In this document: positions 1 to 39,954 of the stretch, one piece after another | Position numbering within the stretch: position 1 is the stretch's first letter | Layout: each line of letters opens with the position of its first letter | Source of the DNA: a virus | Direction: 5' to 3' (one strand) | DNA length: 39,954 nucleotides | IMG/VR virus record: IMGVR_UViG_3300050131_000054 | Coordinates: 1 to 39,954 of that record | Program-made: the position numbers and the translations under genes | Notes under the pieces: model-generated | Told to the model about the DNA's origin: nothing | Databases searched by the model: none | The model's input: only the letters and a program-made list of their open reading frames with translations

Positions 1-101
1 ATGAAGCGCGGAACGCCGCGGCACCCCAAGACGTACGCCCTAGCTGAAGCTCTATCGATACCCTTACCGCACGCTGTAGGGATTCTCGAAATGCTATGGC
101 A
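1..101 (+). repeat. 101-bp direct repeat, copy 1
   Basis: Exact 101-base match to 1070-1170, offset 1069 bases. Copies diverge at base 102 (a) versus 1171 (c). Because the window starts here, the true left boundary of the repeat is not visible. Confidence 0.95.
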
Positions 102-213
102 ACAGTATTTTTGGCAACTCCGGTCATGCGAACCGTCGCACGAATCGAATTGCCTTCAACTAATGCAGCAACCACTTGGGCTTGTTTGGCGCTATCTAAA
201 CGGTTCATATTGA
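1..213 (+). pseudogene. Truncated copy of the replication wHTH gene start
   Basis: The first 101 bases are identical to 1070-1170, so the first 33 residues (MKRGTPRHPKT...ILEMLW) match the intact wHTH replication protein encoded from 1070. After base 101 the reading frame runs into unrelated sequence and stops at 213 with no family resemblance. I read this as the broken 5' end of a duplicated gene, or as an assembly join; the sequence alone cannot separate the two. It begins exactly at the window edge, so anything further left is unknown. Not expected to make a functional product. Confidence 0.6.
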
Positions 214-261
214 CAATTGTATCAGCGCTCAAGCAAAGAGTCAAGTAGAGAGTGAATAGGA

Positions 262-666
262 ATGGGCGGTTTTAATTGGGTGGCGGCGCGTTCGGAGTGC
301 TCTCTTGACAGACAGTTCCGGATCCTAGCCGAACTTGTGGATAGCGACGTGAAGGTTGCCAATGGGCTGAATAAGAGAGGTATCGAATTTGAAATAAACC
401 TCGACGTTAAGGACAAAATAATAGTCCTGCGGAAGCGCGACATCGTAGGCCATGTTGAAACATCCGTCATTGTCTTTGAATTGGAACAGGACAAGATCAC
501 GGTGAAAGACCGAACGGATAGAAGCAATCTGCCTGGCCAGATGTTATTTAACGCTACGCCGAGTTTGAACGAGGAAGGAGAATGCCTTTTGGAAGTGAGC
601 GGTGTTCCACTTAAGCTATGGCAGGTAAGCCGGAAAGCGCTCGATGGCTTATTTTTCAGATTTTGA
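262..666 (+). CDS. Hypothetical protein, 134 aa, not phage-like
   Basis: ATG preceded by an aatagga purine run, which supports this start. The product is a soluble, mixed charged protein with alternating short beta-like stretches and no Cys cluster, membrane segment or motif I can name. The DNA is clearly more A/T-rich (for example 361-480) than the structural genes. Its 3' end overlaps the oppositely oriented gene at 649-900. I do not recognise a family; the look is of a bacterial chromosomal or mobile-element gene rather than a phage structural gene. Confidence 0.55.
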   Translation: MGGFNWVAARSECSLDRQFRILAELVDSDVKVANGLNKRGIEFEINLDVKDKIIVLRKRDIVGHVETSVIVFELEQDKITVKDRTDRSNLPGQMLFNATPSLNEEGECLLEVSGVPLKLWQVSRKALDGLFFRF

Positions 667-900
667 CCAACGCACCTTTGCTGCCTTGGCCGCGATCTGG
701 GAGCGTTTCTTTGGACCCAATGCAGCGGCCCTAGCCGCTCCTCCCTTTAGCCCCCCAAGGCGTCCCAACGCGACAGCAGCGGGATTCTTTGGCTTGATGG
801 CGGGTGGTCCAGTCTTAGGCGCTTCGCCGATGGATTCCAGGAAAACGCGATGCGCAAGTTCATTCGGATCGCGGGGGCGTGTTTTTGAGCGGTCAGGCAT
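649..900 (-). CDS. Small basic Gly/Ala-rich protein, bacterial type
   Basis: 83 aa. The C-terminal half has the pattern ALGRLGGLKGG-ARAAAL then KKRSQIAAKAAKVRW, a layout common in short bacterial proteins of unknown function often found on chromosomes and mobile elements. It is highly basic, so nucleic-acid binding is possible but unproven. It is one of the few minus-strand genes and converges on the gene at 262-666 with an 18-base 3' overlap. Only a weak ribosome site precedes the ATG. It lies in the island between the two copies of the 101-bp repeat. Confidence 0.6.
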   Translation of the reverse strand: MPDRSKTRPRDPNELAHRVFLESIGEAPKTGPPAIKPKNPAAVALGRLGGLKGGAARAAALGPKKRSQIAAKAAKVRWSKSEK

Positions 901-1069
901 GACACTTTCAGTATGGCAACGGGAGGCTAGAAGTCAACAATGCCGGATTTCAAACTGACCCACTACCAACCTCGGCGCGAGATAAGGTAAAATGGAAGCG
1001 TCAAAACTAGTTTCTTGTGGTCCGTCGCTCCCACGGCGGGCCACCTTCCTGGGAGGGAAGAATGGCGAA

Positions 1070-1170
1070 ATGAAGCGCGGAACGCCGCGGCACCCCAAGA
1101 CGTACGCCCTAGCTGAAGCTCTATCGATACCCTTACCGCACGCTGTAGGGATTCTCGAAATGCTATGGCA
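1070..1170 (+). repeat. 101-bp direct repeat, copy 2
   Basis: Second copy of the 1-101 sequence. It begins exactly at the ATG of the intact replication gene, covering its first 33 codons plus two bases. Confidence 0.95.
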
Positions 1171-1801
1171 CCATGCCGCGCAGTACACCCCCCAAGGAAA
1201 CATCGGAGCCTTGCCTGACTCGGCGATAGCGCAAGCTATCTGCTGGACCAAGCGGCCAGCCGAACTGATAGCGGCGTTGACGTCAAGTGGTTGGTTGGAC
1301 GTCTGCCCGGTGTCCAGACTTTTGTTGCACGGATGGGAAGAACATTGCGAACAATCAGTCAGAAAATGGATGGACCGCAACGGTAAAACTTTTCTGCAAA
1401 TATCCAGTCAGTGTCCGGATGTTATCCAGTCAATTGACGGACACCATCCCGCCTCGCGGGAGGCAAGGGCTAAGGCAAGGGCTAAGGCAGAAACTAAAAA
1501 AAAGGATAAGCCCGAAATTTACGAGGGGCAAGGCGCAGATTTTGAGGTTTTCTGGGCGAGGTATTGGCGCAAGACGGCTAAATTGACAGCCGCGGAGTCT
1601 TTTCGGAAGGCCGTAATCTCGAAAGATCGCTTTGGGCTGGTTCTCACGGCCTTGGAAATTCAATCGACCGGCATGCTGGAGAGACAGCCTGAGAAACGGC
1701 CGCACGCCTCAACTTGGCTCAATCAACGTCGCTGGGAGGATGAGCCGGACCCGCAACCAAACGGGAAATACTTTACAAATGAGGAGCTTGCAGCGTTATG
1801 A
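1070..1801 (+). CDS. Phage replication initiation-type protein (winged-helix N-terminus)
   Basis: 243 aa. Residues 1-100 carry a pattern seen in phage replication proteins: RGTPRHPKT, then ILEMLWHHAA, GNIGALPDSAIAQAICW, a GWLD turn and LLLHGWEEHC, consistent with a winged helix-turn-helix DNA-binding domain. A charged Lys/Ala linker (about 145-165) leads to a C-terminal part with FEVFWARYWRK near 170 and HASTWLNQRRWEDEP near 220, the signature of phage O-like replication proteins. I chose ATG 1070 over the in-frame ATG at 992 because the recognisable domain starts here and a ggagg motif lies upstream. It overlaps the next gene by four bases. Likely binds the phage origin and recruits the helicase; the exact family is inferred. 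Confidence 0.75.
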   Translation: MKRGTPRHPKTYALAEALSIPLPHAVGILEMLWHHAAQYTPQGNIGALPDSAIAQAICWTKRPAELIAALTSSGWLDVCPVSRLLLHGWEEHCEQSVRKWMDRNGKTFLQISSQCPDVIQSIDGHHPASREARAKARAKAETKKKDKPEIYEGQGADFEVFWARYWRKTAKLTAAESFRKAVISKDRFGLVLTALEIQSTGMLERQPEKRPHASTWLNQRRWEDEPDPQPNGKYFTNEELAAL

Positions 1802-2367
1802 TTTCGTCCACTTTTGCCACTGAGCAAATTCAAAGACTTTCCGGCTTGAGTTTCTTCCCCACTCCCAAAAAGGGTGACCCAGCCTCAATCGCGGCGCATA
1901 AGGAACTACGCCTAGCGCTTGAATGCGCGGCCACAGATTCAATCGGGAAGATCGTAGTGGATGACTGGCTCAAAAATAACGCTGACGCTCCCAAGCCCGC
2001 AGAATTGCGAAGAGCGGCCTATGACGAGAACGGGCGATTGGAGCGCGAGGAGGCGGCGAAGTACAAACCTCCAGAGCCGAGGCGGGCGCATTGTTACCAG
2101 TGCCAAGACTTCGGGATTATGGAAACCACAGACGCGGGCGATATTCGCTCCGTGGCTTCGTACTGCGATTGCGCGGTAGGGCGACAGCGCCGGGCTGAGG
2201 CTCACGGACGCGATGAACACTGCATCCCGCCGAAGAATCCGTGCGTTGATTGCGTCAACGCCGCCCGACGTAAACTGGTAGCGGTTTCTAACTGTAATCG
2301 CGTCAATCCGAGCAGCAAAGATTCACCCATGCGAAATGTAGCGGAGGTTTACAGTGGGGGCTTTTAG
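1798..2367 (+). CDS. Cys-rich putative replication partner
   Basis: 189 aa, starting at an ATGA overlap with the wHTH gene. Residues 1-90 look helical and include a DDWL-KNNADAPKPAELRRAAY stretch that resembles the N-terminal region of phage helicase-loader-type proteins. A Cys-rich part follows: C99 and C102 (CYQC-DFG), C123 and C125 (YCDC--GRQR), C142, C149 and C152, which could bind zinc. There is no Walker A motif, so this is not a loader ATPase. Position directly after the wHTH protein suggests a shared replication role, but no function is proven. Confidence 0.55.
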   Translation: MISSTFATEQIQRLSGLSFFPTPKKGDPASIAAHKELRLALECAATDSIGKIVVDDWLKNNADAPKPAELRRAAYDENGRLEREEAAKYKPPEPRRAHCYQCQDFGIMETTDAGDIRSVASYCDCAVGRQRRAEAHGRDEHCIPPKNPCVDCVNAARRKLVAVSNCNRVNPSSKDSPMRNVAEVYSGGF

Positions 2368-2711
2368 TGCCCGCGCTCAACCATCCCGTTTTCGGTTCGT
2401 GCCGCCTGAGCACCAAGGGCTATCCGCGCATCAACGGCGGGGCTCACGCCGATAAATATCTTCACCGCGCGGTGTTCGAGTTGATCGCGGGGCGTCCAGT
2501 GCGCGAAGGGTTCCACATTCACCACATGAACGGCAAATTGTGTTTTTGTGGGCACCAGTTGGTCGAGCTGGAAGCTGCGCTGCATCCGGCGCCGGAGCCC
2601 ATCCGGCATCCGTACTCAGGGCGATTTATGACGGCCAGTGAGTACGAACGCTCGATGGGTGAACCGCACTATCGCGTTTTACAAACCCAAACTCAGGAGG
2701 CAATGGCATGA
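2367..2711 (+). CDS. HNH endonuclease, HNH_3-like
   Basis: 114 aa, GTG start sharing its G with the upstream TAG stop (TAGTG). Residues 18-70 follow the HNH_3 homing-type pattern: GYPRI, KYLHRAVFE (H33), EGFHIHHMNG (H51-H53) and LVELEA where the family usually has NLE. The Asn pair normally following HHxxG is replaced by Cys residues (LCFCG), so metal or DNA contacts may differ. Such nucleases are common free-standing genes in phage genomes, sometimes linked to packaging or intron homing. It sits between replication genes and a small-gene cluster. Confidence 0.75.
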   Translation: MPALNHPVFGSCRLSTKGYPRINGGAHADKYLHRAVFELIAGRPVREGFHIHHMNGKLCFCGHQLVELEAALHPAPEPIRHPYSGRFMTASEYERSMGEPHYRVLQTQTQEAMA

Positions 2712-3196
2712 CGGAAAACAAAATCGAGAGGTGGATTTCGTACGCGCAGTGGAAGGCTGATGAACTCAACCGGTTGTTCAAAGAACAGGGCGTCACTGGG
2801 CAACTAGGGCGCATCACAGCCGAGACGATCCGCCGCGGAATGAAACTCGCCGCGCTGTTCCTGTTCGCGCTCTCGGTGCACGCGCAGGCAGTCATCTCGG
2901 ACTTTCCGGTACCCGTGCGCACCGTCACCATCGGGACCACGCACTGCGATTTTTGGTTCCACGCATCCGCCGCGCCTGGGTACGACAGCGAGGTTGCCTG
3001 CTACCAGCCGAACACCGCGCCGTTGATCCAGGCGCATCCGGCCGGCGTGGCGCTGGGCGAGAGCTTCCACTTCGCCGCGGGCGACATCGCGTGGGTTATC
3101 AAGCCCAACGCTGCGGACCCGACGAAGACCGACTACCAGATCAGCGGGCAGGGGACTACGGACGCGGTAGCCGTGGTGGAAACGGGGACGCTGTGA
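2708..3196 (+). CDS. Fusion-like protein: 44-aa cytoplasmic head plus signal-peptide protein
   Basis: 162 aa behind a good aggagg site, overlapping the HNH gene. Residues 1-44 are a charged helical segment (IERWISYAQWKADELNRLF). At residue 45 a second in-frame Met (ATG 2840) begins MKLAALFLFALSVHAQA, a textbook Sec signal peptide ending HAQ, followed by a secreted-looking Gly/Ala/Thr domain with Cys at about 80 and 98. A signal buried 44 residues in is odd: either two genes have fused in frame, or translation also starts at 2840. Function unknown. Confidence 0.6.
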   Translation: MTENKIERWISYAQWKADELNRLFKEQGVTGQLGRITAETIRRGMKLAALFLFALSVHAQAVISDFPVPVRTVTIGTTHCDFWFHASAAPGYDSEVACYQPNTAPLIQAHPAGVALGESFHFAAGDIAWVIKPNAADPTKTDYQISGQGTTDAVAVVETGTL

Positions 3197-3303
3197 CGCC
3201 CCACTACCAAGCCATCCTAGACGAGCGCTACGCGACCGACGAGGAGCTAGCGGCCCCAAGCCCACCAAGCTACCCGCGACCTCGTGGCGCGCGTCGTGGC
3301 TAA
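3193..3303 (+). CDS. Small ORF, 36 aa
   Basis: GTG start overlapping the previous stop (GTGA), the same coupling used elsewhere here. The product begins HYQAILDERYATDEELA and ends in a Pro/Arg-rich tail. No family recognised; support is only position, coupling and a plausible protein composition. Confidence 0.35.
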   Translation: MTPHYQAILDERYATDEELAAPSPPSYPRPRGARRG

Positions 3304-3313
3304 CCGCAGGGCC

Positions 3314-3463
3314 ATGAGCAAACACAAGCGCCCACGTAAACCGCGGGCGAAGGAAACCAAGCCGCGCCGGACGGTTGACGAGAGCTGGGGAGGTTTACTA
3401 CTGGCGTATGTCCGGCGCGATGTGGAGCTACCACCCAGCCACCCGCGATCATTGCAATTTTAG
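3314..3463 (+). CDS. Small basic protein, 49 aa
   Basis: ATG with a gcagggcc purine stretch upstream. Residues 2-20 are almost all Lys, Arg and Pro (SKHKRPRKPRAKETKPRR), then a short hydrophobic helix-like part (WGGLLLAYVRRDVEL). It could bind nucleic acid. No homology recognised. The 110 bases that follow, up to 3573, hold no convincing gene. Confidence 0.4.
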   Translation: MSKHKRPRKPRAKETKPRRTVDESWGGLLLAYVRRDVELPPSHPRSLQF

Positions 3464-3573
3464 ACTAAGATCGAGTATGATGGCATCGCGCGGAGCCTTA
3501 GCGATCACGAAGCGCAGCGGAAATCCGCCAACGAGACAGCCTTAGCAACGCGCCTATTTTCAGAGGAGAAACC

Positions 3574-4104
3574 ATGAGCCTACCGCCCTACGTCAAACCG
3601 CCCATCGCAGGCATTACCTTCGCCGACGGCGGCACCCAGCAAGCGATCTATGACGGCGTGTTGTCCTACGAGGCTGATGCGCAAAAGTACGCCACCGCAA
3701 TCGGCGCTCAGCTCGTCAATGCGGCCGACACCCCGGATCTCGGCATGGTCTTCGGGGGCATCAAGCCCACCGACGCCGCGCAGCCGTGGTACGTGCGCTG
3801 GAGCGTGGGCGGGCCTGGTGCCTTCGCCGGCATCGCGATCAACCAGGAAGTCGCTGCGCAGGGCGGGACGATTGGGGCTGACGGCGATTGGGTGATGCAG
3901 CCGAGCGGAGTTTGGTTTTTCGTGCTCAAGCCGGTCGCGATTACGCCGGCTGGCCCAGGGGTGGCGAATCCCGCGGACGCGGCGGCTTGGGCTGCGCTGA
4001 TGGGCGTAACCAGCATGAGCGGCCAGCAATTCCAGACCACGGTGCTCCAGGCTCTCGCCAGCATCGCCAAGGCAGTGGGCGCGAAAGCTCCGGGGGTTGC
4101 GTGA
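3574..4104 (+). CDS. Hypothetical protein, 176 aa
   Basis: Strong ribosome site (agaggagaaacc) directly before the ATG. The product is a soluble Gly/Ala/Pro-rich protein beginning LPPYVKPPIAGITFADGGTQ, with several aromatic beta-like strands and no Cys or membrane segment. Its C-terminal 40 residues form an Ala/Gln helix ending KAVGAKAPGVA. The composition would fit a virion or decoration protein, but I do not recognise it. Its stop overlaps the GTG of the lipoprotein gene. Confidence 0.6.
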   Translation: MSLPPYVKPPIAGITFADGGTQQAIYDGVLSYEADAQKYATAIGAQLVNAADTPDLGMVFGGIKPTDAAQPWYVRWSVGGPGAFAGIAINQEVAAQGGTIGADGDWVMQPSGVWFFVLKPVAITPAGPGVANPADAAAWAALMGVTSMSGQQFQTTVLQALASIAKAVGAKAPGVA

Positions 4105-4526
4105 AGCTCCCCGCGGTCTTCGTTCTCGCTCTCTTTCTGGCCGGGTGTGGCGCGTCAACGCCCACCACGCCGGTAACGCCCGCGCCCGTCAATTCGCCGC
4201 AGACGCAGGCGCTCAACGTGGACAAGGCCCTCGCCGACGCGATCAGCGCCGCGGTCAACACCGCGATCTCGCTGCGCAACGCTGGCAAAATTTCGCAGGC
4301 CGACACCACCACCATCGAGCAGTGGGGGAAATCAGCGGCAGCGCTGGACGATACAATCGATACCGAAATTGGCGGCTCCGATCCGTGGGCTACGCAGAAA
4401 ACCAAGATCCTCGCGATGCTGCCGCTGTTCAAGATCCCAGGCACCAGCACGGTAGACACCACGCTACAAGCGGCACTAGCGGCGGTCAGTGCTTTGCTGA
4501 CACAACTGCAAGGCGCGGTGCAATAA
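4101..4526 (+). CDS. Predicted lipoprotein, 141 aa
   Basis: GTG start overlapping the upstream stop (GTGA). Residues 1-16 form a lipoprotein signal, KLPAVFVLALFLAGC, with lipobox LAGC and Cys16, then a Thr/Pro-rich tether (STPTTPVTPAPVNSPQ). The rest is a helical domain of Ala/Thr-rich heptad-like segments. In a phage this could be an outer-membrane lysis (o-spanin-like) or superinfection-exclusion lipoprotein. It is longer than typical o-spanins, so lysis is only a guess from the neighbouring hydrolase and membrane peptides. Confidence 0.6.
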   Translation: MKLPAVFVLALFLAGCGASTPTTPVTPAPVNSPQTQALNVDKALADAISAAVNTAISLRNAGKISQADTTTIEQWGKSAAALDDTIDTEIGGSDPWATQKTKILAMLPLFKIPGTSTVDTTLQAALAAVSALLTQLQGAVQ

Positions 4527-4527
4527 T

Positions 4528-4740
4528 ATGGCAGCCCTAGCCGCTCCTCTCATCAACACGCTGTTGCCGGTCCTGATATCGGAAGCGCCCGTACTCATCG
4601 CCGACATCGTGGCGCTGTTCAAGAAACATCCCGCGCTGACGCCGGACACTCTGGCGCTCATCGTGTCTCAGGTGCACACTACGAACGCGGCCACCGAGGC
4701 AACCATCGCGGCGGACGAAGCCGCACACTTGGCTGCATGA
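4528..4740 (+). CDS. Small hydrophobic protein, 70 aa
   Basis: Residues 3-32 are strongly hydrophobic (AALAAPLINTLLPVLISEAP), followed by KKHPALTPDTLALIV and an Ala/Glu-rich helical tail. It could be a membrane-associated lysis-region protein, but the hydrophobic stretch is broken by Pro, Glu and Asp, so a peripheral or oligomerising helix is also possible. Separated from the lipoprotein gene by one base and overlaps the next mini-gene through ATGA. Confidence 0.5.
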   Translation: MAALAAPLINTLLPVLISEAPVLIADIVALFKKHPALTPDTLALIVSQVHTTNAATEATIAADEAAHLAA

Positions 4741-4823
4741 TCACGCTGGTTTTTGCGGTTGGGCTTGCGATTGGGGCGAGCATCGGGTTCATTCTCGGGA
4801 TGAGAGCCGGGTCGGATGACTAA
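4737..4823 (+). CDS. Single-span membrane peptide, 28 aa
   Basis: The ATG overlaps the upstream TGA. The whole peptide is one transmembrane helix (ITLVFAVGLAIGASIGFILG) with small-residue spacing favouring helix packing, ending in a charged RAGSDD tail. It resembles tiny phage membrane peptides such as mini-holins. Supported by exact ATGA coupling and composition only. Confidence 0.45.
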   Translation: MITLVFAVGLAIGASIGFILGMRAGSDD

Positions 4824-4863
4824 CTTCTTCCAAGATCGCGCGCCGGAAACCGCAGCCGCATGA
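4816..4863 (+). CDS. Possible 15-aa coupling ORF
   Basis: MTNFFQDRAPETAAA starts within the end of the previous mini-gene and ends in an ATGA overlap with the next gene at 4860. It may be a real micropeptide or simply carry ribosomes onward. Weak evidence. Confidence 0.2.
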   Translation: MTNFFQDRAPETAAA

Positions 4864-5054
4864 CCAACAAGTCTATGGAAATCCTCAACCGTCGCACGCG
4901 AATACGCCGCAGTTTGCTCCGCAATGAATCATTGAAGGCCATCGCGGCAGCCGAGGGCATCGCCGTGCAGGGAATTTACAGGCTCGCCATACGTTGGAAG
5001 ATCCCAATCTTACGCGGCATCCCGCAATGTTTGCCCGCTTGGGGCCTCCAGTGA
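4860..5054 (+). CDS. Small helix-turn-helix protein, 64 aa
   Basis: Basic N-terminus (NRRTRIRRSLLRNE) followed by SLKAIAAAEGIAVQGIYRLAIRWKI, which fits a helix-turn-helix of the kind found in small phage regulators and transposase-like N-termini. It could regulate late or lysis genes. Its TGA overlaps the GTG of the hydrolase gene, so the two are probably translationally coupled. Confidence 0.5.
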   Translation: MTNKSMEILNRRTRIRRSLLRNESLKAIAAAEGIAVQGIYRLAIRWKIPILRGIPQCLPAWGLQ

Positions 5055-5431
5055 TAGGCGACCTCATCGAGCGCATAAGCAACGCTATCGTCCACCAAGA
5101 GGGTGAGCCGATAGTCGCGCTTAATCCAGGTAATCTCAGGGGCGCGCCATGGCTGACGGCTCCAGTGATCAGGGGCGGTTTTTGGGTGCCCCCATCCCGC
5201 GAAGCTGGGCTCGCGGGCATCGCCCACGTAGTGGCCCTCCGCATTGCCATGGGCCAGTCGCTTACCCAGCTCATCAGTGCGTGGGCACCAGCCAGCGACC
5301 ATAACAACACCGCAGCCTACATTGCTAATGTGAAAGAATGGGCAGCGATCCCCGACGAAAACGCGCCGCTGTGGGATTTCGTAGAAGCGCCAGCAGGTGC
5401 TCGCGGCATACCGCCAGCGCCTCCAGCTTAA
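5051..5431 (+). CDS. Virion-associated peptidoglycan hydrolase-like / structural protein
   Basis: 126 aa. It shows the pattern of a widespread phage virion protein: NPGNLRG-PW (about residues 25-35), REAGLAGIAHVVALRIAMGQSL, then ISAWAPASDHNNTAAYIANV. Relatives are annotated as structural or muralytic proteins; I infer local cell-wall digestion at entry or a lysis role. I chose GTG 5051 over ATG 5027 and TTG 4994 because it forms a GTGA overlap with the upstream stop and places the conserved core at the expected distance. The tail ends in a Pro/Ala stretch. Confidence 0.7.
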   Translation: MIGDLIERISNAIVHQEGEPIVALNPGNLRGAPWLTAPVIRGGFWVPPSREAGLAGIAHVVALRIAMGQSLTQLISAWAPASDHNNTAAYIANVKEWAAIPDENAPLWDFVEAPAGARGIPPAPPA

Positions 5432-5646
5432 CGGTGGCCAGGGCTTGCTCGGGCGGCTGTAGCGCGACCGACAGCGCGTTTTGGGTCACGGGGCTGGTGT
5501 TTTCCATGGATCAATTCTGCGCCGCCTATACGCCGCTTGCCAATGCCCCCAAACACCTGATTTGTACCGTAGTACCCTAGGACCATGCCCCGAGTTGGCT
5601 AAAGTATTTGTAATGCAAAGCAGCGCTATCATAGCTTTTTAGAACC
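5432..5646 (+). other. 215-bp gap before the packaging genes
   Basis: No plus-strand gene seen. The last 60 bases (about 5585-5646) are A/T-richer and could hold a promoter for the packaging operon, but I see no clear -35/-10 pair at good spacing. A 60-codon minus-strand frame (5325-5507) covers part of it and is not convincing. Confidence 0.35.
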
Positions 5647-6054
5647 ATGCCATTCGTCAAAGGCACTCCGAAACCGCCCGGCTCCGGTCGCAAGAAGGGC
5701 ACACCCGACAAAGCGTCCGCCACCGCCACGCAGATCCTTGAGCGCCTCGGCTGCGACCCAATCTCGGGCATGGTCATGATCGCGTCAGGCGAAGTTCCGT
5801 GCGGCACCTGCCACGGCAAGGGCACCACGAAGGTCAAGGCCGCTAACGGCACGTTCTTCGACCGCACCTGCGAGAGTTGCTACGGCTCGCTGCTGGAGAA
5901 GGTCACGCCGGATCTGCGCGGCAAGATGTACGCTGAACTCGCGAAGTACCGGCACCCGCAGTTGAAGGCTGTCGAGTTGTCAGGCGGCCTCGCACTCACG
6001 AGTGAGATCGAGCAGCGTCTTGCTGCCGGCCGCAAGCGCGCTCACGAGAAATAG
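5647..6054 (+). CDS. Small-terminase-like phage protein with DnaJ-type zinc finger
   Basis: 135 aa. The N-terminus (KPPGSGRKKGTPDKAS) and C-terminal block (LRGKMYAELAKYRHPQLKAVE) match a common phage protein found upstream of large terminases and often taken as the small subunit. Between them sits a CxxCxGxG motif (C52, C55) and a CxxCxG motif (C75, C78), the spacing seen in DnaJ zinc fingers. It would recognise phage DNA and stimulate the large terminase, located 1 kb downstream. Function is inferred from position and resemblance. Confidence 0.6.
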   Translation: MPFVKGTPKPPGSGRKKGTPDKASATATQILERLGCDPISGMVMIASGEVPCGTCHGKGTTKVKAANGTFFDRTCESCYGSLLEKVTPDLRGKMYAELAKYRHPQLKAVELSGGLALTSEIEQRLAAGRKRAHEK

Positions 6055-6135
6055 CCGCTCGGGGTTGAAGTTCTCACACCTTTGGAAAGCGCTGTACGGC
6101 TTCTCACATAGCACATGGCACCAAATTTCGGCGAT

Positions 6136-6224
6136 TCATTGGCATCTAGAGAAAAAGACTTTCTTGTCTTAATATAAAAAGACCTTTTTATCTTTTATTC
6201 CAACTGTGACAAAATAACTAAGTG
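6136..6224 (+). promoter_or_regulatory. A/T-rich island with inverted repeats
   Basis: A sharp A/T-rich patch in GC-rich DNA. At 6174-6191 an 8-base inverted repeat (ataaaaag / ctttttat) has only a 2-base centre, more like a protein-binding operator than an RNA hairpin. Just upstream, aagac and gtctt form a small stem around a tttctt loop, and aaaaagac occurs twice. It precedes a run of small genes leading into the large terminase, so promoter/operator is the likeliest role. No clear sigma-70 pair. Confidence 0.4.
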
Positions 6225-6389
6225 ATGACGCTGAGCTTTTGCCCCCTCAAGAGAATGCGCAAAGGGGTCTGGAATGGGCCTGGGCTGCTAATCGGCAAAT
6301 TCAATTTCTGGCTCGGCTACTGGGATGGCCGCTGGCATTTTGATGTATCGCGCAGCAAACCCGAGAAAGCGCGGGTTTGTTGCTGGTAG
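6225..6389 (+). CDS. Trp-rich small protein, 54 aa
   Basis: Start is ATG 6225 (a GTG lies one codon before). The core GPGLLIGKFNFWLGYWDGRW is aromatic and amphipathic, with five Trp in 54 residues and CCW at the C-terminus. It resembles small phage proteins with a beta-hairpin GLLIGKF-FWLG pattern of unknown function. First gene after the A/T-rich control island. Confidence 0.5.
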   Translation: MTLSFCPLKRMRKGVWNGPGLLIGKFNFWLGYWDGRWHFDVSRSKPEKARVCCW

Positions 6390-6458
6390 CGAAGCAGCGC
6401 GCGGGAGAATATCTGGCATGGAAGAATTCGTGATACACTCTTGCTTCACGGAGGCCGC

Positions 6459-6536
6459 ATGATTCTCCTGATCGGCGCGTATCTCTTCTTCCTGCCGTTG
6501 ACTGTGGCCTTCGTGAAAGGAGCGCACCATGGCTAA
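6459..6536 (+). CDS. Membrane micropeptide, 25 aa
   Basis: Good ribosome site (cggagg) five bases before the ATG. The peptide is a single hydrophobic helix (ILLIGAYLFFLPLTVAFV) with a short KGAHHG tail. Its stop overlaps the start of the next gene. A short ORF of 14 codons (6418-6462) precedes it with an overlapping end. Confidence 0.4.
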   Translation: MILLIGAYLFFLPLTVAFVKGAHHG

Positions 6537-6699
6537 AAAAATCGGCTACCTTGCGTTTGATGTGGTAAGGAATGAGTGGCTAGCTCGCGTAGGCTTCACC
6601 TGCTCTCCTCGCTTCAAGACGCGCAAGGCAGCCGAGCGTTGGCTGGAAAACAAAGGCGCCACTGATCTGAGAACGCCTGAGGGGTTATGGCTAAACTAA
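6529..6699 (+). CDS. Small hypothetical protein, 56 aa
   Basis: Strong site (gaaaggag) before the ATG. Mixed, soluble, with KIGYLAFDVVRNEWLARVGF followed by FKTRKAAERWLE, a beta-strand pair plus helix suggesting a small folded domain. Unrecognised. Its 3' end overlaps the next gene by 13 bases. Confidence 0.45.
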   Translation: MAKKIGYLAFDVVRNEWLARVGFTCSPRFKTRKAAERWLENKGATDLRTPEGLWLN

Positions 6700-6890
6700 A
6701 AGCGAAGCGCCGCAACGCGCTGCCCGCGAGTAAGTTCGGACTGCCATCTAAGCGAGCCTATCCGTTAAACGACCGGAGCCACGCAGCCAACGCCAAGAGC
6801 CGCGCGACCCAGATGGTTCGCAAGGGCAAGCTGACCGCAGCGCAGGCGGCCGAGATCAGATTGAAAGCCAATCGGGTGCTGGGAGAATGA
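6687..6890 (+). CDS. Conserved small phage protein, 67 aa
   Basis: Carries the pattern RRNALPASKFGLPSKRAYPLNDRSHAANAKSRA, recognisable in small phage and bacterial proteins of unknown function (RNALP ... R-YP--D--HA-NA-SRA). Very basic. Relatives often lie near head or packaging genes. No catalytic role is known to me. Confidence 0.6.
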   Translation: MAKLKAKRRNALPASKFGLPSKRAYPLNDRSHAANAKSRATQMVRKGKLTAAQAAEIRLKANRVLGE

Positions 6891-7015
6891 GGGTATTCTT
6901 CAACCGCGTTTTCGACCCCATAACTAACCAGTGGCAACAGTCGTTTGGATTCGGCCCCATGTGGAGCCGGTCTTTGATGAGACTGCGGTTCCCGCCCCAA
7001 AGACTCCCGCTCTAA
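6887..7015 (+). CDS. Small protein, 42 aa
   Basis: ATGA overlap with the previous gene. Aromatic and Arg-rich: FFNRVFDPITNQWQQSFGFG then MRLRFPPQRLPL. Ends four bases before the large terminase start, so probably cotranscribed. Not recognised. Confidence 0.4.
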   Translation: MRVFFNRVFDPITNQWQQSFGFGPMWSRSLMRLRFPPQRLPL

Positions 7016-7019
7016 ACGC

Positions 7020-8495
7020 ATGACCGCGCACGATCCCACCGACGTCCGACTCGCCGACGCTGTCTCTGAGTACTACGACGACCCGCTGGGCTTCGTTCTC
7101 TTTGCGTTTCCTTGGGGTGAGCCAGGCGCGCTCGAAAACGAGACTGGCCCAGATGACAATCAACGCGTGTTCCTTGAGGCGCTAGGCGAGGAAGTCAGTC
7201 TCCGCAAGTTCAACGGCACCGACCCCGTGATGCCGATCATGATGAATGAGAGTTCAGGCCACGGCACGGGCAAGAGCGTGCTGGGCGCCTGGATCGCGGC
7301 GTGGATACTTTCTACGCGCCCGCATTCGACCGGCACGGTCACCGCGAACAGCTTCACGCAGCTTGAAGGGCGCACCTGGGCCGCGATCAAGCACTGGATG
7401 AAACTATGCATCACGTCGCACTGGTTCGACATCCAAGCGCACGGGATCTATCACAAAGAGTTCAAGGACGACTGGAAGGTACTCGCGCAAACGTGCAGAC
7501 CTGAGAACGCCCAAGCCTTCGCCGGCCAGCATGCGAAGACCTCGACATCGTGGTACATGTTCGACGAAGCGAGCGAGATCCCGGACCAGATTTGGGTGCC
7601 CGCGTACGGAGGGTTGACAGATGGCGAGCCGATGTTCTTTGCCTGGGGGCAGCCCACGCGCAATTCCGGCGAGTTTCATAAGGTTTGTTTTGGAAGCGGC
7701 GCGCATCGCTGGCGGCACTTTAGTGTGGATAGCCGCACATCCAGATTTACCAACAAAGAACTCATCGCCCAATGGGAGGCAGATTACGGCGAGGATTCAG
7801 ACTACTTCCGGGTCCGTGTACGTGGACTTCCGCCGAGTCAGGGAGACCTCCAGTATATCGACCGGGAGCGAGTTTACGCTGCGCAACGTCGCGTTGCGGC
7901 ATGCCTCAAAGACGATCCCATCATCGCGGGGCTAGACGTGGCGCGCGGTGGTGGTGACTGGAACGTGGTGCGCTTCCGCAAGGGCTTAGACGGGCGCAGC
8001 ATTCCACCGATCCGTATCCCTGGCGAGCAGACGCGCGATAGCACCATCCTCGTGTCTAAGGTTGCGGAGCTGCTCGCAGACCACCGGCCAGAGCGGCGCA
8101 TTTCCATGATGTTCGTAGATTCGGCGCTCGGTGGGCCCGTGGTGAATCGCCTCCATCAGCTTGGTTTCCGCAACGTGAGCGAGATCAACTTCGGCTCGGC
8201 GTCCACCGATCCACACCAAGCCAACATGCGCGCCTATATGTGGGCCAAGATGAAGGACTGGCTGCTGAGCGGGGCGATCCCGATGGATAATAACCTCGAA
8301 GGCGATCTCACCGGCCCAGGCTTTCACCACAACGCTAAGGACCAGTTGGTGATAGAATCCAAGGAAAGCATGGAGAAGCGCGGGCTACACTCGACTGACG
8401 ATGGAGACGCGCTGGGATTGACCTTCGCGCGGCCAGTGATGCCGCCGCGCCCGAAGATCGAATCGGCGCATGTCGAAGTGGGGCGGTGGTCATGA
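7020..8495 (+). CDS. terL: Terminase large subunit
   Basis: 491 aa, near the usual family length. The ATPase half shows Walker A SGHGTGKS at residues 79-86 and Walker B WYMFDEASE at 178-186. The C-terminal RNase H-like nuclease half has GLDVARGG (Asp306), FVDSALGG (Asp367) and a late acidic STDDGDAL (about 459-466), the expected metal-binding triad. It pumps DNA through the portal into the procapsid and cuts the concatemer. All key residues look intact. The stop overlaps a mini-ORF, and four small genes separate it from the portal gene. Confidence 0.93.
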   Translation: MTAHDPTDVRLADAVSEYYDDPLGFVLFAFPWGEPGALENETGPDDNQRVFLEALGEEVSLRKFNGTDPVMPIMMNESSGHGTGKSVLGAWIAAWILSTRPHSTGTVTANSFTQLEGRTWAAIKHWMKLCITSHWFDIQAHGIYHKEFKDDWKVLAQTCRPENAQAFAGQHAKTSTSWYMFDEASEIPDQIWVPAYGGLTDGEPMFFAWGQPTRNSGEFHKVCFGSGAHRWRHFSVDSRTSRFTNKELIAQWEADYGEDSDYFRVRVRGLPPSQGDLQYIDRERVYAAQRRVAACLKDDPIIAGLDVARGGGDWNVVRFRKGLDGRSIPPIRIPGEQTRDSTILVSKVAELLADHRPERRISMMFVDSALGGPVVNRLHQLGFRNVSEINFGSASTDPHQANMRAYMWAKMKDWLLSGAIPMDNNLEGDLTGPGFHHNAKDQLVIESKESMEKRGLHSTDDGDALGLTFARPVMPPRPKIESAHVEVGRWS

Positions 8496-8530
8496 AGCGT
8501 CTACCTGCCCCTAAACAGTGGTTCTACTAA
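8492..8530 (+). CDS. Possible 12-aa coupling ORF
   Basis: MKRLPAPKQWFY starts in an ATGA overlap with the terminase stop and ends in a TAATG overlap with the next gene, so ribosomes could be handed from one to the other. A similar MKR-starting 12-codon ORF occurs at 20823-20861. Could be chance. Confidence 0.25.
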   Translation: MKRLPAPKQWFY

Positions 8531-8913
8531 TGCCAGCACGCTCGAAGGCGCAGCAGGAATTGATGGCGATCGCCGAGCACACTCCCAGCAAGCTCTATGC
8601 GCGCAACGCTGGGCTGCTTAAGATGTCTCACCAACAGCTCCACGACTTTGCTGCCACCAAGCGCAAGGGGCTGCCGCAACACACAAAGGCCGGGTCGTCA
8701 GGCCCTAAGCCGGCTCACTTCCCCAAGCCCGGTCGCCCGGTCAAGATCACTCCGCAGGCAGCCGCAAACCAGTGGGCACCGCCAGTGAGGAAATCAGTGA
8801 AGCGCGCCCCGTTCGGCGGCAAGGCAGCGCCGCTGTTCAAGGCCAAGGCCGCCAAGACTCCCAAGGAACGCTATCCGGACGCGCACGCGATGGATTGGAG
8901 GGACAACCAATAA
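8530..8913 (+). CDS. DUF3008-like small phage protein
   Basis: 127 aa from ATG 8530 (TAATG overlap; an in-frame GTG at 8518 is less likely). Residues 1-55 match the DUF3008 pattern: PARSKAQQELMAIAEHT, then KMSHQQLHDFAATKRKGLP. The rest is a Pro/Lys/Ala-rich unstructured tail ending HAMDWRDNQ, a motif repeated at the end of the next protein. Function of the family is unknown; the position between terminase and portal suggests a packaging-related role. Confidence 0.65.
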   Translation: MPARSKAQQELMAIAEHTPSKLYARNAGLLKMSHQQLHDFAATKRKGLPQHTKAGSSGPKPAHFPKPGRPVKITPQAAANQWAPPVRKSVKRAPFGGKAAPLFKAKAAKTPKERYPDAHAMDWRDNQ

Positions 8914-9158
8914 TGGCTGACGACAATAAACCCGGCTGGTTCCAGTGGATCTTCGGCAACGGCCCGCTGCAGCAAGCCGCGAAGCAGGGCAGCGCGCCAG
9001 CTGCTACGCCTGCACCAGATGCCGGTATCGATATCGCAAAGATGGCGCAGGATCAAGCAGACGCCGCCAAGAAAGCGCAGCCCGCGCCCAAGGTAGTGCC
9101 GAAGGCCGACAGCAACGTGCACTCGATGGACTGGCGGCGTGGTAATCTCAACCAGTAA
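8913..9158 (+). CDS. Small protein sharing the MDWR C-terminal tail
   Basis: 81 aa, TAATG overlap with the previous gene. Short aromatic N-terminus (KPGWFQWIFGNGP), Ala/Pro/Gln-rich middle that is probably disordered, and C-terminus HSMDWRRGNLNQ, clearly echoing HAMDWRDNQ of its neighbour. Both may dock on the same partner, such as terminase or portal. No family recognised. Confidence 0.55.
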   Translation: MADDNKPGWFQWIFGNGPLQQAAKQGSAPAATPAPDAGIDIAKMAQDQADAAKKAQPAPKVVPKADSNVHSMDWRRGNLNQ

Positions 9159-9168
9159 GGAGCCCTCT

Positions 9169-9363
9169 ATGGCCGAAATGAACAAAAGCGAGAAAGCTAA
9201 TGTACACGCGCTGAACCACAAGGTGCTGGCCCAGTCCCACCGCCGCATGGTCGCTGAGCACGAGCGCATGGCGATCCACCACGACAAGATGGAGGACCAC
9301 TTTGCTGGCGAAGCGCACAACGATGAAGAGTCTGCCGTGCACGTAGGCAAGAATAAATACTAG
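9169..9363 (+). CDS. His/Glu-rich helical protein, 64 aa
   Basis: Start ATG 9169 with an aagga site, preferred to the 9139 in-frame ATG inside the upstream gene. Contains nine His in a mostly helical sequence (NHKVLAQSHRRMVAEHERMA, IHHDKMEDHF) that could bind metal or oligomerise. Unrecognised; lies in the terminase-portal interval. Confidence 0.5.
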   Translation: MAEMNKSEKANVHALNHKVLAQSHRRMVAEHERMAIHHDKMEDHFAGEAHNDEESAVHVGKNKY

Positions 9364-9365
9364 CC

Positions 9366-9560
9366 TTGGCTGACACACTCAAAGCGCATCTCTCGCCACA
9401 CTTCACCTACCCACTCTGCCCTGCATGCGGGCAGGCGATGGAGCATCAGGAAGACGGCACAGCCCAGAAATGCATCGTTGAGTGCGTGAACCAGCGCTGC
9501 GTCTACTTTTCGACGCGGTTCAGCTACGCATCGCCCACCGTTGATCTGGTGAAGGAATGA
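9366..9560 (+). CDS. Small zinc-ribbon protein, 64 aa
   Basis: TTG start two bases after the previous stop. CPACG and a second Cys group (C--ECVNQRC) flank a charged EDGTAQK loop, consistent with a zinc ribbon. Such small ribbon proteins are common in phages and usually of unknown role. Its stop overlaps the portal ATG (ATGA). Confidence 0.55.
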   Translation: MADTLKAHLSPHFTYPLCPACGQAMEHQEDGTAQKCIVECVNQRCVYFSTRFSYASPTVDLVKE

Positions 9561-11791
9561 CGCCCCAGTGGTCGATAGATAACATGCCCCCGCCGCCCAC
9601 GGTGGAGGAAATTCGGCGTCGTTTCGATTACCACACCCTCGAATGGCAGGACATCCGCGATGAAGCCAAGATCGACATGCGCTTTGCGACGGGCGACCCG
9701 TGGGAGCCGAACGAGCGCAATTCTCGCGAGGGGATGGGGCGGTTGTGCCTGGACTTCGACGAACTTGGGCAGTACATCAATCAACTCATCAACGGCGTTC
9801 GTCAGAACAAGCGTGCGCCCAAAGTAACACCCACCGGCAACGGCGCAAACGATAAGACGGCGGAGATGCTGGCCGGACTCATCAAGGCCATCGGCTACAA
9901 GTCGAACGCCAATACCGCGCGCGTAACAGCTTTCGAGAACGCGGCCATGCGGTCCTACGGCTACACCAAGATCGTGCGCGAGTACGTCTCTGACGATTCC
10001 GACGACCAGGAGTTGCGCATCCGCCGCATTCCGAATCCTGACGTGATCTCGCTCGACCCTGACGCCAAAGAGGCCGACTTCTCGGACATGGAAGACGCCT
10101 TCGAGTTAGATCAACTTACGAAATCGGCATTCAAGTCTCGCTTTCCCGACGCGGAAGTGGTGGACTTTTCTTCGTCTCACATGGAGATCGCGCCCACCTG
10201 GATCAAGGAAGATCAGATTCAGATCGCGACGTACTGGAAGGCGCACATCAACAAGCGCACGCGCTATCGCCTCGACAGCGAAGACGAACCCGAGATTTAT
10301 GCGGACGAATTGCCCGAAGGATCGGGCATCACCAGCGACACCCGGCACCTTGAACGCAAGGGTATGAAGTCGGTGAAGGTGCGCAACGAACGCGAGATCA
10401 AGAGTCGCTTCGTGGTGGCCTATCTTACCAACGGCATTGAGATCCTGGAGACGCGCCCTTGGACGCTGACGGTCACCAACCCCGTGAGCGGGAGGAAAAC
10501 CACGGGCTGCACGTCGATCCCGATCATCCCGTACCTCGGCAAGGAACTGTGGGTAGACAAGGGCAGCGGCACCAAGCGCGTGATTCAATCGCTCATTCGC
10601 ATGGCGCGCACGCCCTACATGGCGTACTGCTACACGCGCACCGCACAGCTCGAAGAAATCCAGATGACATCGAAGTCGCCGTACTGGGCGGTCGAAGGGC
10701 AACTGGAGAACCACGAGACTGAAATTAAGACGCTGAACAAGCTGCCGCGGGCCGTGCAAGAGTACAAGGCGACCACGGAAGCGACCGGCGCCCAGGTTCT
10801 AGGTCCGCCGACGCGCCCCGACTTCGTGCCCAACGTGCAATTGCTGGAGGTCTACGCGCAGGCCGCGCGCCAAGCGATCCAGGCCGCCATCGGCGTGAGT
10901 AACCCGCAAGCCCAGCGCGATTCCAGCGCGCCGCTATCCGGCAAGGCGCTAGATGAGTTCGAGTCGCAGGGCGACCGCTCGACGTTCCATTTCATCGACA
11001 ACTACGACCGCGCCTTGGAGCGTGAAGCCTTTATCCTCAAAGAAGCCATCCCCGTGGTCTACGACACCGAGCGCGAGATTTCGATCAGCGGCAACGATGA
11101 TAAGCCCAAGACGATCCAACTGAACAACCCGGCCGCCGTGGACAAAAACGGGCAGCCGGCCGTCTACCTGACCGATGAGGGTGATCATGATGTGACGCTC
11201 TCGGTTGGGCCCAGCTACGACAGCGAGCGCGATGCCGCGAACGAATTCAGCGACACGCTGGTGAACAATCCGCAGCTGGTGACGCTCGCGCTCCAGTCCC
11301 CGCAGTCCACATCGGCGAAGCTACTGGCGGCGGCGATCCGGCTCAAAGATCTCGGACCGGTAGGCGACGCCATGGCGGACACTATCGACCCGCCGCAAGA
11401 CGGGCCTCCGATCCCGCCGCAAGTGCAGCAGGCCGTCCAGCAGATGCAGCAGAAACTTCAACAGGCCATGGCGATGGTTGGCACTCTCCAGCAGGAATTG
11501 AAAGAGAAGACCAACATCGCCATGCTGGAGATGCAGAACAAGCGCGTGATCGCAGCGGACAAGAACCGGACGGACCTCGTGATCCAGATGCTCAAGGATG
11601 GGGTTGCGAACGCTGGGGTGGTGCTGCAAGCCGAGCTAGAACGCATCGAGAACTCCTGGCAGATGTTACACGAAAGTGAACTCGCTCCCACGCCGTCAGT
11701 GGGGCCGCAGGGAATCCACCCAGTGCCCCCGCCTCCGCAGGAGACGCCCAGCGGGTCTGAAGCTGAGCCCGCGATGGCGGCTGCGCAATGA
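9557..11791 (+). CDS. Portal protein, P22 type
   Basis: 744 aa, close to P22 portal (725 aa). The N-terminus has the P22-family layout: EIRRRFDYHTLEWQDIRDEA, then FATGDPWEPNER, LCLDFDELGQYINQLINGVRQNK, and later IRRIPNPDVISLDPDAKEAD. The C-terminus is long, Gln-rich and helical (QQAVQQMQQKLQQAMAM), matching the barrel region of P22-like portals. It forms the dodecameric DNA gate and binds terminase and the gp4-like connector. A strong match in size, order and motifs. Ends in an ATGA overlap with the exonuclease gene. Confidence 0.88.
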   Translation: MTPQWSIDNMPPPPTVEEIRRRFDYHTLEWQDIRDEAKIDMRFATGDPWEPNERNSREGMGRLCLDFDELGQYINQLINGVRQNKRAPKVTPTGNGANDKTAEMLAGLIKAIGYKSNANTARVTAFENAAMRSYGYTKIVREYVSDDSDDQELRIRRIPNPDVISLDPDAKEADFSDMEDAFELDQLTKSAFKSRFPDAEVVDFSSSHMEIAPTWIKEDQIQIATYWKAHINKRTRYRLDSEDEPEIYADELPEGSGITSDTRHLERKGMKSVKVRNEREIKSRFVVAYLTNGIEILETRPWTLTVTNPVSGRKTTGCTSIPIIPYLGKELWVDKGSGTKRVIQSLIRMARTPYMAYCYTRTAQLEEIQMTSKSPYWAVEGQLENHETEIKTLNKLPRAVQEYKATTEATGAQVLGPPTRPDFVPNVQLLEVYAQAARQAIQAAIGVSNPQAQRDSSAPLSGKALDEFESQGDRSTFHFIDNYDRALEREAFILKEAIPVVYDTEREISISGNDDKPKTIQLNNPAAVDKNGQPAVYLTDEGDHDVTLSVGPSYDSERDAANEFSDTLVNNPQLVTLALQSPQSTSAKLLAAAIRLKDLGPVGDAMADTIDPPQDGPPIPPQVQQAVQQMQQKLQQAMAMVGTLQQELKEKTNIAMLEMQNKRVIAADKNRTDLVIQMLKDGVANAGVVLQAELERIENSWQMLHESELAPTPSVGPQGIHPVPPPPQETPSGSEAEPAMAAAQ

Positions 11792-12264
11792 GATTTTTCC
11801 TAGATACTGAATTCAGTGAACGCGGGCCTGAGTACCCCATCCAACTCATCAGCATAGGTATTGTATGTGAAAACGGGCAAGAGTTCTATCGCGTTTCTCA
11901 GTTCAAATACGAGGACTGCAATGAGTGGGTGCAGGCCAACGTGGTACCGCATATTGGCTTTGCCGTGCGTTATCCGTTGGATTTTATCGCTCGGGCAGTC
12001 AAGGAATTTGTAGAACTAAATGCCGGGACGGGCAAGCCGGAGTTTTGGGGTTATTATGCCGATTATGATTGGGTCGTGTTCTGCCAGATGTTCGGCGCGA
12101 TGATCGACTTGCCGAAGGGCTGGCCAATGTACTGCCGAGACATCAAGCAGCTTTGTGATGCGAAGGGCAACCCAAAACTACCGGAGCAAAAGAGCAAAGA
12201 GCACAATGCCTTGCATGACGCTCAGTGGAACATGGAAGCGTACAAATTCCTAGCCGCGCAATAA
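11788..12264 (+). CDS. DEDDh 3'-5' exonuclease (Rv2179c-like)
   Basis: 158 aa. Motif I FLDTEFS supplies Asp6 and Glu8; WGYYADYDWVVF supplies Asp92/Asp94; KEHNALHDAQWN supplies His139 and Asp144, the DEDDh pattern of the 3'-5' exoribonuclease family that includes Rv2179c. It should degrade RNA or DNA ends with two metal ions. Its place between portal and scaffold genes, where P22 has no such gene, suggests a late insertion. It shares an ATGA overlap with the portal and is followed by a hairpin terminator. Confidence 0.8.
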   Translation: MRFFLDTEFSERGPEYPIQLISIGIVCENGQEFYRVSQFKYEDCNEWVQANVVPHIGFAVRYPLDFIARAVKEFVELNAGTGKPEFWGYYADYDWVVFCQMFGAMIDLPKGWPMYCRDIKQLCDAKGNPKLPEQKSKEHNALHDAQWNMEAYKFLAAQ

Positions 12265-12267
12265 AAA

Positions 12268-12295
12268 GCCCCGCCAAGATCTTGCCAGGCGGGGC
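12268..12295 (-). terminator. Hairpin terminator, minus-facing
   Basis: Perfect 8-bp stem GCCCCGCC / GGCGGGGC with a 12-base loop. The T-tract appears only when read on the minus strand (the plus strand has AAAAA just before the stem). It may still weaken plus-strand transcription between exonuclease and scaffold genes. Confidence 0.6.
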
Positions 12296-12329
12296 GTACA
12301 ATTCGGAGGAATTGCAATAGAGTGAACGC

Positions 12330-12362
12330 GCAAGAAGCCTAACACAGATAGGAACTTCTTGC
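12330..12362 (+). promoter_or_regulatory. Leader hairpin upstream of scaffold gene
   Basis: An inverted repeat gcaagaagccta / tagg-aa-cttcttgc gives a 12-bp stem with a 2-base bulge and a 7-base loop, 25 bases before the scaffold start. It could stabilise the message or tune scaffold translation. No T-tract follows, so it is not a terminator. Confidence 0.5.
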
Positions 12363-12386
12363 AATCTGCCTAGGAGTATGCTTAAA

Positions 12387-13421
12387 ATGCCAGAAGACGC
12401 AGTTATCGAGATATCGTCGCCCTCGACCCCTGAAGTAGAAGCCGAGCCGTACCAGGAGATTTCGCTCGACAGCCTGACCGATGAGCAAGACAAGCATTGG
12501 CGGCTGACCGGCGAACTTCCCAAGGCGAAACCAGCGGAACCGCCTCCCGCTAAAAAAACCGATGAGCCGCCGCCTGAAGGTGGAGAGGCCAGAGGAAGCA
12601 AGGAAGCAGGCAAGGGGAAAGGCGTCAAGGCTCGCTCCAGCGAACTCGATGCCGAAATCGAGGATCTCGAAGCCAAACTTGCCCGCCGCAACGATCTGAA
12701 GCGGCAAGCTGAATCGGGAACAGGCGACAAACCACCGGCCACGCCAGCCGCCGAGAACAAGCCAGCCGAACCGAAGTCGCCTACCCGTCCCAAGGCGTCG
12801 GACTTTAACGGTCCCGATGCGTGGGAACAGTTCGAGGATGCCAAGCTGAAATATGCTGAGGATCTTACGGACTTCAAGGTAAAAGTGGCGGTTGCGGAAG
12901 ATCGCGCGGAACGGGCGAAAGAGGCGACGAAAGCCAAGCAGGAAGCCGACGCCAAGCCGGTAGCCGACCGCTGGAACCAGCAGGTTGACAAAGCGGCTAA
13001 GAAGTATGGCGCGGACAAGTGGGATGAGGCGGCGAAGGCCGTGTTCCCGCTGTTAACGCAGGACCGGCGCATGGCCGTGGCTGCGGACTTCGTGCTCGAC
13101 TCCGAAGTGGGGGCTGATATCAGCTACTACCTCGGAACGCACCTGGATGAGGCAAACGCCATTGCCGAGATGAAGCCCAGCCGACAAGCTGCGACGCTTC
13201 GCGACATTGAGATTTCCCTGACCGAACCTGCAGCTCGACGTGAGCCCCCTGCTCCTAAGAAGTTCACCGAAGTGCCGCCGCCGCCGACAGACTTGTCGGG
13301 ACGAAATGTACCGCCGAAAGACGCGATGCAAGCAGCACTTGAATCCGGCGATGACGAAGCGTACCGCAAAGCGGCCAACGCTCGCGACATAGCCGCTAAA
13401 CGCAGGGTTTTCGGGCGATAG
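12387..13421 (+). CDS. Scaffolding protein (putative)
   Basis: 344 aa, directly before the coat gene as in P22. Highly charged and rich in Glu, Lys, Ala and Pro, with predicted coiled-coil parts (SSELDAEIEDLEAKLARRND, about 73-100; DAKLKYAEDLTDFKVKVA, about 150-185) and a basic Arg/Lys C-terminus, all typical of scaffolds that guide coat assembly and then leave. ATG 12387 is preferred to 12378 because the aggag site is ten bases upstream rather than one. Named mainly by position and composition. Confidence 0.65.
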   Translation: MPEDAVIEISSPSTPEVEAEPYQEISLDSLTDEQDKHWRLTGELPKAKPAEPPPAKKTDEPPPEGGEARGSKEAGKGKGVKARSSELDAEIEDLEAKLARRNDLKRQAESGTGDKPPATPAAENKPAEPKSPTRPKASDFNGPDAWEQFEDAKLKYAEDLTDFKVKVAVAEDRAERAKEATKAKQEADAKPVADRWNQQVDKAAKKYGADKWDEAAKAVFPLLTQDRRMAVAADFVLDSEVGADISYYLGTHLDEANAIAEMKPSRQAATLRDIEISLTEPAARREPPAPKKFTEVPPPPTDLSGRNVPPKDAMQAALESGDDEAYRKAANARDIAAKRRVFGR

Positions 13422-13449
13422 ACGCCAGGGCCCCTGCAAAAGGGAGCCC

Positions 13450-14697
13450 ATGGCAAACGTATTTCAGTTCGTGGACTGGGTGGGTAACGAATCCATCCGA
13501 GTTCTCACTAACAAACTGGTAATCGCTGAAGCATTCAACACCGATTACAACAAAGAGTTCACAAAAGAGTTCGCCGTTGGCGAGGATGTGCGCGTGAAGT
13601 ATCCGCAGCGCTTCCTGATTCGCGACGGCTTGACCTATCAGCCCCAGCCGATCAACCGCCGCAAGACGGATATCGTGGTCGATCAGCCCTTCGGTATCGA
13701 TTTCGAGTACGATTCGATTGACCAGGCGTTGAAGATGGAGCGCGGCGAAGAGTGGTTCATGAAGGAGTACATCGTACCCGCCATGGATCAGATCGCGCAG
13801 GAAATCGATTCCCGCGCGGCCAACTTTGCATGGTCGCATGCCAACAATATCGTTGGCAGCTTGAAGACGACCCCCACGGACACCTCGGCGGCCGGTGCCG
13901 CCCTGCAACGTCTGACCGAGAACGCTGGCCTGACCGACAATATGCGCATGATTGTGCCTCCGGGTGCCATGACGTCGATTGCGAACGGCTCGCTGACTCT
14001 CTTCAATCCGACCGACGAGATCAGCAAGATTTGGAAGAAGGGTTACATCGGCGATGCGCGCAGCTTCACCTGGTTCGAGAGCATGTCTCTCTACCAGAAC
14101 ACCGCTGGCAACTGGCAGGTTCCCTCTGCCGTGACTGTCAATGGGTCGAACCAGCAAGGCACCGCACTGAACATCAACTGCACCAGCGGCGACACCTTCA
14201 AAGTGGGTGACGTATTCAACATGGCCGCCGTCAATAACGTCAACCCTTCTACCCGGCGCTCGACCGGCGTTCTGCGGCAGTTCCGCGTTACGCAGGATCT
14301 GACGGCAACCGGTGCGACCGCAACTATCCAGATTTCCGGCGGCGACGGGCAGGGCATCGTGGCTCCTGGAGATCAATATCAGAATGTGGACGCGCTCCCG
14401 CTCGACACGGCGCTGCTGACGCTCTTCCCAGGCACCACCAGCCCCAGCTCCGCGACCGGCTGGAACGGGTTGGCGTTGGCAAAAGACGCCTTCGCCCTCG
14501 TCGGCGTCAAGATGATGCTGCCTAAGGCGGTAGAAATGTCGGTTCAGAAGCGCGATGCCAAGACCGGGATTCCGGTCAGCTTTATTCGCGCGTTCGATCC
14601 GATTCAGCGCAAAATGATCAATCGCTTCGATACCCTCATCGGCTTCGGTGAGCTGTACTCGAACGCTTGCGCGGTGCGAATGCTGAGCGCGACCTAA
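13450..14697 (+). CDS. Major coat protein, P22 gp5-like
   Basis: 415 aa against about 430 in P22. Recognisable pattern: NKLVIAEAFNTDYNKEF, then FAVGEDVRVKYPQRFLIRDG, FGIDFEYDSIDQALKMERGE, a P-domain region near MIVPPGAMTSIANGS, and a C-terminus with RAFDPIQRKMINRFDTLIGF. An HK97-fold subunit that forms the icosahedral shell with the upstream scaffold. A good ribosome site (aaaaggg) precedes the ATG. Strong by sequence pattern and gene order. Confidence 0.88.
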   Translation: MANVFQFVDWVGNESIRVLTNKLVIAEAFNTDYNKEFTKEFAVGEDVRVKYPQRFLIRDGLTYQPQPINRRKTDIVVDQPFGIDFEYDSIDQALKMERGEEWFMKEYIVPAMDQIAQEIDSRAANFAWSHANNIVGSLKTTPTDTSAAGAALQRLTENAGLTDNMRMIVPPGAMTSIANGSLTLFNPTDEISKIWKKGYIGDARSFTWFESMSLYQNTAGNWQVPSAVTVNGSNQQGTALNINCTSGDTFKVGDVFNMAAVNNVNPSTRRSTGVLRQFRVTQDLTATGATATIQISGGDGQGIVAPGDQYQNVDALPLDTALLTLFPGTTSPSSATGWNGLALAKDAFALVGVKMMLPKAVEMSVQKRDAKTGIPVSFIRAFDPIQRKMINRFDTLIGFGELYSNACAVRMLSAT

Positions 14698-14722
14698 CGC
14701 ACTAGGAAAACAGGAGACTATC

Positions 14723-15460
14723 ATGAAAACCAAACTCATTCTCGCAATCGTTTTGCTGGCGGCCGCGGCTTTTGGCCAGACCGCTCTCACCCAAACCACG
14801 CTTTCGAGCGCGATTACGTCCAACCAGACCGTAATCCAGGTAGCGTCGCTCACTGGCATCGCGTGTTCGGTGACGCAGCTTCAGCCGCTCTACATCCTCG
14901 ACCCTGGCACTCGCCAAGGTGAGCTGGTGAATTGCAGTAAGACTAGCTCGACTGGCGGCAACTTCCTGACAGTGCAGCGTGGCGCTAACTTCCGGGCTGC
15001 GCACGTCACTGGCGCGATTGTGGTCATCAGCAACGCGAACAACTTCGCGCAGAGTTTCTCGCTGACCGACCCTTACGGCGCCTGCACGGCGGCCAAAACG
15101 GTGTACACGCCGCTTATCAACACCGTCAACGGGTACCAGTGGCTTTGTAGCACCCTGACGCTGTCCTGGGTACCTGGGTTCAATAACCCAAACCAACCGG
15201 CGGTGACCGCCGATGTAGCTTCGGCAGCCGGCTTGGTTGTGCCCAGCGGGCCACTTTTCGCCCTGACTGGGAATTCGGCCATTACGGGCTTCACGTTGCC
15301 GGTGGGGTTCGCCACAGGCGGCTTCTGCGCGTTTCCTACCGGGACGTTTACCTGGACGACTGCCACCAACATCGGCTTGGCCGGCACTGCCGTAGTAGGG
15401 CGCACGGTCTGCTTCACCTGGGATTGGGCTACCAGCAAATGGTATCCATCGTACGTGTAA
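14723..15460 (+). CDS. Secreted-type virion-region protein, 245 aa
   Basis: ATG with a caggag site. Residues 1-19 are a Sec signal (KLILAIVLLAAAAFGQ) with a predicted cut after AFG. The mature part is Thr/Ser/Gly-rich beta structure with ITGFTLPVGFATGGFCAFP and a late VCFTWDWATSKWYPSY, the look of a surface decoration or carbohydrate-binding domain. Unusual for a gene just after the coat gene, since phage heads assemble in the cytoplasm. Function not known. Confidence 0.6.
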   Translation: MKTKLILAIVLLAAAAFGQTALTQTTLSSAITSNQTVIQVASLTGIACSVTQLQPLYILDPGTRQGELVNCSKTSSTGGNFLTVQRGANFRAAHVTGAIVVISNANNFAQSFSLTDPYGACTAAKTVYTPLINTVNGYQWLCSTLTLSWVPGFNNPNQPAVTADVASAAGLVVPSGPLFALTGNSAITGFTLPVGFATGGFCAFPTGTFTWTTATNIGLAGTAVVGRTVCFTWDWATSKWYPSYV

Positions 15461-15480
15461 GTTATTGAAAAAGGAGAAAC

Positions 15481-15981
15481 ATGACACCAACTCAACCAGC
15501 AGTCCCGACCGCGGCTCCGGTGGTAACGCCAGTCCCGAACCCGGTGCCTGCTCCTAAACCCCTGACCACGGCGCAACTCGCCGCCGCTTCCGCTCGCTTC
15601 CCCTTGGTCGTCTTCAAGGACGGCTTTAACCAGGAACATCCTGCAATTGTGACTTGGATGAACGCGGATTCAAATGACACCGTTGACATGATCGTGTTCA
15701 ACCGCGTTGGGACATCGATTGGTCGCAGCAAAGTGGCCCATGGGTTCGACCTGAACCAGTGGCACACTTACGATGAGCCAGTTCCGCCCTACACCCCGAC
15801 GCAGTTGGCGAGCGCGCTCCAGAGCGTGAATTCAGCTCAGTCGGTTGTGGATGCTGCCCAGGAAAAGATCGACAACATGCCCGCACCCGGCACTGTCGGA
15901 GCCCAGCAGGACTTGAAGGCCGCAAAGGCTGGGTTGGCTTCCGCACAGAAGACGTACAACGCCATGAAGGCGAAGAAGTAA
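15481..15981 (+). CDS. Possible head decoration protein, 166 aa
   Basis: Strong site (aaaggagaaac). Pro/Val-rich flexible N-terminus (1-30), a compact middle domain with FPLVVFKDGFNQEHPAIVTW and MIVFNRVGTSIGRSKVAHGF (about 40-90), and an Ala/Lys helical C-terminus. Position after coat and the secreted protein suggests a head-surface protein. No family recognised. Confidence 0.5.
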   Translation: MTPTQPAVPTAAPVVTPVPNPVPAPKPLTTAQLAAASARFPLVVFKDGFNQEHPAIVTWMNADSNDTVDMIVFNRVGTSIGRSKVAHGFDLNQWHTYDEPVPPYTPTQLASALQSVNSAQSVVDAAQEKIDNMPAPGTVGAQQDLKAAKAGLASAQKTYNAMKAKK

Positions 15982-15982
15982 C

Positions 15983-16996
15983 ATGCCTTCCTACCCCATG
16001 CAAACGGGCGCGGGGGCTTTGCAGAACGTCACTCTGCAAAGCCTCATCGCTATGGTCAACGCCGTCTTCGGCACGCCGGGGCAGGCCTGGTGGGTCAACC
16101 CCTTCAGCGGGAACGATCAGAATGACGGGGAGACCCCCGCGACCGCCTTCGCCACACTGGCGCAGGCGCACTCTTCGGCGGCAGACGGCAACAATGACGT
16201 CGTGTATCTGGTTGCGAACAGCAACACCGCCAGCCAGACCACGGCCTACCAGGGCGGCACGCTCGTTTGGAGCAAGAACCTGCTTCACTTGATCGGCGTC
16301 AACGGGAGCCCGCTATTCTCTCAGCGGTCGCGCATTGCCTTCAACGCTGGCTTTGCTGCCGCCGCGAACCTTTTCACGCTTTCCGGGAGCGGCTGCCTGA
16401 TCCAGGGCATCGAGTTCTTCATGGGCGTCGCGAGCACGCTGCCTACCGGCTGCGTGAGTGTCACCGGCGCGCGAAACCATTTTGTCCGCTGCCACATCGC
16501 CGGGATGGGGAACGCCGCCAACGATATCAGCGGGGCTTATTCTCTGAACTTTGCTGGCGCGGAGGAGAATTTCTTCGAGGATTGCACCATCGGGCAGGAT
16601 ACCATCCAGCTCGGCGCGGGCACCTCTAACCAAGTTCTCAACTTCGCTGCGTCCAGCCCGGCCAATACCCGCAACTGGTTCCGTAACTGCCGGTTCATGC
16701 TCTATACCAGTTCGGCGACCGCGTGTCTGTTCGCCCGCGGCGGCGGTGTGGGCAACCTTGACCGGGAAACCGTGTTCGAGGATTGTCTATTCCTCAACGC
16801 AATCGCCTCCGGCGGCACGGGGCTCACTCACGCCATGGCCATCGCTACCGGCGGCGGCGTGGTGATCCTGACGGGCGCTAAGACTGGCCTGTACGGGGCA
16901 AGCGGTTGGAATACAAACTCGGGCGTGGTAGTCGCAACCGGTGGAATTCAGCCGACGAACACTACTTGGGGACTTGCGACACCCGTAACCAGCTAA
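15983..16996 (+). CDS. Right-handed beta-helix protein, 337 aa
   Basis: Begins its solenoid with AWWVNPFSGNDQNDGETPATAF, a classic start of parallel beta-helix proteins, then shows repeated rungs NHFVRCHI, NFFEDCTI, NWFRNCRF and TVFEDCLF. This fold occurs in phage tailspikes and polysaccharide lyases. Placed between coat and connector genes, it may be a head fibre or spike. No catalytic residues can be assigned. It ends ten bases before the gp4-like gene. Confidence 0.7.
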   Translation: MPSYPMQTGAGALQNVTLQSLIAMVNAVFGTPGQAWWVNPFSGNDQNDGETPATAFATLAQAHSSAADGNNDVVYLVANSNTASQTTAYQGGTLVWSKNLLHLIGVNGSPLFSQRSRIAFNAGFAAAANLFTLSGSGCLIQGIEFFMGVASTLPTGCVSVTGARNHFVRCHIAGMGNAANDISGAYSLNFAGAEENFFEDCTIGQDTIQLGAGTSNQVLNFAASSPANTRNWFRNCRFMLYTSSATACLFARGGGVGNLDRETVFEDCLFLNAIASGGTGLTHAMAIATGGGVVILTGAKTGLYGASGWNTNSGVVVATGGIQPTNTTWGLATPVTS

Positions 16997-17005
16997 GGAG
17001 GCGTC

Positions 17006-17743
17006 TTGGCGCTATTCTTTGGCGATCTGATTACCGACGCCCTGGTGGAGATCAACGCGACGACCCCAGGGCAAGCGCCGGACGCTGGCGACATGGCGCT
17101 GGGGCTGACGCGCGGCAACATGGTCCTCGACAATTGGACCGCGCGCAGCCTCATGCAGTACGTCACGCGGCTCGACGAGTACACGTTCCCCGGCCCGCAG
17201 AACTCCTACACCATAGGACCCAGCGGGGCGGATTTCACGGCTGACCGGCCGACTGAGATCCTAGCGGCGGCGATTGTGGACACCACCCAGAATCCCAACG
17301 TCTACATCCACATCACGGTCGTACCGGCTGACATCTGGGAGTCGTACACGGTGCTGGCCTACCAAACCAGCGTGCCGACTCAGCTCTGGTACGAGACCAC
17401 GTTCCCAAACGGGACGATCCATCTGCGCGGGGTGCCGAATAACCTCACTTACCGCCTGAGGCTGCAGACCAAGCAAAACTTGGGGCAGGCGGCCGCGCTC
17501 AATACGCAGTTCGTCTTCCCTCCTGGCTATTACAAGGCGTTCATGCTCTCGCTGGCGGAGGTGCTCTGCAACCCGTTCGGCAAGACCGGCGATATCAAGG
17601 CCGACGTGACGGCGCGGGCGCGGCTGGCTCGGGCTGACGTAGTGAGCGCCAACGGAGAACCGTTCTACATGGAACTGGATGGACTGAAGACCGGCAAAGA
17701 GAAACCATATTTCAATTGGATTTCCGGCCCCTTCCTTCAATAG
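17006..17743 (+). CDS. P22 gp4-like head-tail connector / tail accessory factor
   Basis: 245 aa from a TTG start with an excellent aaggagg site. The N-terminal pattern (LFFGDLITDALVEINATTPG, ALGLTRGNMVLDNWTAR) is that of P22 tail accessory factor gp4 and its relatives, which bind under the portal and stabilise packaged DNA. At 245 aa it is longer than P22 gp4 (166 aa), the extra length lying in a beta-rich middle. Order (portal, scaffold, coat, gp4, gp10) supports the call. Confidence 0.75.
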   Translation: MALFFGDLITDALVEINATTPGQAPDAGDMALGLTRGNMVLDNWTARSLMQYVTRLDEYTFPGPQNSYTIGPSGADFTADRPTEILAAAIVDTTQNPNVYIHITVVPADIWESYTVLAYQTSVPTQLWYETTFPNGTIHLRGVPNNLTYRLRLQTKQNLGQAAALNTQFVFPPGYYKAFMLSLAEVLCNPFGKTGDIKADVTARARLARADVVSANGEPFYMELDGLKTGKEKPYFNWISGPFLQ

Positions 17744-17749
17744 ACTTAC

Positions 17750-18100
17750 ATGAAAATACTCAAACTGTTACTTTCACTTTCGATCTTACTAGCGGCGGCG
17801 GCCCAGGTCGGCGACTCGCAGGCCGTGTGCTGCTCGATCACGATCTCCGGCAGCGCCGCGTCGGTGCAGATCAGCACTTCGTCAACGCCCGTCCACTGGG
17901 TGCAGTTGGTAGCGCCTACCGGCAACATGTCCACGGCCTATTGGTCGCTGGGGACCGTGGCGACGGCATCGGGCAACATCCTCCCGGCTGGCGCGGGGCA
18001 GTTCCTCCCGCCCAAGTCCCAGGGCGGCTACGATCTCTCGAACGTGTACGTCTACGTCGCCATGGGTGACACGCTGCGGGTATCGTGGGACCCATTCTAA
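17750..18100 (+). CDS. Small secreted-type protein, 116 aa
   Basis: Residues 1-24 form a Sec signal (KILKLLLSLSILLAAAAQ) followed by a beta-rich Ser/Thr/Gly domain with CCSITISGSAASVQI near the start. It lies between the two tail-closure genes gp4-like and gp10-like. I see no clear ribosome site before the ATG. Not recognised. Confidence 0.5.
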   Translation: MKILKLLLSLSILLAAAAQVGDSQAVCCSITISGSAASVQISTSSTPVHWVQLVAPTGNMSTAYWSLGTVATASGNILPAGAGQFLPPKSQGGYDLSNVYVYVAMGDTLRVSWDPF

Positions 18101-18121
18101 TCTCTTGAATCAAAATGGCTT

Positions 18122-19954
18122 ATGGCAAGTTCTTTCGGCTTCTTAGGTCCAGGGTATGCAACTCGCGGTCTTGTCGCGGATTGCCAGCGCTGGGTCAACA
18201 TGTACATCGAGAAGGTGGAGTCGGGTGACGACTCTAGCCAGGGCACTCCATGGGCGGCATACCTCACTCCGGGTAAGCAACTACTGTGCGCCTGTGACGA
18301 CGCGCCAATAGCCGCCGTAACCCAGTCCAATTCCTCGTTTTACGGGGCTGGTGTCAGCCTCTTTTTCGTGGTTTCCGGCTCGACCCTCTACGCGATCACG
18401 GCGACGTTCAACAGCGGCACCGGCCTCTGGGAAGGAACCGCAACCAGCATCGGGGCTGTGGACAAGCAGATCATCCAGGGGACCGGCGGCCAGCTCTTCC
18501 CGGCCCAAATTATAGTAATAAATCCCAATTTATTGTTCGTGGTGGCGAACGGCAGCGCCTATGTGGCGGCGTTCGGGTCGCCGATCACCAGCAGCGTGCT
18601 CAACCCCACAACCGGAGGCGGCGGCGCTGGCTACGCGGGGGGCGACACCGGGACGGTGGACGTGCCAGGCGGTGGCATCCCCGCTGCCTATATCGTGAAC
18701 ACCGTGGACCTGGCAGGCGCGGTCCTCACCTATACCCTGACCTCACCTGGGACCGGATACAGCGTGTTCTCTGGCGCTTACGCCACTACCACAGAGGGCG
18801 GCGCGCAGCCGGGGAACGGCGGTGACTTCACCATTGAGATCGACACGGTTGGCGCTGCAGCGTGGTCCATCCAGCAGCAAATAATCCCTGACGGTGGCGG
18901 CGGTAACTTCATCCGGTCAGCCACTTGGATGGACGGCTATGTGATTGTATCGCTCGCGCCAAACGAAGCCGATCCCACGCGCCGAACCTTCTATATTTCA
19001 GGGTTGAACGTCCCCACCCTGTGGAACGCTCTGGAATTCGGCGTAAAAGAGTCCAACTCCGACCCGATGATGGCCGTGTACGCAGCTTACGAGATTCTGA
19101 TCCTTTTTGGCTCGCAGACCATTGAACTGTGGCAGGATTCCGGCAATGCCCTGTTCCCCTATCAACGCCTGCCGGGAGGGGGGGTGATCGAAGCCGGCTT
19201 GGCATCAACCTGGGCGGTCGCGAAACTGGACGGAACGGTTTGCTGGCTGGGGATGGACGCCCGCGGGCAGTACACCGCTTGGCAGCTTACCGGCACCACG
19301 CCTATTCGGATCTCGAACCACGCCATTGAGAACGCCTGGAGCCAGTACAACGTCGCCGGAGCGAGCGCGTACTCCTACGTCGAAAATGGGCACTTCTTCT
19401 TTTGCCTGCACTTCCCGATCCCCGACAAGACGTGGGTTTACGACTCGACCATCGGGCCGGCGCTGGGCTGGCATGAGCGCGAGTACTGGGACGGATCAAG
19501 CTCGCACGCCGACATCGGGCGGTATCACGGATTCTTCCCGGAGATCGGGCACTGCGTAGGGGATTATCGGAACGGCAATCTCTACATCCAAAGCCTTCAG
19601 TTCCTGCAAGACAACTGCGCGGCGATCCGGCGTATCCGGGTGGCACCGCACATCGTCTCTGGGCTGAGTTGGATTTACGTGGACCTCTACCGCCTGCACT
19701 GCCTGCAAGGGATCGTGCCCGCCACCGGGCCAGGGTCGGCCCCGACGTGTACGCTGGAAATATCGAACGATGGCGGTCAGAACTATGGCTCGCTGCTCTC
19801 GCGGCCGCTGGGGGCTCTCGGGCAGACTCGCTGGGTCACGGAATGGTATCGGATGGGGCGCGCGCGGGATCGCGTGGTGCGCTGGACGCTCACGGACCCG
19901 ATTGACATGGTACTAGTGGACCTCTACGCCCAGGTGAGTAAAGGCGGGGGGTAG
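18122..19954 (+). CDS. P22 gp10-like packaged DNA stabilisation protein with inserted domain
   Basis: 610 aa against about 470 in P22. N-terminal pattern SFGFLGPGYATRGLVADCQRW-NMYIE and later IELWQDSGNALFPYQRLPGG, AVAKLDGTVCWLG and WVYDSTIGPALGWHEREYW match the gp10 family, which plugs the portal channel and docks the tail needle. About residues 160-243 form a separate Gly/Thr-rich block (NPTTGGGGAGYAGGDTGTVD, GTGYSVFSGAYATT), a module also seen in other phage tail proteins, which explains much of the extra length. Confidence 0.75.
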   Translation: MASSFGFLGPGYATRGLVADCQRWVNMYIEKVESGDDSSQGTPWAAYLTPGKQLLCACDDAPIAAVTQSNSSFYGAGVSLFFVVSGSTLYAITATFNSGTGLWEGTATSIGAVDKQIIQGTGGQLFPAQIIVINPNLLFVVANGSAYVAAFGSPITSSVLNPTTGGGGAGYAGGDTGTVDVPGGGIPAAYIVNTVDLAGAVLTYTLTSPGTGYSVFSGAYATTTEGGAQPGNGGDFTIEIDTVGAAAWSIQQQIIPDGGGGNFIRSATWMDGYVIVSLAPNEADPTRRTFYISGLNVPTLWNALEFGVKESNSDPMMAVYAAYEILILFGSQTIELWQDSGNALFPYQRLPGGGVIEAGLASTWAVAKLDGTVCWLGMDARGQYTAWQLTGTTPIRISNHAIENAWSQYNVAGASAYSYVENGHFFFCLHFPIPDKTWVYDSTIGPALGWHEREYWDGSSSHADIGRYHGFFPEIGHCVGDYRNGNLYIQSLQFLQDNCAAIRRIRVAPHIVSGLSWIYVDLYRLHCLQGIVPATGPGSAPTCTLEISNDGGQNYGSLLSRPLGALGQTRWVTEWYRMGRARDRVVRWTLTDPIDMVLVDLYAQVSKGGG

Positions 19955-19970
19955 ATGTTTTACGGGGAAC

Positions 19971-20261
19971 ATGATAGTCTGCTGTTCCCCGATGAGAGCC
20001 GCCAGAACCAGAAAGCAGCGAAGACGTATTGCCTTCGAGGAGGAGCAAAGGTCCCTCTATACCAAATATATGCACTCTCAGGCCTGGAGGGACTTCCGGA
20101 ATAAGATTCTGGCGGACCGTGGCATGATGTGCGAATCCTGCGGTTCATTTGAAGGTCACCGGGAAGTTCACCATCTGACCTATGCGAACCTCGGCCATGA
20201 ACAACCCGAAGATGTGCTGGTTTTATGTGGGAATTATCACTTTGACTCCCTTGGAGATTAA
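19971..20261 (+). CDS. HNH endonuclease, probably degenerate
   Basis: 96 aa. YMHSQAWRDFRNKILADRG, CESC (Cys54, Cys57), EVHHLTYANLGHE (His67-His68) and EDVLVLC are standard HNH features. The usual LCxxCH end is LCGNYH here: Tyr89 replaces the last zinc Cys, and the protein stops seven residues later. Zinc binding, and so activity, may be lost. ATG 19971 is the first start; 19995 is an alternative. It lies between tail-plug and ASCH genes, a typical place for a free-standing nuclease insertion. Confidence 0.7.
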   Translation: MIVCCSPMRAARTRKQRRRIAFEEEQRSLYTKYMHSQAWRDFRNKILADRGMMCESCGSFEGHREVHHLTYANLGHEQPEDVLVLCGNYHFDSLGD

Positions 20262-20267
20262 GAAACG

Positions 20268-20789
20268 ATGAAAACACTGACTCTTACAGAGCCGTGGGCC
20301 TCTCTGGTGGCAATCGGGGCTAAGCAGATTGAAACGCGATCATGGAGAACCTCGTACCGGGGCCAGTTGGCGATTCATTCCGCAAAAGGCTTCCCGAAAT
20401 ATGCCAAAGAGATGCTGTCCGAGCCAATCGTTTATGAATCCTGGATGCAGTTTGGGCTGAAGCAGAAATTTCCAGGACGCGCCGGGTGTGGATTCCCGCA
20501 TGGCAGCGTGATCGCGATAACGACGCTCCTGGACTGCATCCCCACGGCAGCGATTGCGGATCATCCGCGATGGGGCGAGCGGATCAACCGTCGCGAGAGC
20601 TTCTTGGGGGATTACACGCCGGGTCGCTTCGCTTGGATTCTTGGGACAGCGATGGCAATAGATCCAGACCCATCCAAGGGAGCGCTTGGCTTGTGGGAAT
20701 GGGACTCAGAATCATATTGGAAACGGCGTGAGGATTTTGGGCCAAATGGCGATGCAACCACGGCAGGGTTTATGAGGCAGGGGAGTTAA
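20268..20789 (+). CDS. ASCH-domain protein
   Basis: 173 aa. LTLTEPWASLVAIGAKQIET with SWRTSYRGQLAIHSAKG, then GSVIAITTLLDC and LGDYTPGRFAWIL follow the ASCH pattern closely. ASCH proteins bind RNA or modified nucleosides; some hydrolyse N4-acetylcytidine. In phages they may alter host RNA or regulate translation, but the target here is unknown. The Lys, Glu and Arg residues in GAKQIETRSW fit the pocket positions. It forms an accessory pair with the HNH gene inside the tail cluster. Confidence 0.75.
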   Translation: MKTLTLTEPWASLVAIGAKQIETRSWRTSYRGQLAIHSAKGFPKYAKEMLSEPIVYESWMQFGLKQKFPGRAGCGFPHGSVIAITTLLDCIPTAAIADHPRWGERINRRESFLGDYTPGRFAWILGTAMAIDPDPSKGALGLWEWDSESYWKRREDFGPNGDATTAGFMRQGS

Positions 20790-20790
20790 G

Positions 20791-20861
20791 ATGATAGTTC
20801 CCTTTTATGTCATAGTTGCCATATGAAGAGGCACCCATGGAAGTGGATTGACCGCCGCTAA
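20791..20861 (+). other. Chain of two micro-ORFs
   Basis: MIVPFYVIVAI (20791-20826) overlaps MKRHPWKWIDRR (20823-20861), whose TAA overlaps the ATG of the next large gene (TAATG). The first is hydrophobic, the second strongly basic. They may be micropeptides or leaders coupling translation of the tail protein. Low confidence, but every junction is an overlap. Confidence 0.25.
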
Positions 20862-22726
20862 TGCCCTTCCCAGTCACAATCGATGCCTCCGTGGGCGGCG
20901 CGGAGCAACCCGGTAAGTTCTCGACCTTCTTCAACTCGCCGAACCGATATCAAGTCCAATTCGTGCTGGACGCGCCGGACGGGCAGGCCCTACTAGCGGT
21001 GTTCAAGAGTGCAGACAGCGGGAATACCTGGGCAGAGGTCGATTATGCGGGCCGCGTCTCGGTGCTTTTCGAGGGACCTGGGTCCACTTCCCCTTATACG
21101 TGCTGCCAAGTGGGAACGGCCATCTACATCGTCTACTTAAATCCAACCTTTATTTGTACGATGACCTCTTTCGACATGGCATCGGACACATGGAGCGTGC
21201 TGAGCGTGGATACACCGTACCCGCCCTTCAGCCCCTACCCCCAATCCGGAGAAGGCGGGTTCTTACTTGGGCAGTACGCCTGCTCTTACCGCGCCTCGAC
21301 TGGCGACATTTTGTTTGTGCTGGCGGGTGACGGCATCACGGGGCTGGGTGCCGTGCCTCATTCGATTTGCTGCTTCAATGTTTTCAATATCGCGGGTTCC
21401 GCGTGGAACGGTAGCTGGACAGACCTCGATTATGTCGATTATGCCGATATCGCCACTTGGGACCTGATCCCATGCGGGATGGTGACGGACCCTACTTCGG
21501 GACGCACCACGGTGTTCATGCAGCAAGTGGCGCGCACCGGACCCGGACCGGCTGGTACAACTTCCTTTTCAAGCGCTGGCACGTTCACCTGGGACGTGCC
21601 GCTTGACGCGCCAGCTACCGCGGTGGTCGAGCGGTGGGGGGCTGGCGGCGGGGCTCAATCTGGCACAGGTGGGCAGCGCGCGGGGGGCGCCGGTGCTTAT
21701 AATCGCACGAACGCCGCGGCGATCACTGCCGGGGGCACCGAGACAATCGTGGTGGGCGCTGGCGGGGCTACGGGCTCGGACGGGGGCAGCACCACAGCGC
21801 TGGGAGATACGGCCGCTGGCGGTGCGCATGGGACTGCGCTGGCAGGCGGTCTAGGCGGAGCGGCTAGCGGCGGCGATGTGGCCTTTGCTGGCGGCAACGG
21901 TGGAAGCGACGGCGGTACCGTAAACGGCGGCGGCGGCGGCGGCTCCGGCCTCAATAACGCCGCAGGCGGCGACGGTCAGGACGGTCAGCCGGGGCTCAAC
22001 CCACCGCGCGCCAATGGCGGGATAGGGACCGGGAACGGCGGCAACGGTGGCGCAGTTCTCATCACGGACGATGGAGACCCTGGACAAAGCCCGGGCGGAG
22101 GCGGGGGCGGCGATACCAATGTGGGACCAGGGACCAGCGGCGTGGGTGCTGACGGAGGGGTGAACATTTCCTGGATTGCGGTGCGCAACACCCACGATTC
22201 CCGCATGTACCAGCAGTCGATTGAGGCGGATAATTCGCTAGGGGTGATCACGGAAATCACGCAGGGAGCCGCGTCGCCGCGCGATCAAGGCTCAGCCCCG
22301 GTACCGATTTCCTTCGACGCCGGCCAGTTCAACGGGACCATCTTCATCGCCTTCACCGGGGCGAACGGGACCGGCTCGACCGATGTGGCCGTGGGGCAGG
22401 GCGCGACGGCGAATCCAGTCGCGCTATCTTTCCAGGACTTCGACTCCGGGAATGGTGGCGACGGCGTAGACGCCTGCCCAAGTGTCTGTGCGGGCACCGT
22501 GGCGATCTATTGCTGCTACATCTCCGGGCCAACCGCGGGGCCAGTGGCTTTTCTCTACCGTGCCGATCCGGGTCTGGGGTTTGGATCTCCAGTGAGTATC
22601 GGGACGCTGTCTCTGCCTGACGTACGGGAATTTGGCCGGCTGCAGTCTTCCGTTCTTGGCACGTTGCCCGAGATCACGTTCGGCACTCCCACGGCCGCGA
22701 TAATAAAATTTAACGCGCCTGGATAA
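20861..22726 (+). CDS. Tail/receptor-binding protein with Asp-box and Gly-rich insertion
   Basis: 621 aa. The N-terminal part has an Asp-box (SADSGNTW, residues 50-57) and beta-propeller-like strands. At about residues 226-435 the fold is broken by a Gly-rich block that opens with SAGTFTWDVP and WGAGGG and is packed with GGNGG, GGGGGG and GGDG runs, like polyglycine sandwiches in phage adhesins. Propeller-like sequence resumes at RNTHDSRMYQQSIEADNS and continues to the end. Probably a receptor-binding or fibre protein. Role inferred. Confidence 0.6.
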   Translation: MPFPVTIDASVGGAEQPGKFSTFFNSPNRYQVQFVLDAPDGQALLAVFKSADSGNTWAEVDYAGRVSVLFEGPGSTSPYTCCQVGTAIYIVYLNPTFICTMTSFDMASDTWSVLSVDTPYPPFSPYPQSGEGGFLLGQYACSYRASTGDILFVLAGDGITGLGAVPHSICCFNVFNIAGSAWNGSWTDLDYVDYADIATWDLIPCGMVTDPTSGRTTVFMQQVARTGPGPAGTTSFSSAGTFTWDVPLDAPATAVVERWGAGGGAQSGTGGQRAGGAGAYNRTNAAAITAGGTETIVVGAGGATGSDGGSTTALGDTAAGGAHGTALAGGLGGAASGGDVAFAGGNGGSDGGTVNGGGGGGSGLNNAAGGDGQDGQPGLNPPRANGGIGTGNGGNGGAVLITDDGDPGQSPGGGGGGDTNVGPGTSGVGADGGVNISWIAVRNTHDSRMYQQSIEADNSLGVITEITQGAASPRDQGSAPVPISFDAGQFNGTIFIAFTGANGTGSTDVAVGQGATANPVALSFQDFDSGNGGDGVDACPSVCAGTVAIYCCYISGPTAGPVAFLYRADPGLGFGSPVSIGTLSLPDVREFGRLQSSVLGTLPEITFGTPTAAIIKFNAPG

Positions 22727-22729
22727 AAG

Positions 22730-23197
22730 ATGCCGCCGCCTGGAATCACTTTTGAAGTAACCGCGCTGCGCGCTGGGCCTTTCGGCAATGCCATCGTGTT
22801 TCTACTGCTCGGCGATGAAGGGGGGCCGGACTACTCGTCTTCGGTCACGGGCACGACCATCACGACCACGGTGGGCACCACCGGCGGCGATACCACTATC
22901 GACTGGGCCGCGATCGCGGCGCTGTTCAACGCTGACTCTGGCGTGAACGGGCTGGCGGTGATGGATGGAGCCTCAGGCGATAATACCGGGCCAGCTTCAT
23001 TGGGCGGCGGTGGGTTTCTTGAGGGCGGCTCTTACGGCTTGGGGCTAGGGCAGTTTTACACGGGAGCAGCCGCGCCGCCGCCGCCCGCGCCCTGCACGTC
23101 CGTGATGTCGATGGTGACGCTGGTGGGCAACCCCACGCCGAGCTACGCGGGTCAGGCAACGCCTGAGACCGCCGATCCTGTAATCTCTCAACTATGA
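22730..23197 (+). CDS. Tail-cluster protein, 155 aa
   Basis: Pattern FEVTALRAGPFGNAIVFLLL-GDEGGPDYS, Thr-rich beta strands, then WAAIAALFNADSGVNGLAVM and a Pro-rich linker at about residues 114-119. Looks like a small beta-rich virion protein. Overlaps the next gene through ATGA. Not recognised. Confidence 0.45.
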   Translation: MPPPGITFEVTALRAGPFGNAIVFLLLGDEGGPDYSSSVTGTTITTTVGTTGGDTTIDWAAIAALFNADSGVNGLAVMDGASGDNTGPASLGGGGFLEGGSYGLGLGQFYTGAAAPPPPAPCTSVMSMVTLVGNPTPSYAGQATPETADPVISQL

Positions 23198-23904
23198 GCG
23201 CGCTCCCTCTCCAATTCGCCGTGCGCGTCGGTATCCCCGGCAGCCTGACCATAGAAGTGCAGGCCGTGCCGTCGATTTCGTCTGCCGCGATCCCGAATAT
23301 CTTAGCACCGCTGAATCAGCCGGTCCTCGTACAGGACACCGGGAACACAGCCACGGCGTCCACCAGCAGGATCGCTCTCGCAAAGGCGCTGATGAGTCAA
23401 GCATGGGGGCAGGGCTGGGCGAACACGGTCAGCCAGCGGCTTGCCGCGCTGGGCGGCAATTCCGATTACCAGCTACTCACCTTCGAGTGCCCTTCGCTCG
23501 ACACCACCGACATGGCGTGGGGCGCGCAAGGCTCTATCGACGGCGTCACCGATCCGATCCAGGTGACAGCGCCGCTGTTCGGTACCAGCGTCTACGGCCG
23601 GCAGTTCGCGGTGGGCGATTACGTTCTGTGGAACGATGCCGCGCTGGTGAACGGGGTCTACCAATACGAGATCGACCAGATCACGGCAGTGCGGGGGAGT
23701 TCGTTCACCTTGCAGCGTGGCTCAAGGGGCTCCATCGGCGGCGCAAAGTTCGGCAGCGTCAAAGCGCCGCACTCGAACATTCAGTTTCTTCAGTTGATCG
23801 ACAAGACTTTCGATGTGCTGTGGGCAGGCGAGTGGCAGGTGTACAAGTTTCTGTGGGACAACATGATCGTGTCGGCGGTGAGCGCCACGACGATAGGATT
23901 ATAG
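23194..23904 (+). CDS. Tail-cluster protein, 236 aa
   Basis: Soluble protein with LLTFECPSLDTTDMAWGAQGS near residue 100 and a beta-rich second half (VYQYEIDQITAVRGSSFTLQ, RGSRGSIGGAKFGS). Probably virion-associated given its neighbours. Its N-terminus SALPLQFAVRVGIPGSLTIEV is beta-like with no signal. No family assigned. Confidence 0.45.
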   Translation: MSALPLQFAVRVGIPGSLTIEVQAVPSISSAAIPNILAPLNQPVLVQDTGNTATASTSRIALAKALMSQAWGQGWANTVSQRLAALGGNSDYQLLTFECPSLDTTDMAWGAQGSIDGVTDPIQVTAPLFGTSVYGRQFAVGDYVLWNDAALVNGVYQYEIDQITAVRGSSFTLQRGSRGSIGGAKFGSVKAPHSNIQFLQLIDKTFDVLWAGEWQVYKFLWDNMIVSAVSATTIGL

Positions 23905-23905
23905 A

Positions 23906-24646
23906 ATGTCAGCCGTAGTCGTCAACCTTTTCACGGTCCCGCCCGCCGCTCCAGTACCAGGACTAGCCACGGGCGGCGGCACCAGCGGCGCAGGGAGTCC
24001 GTCTAGTAGCCCCAGCACCGCAGCGCCAACCACGCCCACAGGCTCGACGCCCGCGCCAGTAGTGCCGCCGATCGGTGGACCGCAGACCGTGACGGACTTC
24101 CCGGCGACGCCAGATCAGGGCAACCAAGTCATCAAGGGCGCGGTGCTCTACCAGTTCGTCGGCGCAACGCAGTACGCGGGCATCCCCGGATTCTGGGAGC
24201 CGGTTGTTTCGCCCGCGCCGTCGCTGCAAGGGACGCACGCGGACCGCGCCAGCTTCTCGGCTTCGGCTTACCCAGCGGGTACGCAGTTCTTTGAAACGGA
24301 TCGGCAGGTGGTCTGTCAGACAGACGGCACGAACTGGCTCTATTGGTCTGGTGCGATGAGCGGCGTGCTGGCGGCGCTCCCGACGGATCTCGGCGTCAAC
24401 GATGCCGGATTCGTTTACCAGGCACTCGACTTTAAGCACCTCTACAACTGGACGGGCAGCGGGTGGACCTTCGCGTCTACTGATGCAGGTTCCGGCCAGT
24501 TGATCGTGGATCATCCCGGATTCTTTCTCAGCGATGGCTTCTACGGGCTGTGCGACGGCAGCACTTACTCTGTGGCGCAAAGTGACGGCACGACCGCGAA
24601 CGTGACGACGGCGGTTCTGAGCCCGCCGACGTACATCCGAAGATGA
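23906..24646 (+). CDS. Putative tail fibre / collar-type protein, 246 aa
   Basis: Low-complexity Gly/Ser/Pro/Thr N-terminus (20-60), a domain with GAVLYQFVGATQYAGIPGFWEP and FFETDRQVVCQTDGTNWLYWSG, a pattern frequent in phage fibre proteins, then near the end HPGFFLSDGFYGLCDGSTYSVA, resembling the GxxxCDGS of tail-collar domains. Suggests a receptor-facing or fibre-attachment role. Confidence 0.5.
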   Translation: MSAVVVNLFTVPPAAPVPGLATGGGTSGAGSPSSSPSTAAPTTPTGSTPAPVVPPIGGPQTVTDFPATPDQGNQVIKGAVLYQFVGATQYAGIPGFWEPVVSPAPSLQGTHADRASFSASAYPAGTQFFETDRQVVCQTDGTNWLYWSGAMSGVLAALPTDLGVNDAGFVYQALDFKHLYNWTGSGWTFASTDAGSGQLIVDHPGFFLSDGFYGLCDGSTYSVAQSDGTTANVTTAVLSPPTYIRR

Positions 24647-24671
24647 GGCACGAAAGTCCTAGTACTTTGCT

Positions 24672-25298
24672 ATGATTAGCCCAATGAGCGCCGCATCAAT
24701 GCCTGTCGGGGTGCGAACCGGCTACTCGCAACCAACCGAAGACGTGCAAGCCGGAGAGATTGCGATACGCGCGCTGCGTCCTGAGGACGTGCCAGCGCTG
24801 TGGATCTGGCTGAACGAGTACCCGCGCTCGAATTTCGATGACTACGGGCCGCAATCGCTTGAAGCATTCACTGCTGAAATTGTCGCTCGCATGAACGCAG
24901 GCGAAGTGATTGCAGCGTTCCTGCATGACGGCAAGTTCATCGGCGTGTGCGGCTACGCGCAGATCACGGAACGCTTGGGCATGCTGCGCGGCATCTGCTT
25001 CTCGAAGGCGGTACACGGCACCGGACTCGCCCCCGCGGCCGTGCATCGCTTTCTTGAAAAGATTCTCGCGCCGGGGAAGGTGCAGAAGATTCAAGCCATG
25101 CACTTCTCGGACAACCTCCGTATCAAAAAGTTTCTGCGCAAGCAAGGGTTCACGCACGAGGGGCGTCTCGAAGCGCACACGGTGCGCGGCGGCGTGCCCA
25201 CCGACATGACCTTAGTCGCGCTCCACCGTGCCAAGCAAACTACTGGCGATGATTTCCTGAAGACGCGCAAGAACCGGGGTAAGGAAGAGGTCCAGTAG
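24672..25298 (+). CDS. GNAT-family acetyltransferase
   Basis: 208 aa. EIAIRALRPEDVPALWIWLNE, then EVIAAFLHDGKFIGVCGYA, LRGICFSKAVHGTGLAPAAV (the acetyl-CoA loop region) and NLRIKKFLRKQGFTHEGRLE follow GNAT motifs C, D, A and B. It would transfer an acetyl group from acetyl-CoA; the substrate is unknown. Relatives occur among tail genes of some podoviruses. Start uncertain: 24672 or the in-frame ATG at 24684, neither with a clear ribosome site. Confidence 0.7.
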   Translation: MISPMSAASMPVGVRTGYSQPTEDVQAGEIAIRALRPEDVPALWIWLNEYPRSNFDDYGPQSLEAFTAEIVARMNAGEVIAAFLHDGKFIGVCGYAQITERLGMLRGICFSKAVHGTGLAPAAVHRFLEKILAPGKVQKIQAMHFSDNLRIKKFLRKQGFTHEGRLEAHTVRGGVPTDMTLVALHRAKQTTGDDFLKTRKNRGKEEVQ

Positions 25299-26173
25299 TG
25301 CCGCTCGGGGGGCTTGTCACTGCGGGGGTCGGTTCCGTCGTTAGCGGCCTATTCGGCATGAGTGCTGCGCAGAGCGCCGCTAAGGCCCAAGCTGCCGCCG
25401 CTCTCAAGGCGCAGGGCGTTGCCGATACAAACAAACAGCAGGGTCTCGATACCCTCGGTTCCAACACCACCGCGTCCAACACGGCGCTGAACAACCTCTC
25501 GACCAACGTCAACACCAATACCCTGCAAGCGAACGCGCAGTATAGCCCCTACTCGCAAGTGGGCACGACTGCGGCTGGCGGCCTCAATACCGCGTTGCAG
25601 AATCCGTTTTCGTTCAACATCTCGCAGGACCCTGGTTATCAGTTCCGCATGCAGCAAGGCCAGCAGGCCGTGGAGCAGAGTGCGGCGGCGGCGGGCGGGG
25701 CGACGGGTGGCGCGGCGCTGAAGGCGCTGACGCAGTACGGCCAGGGCTATGCGTCGAACGAGTATCAGAACGCCTTCAACCGCAACCAGACGCAGCTGCA
25801 GAACTTATTCCAGGGCGCTGGCGTCGGCATGAATGCGTCGAACTCCGTCAGCAACAATCTGAACCAGGGAAGCGCGCTGCAATCCGGCATCGTGGGCCAG
25901 CAAGTCGGGAACCTCACGAACAATAGCGACCTGACCGCTAACATACTTGGACAGAACACCAACGCTGCTTCGCAGAATTACACTGGCGCGGGGAACGCGC
26001 AAGCGGCCGGCATTGTGGGGCAAGCTAACGCGCTCACGGGGGCGGTGAACGGCCTCGGGCAGACGGCGAACCAAGCGTTCTTGATGAACCTCCTGCAAGG
26101 CGGGGGGGCTGGACAAGAAAGCTCGGCGCTGAACCAATTGAATAGCGGCCCGATCCCGTCGCCCTACGAGTAG
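25298..26173 (+). CDS. Putative DNA ejection / internal virion protein, 291 aa
   Basis: GTG start in a TAGTG overlap. N-terminal hydrophobic Gly/Ala segment (LVTAGVGSVVSGLFGMSAAQ), then a long Ala/Gln/Asn-rich helical body with YSPYSQVGTTAAGGLNTALQ and DPGYQFRMQQGQQAVEQSAA, a pattern found in phage proteins placed where P22 has gp7/gp20/gp16. First of three such genes. Ejected with the DNA to help cross the envelope, by analogy. Confidence 0.6.
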   Translation: MPLGGLVTAGVGSVVSGLFGMSAAQSAAKAQAAAALKAQGVADTNKQQGLDTLGSNTTASNTALNNLSTNVNTNTLQANAQYSPYSQVGTTAAGGLNTALQNPFSFNISQDPGYQFRMQQGQQAVEQSAAAAGGATGGAALKALTQYGQGYASNEYQNAFNRNQTQLQNLFQGAGVGMNASNSVSNNLNQGSALQSGIVGQQVGNLTNNSDLTANILGQNTNAASQNYTGAGNAQAAGIVGQANALTGAVNGLGQTANQAFLMNLLQGGGAGQESSALNQLNSGPIPSPYE

Positions 26174-26175
26174 CC

Positions 26176-26442
26176 ATGCCCATTGACGCGGAGTTTCTAA
26201 AATGGGCAGATTACCAGACGAAGATTTCGATACCGGAACTCGATGCTCTTGGGATAGCTTTTCTGGATTTGGTGGTTCATGATCCTTCGCCTGGAATGCT
26301 AACTTCCGCGATCCCACTGAAGGAACCTCGCGCCGTTAGCGCATCGGTGATAAAGCGCGATCCAGCGGGGAGCGGCATTGAGATTTTGATTTATTTCAAG
26401 TATGGCAAGTGGGTATTTCAGAGTCAGAGATTATGCCCATAG
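26176..26442 (+). CDS. Small hypothetical protein, 88 aa
   Basis: Starts MPIDAEFLKWADY, with a mixed soluble domain (LDALGIAFLDLVVHDPSPGM, EILIYFKYGKWVFQ). Lower GC than its neighbours and squeezed between two ejection-type genes, overlapping the next. Looks like an accessory insertion. Not recognised. Confidence 0.45.
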   Translation: MPIDAEFLKWADYQTKISIPELDALGIAFLDLVVHDPSPGMLTSAIPLKEPRAVSASVIKRDPAGSGIEILIYFKYGKWVFQSQRLCP

Positions 26443-28067
26443 ATCCAAACATCATAGCCGGCCTGCACACCACGCCGCCGCCCGTGAACCCGCTAGGCGA
26501 TCTGCAAACCATCATGCAGATCAGGCAGGCGCAGGCGGAAGCGCCGTACCGCATTCAGCAGCTTCAGCAGAACGCCCAAGAGGGCGCGCTCAAGATGCAG
26601 GAGACGCAGCAAGCCATCAATGAGCGCAAGGCTAGCGACGCGGCGTGGCTAACCTCTGCTGTACCTGATCCCAGGACCGGGATGCTCACCACGGACCCGG
26701 ACAAAGCCGCGCAGGCGCTCATCCAGGGAGGCAACGGCCATCTAGTACCAGCGTTCCAAAAAGCCACTAACGACGCAGCGAAGTCGCGCTCGGACCTACA
26801 GGAAGCTCAACTAAAAGTGAAGACGGCGCAAGCCAATCACGCAGCATCCATCGGCGCTCAGTGGGAGAATTCAGGTTATGACCCGGCTTTCGTAAAGCAG
26901 TCGTTGGCGCAGGAAGTGGCGAGCGGAGCGACTACCCAGCAAAATGCGCAACGCGTCAGCGATCAGATCGACACGCTGCTGGCTCAAGACCCAACCGGCG
27001 CATCCGTAAAACCATTTCTGCAAACTCAGGCCAATATACTCAAAGCTCAAGGCGATGCCGCCACGCAGCGGGGATTCGCGGCTGGCCAACAAGCACAGAC
27101 CGGCGCGGCAAAATTGCCAGGAGACCTGGCTATCCAAGCTGCCACGGTTCCGAAGCTTCAAGCGGAAGCCACAGTGCAGCAGCAAAAAGCTACGGGCACC
27201 GAGCCGATTCAGCCAGCCGATCAGGCAAAGTTTGCGTTTGACCAGCAGCGAATGAATAACGAACTCAGCCGCACAGTGGAAGCCGCGCGCCACAATCGCA
27301 TGGACGAAGCGGAGACGCAGCGCTATCACAATCAGAGTTTCGAGGGCGTGCAACTCACCGACGACGCCAAGGCCAAGATGGCTGAAATGTTCGCCGTGAC
27401 TGGCGTGCTTCCAAATCTCGGCATGGGCAAAGCAGCCGCGCAGAATCGCTCCGACATCATCAATAAGGCTGCGTCGGATTTCCCGGACGTTAGCTTTGCG
27501 ACGAACAAAGCGGCGTTTCAGGCGAATACAAATTCTCTGAAGAACCTTCAGAAGCAGGCTGACCAAACGGACGCCTTCGAGAACACCGCCGGAAAAAACA
27601 TCGACATTTTTCTGAATGCCGCGAAGGGCATCATCGACACCGGGTCGCCGCTGCTGAATCGTCCGGCGCGCGCCATCTCCGAAAGTGTGTTCGGCTCGCA
27701 AAACATGGCGGCGTTCAATGCGGCGCGCGAGACGGCCCTCACTGAGGCCGCGAAGGTGCTGGAGTCGCCACAGGGCGGCGGCGCTCTCACTGTCAGCGGG
27801 CGTGACGCCGTGAAGACGCTCAGTAACTCTAACGCGACTCTCGGACAGCAAGTCTCTGCCATGAAAGTTCTGCGCTCCGACATGGCGAACCGGAAGCAGT
27901 CCAACGTCGATCAGATCAAGGCCATCAACGACCGGATCAACACCACCCCGAATACGGCAGCCGCGCCCGCGGCCGCGCAATCCCAATTCAAGGAAGGCGA
28001 CACCGCTACCAACCCGCAGACGAAGGCGAAGTTCAAATTCACAGGTGGCCAATGGGTAGCCCAGTAA
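26433..28067 (+). CDS. Putative DNA ejection protein, 544 aa
   Basis: Start ATG 26433 taken over the in-frame GTG 26409. Almost entirely Ala/Gln/Lys-rich helix: NPLGDLQTIMQIRQAQAEAP, LQQNAQEGALKMQETQQAIN, then long heptad-like stretches; the C-terminus has FKEGDTATNPQTKAKFKFTG, a small beta motif common at the end of such phage proteins. Size, position and coiled-coil composition fit a P22 gp16/gp20-type pilot protein. Overlaps the next gene. Confidence 0.6.
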   Translation: MPIDPNIIAGLHTTPPPVNPLGDLQTIMQIRQAQAEAPYRIQQLQQNAQEGALKMQETQQAINERKASDAAWLTSAVPDPRTGMLTTDPDKAAQALIQGGNGHLVPAFQKATNDAAKSRSDLQEAQLKVKTAQANHAASIGAQWENSGYDPAFVKQSLAQEVASGATTQQNAQRVSDQIDTLLAQDPTGASVKPFLQTQANILKAQGDAATQRGFAAGQQAQTGAAKLPGDLAIQAATVPKLQAEATVQQQKATGTEPIQPADQAKFAFDQQRMNNELSRTVEAARHNRMDEAETQRYHNQSFEGVQLTDDAKAKMAEMFAVTGVLPNLGMGKAAAQNRSDIINKAASDFPDVSFATNKAAFQANTNSLKNLQKQADQTDAFENTAGKNIDIFLNAAKGIIDTGSPLLNRPARAISESVFGSQNMAAFNAARETALTEAAKVLESPQGGGALTVSGRDAVKTLSNSNATLGQQVSAMKVLRSDMANRKQSNVDQIKAINDRINTTPNTAAAPAAAQSQFKEGDTATNPQTKAKFKFTGGQWVAQ

Positions 28068-29347
28068 GCCTGCCCCCCGGCGCCGTGCTGGATAAAGCGG
28101 CGCTGCCGCCGGGGGCCGTGCTTGATGCACCAGCACCCACCCCGAAATCCTTCACGGATCAGCTAGGCGACTTTGGCTCGCACGCCTGGGACATGATCAA
28201 GGGTGGTGCGCAAGGGCTAATGCACCCCATCGACAGCATCTCGTCGGTGCTGCGGAATACGTCGGACAGTTTGGACAAGGCCAAGGAGGCGTACAAGGCC
28301 GGGGATACCGGCGCTGCGCTGGCGCATCTCAAGGACGCGGTGCCCGTGCTCGGGCCCATCGCCAAGCAGATGCGCGAGGAAGGCGACAGGGGCGACCTCG
28401 GGGCGGAGGCTGGCGACTTAGCCGGATTCATGACGCTTGGCAAAGCTGGAGAACTCCTACCGAAGGTGCCCGGGGTGGTCAAGGGTGCAGCGGAAGCCGC
28501 TCCCGGCGTTGCTACCGCCGTGGGCGAGGCGGCGAAGGCTGGCGGCAAGGATGTCGCTATAGGAACGGGCAAGGTGGCCGCTGGCACGGCGCTGCTGAAG
28601 GCTGGGGGCCTCGGTGAATCGGTTGGGGGCTACGAACTCGCTAAAAGCGGGGTTAGGCAAGTCACTGGCGGCCTCAAATCCGGCTACGCCGCCCTTCGCC
28701 AGTCCCTAGCCGATACCGCCGCCGCGAAGGCCGCTGAAGCGCAGCCTGAGCCGCCAATGGCGGGCGCAGTGCCGATGCAGGGGCCGAGCGCCGCCGCGCC
28801 TAGCAATGCCACTCCAGCACCCACCGCGATACCGCCCACTGGCTCCGTCCAGCTTCCCGCGCCGGATCAGGAGCTATTCGGCACGCTTAAGAAGCCGGTC
28901 GCTGCGGCGGACGCCCCGCATCCTGAGGGTGCCTACCCCATCCCGGACGCAGAGCGCACGCAGCCCGGCTCTGTCGCCCCCAAGGAAAGCTACCAGCGGG
29001 CCGCCCAGACGGTTAAGGGACGCGCTCTGGCACGTTACCTGCGCCTCGCCCCCGATGGTGGTATCACCACCGAGGAAGCTGGCCGCATGACGCCTGAGCA
29101 GTGGAACATGGCAGCGCAGGCGGCGGGCGTCAACGCTCCTAGCCCCGCTAGCGTCCAGGTGGCACTCACGGAACTCGACAATCTGTACAAGGCCAAAGGG
29201 TCCGCGCAAATCGACAAGGCGGTTGCCGAGGGTAACACTCCTAAGGCCAACTTCTACGTGCAAAAGGCCGCGCAGGAGAGCTACCTGTCGAAGAACCCTA
29301 AGGCGCTGGCAATCGCGCAGCAACTCGCGGAGGAAATGGCGAAATGA
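28052..29347 (+). CDS. Putative DNA ejection protein with LPPGAVLD repeats, 431 aa
   Basis: N-terminus has two LPPGAVLD units (residues 7-14 and 18-25), a variant of the LPPGFVLD motif seen in phage virion proteins. Then a helical part (LRNTSDSLDKAKEAYKAG) and a Gly/Ala amphipathic stretch at about 142-188 that could insert in membranes. Pro/Ala-rich linker at about 230-280, helical C-terminus. Third of the ejection trio. Ends in an ATGA overlap with the tail fibre gene. Confidence 0.55.
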   Translation: MGSPVSLPPGAVLDKAALPPGAVLDAPAPTPKSFTDQLGDFGSHAWDMIKGGAQGLMHPIDSISSVLRNTSDSLDKAKEAYKAGDTGAALAHLKDAVPVLGPIAKQMREEGDRGDLGAEAGDLAGFMTLGKAGELLPKVPGVVKGAAEAAPGVATAVGEAAKAGGKDVAIGTGKVAAGTALLKAGGLGESVGGYELAKSGVRQVTGGLKSGYAALRQSLADTAAAKAAEAQPEPPMAGAVPMQGPSAAAPSNATPAPTAIPPTGSVQLPAPDQELFGTLKKPVAAADAPHPEGAYPIPDAERTQPGSVAPKESYQRAAQTVKGRALARYLRLAPDGGITTEEAGRMTPEQWNMAAQAAGVNAPSPASVQVALTELDNLYKAKGSAQIDKAVAEGNTPKANFYVQKAAQESYLSKNPKALAIAQQLAEEMAK

Positions 29348-30525
29348 AACGCTTGCTTTTGATTCTCGGCTTCGCGATGGTGTGCGCCGCGCAGAACGTG
29401 CCGTTCCCGTCAGGCTCGATGGTGCAGCTTTTCGATAACAACGGCGCGCCGTGCTCAGGCTGCCTCCTACATACGTACGTGGCGGGCGGCACTACGCCGC
29501 AGACCACCTACCAGACGCCCGCCGGCAGCGCCAACACGAACCCCGTGGTGCTTAGCAGCGCTGGTACGGCGAACATTTGGACGATTCCCGGCGTGTCCTA
29601 CCGCTTCGACCTCTACAGCGCCGCCGCGGTTCTCATTCGCACAATCGACAACGTACCTGGCGGCTCGGTGCTGGGACAATCGACCGTCACAGCTAACTTC
29701 GTGCTTGCGGGACCAACTACTGGGGCCGGTGCCACGCCCACCTTTCGCGCGCTAGTCGCCGCTGACTTCGCCGGGCTCTTCGCTGGGACGACTTGCACAA
29801 ACAAATTCCTGTCCGCGCTCGATTCATCGCTGGCGGGCACCTGCACTTCGCCGGTAATAGCAAGTGCGCAGTTCGCCAACCAGGGCACCACCACCACCGT
29901 GCCGCACGGCAACGCGGCTGGCAACCCAACGTGGGGCCCTGTGGTAGGCGCGGACTTCGGGGCTTCCATCGCGGCGCGGACTTCTTTCGGCAATCCATCA
30001 GCGAGCGCGGCGGCTCCGGGGTTCAGCACCACGCAGGACGCATTGGCATATCAGACCGCCGAGATTCCCAGTTTTGTATTTGTCGCATCGGACTTCACCA
30101 CTAGCGGCGTTGGGACGGCGCTCGAAGCGATCACGGGGCTAGCGTTCACTATCCCAGCCTCGATCGCACTAAACGTGCCGTTCTCCTGCCACTTCATTTA
30201 CCAGCAGGGCGTAGCGAACGTCGGGGTAGCCTTCGGGTTGCAAGACGCGACGGTGTCGCCCACCAATATAAACGCGGCGGGCGTAATGCACACCAGTACC
30301 ACGGCATCAACGGCTGGCGTGCTGATCGCGCTCGCGAGCACTACTGCGACGGCTATCGTCACGGCAACGCCGGGAGCAACGGCAACCGACTACGTTGTGG
30401 ACCTCTCGGGCGTGGTAGAAGCGCCCTCCAACGTCTCAAGTAGCGTTGTAAGCTTTAGGGTATCGACGGCCACGGCGGCGGATCTCGTGACTGTGCGCCG
30501 TGCTTCATGGTGTCGTTTCAATTAG
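29344..30525 (+). CDS. Tail fibre with head-binding-type domain and Sec signal
   Basis: 393 aa. Residues 1-17 (KRLLLILGFAMVCAAQ) are a clear signal peptide. Residues 18-105 match the fibre-base pattern: MVQLFDNNGAPCSGCLLHTY, AGGTTPQTTYQTPAG, NPVVLSSAGTANIWTIPGVS and FDLYSAAAVLIRTIDNVPGG. A later ATPTFRALVAADFAG block is another frequent phage fibre motif. The rest is Thr/Ser/Ala-rich beta. Should be the host-contact fibre; a Sec signal in front of a virion-attachment domain is unexpected. Confidence 0.7.
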   Translation: MKRLLLILGFAMVCAAQNVPFPSGSMVQLFDNNGAPCSGCLLHTYVAGGTTPQTTYQTPAGSANTNPVVLSSAGTANIWTIPGVSYRFDLYSAAAVLIRTIDNVPGGSVLGQSTVTANFVLAGPTTGAGATPTFRALVAADFAGLFAGTTCTNKFLSALDSSLAGTCTSPVIASAQFANQGTTTTVPHGNAAGNPTWGPVVGADFGASIAARTSFGNPSASAAAPGFSTTQDALAYQTAEIPSFVFVASDFTTSGVGTALEAITGLAFTIPASIALNVPFSCHFIYQQGVANVGVAFGLQDATVSPTNINAAGVMHTSTTASTAGVLIALASTTATAIVTATPGATATDYVVDLSGVVEAPSNVSSSVVSFRVSTATAADLVTVRRASWCRFN

Positions 30526-30532
30526 GAGAATC

Positions 30533-31243
30533 ATGGAAAAGCTAAAGTGGGGAGTCTTCGTCGCGGTCACGGCGCTCGCGGCGGTCATGATGGTCCACCC
30601 GGAGTGGACGCACGCGCAGTATACGCCGCCAAACGGTGGCGGCTCTGGCGGAAGCTGTGGATCTCTCGGCGGCGACGTCACCGGCACCTGCGCGGCGAAC
30701 ACCGTGACCAAAATTCAGAACGTGGCTGTGGGCGGCGTCCAAGGGACTGCCACAAACCCGAAGGTCATGGCCGCGGGAACGATCCTTCCTGGCATTGGAT
30801 TTGTTTTTTGCCAAGACTCTGCGGGCACAGTCACGACAGCGAACTGCAAAGCCGGCACCACCAACCAGAACCTACGAACGATGGGCTACCATTTTGACGG
30901 CGGCGGCTCAGCGCTCTCTGGAACGATTACTTATTGCAGCCAAGTCCCGATCACGGGTACAATCCTCGGCTGGCACATTGACGCAGATCAATCTGGATCG
31001 GCGACCTTCGCCGTACGCTCAGTGGTCTTCGGTTCGTATACGGGGACTGCGGGTTTCGCTGGGTACACCGACGTCACCGGGGGCGGCACGGCTCCGATCC
31101 TCTCCTCGGCGGTCACGGCCACATCGGCCAATCTCACAAGCTGGGTGACGTCGGTGAACGCCACCGATGAATATTGCTTCCAGCTTTCCAGTCCGGCGAC
31201 AATTACGTGGGTGAACGTAGTTATCAATTTCACGGCGATCTAA
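30533..31243 (+). CDS. Secreted-type tail-region protein, 236 aa
   Basis: ATG 30533 with an attaggagaa site. Residues 1-29 form a Sec signal or membrane anchor (WGVFVAVTALAAVMMV ... THAQ). Then a Gly-rich stretch (GGGSGGSCGSLGGDVTG) and a beta-rich domain with GTITYCSQVPITGTILGWHI and a final ATITWVNVVINFTAI, typical of jelly-roll-like tail fibre tips. Role inferred from neighbours. Confidence 0.5.
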   Translation: MEKLKWGVFVAVTALAAVMMVHPEWTHAQYTPPNGGGSGGSCGSLGGDVTGTCAANTVTKIQNVAVGGVQGTATNPKVMAAGTILPGIGFVFCQDSAGTVTTANCKAGTTNQNLRTMGYHFDGGGSALSGTITYCSQVPITGTILGWHIDADQSGSATFAVRSVVFGSYTGTAGFAGYTDVTGGGTAPILSSAVTATSANLTSWVTSVNATDEYCFQLSSPATITWVNVVINFTAI

Positions 31244-31244
31244 C

Positions 31245-32666
31245 ATGAAGCCATCCAAACTCCTGCTCTTCGTCCTGTGCGCGCGCCTAGCCTTCGGTGC
31301 GCTCTCGACCACTGTCGTTTGGGAAGTGCGCCCGACGAACGGCCTCGACACGAACGGGGGCGGCTTCGATCCCGGAGTCGTCAGTCCCGGTACTGATTTC
31401 TCACAGCAGAACTCCGTACAGGTTTCTTACACTGACTTGGTGGTGGGGGCGACGACCACGCAGATAACAAGCGCCGCGCACGCCTTCGATTCAACCTACC
31501 CTGGGAACCTGATCCACATCGCGAGTGGCACGGGCTGTACGACCGGCTGGTTTGAAGTTGTCAGCGTATCGATAATCACGGCAACGCTGGATCGCTCGGC
31601 TGGTACCGCGGCGAGTGTTTGTACGGGCAGTCTAGGCGGCGCGCTCAAAACACTGGCCCAGCTCAACACCAATATGAGTCTCGATCAGCAGGGCTGGGCA
31701 AAGGCTGAGTCTACGTTGGTCATGGGGAGGATCAACTGGGCAAGCTCGGGTGGTTTTGCATCAGTCCAGGGTTATACGACCACCCGTGGCGACGGCGGTT
31801 ATTTTACAGCCCAGATGAACGCAAATGACATTTTTTGGAACTTTACGAATACAGGCTTCAACGAAACATTCCGGAATTTCATCTTGGATTTTAACAACCA
31901 CACTGGCGGAAATGTCGTAGCTACGAACGGATGCTGTTACACTTTTTCCAATATCAAAGTCATCAACGCCGGAGCCAACCAGGCTTTCAATTTTGGGAGT
32001 GTGACCCGCAGTTCTTGTTCGTTCTGCTACGCCACTGGCTCTAGTAGCACGACGGGTGTCTTTAGTTTAGCGGGTGGAATTGTTTGCTATTCCTGCATTG
32101 CCTACTCCAACACCACGACGGGGTCCGTGTTTGATCTATCTACCGACGGCGGGCAGGGGGGAGCATTTTGCATCAACTGCATTGCCGCAAACAATACGAG
32201 TTCGGCTCGGGCTTTCCGAACTAGCGGGGGCTCGGATGCGTCCCCAGTCTACATAGTGGGCGCAATTGCCGTGAACAACGGTGGGGATGGCATTTCTATC
32301 ACCAACCATAATTTTTCGGTCTTCATCTTGAACAGTATCTTCGTGTCCAACTCGGGCTTCGGAATCAACTCGACCACCACGATGCCCAACGGAGCGAACA
32401 CGATCAGCAACAATGCCTTCTTCGGAAACACTTCGGGAGCGCGGAACAAAATCAGCGCTAGACCGGGGGACGTGACCCTGAGCGGGAATCCCTTCACCAA
32501 TTCGGCTGGAAACGACTTCAGTCTTAATACTGGCGCGGGGGCTGCTCTGAAAGCAGCGGGTATTCCAGGGGTGCTGGCGATTGGTGGAACTGGTTTTCTC
32601 GATATTGGCGCGTTGCAGCATCAGGCCGTCGCGGGCGGTGGAATTTCAGGGTCACCAATCCAATGA
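31245..32666 (+). CDS. Tailspike-like right-handed beta-helix protein with signal peptide
   Basis: 473 aa. Residues 1-18 (KPSKLLLFVLCARLAFGA) form a Sec signal. The mature N-terminus has VWEVRPTNGLDTNGGGFDPG with SPGTDFSQQN, a signature of a large family of phage and bacterial beta-helix proteins. Rungs with Asn/Ser/Gly ladders follow, ending with NPFTNSAGNDFSLNTGAGAA and GFLDIGALQ. Probably a polysaccharide-binding or degrading tailspike; active residues not assigned. Confidence 0.65.
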   Translation: MKPSKLLLFVLCARLAFGALSTTVVWEVRPTNGLDTNGGGFDPGVVSPGTDFSQQNSVQVSYTDLVVGATTTQITSAAHAFDSTYPGNLIHIASGTGCTTGWFEVVSVSIITATLDRSAGTAASVCTGSLGGALKTLAQLNTNMSLDQQGWAKAESTLVMGRINWASSGGFASVQGYTTTRGDGGYFTAQMNANDIFWNFTNTGFNETFRNFILDFNNHTGGNVVATNGCCYTFSNIKVINAGANQAFNFGSVTRSSCSFCYATGSSSTTGVFSLAGGIVCYSCIAYSNTTTGSVFDLSTDGGQGGAFCINCIAANNTSSARAFRTSGGSDASPVYIVGAIAVNNGGDGISITNHNFSVFILNSIFVSNSGFGINSTTTMPNGANTISNNAFFGNTSGARNKISARPGDVTLSGNPFTNSAGNDFSLNTGAGAALKAAGIPGVLAIGGTGFLDIGALQHQAVAGGGISGSPIQ

Positions 32667-32899
32667 TGGATTCGACCATCATCATCGTCGCAAGCAGCGT
32701 TCAAACGGTGGCGCTTGCCCTGATCGCGGCGGCCATGAAGGTTTGGTCAGATCGCGTGGACGCCCAGCACGCCGCTACCTTGTCCAGCATCGAGACTGTG
32801 CGTAAAGTTGCCAATGGTCTGAGCGAAAGACTCGCGGCATCACAGAAAGAAGTAGGGCGCACCGAAGGGCACGCCGAAGAAAAAGCCCACCCGACCTAG
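32663..32899 (+). CDS. Holin-like small membrane protein, 78 aa
   Basis: ATGA overlap with the tailspike gene. One transmembrane helix (STIIIVASSVQTVALALIAA, residues 4-25) followed by a charged coiled-coil tail (SSIETVRKVANGLSERLAAS). Layout fits small phage holins or tail-associated membrane proteins found after fibre genes. Lysis role inferred. Confidence 0.5.
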   Translation: MMDSTIIIVASSVQTVALALIAAAMKVWSDRVDAQHAATLSSIETVRKVANGLSERLAASQKEVGRTEGHAEEKAHPT

Positions 32900-32909
32900 G
32901 AGAGAATTT

Positions 32910-33068
32910 ATGCTTTTACTCATTATCATTCTGATTCTGCTGTTCGGGATTGGCACGCCGTACTACGGCTATCGCGCATGGGGTGGCCCAGGGCTCGGCG
33001 GTGGGCTCGGTCTGGTGCTGGTGATCCTGCTGGTGCTTTACCTCACTGGGAATCTCCGCTTGCCTTAG
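32910..33068 (+). CDS. DUF3309-like two-span membrane protein, 52 aa
   Basis: Good site (aggagaga) before the ATG. Two hydrophobic spans (LLLIIILILLFGIG and GLGLVLVILLVLYLTG) linked by a short aromatic loop (YYGYRAWGG), the DUF3309 layout. Small, hydrophobic and of unknown function; in this place it may assist membrane disruption. Confidence 0.6.
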   Translation: MLLLIIILILLFGIGTPYYGYRAWGGPGLGGGLGLVLVILLVLYLTGNLRLP

Positions 33069-33085
33069 GTGGTAATCTAAGCCAG

Positions 33086-33553
33086 ATGGACCGACCGGAC
33101 ACTTTACATGTCGTGCATTCGCTAGATCCCGCACTCCAGGATCTGGTGAACGCAATCTACCTCGACATGCAGGCACAAAAGCAGAATCCGTCGGGCGGCA
33201 ATGCGATGCTGGCCGAAATTCTGCAAAGAGTCACCACACTTCAAACCCAGGAGAAAACAGACATGGCTGCTTTAGACAATGCAATTTCCGCGCTTCAAAC
33301 CGAAGTCGCTAACCAGACCACGGTGGACGCTTCCGCCGTTACCCTCATGCAGGGGCTTTCCACGCAGCTAGCGGCCGCGCTAGCCGCTGCCGCGAATGCC
33401 GGTGCCACGCCCACCCAACTGGCGGCACTGACGGCGCTGCAAACCTCACTGGCCGGCAATGACACCACCATGGCCGCCGCTGTGACTGCGAACACCCCCG
33501 CCGCTGCTGTGCCCGTCGCCCCGATACCGCCGATCGTTCCCGTAGGTTCCTAG
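33086..33553 (+). CDS. Small helical Ala/Thr-rich protein, possibly two nested products
   Basis: 155 aa from ATG 33086, with an internal in-frame ATG at 33263 that has a far better ribosome site (caggag nine bases upstream) and would give a 96-aa form. The downstream part (ALDNAISALQTEVANQTTVD, AALTALQTSLAGNDTTMAAA) is a coiled-coil type common in small phage proteins. The Pro/Val-rich C-terminus ends at the terminator. Which start is used is open; both may be. Confidence 0.5.
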   Translation: MDRPDTLHVVHSLDPALQDLVNAIYLDMQAQKQNPSGGNAMLAEILQRVTTLQTQEKTDMAALDNAISALQTEVANQTTVDASAVTLMQGLSTQLAAALAAAANAGATPTQLAALTALQTSLAGNDTTMAAAVTANTPAAAVPVAPIPPIVPVGS

Positions 33554-33573
33554 AATCTCTCTCTGCTACAAAG

Positions 33574-33603
33574 GCCGCCGGGGAAACTCGGCGGCTTCTT
33601 ATT
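33574..33603 (+). terminator. Rho-independent terminator after the tail operon
   Basis: Stem GCCGCCG / CGGCGGC (33574-33580 and 33589-33595), an 8-base loop, followed by ttcttatt. Lies 20 bases after the stop at 33553 and closes the long structural operon. Confidence 0.75.
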
Positions 33604-33611
33604 GGTACAAT
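33603..33611 (+). promoter_or_regulatory. Extended -10 promoter candidate
   Basis: TGgTACAAT fits an extended -10 element, directly after the terminator and 20 bases before the holin-like gene. No clear -35 box. Would restart transcription for that gene. Confidence 0.3.
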
Positions 33612-33630
33612 CGCAAGTTAAGGTGGAGAG

Positions 33631-34002
33631 GTGGGCATGGTGAGTCCTTTGGTAGGCGCGCGCACGTTGGACATCGGCGGCTGGCTTTACGGCCTGCTAT
33701 CCGCTGGGATTTCTAGCTTCGGGGGTGCTATTGCTGCTGGGTTCGGCCCTGCGATTGTAGACCCGGCAGACTTCAACATGCAGCACCCTGCGCTGATGCT
33801 CAAGACAGCGGCCATCGGCGCGCTGCTAGCGGGCATCATCTCAATGGCGAAGTTCCTGAGCACTCAACCCCTGCCAGCCGTCAGGGAGATCACCACGATG
33901 CGCCAGACGGTCACGCCAGCCACTTTTGACGCCCCCAAAACCATCGATACAGTTAAAGAGGTTCATACTGAATTGATTGACACCCCAAAGGGATTATTAT
34001 GA
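33631..34002 (+). CDS. Holin-like / phage membrane protein, 123 aa
   Basis: Purine-rich aaggtggagag precedes GTG 33631 (ATG 33637 is also possible). Two hydrophobic spans: WLYGLLSAGISSFGGAIAAG (about residues 18-38) and LKTAAIGALLAGIISMAKFL (about 57-76), then a soluble charged tail. This arrangement recurs in phage proteins near lysis genes. It ends six bases from a convergent minus-strand gene, with no terminator visible between them. Confidence 0.55.
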   Translation: MGMVSPLVGARTLDIGGWLYGLLSAGISSFGGAIAAGFGPAIVDPADFNMQHPALMLKTAAIGALLAGIISMAKFLSTQPLPAVREITTMRQTVTPATFDAPKTIDTVKEVHTELIDTPKGLL

Positions 34003-34008
34003 GTGACG

Positions 34009-34287
34009 CTAGTCCGTTATCGCCCTGAAAAACCGACCACATGTAGTTTTCTCCCTCGGAACTTCGGCATCTTTGGTGAATGGAGGAGACAGTATCCGGC
34101 ATTGCTCTTTCCAATCCTCAATAGTGGTCGGCTCTATGAGCACGATCGGCTGAGATAGCTCCATGCCGGCCCAATTTTCTAGCCTGTCCCCTACTTTTGG
34201 AAATTCATCGAATTCTAAGAATCCGACCACTAGATACCCGCGTTCGATAATTGCGCGCGAGGCTACTTCGTCACCCTTTAGCGGCAT
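34009..34287 (-). CDS. Hypothetical protein, 92 aa (minus operon)
   Basis: ATG at 34287 chosen: GGAGG lies six bases upstream, better than the TTG at 34293. Soluble, with IERGYLVVGFLEFDEFPKVG and IVLIEPTTIEDWKEQCRIL and a Cys-containing C-terminus. Last gene of the minus-strand cluster. No family recognised. Confidence 0.6.
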   Translation of the reverse strand: MPLKGDEVASRAIIERGYLVVGFLEFDEFPKVGDRLENWAGMELSQPIVLIEPTTIEDWKEQCRILSPPFTKDAEVPREKTTCGRFFRAITD

Positions 34288-34320
34288 TTTCAACCTCCAA
34301 GGTTAGTGCCTTCATCATTG

Positions 34321-34494
34321 CTAGCCGCCCCAGCGGGTTTCAATATTCAGCCGGTGCGCATTCTCGCGCTGCATCTTAGCAGCACGATCCCGGCGCTTAG
34401 CTTCTTCCTCGTACTCACGCATCTCGGTGTAAAGTTGGGCCACCACCCACAAGAACGCCGCAACGCACACGGCGACAACAGCTAGTTCAAGCAT
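34321..34494 (-). CDS. Single-span membrane protein, 57 aa (minus operon)
   Basis: Strong site (AAAGGAG) before the ATG. N-terminal hydrophobic helix (LELAVVAVCVAAFLWVVAQL), then a charged coiled-coil tail (REYEEEAKRRDRAAKMQREN). The topology resembles small phage Rz-like inner-membrane proteins, but there is no partner gene beside it and the function is unknown. Its start overlaps the end of the gene at 34482-34658. Confidence 0.55.
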   Translation of the reverse strand: MLELAVVAVCVAAFLWVVAQLYTEMREYEEEAKRRDRAAKMQRENAHRLNIETRWGG

Positions 34495-34658
34495 AAGACT
34501 CCTTTCGGAAAGATTTGATTGACAGGTAAATCGTAGGCGCGCCAGAACCGCACCATGGTTATCTGAACGCGATCAGGGTACAGGAACACGCCTTCGCCGC
34601 CGAGACCACTTTGACTGATCTCGATGTAGCTGACGCCGGGCTGGGTCGCATAGTTCAT
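34482..34658 (-). CDS. Hypothetical protein, 58 aa (minus operon)
   Basis: ATGA overlap with the upstream 63-aa gene fixes the start at 34658. Sequence SYIEISQSGLGGEGVFLYPD with VRFWRAYDLPVNQIFP suggests a small beta-rich domain. A longer frame starting at 34781 contains it, but that extension lies inside the neighbouring gene. Confidence 0.5.
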   Translation of the reverse strand: MNYATQPGVSYIEISQSGLGGEGVFLYPDRVQITMVRFWRAYDLPVNQIFPKGVLCLN

Positions 34659-34846
34659 TGAGCCACCTGTAAGCCGGGGAGCGGTTGCTGCGCCTTTGCT
34701 TTGCGCGGCCGCTTCGTCGCTTCTTTCTGCGGGAACCTGCTGCGAACGATCACGGCGGCCAAATCGAGCAGGTGGCGACACTCTGTCTCCGTGGCGTTCA
34801 CGAACACTTGCTCCAGCTTCTCTCGGTCAGTTATTTTCCGGGCCAT
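34655..34846 (-). CDS. Small basic helical protein, 63 aa (minus operon)
   Basis: GGAGGAAG site before the ATG. Helical N-terminus (REKLEQVFVNATETECRHLL) and a Lys/Arg/Pro-rich tail (KEATKRPRKAKAQQPLPG) that could bind nucleic acid. Overlaps both neighbours. No family recognised. Confidence 0.55.
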   Translation of the reverse strand: MARKITDREKLEQVFVNATETECRHLLDLAAVIVRSRFPQKEATKRPRKAKAQQPLPGLQVAQ

Positions 34847-35276
34847 TGGCTTCCTCCTTCAATCTTTCTCTCATAGTTCTGAGTTCCTCTGCGAACTTGG
34901 TTTGGTACTCGCGGCAGTCCAGTACTTCAGGGCGCGGCGTGGCGCGTCGGTCATAAGCTGCCGGTAGGGCCCCGACGTAGTCAAGAGGCAGCGCACCTTC
35001 GAAGCGCATCGCGCACGCGCAAGGCTCCCCGCACCACACCGGACAGTCATCAATGTGGCCCTCGCGCTCACGGCACCAGCGACACGTCGGCAGCGAGGAA
35101 CAGTCGCGCGGGCCGTTCTCGTCGTACTCGCCATCGGCGCTATACGTCGGCTCAAGCTTCAGGCAGTCGGCGCAATATTCGCGCATGCAGGACTTGCAAT
35201 GGAAGCTGTACGTTTCTTCCATTCCAGCTTGCCACGCCTGGAACCCCATGGGCTTGTCGCAGTTATCGCAAGCCAT
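34827..35276 (-). CDS. Cys-rich zinc-finger-like protein, 149 aa (minus operon)
   Basis: Start at 35276 (ATGGCTTGC) follows GGAGG at seven bases and overlaps the previous stop (TAATG). CDNC at the N-terminus, then CKSC--EYCADC, CRWC and CPVWC-EPCAC give at least a dozen Cys in the first 100 residues, suggesting two or more zinc sites. The C-terminal third is helical (LDCREYQTKFAEELRTMRER). Could be a nucleic-acid or host-protein binding factor. Not recognised. Confidence 0.6.
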   Translation of the reverse strand: MACDNCDKPMGFQAWQAGMEETYSFHCKSCMREYCADCLKLEPTYSADGEYDENGPRDCSSLPTCRWCREREGHIDDCPVWCGEPCACAMRFEGALPLDYVGALPAAYDRRATPRPEVLDCREYQTKFAEELRTMRERLKEEANGPENN

Positions 35277-35545
35277 TACATTACCTCCGGCAGCGGGCAA
35301 TTCTCGCAGTAGTGTTTCCCGTCGCGCTTCTCGAAGCCCGCATGATTCAAAGCGCAGTTGACACAGTAGCCGTCCTGGTCGAAGTCGGGACACGCGGCGC
35401 AGGTTACGGTGCACTCAGCGCAGATCGGCTTGTAGCAACAGCGGCACTCGACCCAAGTGGGCTTCAGCGCCCGACAGTCGCGACAGATTTCTTTGGGGTT
35501 CATCGCGGCGGCTTGCTCTACATTTAGGTGGATTGTTTCGGCCAT
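35276..35545 (-). CDS. Cys-rich zinc-binding protein, 89 aa (minus operon)
   Basis: ATG 35545 preferred to the TTG at 35551. CRDC, CRCC, CAECTVTCAAC, CVNC and CENC place about 13 Cys in under 70 residues, a dense treble-clef or RING-like pattern. First gene of the minus operon, directly downstream of an A/T-rich divergent region. Likely a zinc protein acting on host factors or nucleic acid; this is inference only. Confidence 0.6.
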   Translation of the reverse strand: MAETIHLNVEQAAAMNPKEICRDCRALKPTWVECRCCYKPICAECTVTCAACPDFDQDGYCVNCALNHAGFEKRDGKHYCENCPLPEVM

Positions 35546-35614
35546 GACCAACTATAACCGTAAAATTTGAAAATTCCAATTGCAAAATTGACTTAGATCG
35601 AGTAAGGTAAATTC
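35546..35614 (+). promoter_or_regulatory. Divergent A/T-rich promoter region
   Basis: The 69 bases between two divergent operons are much more A/T-rich than the surroundings and contain a CAATTG palindrome flanked by repeated AATTTT and AAAATT words. Probably holds back-to-back promoters and an operator. No single -35/-10 pair is convincing. Confidence 0.5.
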
Positions 35615-35797
35615 ATGAACGCAAAAACCAAGATTCACCAGAACGCGAGGGACTCCCAGCGCATGACCTTCTTCGTACACTTTCAGGTGGCGCGCCAATT
35701 GAAGGCAAACGCCAAAGCGGAGAACCTGTCGATCCCGGACTACCTGGCGTTCCTGGTGCAGCGCGGGTTGACGGTGAAGGTGAAGGCCGCTAAATGA
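35615..35797 (+). CDS. Small DNA-binding-like protein (possible ribbon-helix-helix), 60 aa
   Basis: Sequence RMTFFVHFQVARQLKANAKAENLSIPDYLAFLV shows a beta strand followed by two helices, compatible with a ribbon-helix-helix fold. As first gene of the divergent operon it may regulate one or both operons through the A/T-rich region. It overlaps the J-domain gene by four bases (ATGA). Confidence 0.45.
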   Translation: MNAKTKIHQNARDSQRMTFFVHFQVARQLKANAKAENLSIPDYLAFLVQRGLTVKVKAAK

Positions 35798-36387
35798 TTG
35801 ACGCCCGTTTCGTCCCCGTGGATACTTGGCTCGGCAAGAAGACGGCGCGCCATGCCCGCAAACACTCACCCTTCCGCGCCTCTTACGCCAAGACTTTGGA
35901 TTTACTGGAAAAGGAACTGAACAATCTTCGCGCCAAGGATATCGTCATTCAGGCATTTTTTGAGCGCGCCGATATCCGCAATGACGGCTGGCCGCGTTCC
36001 AGTGCTCGCCCTAAAGACAGCGGCGTGATCGTTACATTCACGGGCAGGTCTGGCGTGATGTCGTTCCCCTGCGACCGCTTCAACGGTTGGGAAGATAATC
36101 TGCGGGCTATTGCTCTCTCGCTGGAAGCTTTGCGTCAAGTGGACCGTTACGGGGTCACTGGCAATAACGAGCAGTACCATGGGTTCGCGCGACTTGAGGC
36201 GCCCAAAGATAATCGGGCGGAAGCCGTAGCTTTTTTCTCGAAAGTGACAGGGCTGACCTCGCGCGAAATCCAAGCCGACGCACCGGCAGCGTATCGGCTG
36301 GCTGCGCGATCACTCCACCCGGATGCGGGCGGTGACCACGCTCAATTCGTAAAAATGCAGGAACACTGGAGGATCTTAACCGCATGA
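35794..36387 (+). CDS. J-domain-containing phage protein, 197 aa
   Basis: N-terminal domain with HSPFRASYAKTLDLLEKELN, DIVIQAFFERADIRNDGWPR and DNLRAIALSLEALRQVDRYG is a conserved layout in phage and mobile-element proteins. The C-terminus AAYRLAARSLHPDAGGDHAQ carries the J-domain HPD (175-177) between two helices. It should recruit and stimulate host DnaK, perhaps to remodel replication complexes as other phages do with host chaperones. Role inferred; it lies beside the annealase gene. Confidence 0.7.
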   Translation: MIDARFVPVDTWLGKKTARHARKHSPFRASYAKTLDLLEKELNNLRAKDIVIQAFFERADIRNDGWPRSSARPKDSGVIVTFTGRSGVMSFPCDRFNGWEDNLRAIALSLEALRQVDRYGVTGNNEQYHGFARLEAPKDNRAEAVAFFSKVTGLTSREIQADAPAAYRLAARSLHPDAGGDHAQFVKMQEHWRILTA

Positions 36388-36563
36388 AAATCTCTTGTCT
36401 GTCCAATTCAACCCTGAGCCTCCTCATGGAGCCGGAGACGCCGGTCGAATTAGCGTTCCTACAGGAGATGTCCGCGCAGTCCGAGAAGGGCAGCACCACG
36501 GTGCTAGCCGGACCCGGCAGTACTGTCAATACCTTCGTGTTGGCCGTGGGAGGGAAGTCATGA
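36384..36563 (+). CDS. Small hypothetical protein, 59 aa
   Basis: ATGA overlaps on both sides, with the J-domain gene and the annealase gene. Sequence SNSTLSLLMEPETPVELAFL with a Gly/Thr-rich C-terminus (TTVLAGPGSTVNTFVLAVGG). Short and unrecognised, but its place in a tightly coupled operon supports it. Confidence 0.5.
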   Translation: MKISCLSNSTLSLLMEPETPVELAFLQEMSAQSEKGSTTVLAGPGSTVNTFVLAVGGKS

Positions 36564-37828
36564 GCACGCTGCCAGTTTCGATGGACACCCGCTACGGGTT
36601 CACGCCCGAGCAGATCAATGTCATAAAGGCCACGATCGCGCCTGGGGCGTCTGACGATGAGCTGGCCCTATTCCTGATGGTATGCCAGAAGACGGAGCTA
36701 GATCCGTTCTCCCGGCAGATTTACCTCAGTGAGCGGTGGACCAACGGAGTCAGTAAGAAGACGCCTGAAACCACCATTGACGGCTTCCGGGTGATCGCTG
36801 AGCGCAGCGGCAAATACGCTGGCCAGGTGGGGCCGTTCTGGTGCGGGCACGATGGCATCTGGCGCGACGTGTGGCTTGCCGCCGACATGCCCGCCGCCGC
36901 GAAGGTGGGCGTGCTGCGCAGTGACTTCAGGGAGCCGGTGTGGGGCGTCGCGCTGTTCCTTGAATACGCCCAGTACAAAAGGGCGCGCGACGGGAAGCCG
37001 GCAGAACTCAATTCGATGTGGCAGAAGATGGGAGCTAACCAGCTTGCAAAGTGCGCGGAATCGTTAGGTCTCCGCAAGGCGTTCCCGCGTGATCTGAGCG
37101 GCATGTATACGCGCGAAGAAATGGCGCAGGCTACGAAGGATGTCGAGAACGATGCCAAGGAAGCGCAGTTAGATGTAGCCGAGCGCCACATTGAAGAATT
37201 GAGCGGCCCTCGGTTACAGCCATCTCCTAAAATGGTGCCTGAGGTGCCGTTCTCGCAATGCACTAACCCGGAGTGCCCCATCGGTTGTCCAGATTCTCAT
37301 GCCCTGCCGCCGTCGGACTATGAATCTCGCCACACGGCTCTGATCCTCGAAGCCAATGCGGTTCTGGACGAAGTTTCTCCGTTAGGTGGTGTCCCAGTGG
37401 CATCATCGGCCTCTAGGGGCGTAACTGAGGGCGGCAGTAACGCGGAGAAATCCGCCCCACGAAACAAGGGTGACATTTCCTTCAAGGCTCTCAAGGAAAT
37501 CGGCACGCTGAAAAAGGTGATCCGCGACATCACCGGCAGCGACGAGAAGTACTATGAGGCTTTGAAAGCGGCCGGAGCCGAACACGCGGATGAGTTGTCG
37601 CTGAAAGTTGGACGTGAAGTCTATAAGGCACTGCTGGCGATCCCTAATGCCATTAAGCAGGATAAGGCGCTGCTACTGGAAGTGCGGACTCATGCCTTAC
37701 GCATAGGGCCCTATGCGACCGAGGCGGCACTGGAGCGGCGGGGGCTGAAGTCAGTGGAGGAAGTACTCAAGATGCCCAGTGGGGACGAATTGGACGCGCT
37801 GCTGCGGGAATTGCGAGAGACGGCATGA
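36560..37828 (+). CDS. RecT/Bet-family single-strand annealing protein
   Basis: 422 aa from ATG 36560 (ATGA overlap). The N-terminal half follows phage Bet/RecT: FTPEQINVIKATIAPGASDD, FLMVCQKTELDPFSRQIYLS, TTIDGFRVIAERSGKYAGQ, WQKMGANQLAKCAESLGLRK and FPRDLSGMYTREEM. The C-terminus adds a linker with CTNPECPIGC (Cys234, 239, 243) that may bind metal and a helical tail. It anneals single strands during phage recombination. No classical exonuclease partner is adjacent. A 33-base stretch here is repeated at 39267-39299. Confidence 0.85.
   Translation: MSTLPVSMDTRYGFTPEQINVIKATIAPGASDDELALFLMVCQKTELDPFSRQIYLSERWTNGVSKKTPETTIDGFRVIAERSGKYAGQVGPFWCGHDGIWRDVWLAADMPAAAKVGVLRSDFREPVWGVALFLEYAQYKRARDGKPAELNSMWQKMGANQLAKCAESLGLRKAFPRDLSGMYTREEMAQATKDVENDAKEAQLDVAERHIEELSGPRLQPSPKMVPEVPFSQCTNPECPIGCPDSHALPPSDYESRHTALILEANAVLDEVSPLGGVPVASSASRGVTEGGSNAEKSAPRNKGDISFKALKEIGTLKKVIRDITGSDEKYYEALKAAGAEHADELSLKVGREVYKALLAIPNAIKQDKALLLEVRTHALRIGPYATEAALERRGLKSVEEVLKMPSGDELDALLRELRETA
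36628..36660 (+). repeat. 33-bp exact direct repeat, copy 1 (in annealase gene)
   Basis: Identical to 39267-39299 and bounded by mismatches on both sides. Here it encodes part of ATIAPGASDD in the annealase; in the other copy it is read in a different frame. Confidence 0.95.
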
Positions 37829-37855
37829 CGGGCAACCGCGACACCGGAGGACAGA

Positions 37856-38647
37856 ATGACGCCTGAAGCGAAGCCACTAACGATGAGCGCGGAGCAGCTA
37901 GAGAAATGTCGCAAGATGGCAAAAGCGCAAATGTATGGGCCAGGGAATGGGCTGCTCGCAGAACTCGACGCCCAAACCGCCGCCTTCGCCCTATTGCAAT
38001 CGCAGTTTGATAACCTTCGACGCGATAAAGAGCAAGGGGATAGGCAGAACGCGCTCATCTTGGCGGATTACCGCAAGGAAGTCGGTGCCCACGCCGAGAC
38101 ACGATATCGGTTGCGTGAGATCATGCTCCACGCCGAACAAAACAGCGCTGCCCACCGCAGCACCGCTGCCGAAGTAGACCTCCTCGAATCTGAGACGCGA
38201 GAGCAACGTAATACATGGGCCGCAGAAGCTGGCAAGTTGGTAATAGATAAAGAACAACTCACGGGGCAGTTGGCCGAGACACGGGAGCGGCTAGCCGCAA
38301 CACTCGCACACTTCGATAATGCGTTTGGCCTCCAGATGCAGAGCCAATTGGAGGTATTAGAACGCGACCACACTTTCAAGATGGAAAATCGTCGTCTAGA
38401 AACTGAGAGCGATGAGGTGCGGAGCGATGCGGCTCTCCGCGCCAAACCTGGGGTGGCCGAGACGCAGATGGCGTGGAAGCCGATCAAGACAGCACCATTG
38501 GACCGCTGGATATTGGGCGCGGATCAAGACAAGTGGATGAGGATTAAATGGCAACCACGATCTGCGTTTTGGAGTGGCTGGCCAACTTACGAACCACCGA
38601 CTCACTGGATGATTCCCGACACACCCAAACCCGAGGCCACCAAATGA
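37856..38647 (+). CDS. Coiled-coil protein with DUF551-like C-terminus, 263 aa
   Basis: ggagga site before the ATG. Residues 10-195 are nearly continuous charged coiled coil (LLQSQFDNLRRDKEQGDRQN, ETREQRNTWAAEAGKLVID). The last 60 residues (WKPIKTAPLDRWILGADQDK, SGWPTYEPPTHWMIPDTPKP) match DUF551-type ends, whose THWMPLP-like tail is common in phage proteins. Role unknown; coiled coil suggests a scaffold or recombination partner for the annealase. Confidence 0.6.
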   Translation: MTPEAKPLTMSAEQLEKCRKMAKAQMYGPGNGLLAELDAQTAAFALLQSQFDNLRRDKEQGDRQNALILADYRKEVGAHAETRYRLREIMLHAEQNSAAHRSTAAEVDLLESETREQRNTWAAEAGKLVIDKEQLTGQLAETRERLAATLAHFDNAFGLQMQSQLEVLERDHTFKMENRRLETESDEVRSDAALRAKPGVAETQMAWKPIKTAPLDRWILGADQDKWMRIKWQPRSAFWSGWPTYEPPTHWMIPDTPKPEATK

Positions 38648-38925
38648 GCACGCCTAGCGATATGGAGCAAGTTCGCGAGGTGTGCGAGGAAGAGATATCT
38701 TCCTCGGAGAGCGTACTGCGCGGCATGGCGCTGCCCGCGGACGCGGCCTATTTGACATATCACCAAAAGGCTATCATCCGGCGTGCCGCCATCGCGCGGT
38801 TGGTGCTGGCGATGCTTAACCATATGACTATTGCCGCCGTAGGTGACTCGATGGATCACTATGCGACAGAATGGGTAGCTCAAGGGATTGCAACTTGTGC
38901 CCGCGAAATTCGGGGCGAGAAATGA
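38644..38925 (+). CDS. Small helical protein, 93 aa
   Basis: ATGA overlaps with both neighbours. Helical throughout (MEQVREVCEEEISSSESVLR, QKAIIRRAAIARLVLAMLNH), with two Cys and no membrane span. Unrecognised; likely part of the recombination operon. Confidence 0.5.
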   Translation: MSTPSDMEQVREVCEEEISSSESVLRGMALPADAAYLTYHQKAIIRRAAIARLVLAMLNHMTIAAVGDSMDHYATEWVAQGIATCAREIRGEK

Positions 38926-39293
38926 CGGGTAAACCCAAAATTACAGAGGCTCAGCTATCCCACCAGGTGCAAGACTTCCTCGGCATCTACGGATGGAGGG
39001 TATTCAAGCAGGAGCCCTTGTCGCGCGCCGGCGGAGGTCGCTACGCGGGCGAATTGGGCATGCCGGATCTGCTCGCCATAAGGTACGACGCGAAGCTCTA
39101 CCATGCCAATCTGTGCGAGTATATCTGGATCGAGGTCAAAGCTAAGGGCAGGAAGCCCGCTCCACACCAGGATGAATGGCACGCCAGGGAGCGCGCGCTA
39201 GGCGCCGAAGTGTGGGTGGTGGACGACTTCGACGTGTTCCGCGAACGCTACCTCGCCAGCGGGTTGGGCCACGATCGCGCCTGGGGCGTCTGA
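38922..39293 (+). CDS. VRR-NUC / PD-(D/E)xK phage nuclease, 123 aa
   Basis: LSHQVQDFLGIYGWRVFKQE, GRYAGELGMPDLLAIRYD, then IWIEVKAKGRKPAPHQDEWH and LGAEVWVVDDFDVFRERY give the GxPD ... E-x-K core (PD near residue 46, EVK near 75) and the trailing helix of VRR-type nucleases. It could cut branched or flap DNA with the upstream annealase. The last residues (GHDRAWGV) come from the 33-bp repeat shared with the annealase gene. Confidence 0.8.
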   Translation: MTGKPKITEAQLSHQVQDFLGIYGWRVFKQEPLSRAGGGRYAGELGMPDLLAIRYDAKLYHANLCEYIWIEVKAKGRKPAPHQDEWHARERALGAEVWVVDDFDVFRERYLASGLGHDRAWGV

Positions 39294-39299
39294 CGATGA
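39267..39299 (+). repeat. 33-bp exact direct repeat, copy 2 (end of nuclease gene)
   Basis: Second copy of 36628-36660. It supplies the last eight codons and stop of the nuclease gene plus six bases beyond, in a frame different from that used in the annealase gene. Confidence 0.95.
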
Positions 39300-39348
39300 A
39301 CCGGTCGATCCGCGCTTAAATTTTAACAATCTACGAAGGAGTTTTGAA

Positions 39349-39954
39349 ATGCTCGCTTACCATTCAGACGCAACACTCAAGCGCGAAATGCTCGCGGAAC
39401 TTGCCGAGCACCGCAAGTTGGACCAGCTCGTGAAAGGTACCTACGGGGAAGGCTCTAAGGGAGACTTTAGGGGGTGCGCCGTGGGGTGCTCAATCCACTC
39501 TTTGAACCGGAAGCGTGGGACGAAGTACGCCTACGGAGATCACGAAGCATACGAGGCTGGTTTTGGCATTCCGCGCCAACTGGCGTACTTGGAGGATAGG
39601 ATCTTTAAAAATCTAACAGTGGACTTCGGGAAGTGGCCCGAACGTTTCATGCGGGCAATAACTCCGGGTGCGGATCTGTCGTTAGTGGCATCGAAGTTTA
39701 TGCTGTGGCTGCTGGTAGATAGAAAGGATGGCGTTATTCGGTTCGCCAGGAAGCATAAAGATTCAGAAGCTGCGATTAAGGGAGTTGCGGAAATCTATCG
39801 GCGCGCACTGAAGGGCGAGATTATTGCGCCAAAAGAATGGGAGGCCGCCGCCGACGCCGCCTACGCCGCCTCCGCCGCCTACGCCGCCTCCGACGCCTCC
39901 GCCGCCGCCTACGCCGCCGCCTCCGCCGCCTACGCCGCCGCCGACGCCGCCTAC
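39349..39954 (+). CDS. Ala-rich repeat protein, open at the right edge
   Basis: At least 202 codons with no stop before the window ends. Good site (gaagga) before ATG 39349. Residues 1-165 are an ordinary folded domain (GCAVGCSIHSLNRKRG, EAYEAGFGIPRQLAYLEDRI, AITPGADLSLVASKFMLWLL), then the frame enters a strict Ala repeat: AADAAYAASAAYAASDASAA and onward. Similar proteins with long Ala-Ala-x tails occur in phages and bacteria with unknown function. The gene and repeat continue beyond the window. Confidence 0.7.
   Translation, partial: MLAYHSDATLKREMLAELAEHRKLDQLVKGTYGEGSKGDFRGCAVGCSIHSLNRKRGTKYAYGDHEAYEAGFGIPRQLAYLEDRIFKNLTVDFGKWPERFMRAITPGADLSLVASKFMLWLLVDRKDGVIRFARKHKDSEAAIKGVAEIYRRALKGEIIAPKEWEAAADAAYAASAAYAASDASAAAYAAASAAYAAADAAY
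39844..39954 (+). repeat. Coding tandem repeat of GCC codons
   Basis: About 110 bases of near-pure gcc units with tac, tcc or gac codons interspersed, giving AAY, AAS and AAD steps. All Ala codons are GCC, unlike the mixed codons just upstream, which points to recent repeat expansion. Runs into the window edge. Confidence 0.9.

Follow-up and report, generated by a model that had tools for sequence, protein, structure and literature searches.

Tailed phages are taught as assembling entirely in the cytoplasm, and the P22 tailspike is the last component to join the finished heads, also in vitro. Virion proteins with cleavable signal peptides (SPs) that are exported by the host before assembly are represented by pIII and pVIII of M13, while the tailed-phage proteins that use Sec include the SAR endolysins, the spanins and the exclusion lipoproteins (Rz1, Llp, Cor). 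The open-licence papers that were searched contain no report of tailed phages whose tail spikes or fibres bear SPs. The phages of Porphyromonas gingivalis encode exported “Q-rule” proteins, which are signal peptidase I substrates with the host-type preference for Gln at position +1 (PMC10367356), and the text of the paper on the Tunturiibacter phages does not mention signal peptides (PMC11924767).

The DNA that was analysed here, the window, comprises the 39,954 nucleotides of the IMG/VR record IMGVR_UViG_3300050131_000054; its genes are named by their first base. It is a fragment of a P22-like podovirus of an acidobacterial lineage (phages of soil Acidobacteria), in which P22-type portal, coat, gp4/gp10-like and ejection proteins are present in order (Table 1). 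According to the original prediction, the late-module proteins 14723, 17750, 29344, 30533 and 31245 begin with Sec SPs, and the same trait appears at 2840 and, as a lipoprotein, at 4101; the N-termini were found as described in each case, and the view that the export of virion-module proteins is unexpected also holds.

Table 1. Features of the window; a slash marks the predicted cleavage site
Feature	Coordinates	Strand	N-terminus	Basis
Small SP-bearing protein outside structural module, two Cys	2840..3196	+	MKLAALFLFALSVHA/QAVI	N-terminus
Putative lipoprotein, GTG start, LAG/C lipobox	4101..4526	+	VKLPAVFVLALFLAG/CGAS	N-terminus
Portal protein, P22-like, without SP	9557..11791	+		phrog_156 E=4e-87
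Major coat protein, P22-like, without SP	13450..14697	+		phrog_283 E=4e-49
Predicted Sec SP (18 aa) of coat-adjacent protein	14723..14776	+	MKTKLILAIVLLAAAAFG/QTAL	N-terminus; SP in 22/22 aligned members
Mature coat-adjacent spike/decoration-like protein	14777..15457	+		AlphaFold and weak Foldseek matches
gp4-like tail accessory protein by position, without SP	17006..17743	+		phrog_12985 E=1e-21
Small SP-bearing protein between gp4-like and gp10-like genes (SP 17750-17803)	17750..18100	+	MKILKLLLSLSILLAAAA/QVGD	SP-bearing homologues
gp10-like head-closure (Hc3) protein, without SP	18122..19954	+		phrog_578 E=2e-59
DNA-ejection protein, without SP, zero Cys	25298..26173	+		phrog_598 E=4e-16; Cys count
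Predicted tailspike Sec SP (16 aa), ...VCAA/Q	29344..29391	+	MKRLLLILGFAMVCAA/QNVP	N-terminus; missing in ~84 homologues outside lineage
Tailspike N-terminal domain, added C-x-x-C pair (GAPCSGC)	29392..29673	+		Homologues in 36 INPHARED phages
Distal tailspike/fibre part	29674..30525	+		Full-length homologue in G001 (L116), 65% identity; poorly modelled
SP (30533-30616) and virion-structural-type protein	30533..31243	+	MEKLKWGVFVAVTALAAVMMVHPEWTHA/QYTP	phrog_10330 “virion structural protein” E=1e-6
SP (31245-31298) and mature chain ALSTTVVWEVRPT...	31245..32666	+	MKPSKLLLFVLCARLAFG/ALST	Relatives with and without SP

The SPs were called using our own heuristic in place of SignalP, with a threshold of 8.5. 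In its calibration on 38 E. coli K-12 proteins, it recovered 6/6 known SP proteins and none of the soluble cytosolic ones, but two membrane proteins were also called. For phage P26218, the published SignalP analysis gave exactly one SP gene, and the heuristic agreed with this; a second match in that phage, which was TTG-started, was judged spurious. The SP of 31245, which has an Arg in its h-region, was missed by the heuristic, and relatives show clear SPs at the same place. Lys or Arg in the n-region, a hydrophobic core and an A-x-A motif, the features of signal peptidase I substrates, were found in the window's proteins, weakly in 31245, for which the relatives lend support. In the corresponding region of ten proteobacterial P22-like control phages, there were nearly no SPs. 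Among the relatives of the window, SPs recur at the same genes although the SP sequence itself diverges and, because of this recurrence, they are not attributable to chance. Three gene starts were corrected: gene 2840 begins at an internal ATG of the 2708 open reading frame, 4101 begins at a GTG, and the true start of the 30500 frame is the ATG at 30533, which has the Shine-Dalgarno sequence AGGAG four bases upstream. Mis-called starts were ruled out for 14723, 29344 and 30533 by a Shine-Dalgarno sequence at the SP start. A Pfam search was uninformative for the SP-bearing proteins of the window.

Conservation of the signals in relatives, proposed as a check of the original prediction, was confirmed both for the coat-adjacent proteins, all 22 of which have an SP, and for the 29344 domain, which carries one in ten same-lineage phages or prophages besides the window. 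In the 14723 family, Gln at +1 is invariant, there is one invariant Cys pair (C121-C142), and the number of Cys in the mature chain is even in 22/22 members. The mature protein was modelled as an N-terminal beta-barrel with a variable C-terminal domain (AlphaFold pLDDT 88.9), for which Foldseek gave weak, partial matches to phage tailspike, capsid-spike and tail proteins; 14723 as a query had no match in INPHARED. The coat protein served as an SP-blind bait in the searches for related loci. In a coat-only search of bacterial genomes, an SP protein occupied the next slot in 5/5 near full-length coat matches having downstream sequence, including the isolate Acidicapsa dinghuensis, which carries such a prophage and in whose own SPs Gln is found at +1 in 20/40. 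No SP was called at one distant locus (L137), and in nine coat relatives, the coat-adjacent slot holds a different, SP-less protein. The SPs are not a property of the host only, as is evident from these nine relatives and from the SP-less fibres of Tunturi 3, which grows on the host strain of Tunturi 1 and 2. The host-like character of the SPs, with Gln at +1, would agree with the capture of host secreted-protein genes by the phage, one of the options originally offered, which we regard as very improbable: the mature domains are of the phage tailspike, fibre or decoration type with many SP-less phage homologues, and for 14723, 29344 and 31245 domestication was rejected because the mature parts match those homologues and phage folds. 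The SP itself is the most that the phage would have taken from the host.

Judged by its domain and synteny, 29344 is a tailspike. Several of the INPHARED records that share its N-terminal domain are annotated as such, and the gene order is the same as in PBR31, beside the ejection proteins and before the lysis genes; at another locus (L135), the domain sits between the gp10-like and ejection genes. The AlphaFold model is good in the N-terminal domain only (full-length pLDDT 53), and no relative turned up when viral contigs were searched with the single 29344 protein, while an alignment search did find relatives. A tailspike ordinarily starts at its virion-binding domain, and 29344 departs from this by its SP. 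The original prediction treated homologues without the signal as evidence against it; they do exist (about 84 for the 29344 domain, all outside the lineage, and 11 for 31245), yet the finding stands, because their Met, 0-4 residues before the domain in the tailspikes, coincides with the predicted cleavage point in the window, and because the SP is kept within the lineage together with new Cys. Two Cys are present in the domain in 11/11 SP-bearing copies vs 0/87 SP-less ones (Fisher p=9e-15, with relatedness ignored), in three different placements; the SP-bearing domains may be one clade, and hence the effective sample is smaller than these counts. In one lineage member (G010/L122), the domain comes with neither the SP nor the domain Cys. 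Cys parity over the whole chain carries little weight, since contig ends truncate several chains, and one chain (L142) has an odd number (7). The tailspike domain was matched once in each of four whole genomes and once in each of the seven matching virus contigs, and thus no SP-less spare was seen. The hydrophobic N-termini might also have no part in export, being either uncleaved anchors in the membrane or particle or bypassed by internal starts, which would yield a cytoplasmic form that enters the virions. Such a role, which would keep assembly in the cytoplasm as is normal for tailed phages, appears improbable to us. Our heuristic cannot tell SPs from membrane anchors, but the cleavage motifs of the A-x-A/Q type, a Gln at +1 that is invariant while the SP sequence diverges and the paired Cys that accompany the SP argue against such a role, and the internal ATG or GTG codons near the cleavage sites in the spike genes had no clear Shine-Dalgarno sequence.

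Homologues of 17750 with an SP were found at three loci (L002, L015 and L019), and other SP-bearing proteins occupy its slot at two further loci (L011 and L115); the mature part of the L015 homologue had no match in INPHARED. The 30533 protein weakly matches a virion structural protein of S-CAM3, which itself has no SP. Five relatives of 31245 have an SP and 11 start, without one, at M-ALS..VWEVRP or similar, so that some members of this family show the same precise SP addition as the tailspike; 31245 had no match in INPHARED. The 4101 product may belong with the tailed-phage lipoproteins of the Rz1, Llp and Cor group.

In the cultured phages Tunturi 1 and 2, which belong to an unrelated lineage, SPs were called on most products of the tail-fibre/spike operon, namely gp12, gp13 (tail fiber), gp14 (tail spike), gp16 and gp17 (virion structural protein), whose mature chains have 20, 10, 20, 1 and 34 Cys, respectively, and Gln is at +1 in four of these five; no SP is present on the portal, the head proteins or the remaining structural proteins of these phages. 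Among proteobacterial phages, SPs were found on PBR31 orf035 and BcepC6B gp19, in which the C-terminal part is homologous to T7-like tail fibres and the SP replaces the expected virion-binding N-terminus. This arrangement suits exported proteins that never enter the particle, i.e., proteins that bind receptors or degrade polysaccharides and thereby mask or strip the receptors or clear slime around the cell, acting in superinfection exclusion or progeny protection and possibly passed onward via the type II secretion system. The pectate-lyase-like and beta-helix matches of Tunturi gp14 and gp17 also point in this direction, as do the exported Porphyromonas phage proteins, which their authors suggest are possible surface modifiers (PMC10367356). 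We consider this, and with it the originally offered option of secreted decoys, possible but the less probable reading, since the 29344 family retains the entire N-terminal tailspike domain at its mature N-terminus with no second copy found, and since Tunturi 1 and 2 form plaques though their large fibre and spike genes carry SPs.

We favour, with a probability of roughly 0.55, the reading that Sec exports the spikes and decorations, that their disulfide bonds form in the periplasm and that they join the virions at or after lysis; of the options originally offered, an assembly step in the periplasm or at the surface agrees best with the data. The sequences clearly show conserved SPs, placed exactly at the natural N-terminus and accompanied by paired Cys, and from these we strongly infer export and SP cleavage. 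That the proteins attach to virions, at lysis or later, is the part that we would only propose. The tailspike and capsid-decoration proteins, which would be outermost on the particle and the last to be added, carry cleavable host-type Sec SPs, and signal peptidase I would cut the exported chains so that the original phage N-terminus, mostly headed by Gln, is left. They would then acquire disulfide bonds as they fold in the periplasm, in line with the paired Cys that appear together with the SP (except in the 31245 family, where the Cys number does not follow SP presence and is not discriminating), and stay there while DNA is packaged into the heads in the cytoplasm, until lysis mixes both pools and the spikes and decorations attach spontaneously. 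Whether some tailed dsDNA phages in general assemble in two compartments, with cytoplasmic heads and with Sec-exported, periplasm-oxidised spikes and decorations attached at lysis, seems to us evenly balanced. If real, this would be a separate assembly route of Caudoviricetes; it would be used by no fewer than two acidobacterial lineages that are unrelated to each other, and some proteobacterial phages may use it too.

If these spikes are in the particles, they are an exception to the rule by which the assembly of tailed phages takes place wholly in the reducing cytoplasm. Such phages would use the oxidative folding of the host for their receptor-binding proteins, infectious maturation would be separated in time from head filling, and the Cys-rich spikes of environmental phages could be explained. 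If they are secreted but absent from particles, a class of phage effectors would be hidden within structural operons. In practice, such spikes may misfold when made in the cytoplasm without disulfides, and annotation pipelines may label them as host secreted proteins. Cultured examples already make the claim testable: Tunturi 1 and 2, with the SP-less Tunturi 3 as a control on the same host strain.

Filamentous phages such as M13 leave the cell by extrusion across its membrane and do not lyse it, whereas the phage of the window is a tailed dsDNA phage with a P22-like head; the SAR endolysins, spanins, Rz1, Llp and Cor have roles in lysis or exclusion, whereas the proteins studied here are beta proteins of the virion module. 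The P. gingivalis phage proteins are likewise phage-encoded signal peptidase I substrates with Gln at +1, but they are products of function-unknown genes and potential outer-membrane modifiers and not spikes or fibres (PMC10367356). The fibre/spike operon of Tunturi 1 and 2 resembles the window in having late-operon fibre and spike genes, host-type SPs and many Cys (PMC11924767), and differs in its unrelated phage lineage and in its five SP-bearing genes within a single operon. The tailspikes of Shewanella phage X14 and Xanthomonas phage PBR31 (orf034) share the 29344-type N-terminal domain with its conserved Gly, Pro, Tyr and Asp positions, and the PBR31 neighbourhood is like that of the window, with the tailspike gene after the internal/ejection proteins and ahead of the lysis genes. 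However, tailspikes of this type have a Met at the domain start, no SP and hardly any Cys in the domain, whereas that of the window is fused to an SP and has a Cys pair.

The gene at 29344 in the window (an IMG/VR virus record of 39,954 bases) encodes a tailspike to which a Sec signal peptide (SP) has been added. Homologues of its fibre-base domain (residues 18-110) were found in five INPHARED phages with the window as query and in 36 with a better query; several are annotated as tailspikes, and the carriers are largely the same organisms that carry a homologous coat. The position of the gene matches that of the tailspike in phage PBR31, which comes after three internal proteins and ahead of the lysis genes. 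None of the approximately 84 homologues of the domain outside the lineage of the window (L020-L104) has an SP; they begin with a Met 0-4 residues ahead of the domain, which is where the predicted cleavage falls in the window protein. The original observation that an SP directly precedes the fibre-base domain was confirmed, the 16-residue peptide ending just ahead of the domain. The SP is present on this domain in the lineage contigs G001, G003, G004, G007, G009 and G011 as well as in the genomes of loci L132, L134, L135 and L136, while one lineage member, G010, has the domain without it.

The cysteine content of the domain followed the presence of the SP. Exactly two cysteines were found in 11 of the 11 SP-bearing copies, in three placements (PC-x-GC, GC...NC and LC...SC), whereas 83 of the 87 SP-less domains had none and four had one (Fisher p=9e-15, relatedness ignored). 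On the domain tree, two changes of the SP label were needed and the SP could have arisen once, so that the 11 copies are not 11 independent events. From the domain onward, the total was even in 10 of the 11 SP-bearing copies, and the SP-less homologues with any cysteine had 19 even and 37 odd totals; this parity is weaker than the domain count because several chains end at contig ends.

The SPs were called using our own heuristic, which was calibrated on 38 E. coli proteins; it recovered 6/6 known SP proteins and, at the threshold used, no soluble cytosolic protein, but it also called two membrane proteins. All seven N-termini that had been read as signals were present in the window. The one at 31245, which has an Arg in its h-region, was not called, but its relatives have clear SPs at the equivalent place. 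In this family, five relatives (two near-identical) have an SP and 11 do not, with a Met immediately ahead of the ALS..VWEVRP stretch; L182 is one further, doubtful SP-less relative. The end of the SP coincides with the natural N-terminus, and the number of cysteines did not differ between SP-bearing and SP-less members. SP-bearing homologues of 17750 were found in three close relatives, and 30533 has a virion-structural-type domain (phrog_10330).

The structural module is that of a P22-like podovirus, and its coat served as an SP-blind bait for inspecting the next gene, 14723 in the window. An SP was found there in the window, L002, L003, L011, L014-L019 and L132-L136; L004-L010, L012 and L013 have a different protein of about 155 residues at this position, without an SP. 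The heuristic also called no SP in L137, a Bacteroidetes MAG locus whose coat match is weak and partial. When relatives were searched for conserved signals, the SP was retained in 22/22 members of the 14723 family, with an invariant Gln at +1, the first residue after the predicted cleavage. Because some members were found with patterns overlapping the cleavage site, the coat-baited ones are the unbiased evidence. The pair C121 and C142 is invariant in the alignment, and the number of mature cysteines was even in 22/22 (counted from the alignment for the window, L002, L003, L015 and L019). The AlphaFold model of 14723 (pLDDT 88.9) gave weak, partial-length matches to phage tail-tube, AP22 tailspike and Pa223 capsid-spike structures, and many tail-fibre models were also matched weakly over part of the length.

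Among bacterial genomes, the coat relatives were mainly in Acidobacteriota, i.e., four Acidobacteria/Acidiferrales MAGs and the isolate Acidicapsa dinghuensis 4GSKX; one was in a betaproteobacterial MAG, which may be mis-binned. The Acidicapsa prophage encodes the SP-tailspike, whose domain had a single match in the whole genome, in addition to the coat-adjacent SP protein. Sampling 18 stretches of that genome gave 40 SP-like proteins with no other membrane segment, 20 of which had Gln at +1, so the phage SPs resemble those of the host.

Features located in the window and in the compared loci
Sequence	Position	Feature	Basis
Window	1-213, 992-1801	ORFs with the stretch MKRGTPRHPKTYALAEALSIPLPHAVGILEMLW common to both; partial duplication near contig start	
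Window	4101-4740	GTG-started putative lipoprotein, then small hydrophobic protein; possibly genes for lysis or exclusion	
Window	9557	Portal protein	PHROGs
Window	13450	Coat protein	PHROGs
Window	17006	gp4-like protein	PHROGs
Window	18122	Head closure Hc3/gp10-like protein	PHROGs
Window	24672-25298	Acetyltransferase-like protein within structural module; such genes likewise annotated in PBR31 and Tunturi 1-3	
Window	25298	DNA-ejection protein	PHROGs
L014	12286-13317	343-aa membrane-protein gene between coat-adjacent SP gene and gp4-like gene	
L114	2917	~309-aa membrane-protein gene, same interval	
Acidicapsa prophage (L135)	8817-8890	tRNA-Met between portal and scaffold genes	ARAGORN
PBR31 (L020)	16148-16957	orf035; N-terminal SP, fibre-homologous C-terminal part	
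BcepC6B (L138)	5001-6074	gp19; N-terminal SP, fibre-homologous C-terminal part	
Tunturi 2 (L167)	9802-22744	SP-bearing fibre operon	
Tunturi 1 (L168)		SP-bearing fibre operon	
Tunturi 3 (L169)		Without SP-bearing fibre operon	

SPs were almost absent from the equivalent region of ten P22-like control phages; the exceptions were orf035 of PBR31 ('putative structural protein') and a single gene of P26218, whose authors likewise report just one gene with an SP. In its C-terminal part, orf035 matches the tail fibres of Klebsiella and Pectobacterium phages, and its homologue in BcepC6B, gp19 ('tail fiber protein'), has its own SP and four mature cysteines. The podoviruses Tunturi 1 and 2, which infect Tunturiibacter psychrotolerans X5P2, are in culture and form plaques (PMC11924767); signal peptides go unmentioned in that paper. 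They belong to a lineage unrelated to the window: their gene order differs, and they were absent among the INPHARED matches to the window coat that were listed (30 of 37). SPs were found on their gp12, gp13 (tail fiber in Tunturi 2), gp14 (tail spike/pectin lyase), gp16 and gp17 (virion structural protein), with 20, 10, 20, 1 and 34 mature cysteines, respectively, in Tunturi 2, but not on the portal, major head, gp31, gp32 or lytic tail proteins. No SP was found among the structural genes checked in Tunturi 3, from the same host strain, or in the siphovirus Tunturi 4. The trait is therefore one of the phage lineages rather than a consequence of the host, and one host strain with two SP-operon podoviruses and one without offers a natural comparison.

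The sequences strongly support export of the spikes and decorations by Sec and their cleavage by signal peptidase I, and the paired cysteines suggest that disulfides would form in the exported proteins. As the chief alternative, these could be secreted effectors. That they would instead attach to virions, at lysis or later, is suggested because the N-terminal tailspike domain is retained, a single copy was found per genome and the P22 tailspike offers a precedent: it is added last, and the addition is possible in vitro. Spikes and fibres are already a known kind; judged from sequence, SP-bearing spikes on tailed phages would be the new element, and no description of them was found in the open-licence literature searched. 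The nearest report is that of the Porphyromonas phages, which concerns Q-rule exported proteins of unknown function.
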